Origin: a virus
Direction: 5' to 3' (one strand)
Virus record (IMG/VR): IMGVR_UViG_3300046007_007423
Coordinates: 1-20,862 of that record
Length of the DNA: 20,862 nt
Shown: positions 1 to 20,862 of the stretch, piece by piece
Layout of the letters: each line of letters starts with the position of its first letter
Numbering within the stretch: the stretch's first letter is position 1
Notes under the pieces: model-generated
What the model saw: the letters and a program-made list of their open reading frames with translations, nothing else
What the model was told of the DNA's origin: nothing
Database searches by the model: none
Position numbers and translations under genes: made by a program

Positions 1-42
1 AATCCTTATGAACCATTTGGTATGAGTGAGGTGAAGCCGTGA
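1..42 (+). CDS. 3' end of an upstream gene (partial)
   Basis: The first 42 bases read as an open frame of 13 residues (NPYEPFGMSEVKP) closed by TGA at 40-42. The stop overlaps the GTG start of the next gene at 39 in a GTGA arrangement, the tight coupling seen through the rest of this plus-strand cluster. The tail also contains GAGGTGAAG, a good Shine-Dalgarno sequence for the next gene, so it is very likely a genuine coding end. Too little is present to name the product. Confidence 0.6.
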   Translation, partial: NPYEPFGMSEVKP

Positions 43-248
43 CCACACCCCTAACACGCCAAGATGTCCTAGGCATCGTCCTAGAAGCCCTAGAGCTTCA
101 CGAGGCGAAGAAAGCCGATGCACACACCAAGCGGATTGTTGCAGAGTTTGAGAAGTCTCTTTCGTTTGGACTGCAGGAAGAGAAGTCACCGACAACAATG
201 TCACGAAAATCAGTAGTCCCTAAATCAGTAAGAAAGTGGAAAAAATGA
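39..248 (+). CDS. hypothetical small protein, 69 aa
   Basis: Unrecognised small hydrophilic protein. The GTG start at 39 is chosen because GAGGTGAAG lies just upstream and because it overlaps the stop of the preceding frame. The first 45 residues look helical and charged, with no hydrophobic segment. The last 20 are strongly basic (several Lys and Arg, ending WKK), which could suit nucleic-acid or membrane-surface contact, but this is inference. The TGA stop at 246-248 overlaps the ATG of the next gene (TGATG), so the two are probably translationally coupled. Confidence 0.6.
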   Translation: MTTPLTRQDVLGIVLEALELHEAKKADAHTKRIVAEFEKSLSFGLQEEKSPTTMSRKSVVPKSVRKWKK

Positions 249-601
249 TGTTTAACTGGTTGTACGAGTTCGGAACGATGTTGTGGCAAAACGGCACGGT
301 GTGCTTGATTATCGGCTACATGATTATCGGCTATGGTGCAGGGTGGGTGATTACAGGAACACAGCGTGGCAAGGATTACGGTCAAGTCGTTTTTCGAGTT
401 TCCACAAAAACAGAGAACGGCAAGGGGCTATTGAATACAAGCATTGCATGGGACGGTGTGCCTATGGATCCTACAAGACCACTTCGTCCTGTATTTAAAC
501 ATCACAGACACGCCATGCACGCCTTTGAGGATACAGTCCACCACCTTAAAAATATAAACGATTATTTTAATAACGAAGAAAAAGAGAAAGGGAAAGAATG
601 A
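248..601 (+). CDS. hypothetical single-span membrane protein
   Basis: The open frame begins at GTG 236, but ATG at 245 or 248 is a better start: 248 forms a TGATG overlap with the previous gene. The protein is about 117 residues. Residues of roughly 12-36 form one hydrophobic segment rich in Ile, Gly and Tyr; it contains two copies of an Ile-Ile-Gly-Tyr unit encoded by a 15-base tandem repeat. The remainder is hydrophilic: a probable beta region, a His-rich stretch, then an acidic and lysine-rich tail. This looks like a membrane-anchored protein with a cytoplasmic or periplasmic tail. No family recognised. Confidence 0.6.
   Translation: MFNWLYEFGTMLWQNGTVCLIIGYMIIGYGAGWVITGTQRGKDYGQVVFRVSTKTENGKGLLNTSIAWDGVPMDPTRPLRPVFKHHRHAMHAFEDTVHHLKNINDYFNNEEKEKGKE
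306..335 (+). repeat. 15-bp tandem duplication inside a membrane segment
   Basis: TGATTATCGGCTACA is followed directly by TGATTATCGGCTATG. The two units differ at two of 15 positions. The unit length is a multiple of three and keeps the frame, repeating Ile-Ile-Gly-Tyr in the predicted transmembrane helix. Confidence 0.75.
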
Positions 602-704
602 TGCCTACTTATTTAGTTGAAGGTGTCCGATCAAGAAAAAAGCAATTGTTTTTTCTTATTGGCGTCCCTTGCCGCAACCACCGCAGGAGGTGAGCCATGC
701 TTGA
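598..704 (+). pseudogene. DUF551-like 3' remnant, or short -1 frameshift gene
   Basis: A start ATGATG at 598-603 overlaps the previous stop and opens a short frame ending at 691-693. In that frame the codons AGA AAA AAG carry A-AAA-AAG at 636-642, the classic -1 slippery heptamer. A -1 shift there continues through 642-704 and adds a tail containing SYWRPLPQPPQEVSHA. This resembles the C-terminus of DUF551 proteins (HWMPLPEPP-like) and the end of the intact gene at 2392-2802 (THWMPFEPPQEVSHV). No start codon exists in the -1 frame alone after the TGA at 618-620. Either one base was gained or lost in a degraded duplicate, or a 34-residue frameshift product is made. The remnant reading is simpler. 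Confidence 0.5.
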
Positions 705-738
705 GTTTTTAAAGAAGTGGTTAAAGCCGAAAGAGAAG
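676..738 (+). repeat. 63-bp direct repeat, copy 1
   Basis: Matches 2774-2836 with three mismatches by my count. It covers the end of a DUF551-like frame, the Shine-Dalgarno CAGGAGGTGAG, the start codon and the first 14 codons of a small gene. Homology stops abruptly after the Lys-Pro-Lys-Glu-Lys codons. Confidence 0.9.
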
Positions 739-885
739 AAAGTGGAAATTAAGCACGATTGGATTTATTACACCCAAGGCACACATACGCCACAAAACCA
801 TGACGACATTTTGCAACACGTTCTAAATGAAACATGGAACTCTGACGACGGCACGTTTACATTTGAAGATAAGAAAGGCAACTAA
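697..885 (+). CDS. hypothetical small protein, 62 aa, LEFLKKW N-terminus
   Basis: Unknown function. ATG at 697 follows CAGGAGGTGAGCC, a near-perfect ribosome binding site. The first 14 residues (MLEFLKKWLKPKEK) are a short amphipathic, cationic helix nearly identical to the start of the 74-aa protein at 2795. After residue 14 the two sequences are unrelated. The rest is hydrophilic and acidic, with no cysteine and no membrane segment. The shared start with different bodies suggests module exchange or independent replacement of the 3' part. It stops one base before the next start. Confidence 0.6.
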   Translation: MLEFLKKWLKPKEKKVEIKHDWIYYTQGTHTPQNHDDILQHVLNETWNSDDGTFTFEDKKGN

Positions 886-886
886 A

Positions 887-1141
887 ATGCAAGAAATCAT
901 AACCGAAATACTGGAAATTCACGGCTTCCCTACGAAGAATGTGGAGAAATTAACGACCTTATTAGAAAATTGGAAACTTAAGGATTTAACAGCTCTCACC
1001 GTCATCACAAGCGACAAGCAAATTATGGGATTTTCTATGGGGAATCGCATAATCGCACTTGGGGGCATAGTGCCTACCTTTAGTCAAGAATGGCGTTACT
1101 GCTCCCTAGGCTCCGAGCTGGTGGTACGATTGAAAGGCGGT
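887..1141 (+). repeat. 255-bp direct repeat, copy 1
   Basis: About 93% identical to 3007-3261 (about 17 differences by hand count). The 3' third, from the GGGGGCATAG stretch to the AAAGGCGGTG junction, differs at only one base. Confidence 0.9.
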
Positions 1142-1147
1142 GAGTGA
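887..1147 (+). CDS. hypothetical protein, 86 aa, copy 1 of a duplicated gene
   Basis: ATG at 887 is chosen over an in-frame ATG at 827 because the duplicate at 3007 begins at the equivalent codon and because 827 lies inside the previous gene. The protein differs from the copy at 3007-3279 at only four of the first 85 residues. It has a helical N-half (residues about 1-35) and a hydrophobic, beta-like middle (DLTALTVITSDKQIMGFSMG) ending in KGGE. No family recognised. Of about 17 base differences between the copies, roughly 11 are silent, which suggests both copies are under constraint. Its last codons form the ribosome binding site of the ASCH gene. Confidence 0.65.
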   Translation: MQEIITEILEIHGFPTKNVEKLTTLLENWKLKDLTALTVITSDKQIMGFSMGNRIIALGGIVPTFSQEWRYCSLGSELVVRLKGGE

Positions 1148-1149
1148 TG
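1133..1149 (+). promoter_or_regulatory. junction ribosome binding site AAAGGCGGTGAG with TGATG overlap
   Basis: AAAGGCGGTGA matches the anti-Shine-Dalgarno complement AAGGAGGTGA with one substitution (C for A). It is read in frame as Lys-Gly-Gly-Glu at the end of the upstream protein, then the stop TGA shares bases with the next ATG. The same module recurs at four more junctions in this cluster. Confidence 0.7.
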
Positions 1150-1551
1150 ATAGCCATTAACTTTAAAGCCAAGTTTGCGGACTTGGTTGCCAGTGGTAAA
1201 AAGACGCAGACCATACGACAGACGAACCGTTTCAAAGTGGGGGATACACTACAGCTCTACACAGGGCAACGTACAAAGGCGTGTCGTAAATTGGGTGAAG
1301 CCGTTGTAAAAACAATTTTTAAAATTAGTATTACTGAAACAAATGTTGAGTATGCTAATCTTGACTATATTTCTGTTTGCGGAAAAGGACGTGAAAAATC
1401 ATTAGGTGGACGAGAATATCTATTAAATAACTTTGCCCAAAAAGACGGCTATAAGCTACGTATTATTGCAGACAAAGACGACCCCAAAACAGCAGACTAC
1501 CTCCGCCAGTTCACGCTTGAAGGCGTAAGAAAGGAAACGAAAGATGTTTAG
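1147..1551 (+). CDS. ASCH/PUA-like domain protein
   Basis: About 134 residues. The N-terminal pattern INFKAKFADLVASGKKTQTIR, then RFKVGDTLQLYTGQRTKACRKLG, is typical of ASCH (PUA-like, ASC-1 homology) proteins: a Phe/Lys strand, Ser-Gly-Lys-Lys-Thr-Gln-Thr-Ile-Arg, then Val-Gly-Asp with Leu-x-Leu. ASCH proteins fold as a beta barrel with a cleft thought to bind RNA or modified nucleosides, and small ones are common in phages. A catalytic role cannot be read here. The start is ATG 1147 (or GTG 1144 one codon upstream). It overlaps the next gene by eight bases. Confidence 0.75.
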   Translation: MIAINFKAKFADLVASGKKTQTIRQTNRFKVGDTLQLYTGQRTKACRKLGEAVVKTIFKISITETNVEYANLDYISVCGKGREKSLGGREYLLNNFAQKDGYKLRIIADKDDPKTADYLRQFTLEGVRKETKDV

Positions 1552-2026
1552 ACCAGTTACAATTACCCACCCAGTGGTGGTGAATGATGGTAAGCCGTTT
1601 GAGGCTATAGATTTGAACTCTGAAGCTTTTGACACGATATTAAGCGATGACCATTATTTTATGTATTTTTTGAATGAAAAAATCGGCGTAGTGGATACTT
1701 ACTATGATGCTTCTGTAGCCTACAGAAATATAATTTGGCAACTATCCCAAGCCCTGAATCAGCCTATCAAGGTGACGCAGGCGGTGCTGGAGGCTATGGA
1801 TCGAAATCGTGGCGGTAAGTATCTACATGTTCAGGAGAGTATGCACGGAATCCAAACAACTGAACTCTTTTGCCTCGAATCCATGGTGGAGACCTATGCT
1901 TTTCGACCTCTCCTCAACTGTTCACAGATAACTCTAAAAATCGGCGACTACATCCAAGCCGATTGCCCCCTCGCCTTGCAGGTGTTGCTAGGCTTTACAA
2001 CGGAAGGAGTGCTGAAAGATGCCTAA
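1544..2026 (+). CDS. hypothetical protein, 160 aa
   Basis: No family recognised. The start ATG 1544 lies inside the end of the ASCH gene and follows AAGAAAGGAAACGAA, a reasonable binding site. The protein is mixed acidic and hydrophobic with no transmembrane segment and no clear metal or nucleotide motif. Residues of about 70-100 look helical (WQLSQALNQPIKVTQAVLEA). The C-terminal third has beta character with three cysteines. It ends over the start of the next gene. Cytoplasmic accessory protein is the best that can be said. Confidence 0.6.
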   Translation: MFRPVTITHPVVVNDGKPFEAIDLNSEAFDTILSDDHYFMYFLNEKIGVVDTYYDASVAYRNIIWQLSQALNQPIKVTQAVLEAMDRNRGGKYLHVQESMHGIQTTELFCLESMVETYAFRPLLNCSQITLKIGDYIQADCPLALQVLLGFTTEGVLKDA

Positions 2027-2399
2027 CTTCCAAGAGCAACTGGAAGAAATCAAGCAAGCCTGTAGCTTCCCTGATTGGGACGGCTACGGTGCATTACCCC
2101 TGAACGAAACCTCTGTACGCTTGGCAAAGGAGTTTATTAAGCGGGTTATGGAACTTTACCCTGAATTACCTTACCCTGAACTTTGCCCCGAGCCTGACGG
2201 TTGCTTGGGATTTGATTGGAGGCAGAATCTACACCAGTTTGCGGTAAGTATAGATGCTCAATACTTGCTTTCCTATACTCACAGGCATCCTAACTACAAG
2301 TCGACATGTGGGGATATTGGCTACAATAAAAAGCAATCCCCTCTTTTACTAAAGCGTTATTTTGAATTATTGACAGGAAAGGACAATCCAAATGACTAA
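2019..2399 (+). CDS. hypothetical protein, 126 aa, WDGYGA motif
   Basis: Start ATG 2019 follows GGAAGGAGTGCTGAAAG. The layout resembles a widespread uncharacterised phage/bacterial family: an N-terminal helix, then PDWDGYGALPL near residues 18-28, a helix that opens with the alanine-lysine stretch, a proline-rich linker, then a PDGCLGFDW strand (PDG-x-hydrophobic-x-x-x-W) near residues 58-67 and further strands. The family link rests on remembered pattern and no biochemical role is known to me. Overlaps the downstream gene by eight bases. Confidence 0.6.
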   Translation: MPNFQEQLEEIKQACSFPDWDGYGALPLNETSVRLAKEFIKRVMELYPELPYPELCPEPDGCLGFDWRQNLHQFAVSIDAQYLLSYTHRHPNYKSTCGDIGYNKKQSPLLLKRYFELLTGKDNPND

Positions 2400-2802
2400 A
2401 CTAATGAAACAGCTCCAAGCGTGGGCGAATAAAGGCTGGTACACCTTTCCGTGTGAACAACATCCTGAAGGTGATTTTGATGGTGATGGCTGGGAGGATC
2501 TTTATAACATAGAGTCTAACTTTCGTTATAATTTAGCCGATGCCGTAGATTGCGTCCTAGACGGCACAATCCAAGTCTGGCGACCTGTGGAGCATTATCC
2601 ACTTATAGAAAATAACAAGCCTGTAATCCTATGGCGAAAAGGCATAAGAAACGGTATTGTTGCGGTATGGAGCCTTGAGTTTGGAAGCTGTTTTACAGAT
2701 TGTGAATGGCGGGATTTTAAGACTCAAGAAATCATAGAGGATATTGAAGACTATACCCACTGGATGCCATTTGAACCACCGCAGGAGGTGAGCCATGTTT
2801 GA
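2392..2802 (+). CDS. DUF551-like protein, 136 aa
   Basis: The C-terminal half has the DUF551 layout: WRPVEHYPLIENNKPVILW (tryptophan, then Pro, then a strand ending in a Val-Ile-Leu core) and, about 60 residues later, THWMPFEPP. DUF551 proteins are short phage-associated proteins of unknown function. The N-terminal 60 residues, with CEQHPEGDFDGDGWED, are outside that domain and include an acidic Asp-Gly-Asp-Gly stretch. Start ATG 2392 overlaps the previous stop. Its last eight codons contain CAGGAGGTGAG, the binding site of the next gene. The end matches the remnant at 642-704. Confidence 0.6.
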   Translation: MTKLMKQLQAWANKGWYTFPCEQHPEGDFDGDGWEDLYNIESNFRYNLADAVDCVLDGTIQVWRPVEHYPLIENNKPVILWRKGIRNGIVAVWSLEFGSCFTDCEWRDFKTQEIIEDIEDYTHWMPFEPPQEVSHV

Positions 2803-2836
2803 GTTTTTAAAGAAATGGTTTAAGCCGAAAGAGAAG
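2774..2836 (+). repeat. 63-bp direct repeat, copy 2
   Basis: Partner of 676-738, with three mismatches. Here it covers the true 3' end of the DUF551-like gene and the start of the 74-aa gene. Confidence 0.9.
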
Positions 2837-3019
2837 CCTGTTAAGTACACCATCACGATTGGGGGAAACTGGTGTGGCTTGATGAGGTTAGAATCGGTTA
2901 AACGATGCGGTAGGGATTTTGACCTTTCTGATGAGTTTAGTAAAGCAGTTCGTCCTTTAATTATACATTTATGCACTATGGAAAATACACCAAAGGAATG
3001 TGACAAATGCAAGAAATAA
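2795..3019 (+). CDS. hypothetical small protein, 74 aa, FEFLKKW N-terminus
   Basis: Shares the cationic amphipathic start (MFEFLKKWFKPKEK) with the 62-aa protein at 697, then diverges completely. The body has four cysteines, three of them in the C-terminal half, two forming a CDKC pair near the C-terminus (residues about 70-73), which could bind a metal together with other Cys, but that is speculative. No family recognised. ATG 2795 lies behind CAGGAGGTGAGCC. The final codons overlap the start of the duplicated gene at 3007. Confidence 0.6.
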   Translation: MFEFLKKWFKPKEKPVKYTITIGGNWCGLMRLESVKRCGRDFDLSDEFSKAVRPLIIHLCTMENTPKECDKCKK

Positions 3020-3261
3020 TCACCGAAATACTGGAGAGGCACGGTTTCCCAACGAAGAATGTGGAGAAATTAACGACCTTATTAGAAAACTGGAAGCTTA
3101 AGGATTTAACAGCTCTCACAGTCATCACAAGTGACGAGCAAATTATGGGGTTTTCTATGGGGGGTCGAATAATCGCACTTGGGGGCATAGTGCCTACCTT
3201 TAGTCAAGAATGGCGTTACTGCTCCCTAGGCTCCGAGCTGGTGGCACGATTGAAAGGCGGT
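3007..3261 (+). repeat. 255-bp direct repeat, copy 2
   Basis: Partner of 887-1141. The distance between partners is 2120 here and 2098 for the 63-bp repeat, so the non-homologous stretch between the two repeat segments is 22 bases longer in copy 2. Confidence 0.9.
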
Positions 3262-3279
3262 GGAGGGGTGGTGTTATGA
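3007..3279 (+). CDS. hypothetical protein, 90 aa, copy 2 of a duplicated gene
   Basis: Near-identical to the gene at 887. Differences in the first 85 residues are Ile/Arg, Lys/Glu, Asn/Gly and Val/Ala. The C-terminus differs: instead of KGGE and stop, the frame runs on through GGGGVVL. The Shine-Dalgarno region is extended (AAAGGCGGTGGAGGGGTGG), with GGAGGGG now closer to the next start. Only four bases (ATGA) overlap the next gene, as against the TGATG pattern at other junctions. Function unknown; retention of two copies with mostly silent changes suggests both are used. Confidence 0.65.
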   Translation: MQEIITEILERHGFPTKNVEKLTTLLENWKLKDLTALTVITSDEQIMGFSMGGRIIALGGIVPTFSQEWRYCSLGSELVARLKGGGGVVL

Positions 3280-3497
3280 AAGCTATTTACATAAAGGACT
3301 TTGGCAAACCCCCATTTTGGTTAAACCTTGACCATGTAACGCTAGAAGAAAAACAGCTTATAGTGACTACACCTAGCCCCCAAACAATCCATCACCCACA
3401 AGTACATCAAATTACTTGCACCAGCAAGACATTGACTGATACGCAATATAAAGAAACTTTAATGCAGATTGAAGTATTGAAAGGCGGTGAAGCGTGA
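3276..3497 (+). CDS. hypothetical protein, 73 aa
   Basis: ATG 3276 is preferred over the in-frame ATG 3210, which lies well inside the previous gene; 3276 has GGAGGGG upstream and an ATGA overlap. The protein starts MKAIYIKDFGKPPFWLNLDHV and continues with short strands and a His/Gln-rich middle, ending in LKGGEA. It appears to be a small, mainly beta, cytoplasmic protein of unknown function. Confidence 0.55.
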   Translation: MKAIYIKDFGKPPFWLNLDHVTLEEKQLIVTTPSPQTIHHPQVHQITCTSKTLTDTQYKETLMQIEVLKGGEA

Positions 3498-3499
3498 TG
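3480..3499 (+). promoter_or_regulatory. junction ribosome binding site, second occurrence
   Basis: AAAGGCGGTGAAGCGTGATG. The spacer is three bases longer than in the first example, adding one alanine after Lys-Gly-Gly-Glu in the upstream protein. Confidence 0.65.
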
Positions 3500-3775
3500 T
3501 ACTGGGGAGCAACACTGGATCAACAAGAACACATTTCTAGGCTTTTGTCGGCGGATAGCCTCAAAGATATTCAGACAGGTAAGATTTACCAAAAAAGCAA
3601 ACTCACTAGATATCGAAACGGTGCAAATGATGAATCTTGGGTTTGTGATTGGTATGTATTCGAGTGTGGGAAAGTAATTTCTGTGTTCGATCTTGCCCCT
3701 GAATATACTAAGCCCGAACGCCTTGCTGAATTAAAGCGTCAATGGGCGTTTAAACATAAGAAAGGCGGTGAGTGA
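3497..3775 (+). CDS. hypothetical protein, 92 aa
   Basis: ATG 3497 shares its first base with the preceding TGA; a GTG one codon upstream (3494) is an alternative. The protein has a Trp-rich middle (ESWVCDWYVFECGKVISVF, with two Cys) that looks like paired strands, followed by a helix rich in Arg, Glu and Lys, and ends KHKKGGE. No recognised family and no membrane segment. Confidence 0.55.
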   Translation: MYWGATLDQQEHISRLLSADSLKDIQTGKIYQKSKLTRYRNGANDESWVCDWYVFECGKVISVFDLAPEYTKPERLAELKRQWAFKHKKGGE

Positions 3776-3777
3776 TG
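3761..3777 (+). promoter_or_regulatory. junction ribosome binding site, third occurrence
   Basis: The 17 bases are identical to those at 1133-1149, although the two upstream genes are unrelated. Confidence 0.7.
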
Positions 3778-3972
3778 AGTAAGGTTTCGCAATTTTTTCG
3801 CATTGTGTGGAAGTTCCTATTGGTGGCTATGTGGATGCTTGCACAAATACTAATAGTCCTGCCGTGCGTCTTGTTAAAAGCCCTAAAAGAACAACTGGCA
3901 CAAGGCTTTCATTCTACCGAAGCGAGTCTTGACAAAATCATTAAAGATCTAAAGAAAGGCGGTGAAGGGTGA
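3775..3972 (+). CDS. small membrane protein, 65 aa
   Basis: Residues of about 8-34 form one long hydrophobic stretch (IVWKFLLVAMWMLAQILIVLP and on), followed by a charged helix with Lys, Glu, His and Asp. One transmembrane helix with a cytoplasmic-type basic tail is likely. Ends KKGGEG. Start ATG 3775 (GTG 3772 alternative). No family recognised. It precedes another small membrane protein. Confidence 0.55.
   Translation: MSKVSQFFRIVWKFLLVAMWMLAQILIVLPCVLLKALKEQLAQGFHSTEASLDKIIKDLKKGGEG
3955..3971 (+). promoter_or_regulatory. junction ribosome binding site, fourth occurrence, GTG start
   Basis: AAAGGCGGTGAAGGGTG: here the stop TGA overlaps a GTG start rather than ATG. Confidence 0.65.
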
Positions 3973-4163
3973 GTATACTTACTAAGATTGCCAAGTTTAT
4001 AGCATTGTTATTCTTTTGCATAACCGTTGCCTGTTTTGCACGTTTGCTTGGTTCATGGTGTGGGTACTACATGACCGCACATCCTACATTATGGCTTCTT
4101 GTGGGGCTAGGAATGCTCCAGTTTTGGGGGATGTTTATGAGTGACAAGAAAGGCGGTGAGTGA
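3969..4163 (+). CDS. small membrane protein, 64 aa, two predicted spans
   Basis: GTG start at 3969; no ATG near the frame start. Two hydrophobic segments, residues about 7-28 (KFIALLFFCITVACFARLL) and about 39-57 (PTLWLLVGLGMLQFWGMF), separated by a short loop with Trp, Cys and Tyr. This hairpin topology is seen in holins and in small phage inner-membrane proteins, but the gene sits in the small-gene cluster rather than beside the endolysin, so I do not call it a holin. Ends KKGGE. Confidence 0.55.
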   Translation: MSILTKIAKFIALLFFCITVACFARLLGSWCGYYMTAHPTLWLLVGLGMLQFWGMFMSDKKGGE

Positions 4164-4165
4164 TG
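4149..4165 (+). promoter_or_regulatory. junction ribosome binding site, fifth occurrence
   Basis: Same 17 bases as at 1133 and 3761, placed before the last gene of the cluster. Confidence 0.7.
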
Positions 4166-4384
4166 AATTGGCAACGCATTAAAGACAAAAAAGACATCCC
4201 TCTAAATCAAACACTTGTTTTGTTTTCAGAAGGCAAGTTTTACTTTGTTGGGAAGGTTGTCAAAAAGAATAAATTACTTATTGTGCCACGACTCTGCATT
4301 GAAATAAAGAATGGTGCAAGCGTCGTTTACGATGATTTAGCGGTAGATTTTGCTACGCATTATTTACTATTGCCACCAGTATGA
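4163..4384 (+). CDS. hypothetical protein, 73 aa, possibly DUF551-like
   Basis: Last gene of the plus-strand cluster. It begins MNWQRIKDKKDIPLNQTLVL and ends FATHYLLLPPV. The order of a Trp-x-x-Ile start, a Pro and Val-Leu strand, and a Thr-His-aromatic-x-x-Leu-Pro end is that of minimal DUF551 domains, though the match is loose. ATG 4163 overlaps the previous TGA. The intrinsic terminator follows 17 bases after its stop. Confidence 0.5.
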   Translation: MNWQRIKDKKDIPLNQTLVLFSEGKFYFVGKVVKKNKLLIVPRLCIEIKNGASVVYDDLAVDFATHYLLLPPV

Positions 4385-4401
4385 TATAATAAAAGCAACG
4401 C

Positions 4402-4447
4402 ACGCACCCGACCTCTCAACGATGTAGAAAAGGGTGCGTTTTTGTTT
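4402..4447 (+). terminator. intrinsic terminator at the convergence of the two clusters
   Basis: ACGCACCC (4402-4409) pairs perfectly with GGGTGCGT (4432-4439); the 22-base loop is followed by TTTTTGTTT. It is oriented to end plus-strand transcription. On the minus strand the same stem is followed only by GCGTTGCTTTTATT, so termination there would be weaker. It fills most of the 4385-4471 gap, where no gene is seen. Confidence 0.85.
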
Positions 4448-4471
4448 AATACGCCCACGTCCGCTCGTCGC

Positions 4472-4930
4472 CTAATAAGGCACGTCCCGATCCGCTCCCT
4501 TGTCATTGTGAACGAATCCCTTGGCACGGTTGATACCTAAGCCACCGTTCCAAAAGATACGGTACTTCTTATACTCCGCAACCGTGGGGAGAGAGCCATC
4601 TGTAAACTGCCAGTCCACCGCTAGCCCTGTCATGTGCCACGAGTTAGGGTGTCCACCAATACGTTCGTTGTGAGAAGGCACACGCAACCACGATGTGACA
4701 CGCATGGGGCGTTTCCAATACGCCCTAGCCTTCTCCATTTCCAACGCCATAAGGTAGGCGTTTTGAAGCATCTTGAGGGTGACTTCTTTCCACTCGTTCG
4801 GCTGAATACTCCCAAACACTTCACGCCATGTGAAGTTGGTCGTGATGTTTCGCTTCGCCAGCAGGTCGTAATCCTTCGACTTGATGAGCGAAAAGGCGGA
4901 TGCTACGGTGAGTAGGTTTTTAGCGTTCAT
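4472..4930 (-). CDS. endolysin, M15-family D,D/L,D-type peptidase
   Basis: 152-residue single-domain protein. It carries the zinc-peptidase M15 signature Ser97-Trp-His99-x-x-Gly-x-Ala-x-Asp106 (SWHMTGLAVDW) and a later His141 in GFVHND after a GGLGI turn, giving the two His and one Asp of the metal site. The preceding VTSWLRVPSHNERIGG segment is also typical (Arg, then Asn, then Gly-Gly). Such enzymes cleave peptide bonds in the peptidoglycan stem and act as phage endolysins. There is no signal peptide or cell-wall-binding domain, so a membrane-lesion protein should release it. It is the last gene of the minus-strand cluster, overlapping the membrane protein upstream by four bases (ATGA). Confidence 0.88.
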   Translation of the reverse strand: MNAKNLLTVASAFSLIKSKDYDLLAKRNITTNFTWREVFGSIQPNEWKEVTLKMLQNAYLMALEMEKARAYWKRPMRVTSWLRVPSHNERIGGHPNSWHMTGLAVDWQFTDGSLPTVAEYKKYRIFWNGGLGINRAKGFVHNDKGADRDVPY

Positions 4931-5115
4931 TGTGGAGTCCCTTCATACTTGTGAACCGTGTTGCCCTCAACCCAATAGCGAGGGCGTGGCGTACGTTGAA
5001 CTACTCGACTTTCTCGAGGAGTTGCCTGTGCATTCATTTTGTCAACCTGCCTATCAACACAGACCTTCAAAATCAACACAAGAATCATCGCTCCTAGCCA
5101 TACAAAAAACGGCAT
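4927..5115 (-). CDS. small membrane-anchored protein, lysis block
   Basis: 62 residues. An N-terminal hydrophobic helix (residues about 3-20, FFVWLGAMILVLILKVCV) is followed by a basic, proline-containing hydrophilic tail (residues about 21-62). Position immediately before the endolysin, with ATGA coupling, suggests a lysis role: a holin-like lesion protein or an inner-membrane spanin. It has no lipobox and is short for an i-spanin. AGGAGG at 5121-5126 (complement) is a strong binding site, directly downstream of a terminator-like hairpin. The role is inferred from context only. Confidence 0.6.
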   Translation of the reverse strand: MPFFVWLGAMILVLILKVCVDRQVDKMNAQATPRESRVVQRTPRPRYWVEGNTVHKYEGTPQ

Positions 5116-5126
5116 AACGTCCTCCT

Positions 5127-5154
5127 AAAGAAAAGGGGCTATGGGGAAGCCCCT
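5127..5154 (-). terminator. terminator-like hairpin inside the lysis block
   Basis: On the minus strand AGGGGCT pairs with AGCCCCT across a seven-base loop and is followed by TTTCTTT, then by the AGGAGG of the next gene. Seven base pairs with five G-C pairs and a short U tract suit a partial terminator or attenuator, or an RNA-stability hairpin. The 5116-5190 gap holds nothing else. Confidence 0.6.
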
Positions 5155-5190
5155 ACTTTGCTTTTCTCTCTTTTGCAATTAACACTCACA

Positions 5191-5466
5191 CTAAGCTTTA
5201 TCATCTTCAAGCGATTTTTGAAGTGCCACCACTTGAGGGATTGTCGCACCAATAATGTTACGAAGTATAATCACAGGCACTTTCGCTTGAATTGGCACAG
5301 GAATCAACGCCAATACCTCATCGACGCTTATCTTGCCGTCATCGTTTTTGTCGATAAGGTCACGCACGATGTCAACAATAATCGCCATAATCGCCTTGGC
5401 TCTTGATGTTTCAAGCCCTTGCTTGACCTTGCCAACAAAACCTTTAATCCAGTCAATAAACGACAT
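5191..5466 (-). CDS. EF-hand calcium-loop protein in the lysis block
   Basis: 91 residues. Residues 39-50 (DKNDDGKISVDE) are a textbook EF-hand loop: Asp1, Asn3, Asp5, Gly6, Ile8, Ser9 and Glu12 all fit, flanked by helical segments (AIMAIIVDIVRDLI before, VLALIPVPIQAK after). The second half is hydrophobic (KVPVIILRNIIGATIPQVVAL), perhaps membrane-associated. A dockerin-like reading is less likely because there is only one loop and no second repeat. A calcium-dependent switch on lysis, or a structural metal site, is inference. GAGGA lies nine bases upstream of ATG 5466. Confidence 0.65.
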   Translation of the reverse strand: MSFIDWIKGFVGKVKQGLETSRAKAIMAIIVDIVRDLIDKNDDGKISVDEVLALIPVPIQAKVPVIILRNIIGATIPQVVALQKSLEDDKA

Positions 5467-5469
5467 AAT

Positions 5470-5667
5470 CTAGTCCTCACTTTCTATTAACGATAAACGT
5501 TCTACCAAAATATCTAAATACGTTTGCATTGCTTCTGATTGCTCTTCCAAAAGAGCAAGTTGCTCTAGTGAAATGCTTTCGTGTGGCGATTTCAACGCCT
5601 TATTTAAAGCAATAAGCTTTTCTTCAAGATCCGTTTTCTCTTGTTTTAATCTATCTGACCAAGACAT
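5470..5667 (-). CDS. small coiled-coil phage protein, 65 aa
   Basis: Almost entirely helical with heptad-like leucines (LKQEKTDLEEKLIALNKAL, then LALLEEQSEAMQTYLDILVERL). This layout (basic/acidic helix, short loop, LLxxQxxAMxxYxxxLxxRL) is that of a common phage small-protein family sometimes labelled crAss001_48-related; that link is from memory. Function unknown. Its binding site AGGAGG lies in the last codons of the 59-aa gene upstream (NQED and stop). Confidence 0.65.
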   Translation of the reverse strand: MSWSDRLKQEKTDLEEKLIALNKALKSPHESISLEQLALLEEQSEAMQTYLDILVERLSLIESED

Positions 5668-5670
5668 AAT

Positions 5671-5850
5671 CTAATCCTCCTGATTCAGTAACGTATCTTC
5701 TAACATCTCTCTGTCGAGAGTAATATAATCTATCGCTTTTGGCTCTACGTCTTCAACTTCGCAATTATCGTAAACAATGAGCATCAAGCCGTCGAGCCAC
5801 GCAATTAAGCATAGCAGGCTAAGGCGTATCGTGGACTTTAATTTCCGCAT
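5671..5850 (-). CDS. 59-aa single-span membrane protein (easily missed gene)
   Basis: Open frame from ATG (5848-5850) to TAG (5671-5673). It has an excellent binding site GGAAGGAG six bases before the start and an AGGAGG for the next gene at its end, and it exactly fills what would otherwise be a gap. Residues of about 8-27 (IRLSLLCLIAWLDGLMLIVY) are a membrane span; the rest is acidic (EVEDVEPK, then YITLDREMLEDTLLNQED). It starts inside the preceding gene, an arrangement like nested spanin pairs, but the cysteine context (SLLC) is not a proper lipobox, so an outer-membrane lipoprotein is doubtful. Function unknown. Confidence 0.65.
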   Translation of the reverse strand: MRKLKSTIRLSLLCLIAWLDGLMLIVYDNCEVEDVEPKAIDYITLDREMLEDTLLNQED

Positions 5851-6061
5851 GGTGGACTCCTTCCATATGGCTTTTCCCTTGTAGCAATCCTTTAAGGTAA
5901 TTCAATTCTGATTTCACAGAGACGAGTTCAAGCAGGTATTCCTTACTCTCCTTGAGGCAATCGACACGTTGCTTGTCAACACGCACCCATAATGCAACGG
6001 TGGCTAGGGTTAAAAGGCATTGTGCCAAGTCCATTGATGAAAACAATTTAGACAGATCCAT
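5819..6061 (-). CDS. small membrane protein with coiled-coil tail, 80 aa
   Basis: An in-frame ATG exists at 6076, but it lies inside GGAGGA, which is the correct binding site for the second ATG at 6061. That start also makes a TAATG overlap with the upstream stop. One transmembrane segment (residues about 12-29, LAQCLLTLATVALWVRV) is followed by a heptad-like helix (QRVDCLKESKEYLLELVSVK and on) to about residue 62. Basic residues directly after the span suggest the C-terminal part is cytoplasmic. It could be a holin regulator or a spanin-like protein; context only. Confidence 0.6.
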   Translation of the reverse strand: MDLSKLFSSMDLAQCLLTLATVALWVRVDKQRVDCLKESKEYLLELVSVKSELNYLKGLLQGKSHMEGVHHAEIKVHDTP

Positions 6062-6243
6062 TAAACATTCCTCCATGTACCAGCATTTTTGACTTTAATG
6101 CTGATATTATCTTTCCACGTTCCAGCATCTTTCACCCTAATCGTAAGGGCTTGCTTCCACACCCCAGCATCCTTGACGAAGACTTTTGGGGCTGGCGGTG
6201 TGCCAGTAGGAGCCAATAAGGGTGTGCGAATCCGTAAGACCAT
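6061..6243 (-). CDS. 60-aa repeat protein, three VKDAGTWK-type repeats
   Basis: Residues of about 21-59 are three copies of a roughly 13-residue unit: VKDAGVWKQALTI, VKDAGTWKDNISI, VKNAGTWRNV. The Val-Lys-x-Ala-Gly-x-Trp-Lys pattern, strand then turn then Trp, is common as tandem repeats in small phage tail or decoration proteins. The first 20 residues are Pro/Ala/Thr-rich with no signal. It lies between the concanavalin A-like tail protein and the membrane proteins of the lysis block, which suggests a tail-surface role. Confidence 0.7.
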   Translation of the reverse strand: MVLRIRTPLLAPTGTPPAPKVFVKDAGVWKQALTIRVKDAGTWKDNISIKVKNAGTWRNV

Positions 6244-6246
6244 GGC

Positions 6247-7023
6247 TTAGTCTCCTATTAGTGGTGGGCGGTTACGGAAGGGATGCGAGGCGGGTGGTGT
6301 TTCAATAAGCCGACCGTTTTTCCAATATAAATATCCTTCCATTAACTCAATTTGCCTATCGGTTGCGGCATAAGGCAAAATTAAAAGGTCTCGCATTCTA
6401 CCTATAAAAGTATTCGGGTCTGGACCAAATCCAACAAACAAAGCACCTGTGCTTGTTGTGGTCGTTGCTGTGATTCCTCCTGAAGCGGCTAGCACACCAT
6501 TTACACGCAGTATTGATTTTGTTGAGGCGTTGCCGTCAAATCTCCATACAATTATATAATTTGTGTTTGTTGCAATCGTTGTGCCTATAGTCTGACCGTT
6601 TAAAACCGCTAACAAATCGGCTCCAATAACAACTAATCCTGTTCTAGCCGTAGGGGTAGTGGTTCCATGTTCAAAAAACCACCCTGTTGCTGTTTGATTG
6701 ATTACCGCAAACGCTGTAAATGCCGTAGTGGTGACAAGGGGTGTAAAAGAAGCAGTGCCTACTAAGCGTTGAGTTGAGGCTGTAAACCCAACAGAAGGGG
6801 TGTTATTCCACCCCCCTGCTTGATAAGCAGGGCGAAGCCCAGCAGTTGATTGAGTAAACGACCAAAGTCCATCAGAATCATTCCATTGTGAAACCGCACC
6901 GCTAGCAACCGTAATGTTTTTTTGTGCGTCTAAGTTTAGACCCCTTCGTATTATTTCAGGGTTTGGTGTCCACAATCGCCCCTGTAGTCGTGCTTCATCG
7001 TATGTGTTAAAACCACGGGGCAT
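6247..7023 (-). CDS. concanavalin A-like (LamG-type) tail protein
   Basis: 258 residues. It opens with a short MPRGFNTYDEARLQGRLWTP leader, followed by the beta-sandwich pattern of LamG/concanavalin A-like tail proteins: a leading LNLDAQ strand, VSQWNDSDG, RPAYQ, then PSVGFTASTQRLVG, strands in the middle, and GRMRDLLILPYAATDRQIELMEGYLYWKNG with a final SHPFRNRPP, matching the usual 'EGYLAWKW...HPY..PP' end. Such proteins usually bind glycans or act as virion surface adhesins. No catalytic residues are evident. It follows the 137-aa tail protein with a one-base overlap. Confidence 0.75.
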   Translation of the reverse strand: MPRGFNTYDEARLQGRLWTPNPEIIRRGLNLDAQKNITVASGAVSQWNDSDGLWSFTQSTAGLRPAYQAGGWNNTPSVGFTASTQRLVGTASFTPLVTTTAFTAFAVINQTATGWFFEHGTTTPTARTGLVVIGADLLAVLNGQTIGTTIATNTNYIIVWRFDGNASTKSILRVNGVLAASGGITATTTTSTGALFVGFGPDPNTFIGRMRDLLILPYAATDRQIELMEGYLYWKNGRLIETPPASHPFRNRPPLIGD

Positions 7024-7436
7024 TAGCTGACATCCTCATTATATGGCGTAACATAGATTTCATTACCGCTGGCGTTTAGTGAAACACCTGAATTGTTTAT
7101 TAAAGAAAATCGCATAGATAAAGGATATAATCTAATAAAAGGGAGTATGTTTATTTTCGCACTAGCTCCTGATGTTAAAGGAATGGCATATAAATCCCCA
7201 CCAATTGTATTAGACGTATCGGTTCCGTCGCTTACTACAACCCTAAGTGTGACAGAACCCCCAGCAGAAGGGGTAATACTGCCTAATTTTAGAGTTATTG
7301 CACCGTAAAGGTTTCTATTGGTACTATTATCGTATGTTACCGTAGCACTTTCAGAGCCATTGACTATAGAATTAAAAGCTGTGCCTGCAAAGTTACTTGA
7401 ACGTGTGCTGGGTGTTGACCATTTTGCTATTGCCAT
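7023..7436 (-). CDS. tail-associated beta protein, 137 aa
   Basis: Starts MAIAKWSTPSTRSSNFAG, then repeated strands with many Ser, Thr and Gly (NLYGAITLKLGSITPSAGG, TLRVVVSDGTDTSN), and ends with ASGNEIYVTPYNEDVS. I recall similar uncharacterised phage tail proteins that pair with a concanavalin A-like partner, as here. No catalytic motif. Probably a virion component on the distal tail. Confidence 0.6.
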   Translation of the reverse strand: MAIAKWSTPSTRSSNFAGTAFNSIVNGSESATVTYDNSTNRNLYGAITLKLGSITPSAGGSVTLRVVVSDGTDTSNTIGGDLYAIPLTSGASAKINILPFIRLYPLSMRFSLINNSGVSLNASGNEIYVTPYNEDVS

Positions 7437-7888
7437 TATGCAATTCCTCCTCGTGCGATTCCAACTGTTCGAGCTGTCACTTCCACATTGTTATATTCCG
7501 CCCACGATTGCAGGCGATAGGCTTTTGCTGAAATAAATGCACCTTGTTCTTGTGTTAAAAGTTCAGCAGAAACCGCACCGCTTAACATCGTTTCAAATGG
7601 TGTTCTAATTTCAGAATCTGTTAAATCGAAGGTATAATCTCTTACAGAAACAGAATCCACAATGTTTCGACACAACGCTTTTTCATTGGCATTTTGACTG
7701 TTTTGAGACTTGTCTACAATGCTTGCCCACACGTTAAAAGCAATGAGAAGCCTCATCACATCGGCGTTTAGAATAGAGCCATAAGTAGGAGGTAGATTGG
7801 GGTCTGGCGTGTTTAAAATATCCGCCACCTCCCAATCAGCTAGATTGACTAAGTCAGGTTCTTGTATTCGTGTTTGTAATGCTGTCAT
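7436..7888 (-). CDS. hypothetical tail-region protein, 150 aa
   Basis: The N-terminus, MTALQTRIQEPDLVNLADWEVADILNTPDP, resembles a phage family whose members begin with an 'LADWEVADILN'-like stretch. The rest is helical and alanine-rich with no membrane span or enzymatic motif. Its ATG overlaps nothing upstream; a CCTCCT-complement binding site lies at 7891-7897. The neighbouring fibre suggests a role in tail structure or assembly. Confidence 0.55.
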   Translation of the reverse strand: MTALQTRIQEPDLVNLADWEVADILNTPDPNLPPTYGSILNADVMRLLIAFNVWASIVDKSQNSQNANEKALCRNIVDSVSVRDYTFDLTDSEIRTPFETMLSGAVSAELLTQEQGAFISAKAYRLQSWAEYNNVEVTARTVGIARGGIA

Positions 7889-7897
7889 AATGCCCTC

Positions 7898-9781
7898 CTA
7901 TGGGGTAAATTGAATCCATACATCACCGTTTGCTCCGTCTCCAGCAGTGGGAGCAGAAGTCGATGTAAAAACTGTTATGTTTGACGCTCTATCTAGCGAC
8001 AAGGCTGTTTTCAGCGTAGCGTTGGGTATAGCCTCTACATTGCCAGTTCCAGCCGTATTACGCCCCAACACTGTAGCAGTGGCTACTTGTGCCATGTCCG
8101 CAAGCGTTACCGCATTATTAGCAATCGTCAATACGCCTGTGTTTGAAAGAGTAGCATCCCCCGACATAGCAACTGCCGTCGCCACGTTAGATCCATTACC
8201 CACTAAGATATTTGCAGAAGTAAGAGCTGTTCCGAGTTTCCCTGCCAAAGCATCAAACACGGCATTTTGTGAAGGGGCGATTGTTGTAACACCGTCTGTT
8301 ATAGCATCCGCCACTTTGCCGTCTGCGTAAGTGTTAGATGTTGTGTTCGTAGCATTGTCACCTGTGTTCGTACCGCTAGTATTGCTTAATTTAGTGCGTT
8401 CGGCTGACGTTAAGAAAAGATTTGTTACCCCCTGTGTTATCGAATCAGAGTTGGTAATTGTGTTTTGCTTCGCATTTAAAGCCGTTTGAGTCGCTGTTGA
8501 AATAGGTTTGTTTAAATCGGTTGTGTTGTCTACGTTATTCAACCCTACCGCTGTTTTATCAAGGGTCTGAAAGGTCTTGTCGCCTCTCCAGTATTGACTC
8601 GTCGTGCCTGCGGTTATGGTATTTTCTTTAGAAGATGCTAAACCCGAATAAAGACTATTGACTGCATTATCGCCTGTATTTGTTCCACTTGTGTTGCCCA
8701 AAACGGTTTCCTGTGCATCCGTTATAAAACGCTTATTACTTGAATCCGTAATGTTAGCAGTCGTCGTTGTGTCCACGTTCGCAACATTACCTAGTCCTAC
8801 TGCTGTTTTATCCAAGGTAGCAAGACTTAAATCACCTCTAAAATACTGACTTATTGTCCCAGTTGTAATTGTATTCTGTTTGGCATTTAATGCCGTTTGT
8901 AAATCTGTTTGAGTTGATAAAGTGCCTGTAATAGATCCCCAAGTAGCAGACCCACCGATTGTAATGTCACCACTTCCTAGTATACTTTGTGTGTTAATTG
9001 TTTTAATGTTTGTTCCACTTACTAACGTGTTCTGTTTAGCATTTAAAGCGGTCTGTGTAGCTGTACTAACTGGCTTATTGGCATCACTTGTATTGTCAAC
9101 ATTACTTAAACCAACTGAACTTTTATCAAGCGTTTGGAATGTCTTATCGCCTCTGTAATACTGATTTGTTGTCCCAGCAGTTATGGTATTCTCTTTCCCA
9201 TTTAAAGCGGTTTGAGTCGTTGTTGAAATAGGCTTGTTTAAATCGCTTGTGTTGTCCACGCTTCCAAGTCCAACGTCCCCCTTAGCAAGCGTTACAACAC
9301 CTGTTTTACCTGCCACACTTGAAACGGCGTTACTCGTTAAAAAACCGCTGTCATTTGTAAGTTGACTTGTCAACGTGGGAATCGTGGGCTTACCTGTTAA
9401 GTCTGAATATGCCCCAGTTGTGGCAACGGTAGCCAGCCCTGTAATTGTTCCCACGGCTTGCGTGCCTGTATGATTCGCCCTTGCAAGCAAATAGGCGTCC
9501 GTGTTGTTTGCTGTCGCCCCTGTGGCGATGCCGTCCAACTTCGTTTTATGGGCTGGCGTCATCAAGCCTGCGTTCGTACCGTCGGCTAGGGGAATCGTGG
9601 CATCCGTGCCAGTGCTTGAAGCCACAATGCCATTCGTTGGTGAAGCCGTGTAAGTCAAGTTCGTGGCTCCACCACCACCACCACCGCCACCAGTAATTAC
9701 ACCACCAGTAAAGACTTCAATCGTTTTACGATCGGCTGACACTTCAAGGGTTTTGTTGCTCAATGCGATTTCTACAATCAT
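7898..9781 (-). CDS. repetitive phage tail fibre protein, 627 aa
   Basis: The N-terminus (residues 1-38) has a short strand-rich region ending in an eight-glycine hinge. A long stalk then has recurring units: TQTALNxKxNTIxxGT, QY(Y/F/W)RGDxxxxTLDK, VGLxNVDNTxDxNKPxS, and NTSGTNTGDNA twice. The stalk runs from about residue 60 to 500, typical of trimeric tail fibres. The C-terminal part (about 510-627) is less repetitive, ending SAPTAGDGANGDVWIQFTP. Host-receptor binding or baseplate attachment is the expected role. Its ATGA overlaps the preceding stop. Confidence 0.8.
   Translation of the reverse strand: MIVEIALSNKTLEVSADRKTIEVFTGGVITGGGGGGGGATNLTYTASPTNGIVASSTGTDATIPLADGTNAGLMTPAHKTKLDGIATGATANNTDAYLLARANHTGTQAVGTITGLATVATTGAYSDLTGKPTIPTLTSQLTNDSGFLTSNAVSSVAGKTGVVTLAKGDVGLGSVDNTSDLNKPISTTTQTALNGKENTITAGTTNQYYRGDKTFQTLDKSSVGLSNVDNTSDANKPVSTATQTALNAKQNTLVSGTNIKTINTQSILGSGDITIGGSATWGSITGTLSTQTDLQTALNAKQNTITTGTISQYFRGDLSLATLDKTAVGLGNVANVDTTTTANITDSSNKRFITDAQETVLGNTSGTNTGDNAVNSLYSGLASSKENTITAGTTSQYWRGDKTFQTLDKTAVGLNNVDNTTDLNKPISTATQTALNAKQNTITNSDSITQGVTNLFLTSAERTKLSNTSGTNTGDNATNTTSNTYADGKVADAITDGVTTIAPSQNAVFDALAGKLGTALTSANILVGNGSNVATAVAMSGDATLSNTGVLTIANNAVTLADMAQVATATVLGRNTAGTGNVEAIPNATLKTALSLDRASNITVFTSTSAPTAGDGANGDVWIQFTP
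8556..9226 (-). repeat. divergent repeat modules in the tail-fibre gene
   Basis: QY(Y/F/W)RGDxx coding units recur near 9138-9163, 8823-8849 and 8570-8596, each embedded in a longer module with the TQTALN and VGLxNV elements. The DNA is similar but not identical, so this is an old repeat expansion with drift. Confidence 0.7.
9670..9692 (-). repeat. GGT/GGC triplet tract encoding polyglycine
   Basis: A run of CCA units with one GCC on the plus strand encodes the fibre's glycine hinge. Each step is three bases, so expansion would change hinge length and not the frame. Confidence 0.8.
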
Positions 9782-10194
9782 CGTGAAGTATCCTTCTCGA
9801 TTAAAACATCCCCTTTAAATTGCGTGTCAACGACACCGCTTGAATAGGTGAGCTGTAAATCGTACACGCCGATTTTGTAATAAGTGACTTCTTTGTCGTT
9901 CTCAATTTCTGTCACCAATGAAGTCGTACCGCTTGCCATTAAGGTGTCAATCGCTCCCCAATCCGCCTGTGGAATCGACAAGGTGATGATGTTACTAGCG
10001 ATTGTAGTAGTAAATGTGTAAAGTGGAGAGCCTGTGGATGAAGGCGTGGCTCTTACTTGCATCAAAGCCGTTGCCCCTGTTAAATCTTGAAGCTGTCGGG
10101 GCTTAACGCTTTCGTCCCATATCTTCACAGTCCTAATCGCCGTGTCGCCACGGTAGAACTTTAAATCATGGTTTGGGACGTTGATAATAGACAT
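9778..10194 (-). CDS. tail/baseplate structural protein, 138 aa
   Basis: The layout of a leading strand with KFYRGDT, DLTGATALMQVR, then TFTTTIASNIITLSIPQ and a final GVYDLQLTYSSGVVDTQFKG ending in a charged tail is that of a common small phage tail protein (RGDT, DLTGATA, YDLQ landmarks). It is likely a beta-sandwich that mounts the fibres. It ends over the first codon of the fibre gene (ATGA). Confidence 0.65.
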   Translation of the reverse strand: MSIINVPNHDLKFYRGDTAIRTVKIWDESVKPRQLQDLTGATALMQVRATPSSTGSPLYTFTTTIASNIITLSIPQADWGAIDTLMASGTTSLVTEIENDKEVTYYKIGVYDLQLTYSSGVVDTQFKGDVLIEKDTSR

Positions 10195-10566
10195 TTAAGC
10201 CTCCAGTATCGCTAAAACGGCTTGCTTCAAAGCGTCAAGCTGTGGGTCGCCTTGCGTGTCAATGCGATTCACCACAACAATAGCAACCCCCACTTGACCA
10301 GCGTTTAACGCCGTGGCAATGCCTGCCGATGCTGATAGGAAATCGGCTTGCGTTTCGTCATCAAGCGTCGAAATAAGGGCTGTAAGTTCACGGAGCTTGT
10401 CTTGTGGCGACTTTGGTAAAGTGGGGATTGCCTCACTGTAACCATCAAGGGAATCCGCTTCAACCAGCGTTTCATTCTCGCCTAGCTCCCAGTCTGCTTC
10501 CACCATGCGAAAGCCTGTGTAGGTGGCGTTGGCTTCATTAAAATTAGTGAATGCGTAAAACGGCAT
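10195..10566 (-). CDS. hypothetical tail-region protein, 123 aa
   Basis: The N-terminal third is strand-rich with Trp and acidic residues (MPFYAFTNFNEANATYTGFRMVEADWELGE), and the C-terminal two thirds helical and alanine-rich. Placed between the two fibre genes with no gap to the next gene. It could be a fibre-associated protein or an assembly chaperone, but no motif decides this. Confidence 0.55.
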   Translation of the reverse strand: MPFYAFTNFNEANATYTGFRMVEADWELGENETLVEADSLDGYSEAIPTLPKSPQDKLRELTALISTLDDETQADFLSASAGIATALNAGQVGVAIVVVNRIDTQGDPQLDALKQAVLAILEA

Positions 10567-10576
10567 AATGAAATCC

Positions 10577-11809
10577 TTATAAGTTGATTGTGTAGCCTGT
10601 AACGGCTAGGTCAAACCCACTGCTTGTGACTCGTGCATCAATACTTTGACTGCTATTAGTGAGGACAGTTAATTCTCTTGACAGTACTCCCCCACCTAAA
10701 TCGTAGATGTATTCGTTTGTAGTCCCTGTTGTTCGGAGAAGACCAGCACCGCCACCTCTTGAATAGGCAAATAACGTGGCTACTGTTGACGGTGGTGGGA
10801 CAAAAGAAGCAAGTGAAAACGCAGAATAAGTACCGCTTGAAACTAAACCGATTAAAGTCGGACTGCTAGTTAAACCTGCTGTAGCCCCATTTAATTGTGT
10901 TGAATAACGTGTATGTGAACTGCGTCCCGCCCAAGAAACCATATAAAACGGCAGAATGTTTGCAGAACCGTCGGTTCTCAACGTCAACGGCAACTGCACG
11001 ACCTTTTGAACCACTGTGCCGATCGTTAAGGTGCTGGCTCCGTTGGTGGTGGAAGCAACATAACCGCCTGAATAGGCGTAGACGTAGTACCATGTGTTAT
11101 TAGCAACCGTTAAGCCGTCGGCGAGTCCGTTGGCTCCGTTGGTGGCAAGGTCAAGGTTTCGGCTGGCTGAACTCAAGATGATGTTTGCCGTGTTGTCTTG
11201 AGTTCGAGCGGTTAAGGCTCCGTTGAAGTTGACACGCTTGGGTTGAGCTGAATCGTAGGTGGGAACAGGGGCGTTCAGGTATCCGTTGGGGAGTGCCATT
11301 GTGTCTTCACTGCCTATTGTCGCCTTAAGCGTCCATAATGAGCCATTGTTTGCGGTGTTTCTTAAGTAAAGCTTTGAATCCGTGATGCTTAAAATCAACT
11401 GGTCTACAACGCCACTGCCACGATTAACAACCAATACGGAGCCGTTGCCGTAAGTGTTGTTTGTCGTGCCTGTCGTGATCCGATAAAAGCCTGTTTGGTC
11501 GACGCTGTTTAAATCATCACCACTCTTTAAGGGAGCTGTGCCACCTAAACCATGAACCAGCACCAACTCGTTAATATAAGTGGAAAGGTTTTTATTTAAA
11601 GGAAACTGCGTGTACCAAGTGGTGTTTCCTGCGTCCCTCGTTTTAAAAAAGTTCGTGGTGGTATCCGCCCACCCCATAAACGCCTCTAAATCAGTGGGAG
11701 CGGTTGCACCTGAATTAAGCGTTTGAATGGCTAAATTGATAGCGTTTTGATCCGCTGTAAAATCCGTTCCTGATTGTGACGCTGAATTGGTATAATCTGC
11801 TTGTGGCAT
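10577..11809 (-). CDS. tail fibre with a pyocin-knob-like domain, 410 aa
   Basis: A leading helical/linker region (residues 1-70) is followed by a segment near 100-165 with the pyocin-knob order: DDLNSVDQTGFYRI, GSVLVVNRGSGVVDQLILS, YLRNTANNGSLWTLK. The Gly-Phe-Tyr and the final Arg-x-x-x-x-Gly-x-x-Trp are its landmarks. C-terminal parts are beta-rich with a glycine-rich patch. These domains sit on fibres and contact the host surface. The gene follows J by 22 bases with an AGGAGGTG binding site. Confidence 0.72.
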   Translation of the reverse strand: MPQADYTNSASQSGTDFTADQNAINLAIQTLNSGATAPTDLEAFMGWADTTTNFFKTRDAGNTTWYTQFPLNKNLSTYINELVLVHGLGGTAPLKSGDDLNSVDQTGFYRITTGTTNNTYGNGSVLVVNRGSGVVDQLILSITDSKLYLRNTANNGSLWTLKATIGSEDTMALPNGYLNAPVPTYDSAQPKRVNFNGALTARTQDNTANIILSSASRNLDLATNGANGLADGLTVANNTWYYVYAYSGGYVASTTNGASTLTIGTVVQKVVQLPLTLRTDGSANILPFYMVSWAGRSSHTRYSTQLNGATAGLTSSPTLIGLVSSGTYSAFSLASFVPPPSTVATLFAYSRGGGAGLLRTTGTTNEYIYDLGGGVLSRELTVLTNSSQSIDARVTSSGFDLAVTGYTINL

Positions 11810-11831
11810 TTATGACACCTCCTATTTTGAA

Positions 11832-14800
11832 TTATAAAGCTTTTCCATAGCCTCGTGCGAGCCAGTCGACTAAGTGAGTATGACTACCTCCGCCATGATG
11901 CACATAGACATCAAAGGATGAACTTGTGACATTGGTAATTTCTAAGTATTCATTGGCTCGAAAGTTTAACGGCGTAACCTGAATGTTAGGACGTGCCTTA
12001 AACGGTACGCTAAACGTAACGGTGCTAGTCCCTGTTGGCAAATTTACCGCATTGGCAGATTCTAAGCGGTCGGGCATATCGCAAGTGACGCTTAACGTAG
12101 TAACCGTAGGGACTTTAGACTGCAAGAATGAACGCATCACAAGGCGGAATCTAAACGCCCTCGCTTCATAATCCCCTGCGTTTAAGGTTGACCACGCTCC
12201 AAATGAGACGTTATCGGTGGATGTTGCCACTTGAAGCTCAAGCATCCCCTGCGTGTATTCAATGAAGCCGACATCAAGAACGCTAGACAAAGAAGCGAAA
12301 TCGACGACATCGGCGATTGTGTCGCTATCCACTGTTGCCATTGTTGGCTCAAGTGATATATTTGGCATGAAAGATACCCATGAAGAGGTATCGCCCATGA
12401 CAAAATCAACAGTGCCTGTTAATCGTGAAACATAAACATCGCCCAAGTCGATTGAATTATCAAACTCGTAATAAGCGGTATCCGTCACTAAGGGGTCGTC
12501 AATAATTAAGCCGTCAGGAATTACAATACACCCTGTTTTTGTGCCTGCAAACGTGGGATGCTCGTCTATTGTTTCCACGACGTTAATGTTAATATCGGGC
12601 GACGTGAACGTCACACGGCTTGCATCAATAGTGCTATAGGCTCCGTAAAAATCCTTTGCTTTAATAAAGAATGTTCCGTCTTGATAAGGAATTGTTAAAG
12701 TAGTATTCTGTGTAAATGTCAAGAAAGGCGTTAAATCCCACGCCGTACTTACCTTGCTTGGTGTGTAGCGGATCTCGTAGCCGTCTAAGTCATTATCTAA
12801 AACGGCATCCCATGTAAAAATCAAATCCCCTCCAACGATTGAGTAGTTGAAGTTCTGCACATTCGCAGGGGCTAGGTTATTTTCCGCAAAGTCAATCGTA
12901 GCGGTAACGCTTCCCATGGCTCTGTTTTCGCTGGCTGTGGCTTGAATGGCATCCACTCTAATATCAAGGAGATTGTCGGTAATGGCTAAATCATAGACGG
13001 AGCTTGCGGTCTCGCCTGCATAGGTGTAATTCTCGCTAGTGGGAAGCTTCCAATAAACCGCATACCGTGTGATGCGTCGATCGGGCGATGCCGTCCATGT
13101 AAGCAATAAACGCTTCACTCGCACGCCGTCTAAGTTCTCAAAGAAACCCACGCCCTTTAAGTTGCTATGTAGGTAAACTTCCTGACCGATTAAGGTTGTC
13201 GGTGTTTTGCCTGTGACGATGCCACGCTCGATGCGGTCGTACTTGGTGCGGTCGTACTCAATGGCGGATATTTCATACTGGAACTTTTCTTGATCCGTAA
13301 GCTCTCTTTTGCCAATGACGTAGAACTCTCGAGGGGCAAGGTTTGACGCATTAACCCCCCAAATGCTATGTAACGCAGGCGTGTTGTCGTCTAGGTCGGG
13401 TTCATCCCCTACACTAACGGTTAAGGGGGTATCAAAGCGGATATATTGCACATTGCCATAAGTAACAACGCCGTTTTGATTACACGGCTTGATAACACGC
13501 TCCCTTAGTGAGCCGTCACGCATCATAACGTACATGGTGTAAGTCTGCAAGGCGTCAAAGAACACATTGCTGTCTAAACGGATTCCTTCATAACCTGTTG
13601 AGCCTATGTCGTCATAAAAAGCTTTTAAACGTCCACTTTGACGCAGGGTTTGAAAACTGGGGTCGTAGATCCCGATAACGTCCCCAATGGTTATCTCTGC
13701 ACCCTCTAAACCAGTGGTGAAGCCCACGGTTTGATACTGATTCTTTTGAGTGTCTAACAACCAAGCCCCATAGCGTCGGGCTTGTCCTTCAGATGTACAC
13801 CCAATAGAAGCGACGCTGGCTTGTTGATAGCCAAAAAGTTCAATCAAATAAGGATCTTCAACGGTAACGGTTGCCTGCTCGTATAGATTGCTAGGATCGT
13901 TCCACCGCACTTGAGCCACACTCGACGTAGTGTCAACGGATGCCGTGGCATACTGAAACGTCACACCGTCCGAATTAACGACGTTTGCCTGTGAGAACAC
14001 CGCTACAGGGTCTTTCGGCATATCCGCCGTTAGAATAATAACATCGTTGGCACTGTAAACCATGCCATGAAAGACGGATGCCACCTTGTTGACAATATCG
14101 TAAAAGCTCTCGTTATTCGCAAACCAGTAATTAAACGTGTAGCGTGGCTCCATGGCTCTACGCCCTGCTACAGGCACCAGCTCATCGCAGTATTTTGCCA
14201 CCTCGTAAAAGCTGTACTTGTCGATCTGTGACGCACTGATAAAATGACCGCCACCATACCGCTGGTTTGTGAGGATGTCATAAAGCACCCATACAGGGTT
14301 ATTCGTCCAAGCGGTTTGAAACGTGCCGTTCCAATAGCCTAGTGGCTCGTCATAAAGCCGTGTAATCGGGTCGTAAGTGATTGGGATTTTAACCTTTACG
14401 CCGTCGATTAAATAGCCACGCTTAGGAAGGTTATTGCCAAATAGGGAAGCGTCAATCTTAATGCCTGCAATGGCTCTATTCGCATAGGTGAGCTTGGTTT
14501 CCACGCCTTCGGCATACGCTGACCAATATAAATCGTTTTGCAAGTAGGGGCTGTTACTGTCTTCTGTTACCCTTGTCACCTTTATATCCCACGGACTGCC
14601 TCCATTGTCTTTAGGGAGCAATACCAAGTATTCACGCTCATAGGTTGATGCGGTACGTCCTGAAATAACGGTGTCCTTGTTGACCAGTTCGTAAATCTCT
14701 GATACCGTCCAACCACTAGGGGGGGTGATGCGATACTGCCCTTGTGCAAGCCCTATAATTTCATCATCCAATTTGTACCATAAGCCGTATTGTGATTTTG

Positions 14801-15554
14801 TGGAGATCCCCCCACTTTCCATTTTAAGATTTTGGCTAATGAAATTGACCGTGCCGTTGTAGCCTTGCGTCGGATTATAAACCGTGTATCCTGTCGGTTC
14901 AATGCTATAATTTTCAGTAACATTTGAGCCACTAGGCATGAGCTTATAAACCAATGACGGCGTTTCTATATTGTCTAAAAAGTAATCTTGGCTAGGGCTA
15001 TCAACACGCTTGGTAAGCACCACTCTAAAGCCCCTAGCGGTGCTAGATGTCAACCATTGACCAGCCGTTTGGTTGATGCGTTGCCACACACGCCCAAACT
15101 GCTTATAGCCTGTCTCGCTCTCGTTGACTTCGATTTTAAAGGCGACGCTCTGCCTCAATACATCACCAGTGCTTGTGTCTTGAAATTGCAAGGCAGGCAC
15201 GGCGATTTTGATACGCACATAATCGGCATCGGGGTTTGTAATGGTGCGAATCACAGGGGAGGCTTGCAATACCTTAACGCCTACACTCACCAAGCTTTCC
15301 ACACCGCCAAAGCCTTGTATTTCGGTTTGGTCTGTTTCGCCCAGCCGTGATTGAAACTCTACCCCCTGAAAGTTGAAGCTCCCATTGGCGTTTTGTAACG
15401 ATGTGTCGTTAAAATAGACGCTGTTTAAGCCGTTGACCAAGCCTTTTATTTCGCCCTCTGAAATGACTTCAAGGATCCGTGCGACGTTATTCGCCTGTAA
15501 ATCAATAGGCGACGATACAGGCGTTCTTGATTGTGGCTTGCTTGACCCACCCAT
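11832..15554 (-). CDS. J: tail tip attachment protein J (host specificity)
   Basis: About 1240 residues. Start ATG 15554 is chosen over 15605 because it forms a TAATG overlap with the stop of I and begins MGGSSKPQSRTP, the usual J start. The N-half has the J features: ARILEVISEGEIKGLVNG early, later GCTSEGQARRYGAWLL and GLEGAEITIGDVIGIYD, the GpJ-type core. A fibronectin III-like segment (TWDAVLDNDLDGYEIRY) follows near 900. The C-terminus is beta-rich and ends in DWLARGYGKAL, a terminal motif common on J-like tips, preceded by a His cluster. J sits at the tail tip and binds the receptor. Confidence 0.9.
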   Translation of the reverse strand: MGGSSKPQSRTPVSSPIDLQANNVARILEVISEGEIKGLVNGLNSVYFNDTSLQNANGSFNFQGVEFQSRLGETDQTEIQGFGGVESLVSVGVKVLQASPVIRTITNPDADYVRIKIAVPALQFQDTSTGDVLRQSVAFKIEVNESETGYKQFGRVWQRINQTAGQWLTSSTARGFRVVLTKRVDSPSQDYFLDNIETPSLVYKLMPSGSNVTENYSIEPTGYTVYNPTQGYNGTVNFISQNLKMESGGISTKSQYGLWYKLDDEIIGLAQGQYRITPPSGWTVSEIYELVNKDTVISGRTASTYEREYLVLLPKDNGGSPWDIKVTRVTEDSNSPYLQNDLYWSAYAEGVETKLTYANRAIAGIKIDASLFGNNLPKRGYLIDGVKVKIPITYDPITRLYDEPLGYWNGTFQTAWTNNPVWVLYDILTNQRYGGGHFISASQIDKYSFYEVAKYCDELVPVAGRRAMEPRYTFNYWFANNESFYDIVNKVASVFHGMVYSANDVIILTADMPKDPVAVFSQANVVNSDGVTFQYATASVDTTSSVAQVRWNDPSNLYEQATVTVEDPYLIELFGYQQASVASIGCTSEGQARRYGAWLLDTQKNQYQTVGFTTGLEGAEITIGDVIGIYDPSFQTLRQSGRLKAFYDDIGSTGYEGIRLDSNVFFDALQTYTMYVMMRDGSLRERVIKPCNQNGVVTYGNVQYIRFDTPLTVSVGDEPDLDDNTPALHSIWGVNASNLAPREFYVIGKRELTDQEKFQYEISAIEYDRTKYDRIERGIVTGKTPTTLIGQEVYLHSNLKGVGFFENLDGVRVKRLLLTWTASPDRRITRYAVYWKLPTSENYTYAGETASSVYDLAITDNLLDIRVDAIQATASENRAMGSVTATIDFAENNLAPANVQNFNYSIVGGDLIFTWDAVLDNDLDGYEIRYTPSKVSTAWDLTPFLTFTQNTTLTIPYQDGTFFIKAKDFYGAYSTIDASRVTFTSPDININVVETIDEHPTFAGTKTGCIVIPDGLIIDDPLVTDTAYYEFDNSIDLGDVYVSRLTGTVDFVMGDTSSWVSFMPNISLEPTMATVDSDTIADVVDFASLSSVLDVGFIEYTQGMLELQVATSTDNVSFGAWSTLNAGDYEARAFRFRLVMRSFLQSKVPTVTTLSVTCDMPDRLESANAVNLPTGTSTVTFSVPFKARPNIQVTPLNFRANEYLEITNVTSSSFDVYVHHGGGSHTHLVDWLARGYGKAL

Positions 15555-16174
15555 TACAACACCTCTTCCGTCGTGATTGATTGACTTATGACGTTTGACC
15601 CACAATAGAAACGCCCATACGTTACAGGCACACCCACGCCTTTACCTAGCCGATTCGTTGCACCAGTAAAAAGGGTACTTTGGCGATCTGCTGGATTGTC
15701 CCCTTGTTGCAAGTCGCCTACTTTGGGCGTGGGTGTGAATAGCGTCACAATACCCCCTAGAACGGACGTAGCACCCCCCACAATTAAACCAACGCCGATA
15801 CTTGCCAATTGAGTACCTGACAAGGTTCCTAAGCCTCCAGTCATAAACGTGAGAGCAATCCCTGCCCCAATTAGTAGCACACCTGCAATAATGCCGATAA
15901 ACTTCTTTCCATAAACGCCCTCCACTGGCACAAGGTGAATCGTATCGACGCCATCGGGCAAACTTACATCAAAACGTGAATCTTCTGAAAGCAAACGGCT
16001 TCTACCGTCACTCGTTAGGCTGAACCGATACCAACCACGTTTTAGCATTTGACGCATCCCTTTAAAGGTGCGTAAAAGAAAGGAAACCACTTGTTGAGCG
16101 GTTTCCGCATTTATCCGCAGGGGATTAGGGGAAAGGGTCTTTAATTTTCCGTGAAGCACAACCGATACAAGCAT
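15554..16174 (-). CDS. I: tail assembly protein I
   Basis: 206 residues, in the lambda position between K and J. The N-terminal half has FLLRTFKGMRQMLKRGWYRF and a DTIHLVPV strand, followed by a glycine-rich hydrophobic segment (GIIAGVLLIGAGIALTFMTGG, residues about 93-115) and a second one near 122-145, typical of gpI. The C-terminal part has GKGVGVPVTYGRFYCGS, also usual. gpI is needed for tail tip assembly and may not stay in the virion. ATG 16174 has GGGAGGG nearby. Confidence 0.85.
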   Translation of the reverse strand: MLVSVVLHGKLKTLSPNPLRINAETAQQVVSFLLRTFKGMRQMLKRGWYRFSLTSDGRSRLLSEDSRFDVSLPDGVDTIHLVPVEGVYGKKFIGIIAGVLLIGAGIALTFMTGGLGTLSGTQLASIGVGLIVGGATSVLGGIVTLFTPTPKVGDLQQGDNPADRQSTLFTGATNRLGKGVGVPVTYGRFYCGSNVISQSITTEEVL

Positions 16175-16188
16175 TTGACGCCCTCCCC

Positions 16189-16896
16189 TTACATTGTAAC
16201 CTTTAAAAGCATGTGCAAGCGTTCCATGCTAGCGTGGACTGGCGTTAATCGACTTACTCCGTTCATAGGATGATGAAGCATTAAACCGTCGCCCACATAA
16301 ACGCCTGCGTGTTCACCTTGACGCCCTACACGAATCACAATCAAGTCGCCATTTTCTAAAGGGCTGTCCAGTGCTTTAATCTCGCAAAGCCCTTGATGAT
16401 TAAGTGTATAATAGTAACCATTTTTGTCGTAAAAATCTCTAGGAATAATAGGGAACTCATAACCCTTATTGAGTCTATACCAGTCGGCGATAATCGCAAA
16501 GCAATCGCCCTTTCCGTCGCTTCCATAATCACCCCAGCGATACGAACGCCCTAGTAAGCTTTCCTCTGTCGCCTGAATCGACGAATGCCAAAATACAGGA
16601 TTCACCACGTCGCTATGACTGCAATAGTTCATTATCCCCTGTGGCTTATCACTAGAAGCAAACATCTGCATATCAAGCATGGACGGCACTAAAGGCTGAT
16701 GCGACGGTATGGGGTGCGTGTGCAAGTAAGCCTCTGCCCCTTCAATCATAGAGCCGTCTACAAACTCCTCATTACCTACTTTTACCAAATGCCACACGTC
16801 GCCGATTTTGGCGAATAAATGCTCGTTCTTTAAATCATCGGCGGATCGTGCCATAAGTTGCATGGTGACGTGTTGACGGTCTGCATCGTTAAACAT
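16189..16896 (-). CDS. K: tail tip protein K, JAMM plus NlpC/P60 peptidase
   Basis: 235 residues. N-terminal JAMM/MPN part: His59-x-His61-Pro, then Ser72-x-x-Asp75, the metal site of the family. C-terminal NlpC/P60 part: Cys132 in GDCFAI after SYRWGDYG, His186 in GEHAGVYVGDG, and His198/His199 after it, the catalytic order. Lambda K has the same two-domain plan and is thought to act at the tail tip on the cell wall. Both catalytic sites look intact. Two bases separate it from the L stop. Confidence 0.9.
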   Translation of the reverse strand: MFNDADRQHVTMQLMARSADDLKNEHLFAKIGDVWHLVKVGNEEFVDGSMIEGAEAYLHTHPIPSHQPLVPSMLDMQMFASSDKPQGIMNYCSHSDVVNPVFWHSSIQATEESLLGRSYRWGDYGSDGKGDCFAIIADWYRLNKGYEFPIIPRDFYDKNGYYYTLNHQGLCEIKALDSPLENGDLIVIRVGRQGEHAGVYVGDGLMLHHPMNGVSRLTPVHASMERLHMLLKVTM

Positions 16897-16898
16897 GG

Positions 16899-17588
16899 TT
16901 ACGCCTCACTAAAATTAGGGAACCCATTAAAGGGAACCGCCGTTTCAAAACGTGCCTCACAACCGCCTACCGTCTTACTACAGCGATCTAGGGCTTGCGT
17001 CGTGACTTCGTTAAACTCGTCGAAGTATTGCGTCCCTGCGTAAGGGCAAGGGTTGACATCGGCGATGACAAAGCTGGACGTATCCGCATTCCAACGGCGA
17101 TAGATGTGATTGCAATAGTTCACCATTTGGTTTTTAGGGAACTGCTGACGGTTTGCTAGCTCCATTGCCGTTATTAGCTCGAACTCAATAGCGACGCTTG
17201 TTTGGCTTGTAATTTGGTTAATATAAAACGTGTCATAGTTCACGAACTCATCCGTAATTGTAGGGGTGATGTCGTCTAACTCATTTCGTCTTACACGAAT
17301 CCTTGTAAACTTACAGTTCTGCAAGCCCCTGTATTCGTTGATGCCACCAATAAGCAACGCTTGCAAGTTCGACACTACAAACGTCGGACGTGGGGCTTTT
17401 CCGCTTTCAATCTCGAAGCCTTGAGCATCAATAGGAAACGCCGTGTAAGTGTTGCCGTTAAACACAATGTTTGTACGGTTTTCGTGGCATGAAGGGCTTA
17501 GGTAAATAATCCCACCGCCATAAATAGCCGTGTCGATTTGGTACAGGGTGACAACAGAGCCAAAGCTAGGGAGTTGAGCATCAAGCAA
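16899..17588 (-). CDS. L: minor tail protein L
   Basis: The open frame reaches back to 17726, but the part before 17588 overlaps M heavily. A TTG at 17588 (nine bases after GGGAGG) gives 229 residues, close to lambda L at about 232, so I prefer it; this start is not certain. Landmarks: VVTLYQIDTAIYGGG, NGNTYTAFPI, GKAPRPTFVVSN and a C-terminal Cys set (YCNHIYRR, NPCPYAG, ALDRCSKTVGGC). Lambda L is reported to bind an iron-sulfur cluster through four C-terminal cysteines, and the final Cys-x6-Cys matches. Role: tail tip assembly. Confidence 0.85.
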   Translation of the reverse strand: MLDAQLPSFGSVVTLYQIDTAIYGGGIIYLSPSCHENRTNIVFNGNTYTAFPIDAQGFEIESGKAPRPTFVVSNLQALLIGGINEYRGLQNCKFTRIRVRRNELDDITPTITDEFVNYDTFYINQITSQTSVAIEFELITAMELANRQQFPKNQMVNYCNHIYRRWNADTSSFVIADVNPCPYAGTQYFDEFNEVTTQALDRCSKTVGGCEARFETAVPFNGFPNFSEA

Positions 17589-17937
17589 GGTCAAACACCT
17601 CCCTAAGCTTAAAGGTGACATTCCACAAGTTTGCATCCATGCCTGTAACCTGTATCGGATCTTGACACACCCACAATCTAGCGGATGCTTCACTAGGAAG
17701 TGTGTAATAAAAAGATTCAACCCCACCGTATCCGTTTAAGTCGTCAACAAGATCGTTCTTTTCCGTGGCAGTCAATACGGCACACGTCAACGTCACGTTT
17801 AGAATCTTAAAGTTGATACCGTCCGCTACCCTTTGCTCGTAGCCGTCGCCAAACTTGGCGGTTTGCACACGGTACGCTGTTTCTTCGGTGTAGCCACTTT
17901 GGCTAGGGGTTACTGGTAAGGTGAGGGTTGAAGGCAT
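17581..17937 (-). CDS. M: minor tail protein M
   Basis: 118 residues. It has the Phage_min_tail pattern: TAKFGDGYEQRVADGINF near residues 26-43, a strand set after it, and FYYTLPSEASARLWVC. In lambda, M sits at the tail tip next to L and H. Its end overlaps the L start by eight bases, and its ATG abuts the unknown 113-aa gene (one shared base), suggesting coupled translation. Length is near the family's usual 110. Confidence 0.88.
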   Translation of the reverse strand: MPSTLTLPVTPSQSGYTEETAYRVQTAKFGDGYEQRVADGINFKILNVTLTCAVLTATEKNDLVDDLNGYGGVESFYYTLPSEASARLWVCQDPIQVTGMDANLWNVTFKLREVFDLA

Positions 17938-18278
17938 TATTCACGCTCCAAAAGTAGCAATGATATTTTCAAATAATCCAATGGAGTGTCTTCACCTTCA
18001 AAGCTTGTGATATGTGCAAGCTCAACAACATCCCTGATAGGATGATACGGAGGATTAAAGGCAACCTCTGTGTATCTGTCTGTGGTTAATTCAGTTTGAA
18101 AAAACTCTACCGCTTTTTCATGTGATTCAAACGCCTGTGCTGTAATTGAGGTATAAATATCATCATATTTTACCCATACGTCAAAAGACCTTCCTTGCAA
18201 ACTAAAATCTACTTCTGAAAGAATGTATTTTTTAAACCTTAATTGTGCTGGATTTTCGATGTTCATTCTCTTTTTCAT
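17937..18278 (-). CDS. unknown protein between tape measure and M, 113 aa
   Basis: Not part of the standard lambda order, in which M follows the tape measure gene H directly. The start forms TAATG with the tape measure stop (18276-18280). It starts MKKRMNIENPAQLRFKKY, then strands (FSLQGRSFDVWVKYDDIYTS), a helix (SHEKAVEFFQTELTT) and a hydrophobic tail (LDYLKISLLLLERE). It may be a tail-tip partner or an inserted accessory gene; local base composition does not look unusual by eye. No family recognised. Confidence 0.6.
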   Translation of the reverse strand: MKKRMNIENPAQLRFKKYILSEVDFSLQGRSFDVWVKYDDIYTSITAQAFESHEKAVEFFQTELTTDRYTEVAFNPPYHPIRDVVELAHITSFEGEDTPLDYLKISLLLLERE

Positions 18279-20761
18279 TATGCGAATCCCCTTTGTAACA
18301 TTCCGCCTTGACGGCTTTCCGTCTTAAGGACTTGTCTAACCTTCATTTCAATCATTTCACTAATTGCCTTCCCTGCTTCTGCTAAGCCTTGATTATCGCC
18401 CTTGCCTCCGCCTTGCGTGTTAACCGTCACGTTGTTAATGACTGTAATACCACCACCGCCACCACCGCTAGGCATAGCGTGGTTAGGGATGATGTTCCCT
18501 GCGGATCGTGGCACAAACATTTCACGCCCTGCCTCACCCACCATGTAAGGCTTGTTTGCGGATACCGCTCCACCGCCTGCACGAGCACCAAAACCACCAC
18601 TTAATTGAGGAGCATTTTTTGGTATTACTGGCACTTCAAAAACTTTACCTATTTTGTCAAAAACCCCTGTCAATTTACCGCCAAAGGCTCCTGAATTAGC
18701 TCCGCCTGTTTGACCACCGCCTACAATACCCATTAAAAGCTGTAACGTATAAACTTTAATTAACTGCACCGCCACTTGACGCAATAGCCCCACCATAATG
18801 TCCTTGAAGGAAGCTGTACCATTAACCATGTGTTCAATTGTATTATCAAACGCAGAACGTAAGGCATTGCGGATCCCCTCCCCTGCCTGCTTGGCACTTT
18901 CTACCATTTGATCCGTTGTGCTTTGATAATCCTTTAAGCCTTGCTCACGTTTTGCTTGCTCTTCCGCTTGCTTCTTCTGCTCATCCGTGGCGTTGGAACC
19001 TTTAAGCAAGTCACGTTTACGCTGTTCAATATCTAGTTCACGCTGTTTGAGTTCAAGGGCTTTTTCACCACCTGCAAGGAACGCATCACGCAAGGCTTTC
19101 TGTTTCGCCTCTTCAATGTTTGCTTCTTCCATAGCCTGCTTTAAGCTTACACTCAATTCAAGCTGTTTCTTTTTGGCTTCGGTGTCCTGCTCACGCTTGA
19201 CAATGCCTTGAGCCAGCAGTTCAAGCTCACGTTTACCCTTGCCTAAGTAATCGCCCATAAGCTCGTTGTAACGCCCTAAGCCCTCGTTTTGCTTAAGCTG
19301 TGCCTCGTAGGCTTTGATACCACCACTAGACAAGGCTTGAATGGCTTTATCCATGCCTTGCACTTCAAGCATGGCATCCCTAGCTTTTTCTTTTAAACCC
19401 TTGAGTGCATCGGCGTAACGCTCGGCTTCTTTTTGGGCTTCAGATTCACCCTCTTTTGCTTTCTTCCCCTTGCCTGTTTTACTTAAAGGGGTTTCAACTG
19501 TGCCTCGAATATCCCTAGGAATAGGCATCGATCTTTGCACTTTAGGGGCTTTAAACTCATTTCCGATTTGCTGAAAGTCCGTGCCTGCGTCTTTAAAAAA
19601 GCCTTTTCTTGTATTCTTGGCAACATCTAAAGCAAACTCTAAGCCACCTGTGGGGACTGCAAGCTTGCCAAATGACAACGCTTTTAATATCTGATTCCCC
19701 TTGTTGGCAACACGCACAATAGAATCTAGCGTTGCCTCAACAACAAAAGAGATAGCCCCCAAGATGCTACGAACCAATGCTTGTACAACGTTTACGGTGG
19801 ATCTAAAGAACACAACCAAACCGCTACCCAATGCGACCCACCCCTGTCTATTATCTTCTAAGCTCTTTAAAATAGAACCAAGCGACCGCAATAGTGAACC
19901 GCTAGCATCCGTTGATTTATCAATGTCCGCCACCAATGATGCAAAGGTAATATCCGCCTGCGACTTCAACCGCCCAAACGTCATAGGCATTTTGTCGAAC
20001 TCTTTGTTGACATCATCCGCCTGCTTGATGAGTACGTCGAACACGTCCTTTGAAAGGAGCTTGCCTTCAATAACCATAAGCCTTAACTTGCCTATTGAAA
20101 TACCTAAGCCTTCAGCAATTTTAAGAGCAATTTCGGGCGTGTTTTCCACAATGGAGTTAAACTCTTCGGCTCGCACAATACCGCCAGCCATAGCCTGCGA
20201 GAACTGCACTAAGCTGTTTTTAATGGCTTCACCACTGGCTCCACTCAATACGCCAAGCTTTGAGACGGTATCCGTCAACACCAACATTTCGGCGTTCGTC
20301 GCACCGATGCTATTTTTTGTGTTAGATATTCTCTGAAAGACGGTTACGATGCCTTCAAGGCTTGTACCTGTGCTAATGGCGACTTTCTTTAAGGCTTCAA
20401 AGTTTTGCGTGCCTAGTGCAATACCCTTGCTTGCGTTGATCGTGCGTGCTTCTAATAGACGCATCTTGTCGGCTGTATCGGCTATGTATTTTACTGTATT
20501 GATAGAAACATAGGCGACAACTGCTTTTTTTAGATTATCCATTGCACCTGAAAGCATGGATGTTTCTTTTTTCGCTCTTCTTGTGGTATCTTCAACCTTC
20601 TTGGTTTGCTCGGCGATCTGTTGCAAGCGTAAGTTTGTTTGATTGCCACTTGCCACCAACGCATCAAGGGCTTTTTTAAAGTCGTTTGTTTGGGCTTTTG
20701 CCTGTTGTGTCCCCTTGGCTTCAACCTCAACGGTGACTTTAGGATTGTCCGCCATCATCAT
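18278..20761 (-). CDS. H: tape measure protein
   Basis: 827 residues. An N-terminal charged helix (1-80) leads into the tape measure N-terminal domain (about 90-275) with LLEARTINASKGIALGTQNF and IVRAEEFNSIVENTPE. A hydrophobic segment lies at about 308-345 (GLVVFFRSTVNVVQALVRSI). A long lysine/glutamate-rich coiled coil follows, then the lambda-type C-terminal segment (FDNTIEHMVNGTASFKDIMV) and a glycine-rich end with YMVGEAGREMFVPRSAG. It sets tail length and may be ejected into the cell. ATGATGATG at 20761 follows AGGAGG by nine bases. By simple proportion the tail should be short to medium. Confidence 0.92.
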   Translation of the reverse strand: MMMADNPKVTVEVEAKGTQQAKAQTNDFKKALDALVASGNQTNLRLQQIAEQTKKVEDTTRRAKKETSMLSGAMDNLKKAVVAYVSINTVKYIADTADKMRLLEARTINASKGIALGTQNFEALKKVAISTGTSLEGIVTVFQRISNTKNSIGATNAEMLVLTDTVSKLGVLSGASGEAIKNSLVQFSQAMAGGIVRAEEFNSIVENTPEIALKIAEGLGISIGKLRLMVIEGKLLSKDVFDVLIKQADDVNKEFDKMPMTFGRLKSQADITFASLVADIDKSTDASGSLLRSLGSILKSLEDNRQGWVALGSGLVVFFRSTVNVVQALVRSILGAISFVVEATLDSIVRVANKGNQILKALSFGKLAVPTGGLEFALDVAKNTRKGFFKDAGTDFQQIGNEFKAPKVQRSMPIPRDIRGTVETPLSKTGKGKKAKEGESEAQKEAERYADALKGLKEKARDAMLEVQGMDKAIQALSSGGIKAYEAQLKQNEGLGRYNELMGDYLGKGKRELELLAQGIVKREQDTEAKKKQLELSVSLKQAMEEANIEEAKQKALRDAFLAGGEKALELKQRELDIEQRKRDLLKGSNATDEQKKQAEEQAKREQGLKDYQSTTDQMVESAKQAGEGIRNALRSAFDNTIEHMVNGTASFKDIMVGLLRQVAVQLIKVYTLQLLMGIVGGGQTGGANSGAFGGKLTGVFDKIGKVFEVPVIPKNAPQLSGGFGARAGGGAVSANKPYMVGEAGREMFVPRSAGNIIPNHAMPSGGGGGGITVINNVTVNTQGGGKGDNQGLAEAGKAISEMIEMKVRQVLKTESRQGGMLQRGFA

Positions 20762-20862
20762 GTTGTGAAGCCTCCTGCGTCATCATTAAACGGTCTATCA
20801 ACATTATAAGCTTAAGCTCGTCTCGGTTGTATGCCACCCCAAACAAGCGATGCCACGCCTCA
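20739..20862 (-). CDS. 3' end of the gene upstream of tape measure (partial)
   Basis: One minus-strand frame is open from the window edge to TAA at 20739-20741 (40 residues; first codon at 20861). It reads EAWHRLFGVAYNRDELKLIM, then LIDRLMMTQEASQHDDGGQS. It overlaps the tape measure start by 23 bases and contains its AGGAGG binding site. In lambda-like phages this position is held by the tail assembly chaperone (G/GT), so that is the likely identity, but the fragment alone does not prove it. Whether it is made by frameshifting cannot be seen here. Confidence 0.6.
   Translation of the reverse strand, partial: EAWHRLFGVAYNRDELKLIMLIDRLMMTQEASQHDDGGQS

What the first reader, a model, noticed from the sequence alone, without database searches (positions are those of the whole stretch)
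1..20862. All four G/C-only palindromic tetramers appear to be absent
Reading the plus strand line by line I found no GGCC, CCGG, GCGC or CGCG. These are their own reverse complements, so one strand suffices. With roughly 45% G+C, composition alone predicts some 40-50 of each. GC and CG dinucleotides, and GCG, CGC, GGC and GCC trinucleotides, are common, so this is not simple CpG loss. Other palindromes such as CTAG, GATC, CATG and GTAC are present. Loss of all four suggests the phage lineage has faced restriction enzymes cutting these sites (types like HaeIII, MspI, HhaI, FnuDII) and purged them. It could help identify the host. The count was by eye, so a few could be missed.
Basis: seen in the sequence. 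Interest (0 to 1): 0.75.

Follow-up and report, generated by a model that had tools for sequence, protein, structure and literature searches.

The report
Phage purged of many restriction sites
An uncultured bacterial virus and its relatives have lost nearly every copy of about a dozen short DNA words that bacterial restriction enzymes cut, more than in the comparison phages examined here, which makes the gaps a readable trace of the defences of a still unknown host.

Summary
Confirmed. GGCC, CCGG, GCGC and CGCG each occur 0 times in 20,862 bases; 76, 39, 50 and 42 are expected, and 46, 31, 41 and 36 in the coding part when synonymous codons are shuffled with proteins fixed. CGNCG, the one G/C-only palindrome of these forms not avoided, has no enzyme in the REBASE copy used; 0 of 120 non-palindromic tetramers are lost. 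Most of these words are missing in all three lineages found (32 contigs with the window), which differ in others (GATC, GTSAC, GCNGC, RAATTY), as different host enzyme sets would leave. No cytosine-5 methyltransferase was found in 12 records. Best explanation: selection by many Type II restriction systems of an unidentified host; the enzymes are inferred. Such avoidance is well known; the breadth is unusual: 7 of 32 short palindromes eliminated, against 0-3 in 13 hand-picked isolate phages.

The parts
1..20862 (.). Whole window: GGCC, CCGG, GCGC, CGCG, CCNGG and CTSAG absent; GGNCC, GCNGC, RAATTY, YACGTR, GDGCHC and ACGGG/CCCGT nearly absent
   Evidence: Counts and expectations
6247..7023 (-). 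Virion structural protein gene that holds the densest group of residual words (GCGGC 6365, GGACC 6422, GCGGC 6485, ACGGG 7015, with TCTGG 6419)
   Evidence: Positions; PHROG match phrog_10356, E 1.3e-15. Clustering P 0.01 in 500 random placements for the window, but not below 0.1 in any of nine other records
671..1462 (.). Three further residual words: GCCGC 671, AAATTC 915, TACGTA 1457
12040..12045 (.). Residual RAATTY word AAATTT, inside the tail-tip gene
18583..18588 (.). Residual GDGCHC word GAGCAC, inside the tape-measure gene
11832..15557 (-). J-type tail tip (central tail fibre) gene, used to find relatives and to test ongoing selection
   Evidence: phrog_31 E 5.1e-203; alignment A2; substitution test
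15554..16174 (-). Tail assembly protein
   Evidence: phrog_32 E 3.6e-31
16189..17937 (-). Three minor tail protein genes
   Evidence: phrog_30, phrog_18, phrog_14
18278..20761 (-). Tape measure protein gene, used to find relatives
   Evidence: phrog_339 E 7.1e-56; relatives
4472..4930 (-). Endolysin of the M15 peptidase kind
   Evidence: phrog_894 E 9.2e-19; PF08291 E 1.4e-13

Best explanation
The window is part of an uncultured tailed-phage genome whose lineage has been purged by natural selection of the recognition sites of many host Type II restriction-modification systems, and is still kept clean of them. DNA that enters a restricting host is cut if it carries unmethylated sites; genomes with fewer sites survive, so mutations that remove sites are kept and mutations that create them are lost, mostly at synonymous positions. 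The avoided set (GGCC, CCGG, GCGC, CGCG, GGNCC, CCNGG, GCNGC, CTSAG, RAATTY, YACGTR, GDGCHC, ACGGG/CCCGT) records the specificities that the lineage has met. Shown: the absence of the words, its specificity, its independence of protein content, its conservation, and differences between lineages. Inferred: that host restriction enzymes with these specificities are the cause, and that the host or host population holds roughly a dozen of them.
For: Absence against Markov and codon-shuffle expectation. Avoided words are enzyme sites: in a scan of 617 REBASE sites the strongest depletions are GGCC, GCGC, CCCG, CGCG, CCGG, ACGGG, GCNGC, RAATTY and CTCAG; CGNCG, without an enzyme in that copy, is not depleted (66 seen, 60 expected); 0 of 120 non-palindromic tetramers eliminated. 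Same core words lost in 32 contigs of three lineages, 416,194 bases counted, with lineage-specific differences: GATC 2/137 and GTSAC 1/39 in D, 511/1100 and 536/619 in A; GCNGC 195/156 in C but 35/1000 in A; RAATTY 18/466 in A but 60/121 in D. Ongoing selection: of 738 synonymous differences in the J gene, 25 would make an avoided word where 90 are expected. No cytosine-5 methyltransferase family match in 12 of 12 records examined.
Against: No host is known and no restriction gene has been matched. Some avoided words (ACGGG, CCAGA, CCATC) are asymmetric, and PMC6286503 finds avoidance mainly for orthodox Type II sites. Control G/C words in the substitution test were also fewer than expected (49 against 74), so part of that deficit is general. 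Transition neighbours of the four words are somewhat enriched, which decay would also give. Milder depletions without a clear restriction reading exist (AATT 108/173, CGTA 163/242).
Confidence: 0.92

Rival explanations
1. Mutational decay: the phage DNA is methylated at these cytosines by host enzymes, and deamination of 5-methylcytosine (C to T) erodes the words without any cutting.
For: Transition neighbours of the four words are 1.15 times expectation and transversion neighbours 1.01 (1.08 if CCCG, itself avoided, is left out; my arithmetic) in window plus G001; AGCC 353/234, ACGC 311/248, CACG 278/213 and GCAC 208/176 are above expectation.
Against: GACC (107/144) and CCAG (135/165), products at the inner cytosine of GGCC and CCGG, are below expectation. 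Complete absence, and loss of AT-containing words such as RAATTY, do not fit decay. A modest transition excess is also what ordinary point-mutation escape leaves.
Confidence: 0.03
2. Relic: the words were purged in an ancestor and are merely inherited; there is no selection now.
For: A sub-lineage (G002) shows partial return of GCGC (16/96), so some words do relax.
Against: Lineages at 53-56% identity in J still lack the core words, and within lineage A synonymous changes that would make avoided words are 25 against 90 expected. Without selection the words would have come back.
Confidence: 0.02
3. The phage itself makes nucleases of these specificities, for instance to destroy host DNA, and clears its own sites.
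For: Early genes are largely unannotated, so such a gene could be hidden.
Against: A dozen specificities would be needed in a genome of perhaps 40-50 kb. Proteins of relatives that were scanned matched methyltransferases, RusA, an exonuclease domain and a PDDEXK-like domain (DUF3799), none of them a restriction enzyme family (only 10 proteins there).
Confidence: 0.02
4. A structural or compositional rule disfavours G/C-only palindromes.
For: The four tetramers and three of four gapped words are G/C-only.
Against: CGNCG is not avoided, 0 of 120 non-palindromic tetramers are eliminated, and AT-containing words are lost too (RAATTY, YACGTR, CTSAG).
Confidence: 0.01

Closest known systems
Restriction-site avoidance in prokaryotic viruses (Rusinov et al. 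2018, PMC6286503; parts 1-3 of 5 and passages seen)
   Same: Elimination (observed at most a tenth of expected, more than 15 expected) of Type II recognition words from a dsDNA phage genome.
   Different: Breadth: about a dozen words here. That paper reports elimination in 7.1% of Type II site-genome pairs and in about a tenth of viral genomes, and says GCNGC tends to be over-represented in phages; it does not, in the parts I saw, state how many words one phage can lose at once.
Known multi-word avoiders in my panel (Bacillus phage phi29; cyanophages Mic1, Pf-WMP4, A-4L; Helicobacter phage KHP30)
   Same: Two eliminated tetramer palindromes and one gapped palindrome each; GGCC and GGNCC are shared by four of the five.
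   Different: 3 of 32 short palindromes eliminated in each, against 7 in the window and 5-8 in ten stretches of its relatives.
Multispecific cytosine-5 methyltransferases of the Bacillus SPbeta-group phages (recalled, not from a call)
   Same: As I recall, they protect GGCC, GCNGC, CCGG, CCWGG and GDGCHC, a list that overlaps this one.
   Different: Those phages modify the sites and keep them; here the sites are removed, and PF00145 had no match in 12 records.

Membership tests
Restriction-site avoidance | Strong under-representation of specific short words against composition | tested here: met
Restriction-site avoidance | Independent of encoded proteins and codon usage | tested here: met
   Codon shuffles
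Restriction-site avoidance | The avoided words are recognition sites of known restriction enzymes, while comparable words are not avoided | tested here: met
   All 7 eliminated short palindromes have enzymes; 22 of the 32 short palindromes do; CGNCG has none and is not avoided
Restriction-site avoidance | Cognate restriction-modification systems occur in the hosts | not testable with these tools
   Host unknown
Restriction-site avoidance | More typical of non-temperate phages | tested here: inconclusive
   No tyrosine integrase (PF00589) in 12 records, but these are fragments, and other integration routes were not tested
Protection by phage-encoded cytosine-5 methylation | Phage-encoded cytosine-5 methyltransferase (PF00145) | tested here: not met
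   0 of 12 records; 10 of 14 control genomes positive. N6/N4-type methyltransferases (PF01555) are in 5 of 12
Protection by phage-encoded cytosine-5 methylation | Recognition words kept in the genome | tested here: not met
   Words absent

The most novel reading that the evidence does not exclude
This lineage is among the broadest restriction-site purges of any phage group: about a dozen recognition words lost together, possibly including asymmetric ones (ACGGG/CCCGT, CCAGA) of a kind reported to be rarely avoided, without a cytosine-5 methyltransferase. Each sub-lineage carries its own fingerprint, so the missing words can be read as a census of the restriction enzymes of an unidentified, restriction-rich host population.
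Probability: 0.4. Interest if true: 0.65.

Novelty: new member of a known kind. Interest (0 to 1): 0.48.

Why it matters
Restriction-site avoidance is classical, but so many words erased at once, with different sets in sister lineages, is a natural experiment. The fingerprint predicts the Type II repertoire of the hosts before they are known, could help match phage to host, and bears on how far a phage can go by losing sites instead of modifying its DNA. It also speaks to why some bacteria accumulate many restriction systems while phages shed sites one after another.

Tried and rejected
Host search. A near-identity search of GenBank phages with the whole window gave no match. The major capsid protein of relative G002 had none. 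J, portal, terminase and annealing protein gave only matches below 60% identity; J matches are mainly phages of Pseudomonadota, but portal and terminase matches also include many actinobacterial phages. J in plasmids likewise gave only matches below 60%. Pattern scans of the 84,980-species genome collection, which are not exhaustive, found no relative with the tail-tube profile and one with the J profile, a Haemophilus quentini prophage at 36%, which has no eliminated word. The tail-tube profile matched 14 of 398 sampled genomes of that phylum, weakly. A DNA search with window 4400-20862 against 369 genomes of the class gave 3 short marginal matches that I take for chance. My memory that several of these samples are lakes comes from no call.

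Cyanobacterial host: bloom-formers are rich in restriction systems (PMC8262939, abstract and passages). Three of four cyanophages in the panel lack GGCC, GGNCC and GATC, but none shows the full set. Not supported by protein relatives, not excluded.

Clustering of residual words as a mark of recently acquired genes: P 0.01 in the window, but 0.102 to 0.998 in nine other records, so not pressed. Deamination, relic, phage nuclease and structural explanations: see rivals.

Literature: searches listed no paper that I recognised as reporting this set of avoided words; only listings were seen except for PMC6286503 (parts 1-3 of 5, and passages), PMC8262939 (abstract, outline, passages) and PMC8190135 (one passage).
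Full report
WHAT IS THERE. The window is a whole 20,862-base virus record. On the minus strand it encodes a lambda-like tail module: tape measure (18278-20761), minor tail proteins, tail assembly protein and a J-type tail tip (11832-15557), then tail-fibre and virion proteins and an M15-peptidase endolysin. Small genes on the plus strand fill 1-4384. A second record, IMGVR_UViG_3300046010_005515 (G001, 26,123 bases), overlaps it by 11,723 bases without a mismatch and extends it through the head genes to the terminase; the two together cover 35,262 bases. No GenBank phage matches the window at the DNA level.

THE OBSERVATION. GGCC, CCGG, GCGC and CGCG are each absent; 76, 39, 50 and 42 are expected from the window's own trinucleotides. 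Permuting synonymous codons with every protein held fixed gives means of 46, 31, 41 and 36 in the 17,079 coding bases tested, and never fewer than 17 in 200 shuffles. In the 14,400 bases that G001 adds there is one CCGG and none of the other three.

THE PATTERN IS LARGER. Scans of other words and of 617 REBASE sites against codon shuffles show more. Window, seen and expected: GGNCC 1 and 57, CCNGG 0 and 45, GCNGC 3 and 60, CTSAG 0 and 20, RAATTY 2 and 33, YACGTR 1 and 30, GDGCHC 1 and 37. In the genes of the window plus the new part of G001 the asymmetric words ACGGG/CCCGT (1 of 54), CCAGA (4 of 43) and CCATC (15 of 58) are low, and CCCG as a whole is reduced (36 of 133). Many sites in that scan are nested (CCWGG in CCNGG, for example), so I count about a dozen separate words. 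CGNCG, the remaining G/C-only palindrome of these forms, is not avoided (66 seen, 60 expected) and is the only one of the eight without an enzyme in the REBASE copy. Of 120 eligible non-palindromic tetramers none is eliminated. This word-by-word match to enzyme sites speaks against composition or DNA shape.

RELATIVES. Searches with J, tape measure, capsid, tail tube and portal proteins gave, with the window, 32 contigs that I sorted by identity, without a tree, into a near lineage A (25 contigs, 329,642 bases), C (1 contig, 27,618) and D (6 contigs, 58,934). Twelve more distant contigs found through J alone (34-40% identical) were left out of these counts; six of them were examined and at most one word was eliminated in each. 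J of C and D is 53% and 56% identical to the window's. Seen over expected in A, C and D: GGCC 10/1136, 1/127, 0/128; CCGG 9/559, 0/67, 0/92; GCGC 30/819, 3/109, 1/87; CGCG 19/655, 4/79, 1/59; GGNCC 4/853, 2/97, 0/87; CCNGG 7/618, 1/83, 1/107; GDGCHC 12/561, 2/82, 0/62; YACGTR 26/466, 4/43, 4/73; CTSAG 11/291, 8/40, 1/47. Other words differ: GCNGC 35/1000, 195/156, 11/178; GATC 511/1100, 11/82, 2/137; GTSAC 536/619, 1/41, 1/39; RAATTY 18/466, 1/19, 60/121. Two contigs of A from sample 3300049893 also lack GTSAC (0/9 and 0/17). Totals within A are not independent: the contigs are close kin, the stretch shared by the window and G001 is counted twice, and one contig was counted over 10,803 of its 11,170 bases.

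SELECTION IS ONGOING. Between the window's J gene and those of seven relatives there are 738 distinct single-base synonymous differences. In the window's context 25 of them would make an avoided word, where 90 are expected from all possible synonymous changes; for control G/C words the figures are 49 and 74, so part of the deficit is general. The eight genes hold seven avoided words in all.

COMPARISON. In stretches of up to 20,862 bases, 7 of 32 short palindromes are eliminated (at most a tenth of 12 or more expected) in the window and 5-8 in ten stretches of its relatives, against 0-3 in 13 isolate phages, 0 in the Haemophilus quentini prophage and 0-1 in six other virus contigs. I chose the isolates, several because their hosts are rich in restriction systems, and in low-G+C phages some G/C words are too rare to qualify, so the panel is illustrative only. 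PMC6286503 (parts 1-3) reports elimination in 7.1% of Type II site-genome pairs and in about one-tenth of viral genomes.

MECHANISM. Selection by host Type II restriction is the best account (0.92). Shown: the losses, their match to enzyme sites, the codon control, persistence across diverged lineages, differences among lineages. Inferred: that host enzymes are the cause and that the host population holds many of them. Self-methylation at cytosine-5 was looked for and not found in 12 records; 5 of the 12 carry an N6/N4-type methyltransferase. No tyrosine integrase was found in the 12, which fits the report that elimination is rarer in temperate phages, but the records are fragments.

DEAMINATION. 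Transition neighbours of the four words are 1.15 times expectation in window plus G001, transversion neighbours 1.01, or 1.08 without CCCG (the last figure is my arithmetic). Products at the inner cytosine of GGCC and CCGG are below expectation (GACC 107/144, CCAG 135/165), while AGCC, ACGC, CACG and GCAC are above. Decay alone does not explain zero counts or the loss of AT-containing words.

HOST. Unknown. J relatives lie mainly in phages of Pseudomonadota and weak tail-tube relatives occur in 14 of 398 genomes of that phylum, which makes it likely but not certain. Genera with five or more genomes average 2.17 restriction systems per genome, with a 95th percentile of 4.4, and Microcystis about 16 (PMC8262939, passages). 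A dozen purged words therefore implies an unusually rich host or several hosts with different systems.

VERDICT. The phenomenon is known; this is an unusually broad example with lineage-specific fingerprints.

Noticed in passing
window 885-1142 and 3005-3262: A 258-base stretch is repeated at 93% identity; it carries most of two related small proteins of unknown function (reading frames 827-1147 and 3007-3279).
   Followed up: no
window 1144-1551: Small protein with an ASCH domain (PF04266, E 1.1e-05) among otherwise unmatched small proteins.
   Followed up: no
G003:22034-24280 (L031:2034-4280), G005:9876-11024, G007:4955-6028: Relatives carry an N6/N4-type methyltransferase gene next to the portal gene; in G003 the reading frame is about twice as long (748 against 382 aa), with the methylase match split in two by an insert that looks intein-like by eye. 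Pfam and NCBIfam reported no intein family at E 0.001.
   Followed up: partly
G008 (L034, L035) and G009 (L036, L037): These lineages have further low words of their own: GTYRAC 0 of 25 in G008; AAGCTT 0 of 11 and GGNNCC 2 of 29 in G009. G008 also has a D12-class adenine methyltransferase match (PF02086).
   Followed up: partly
whole window: CTAG is not depleted (64 seen, 53 expected; 49 against 35 in the codon shuffle), although, as I recall, it is rare in many gammaproteobacteria; a possible host clue.
   Followed up: no
window 9140-20862 and G001:1-11723: Two records with different numbers share 11,723 bases without a mismatch, so the same phage genotype was assembled twice.
   Followed up: partly
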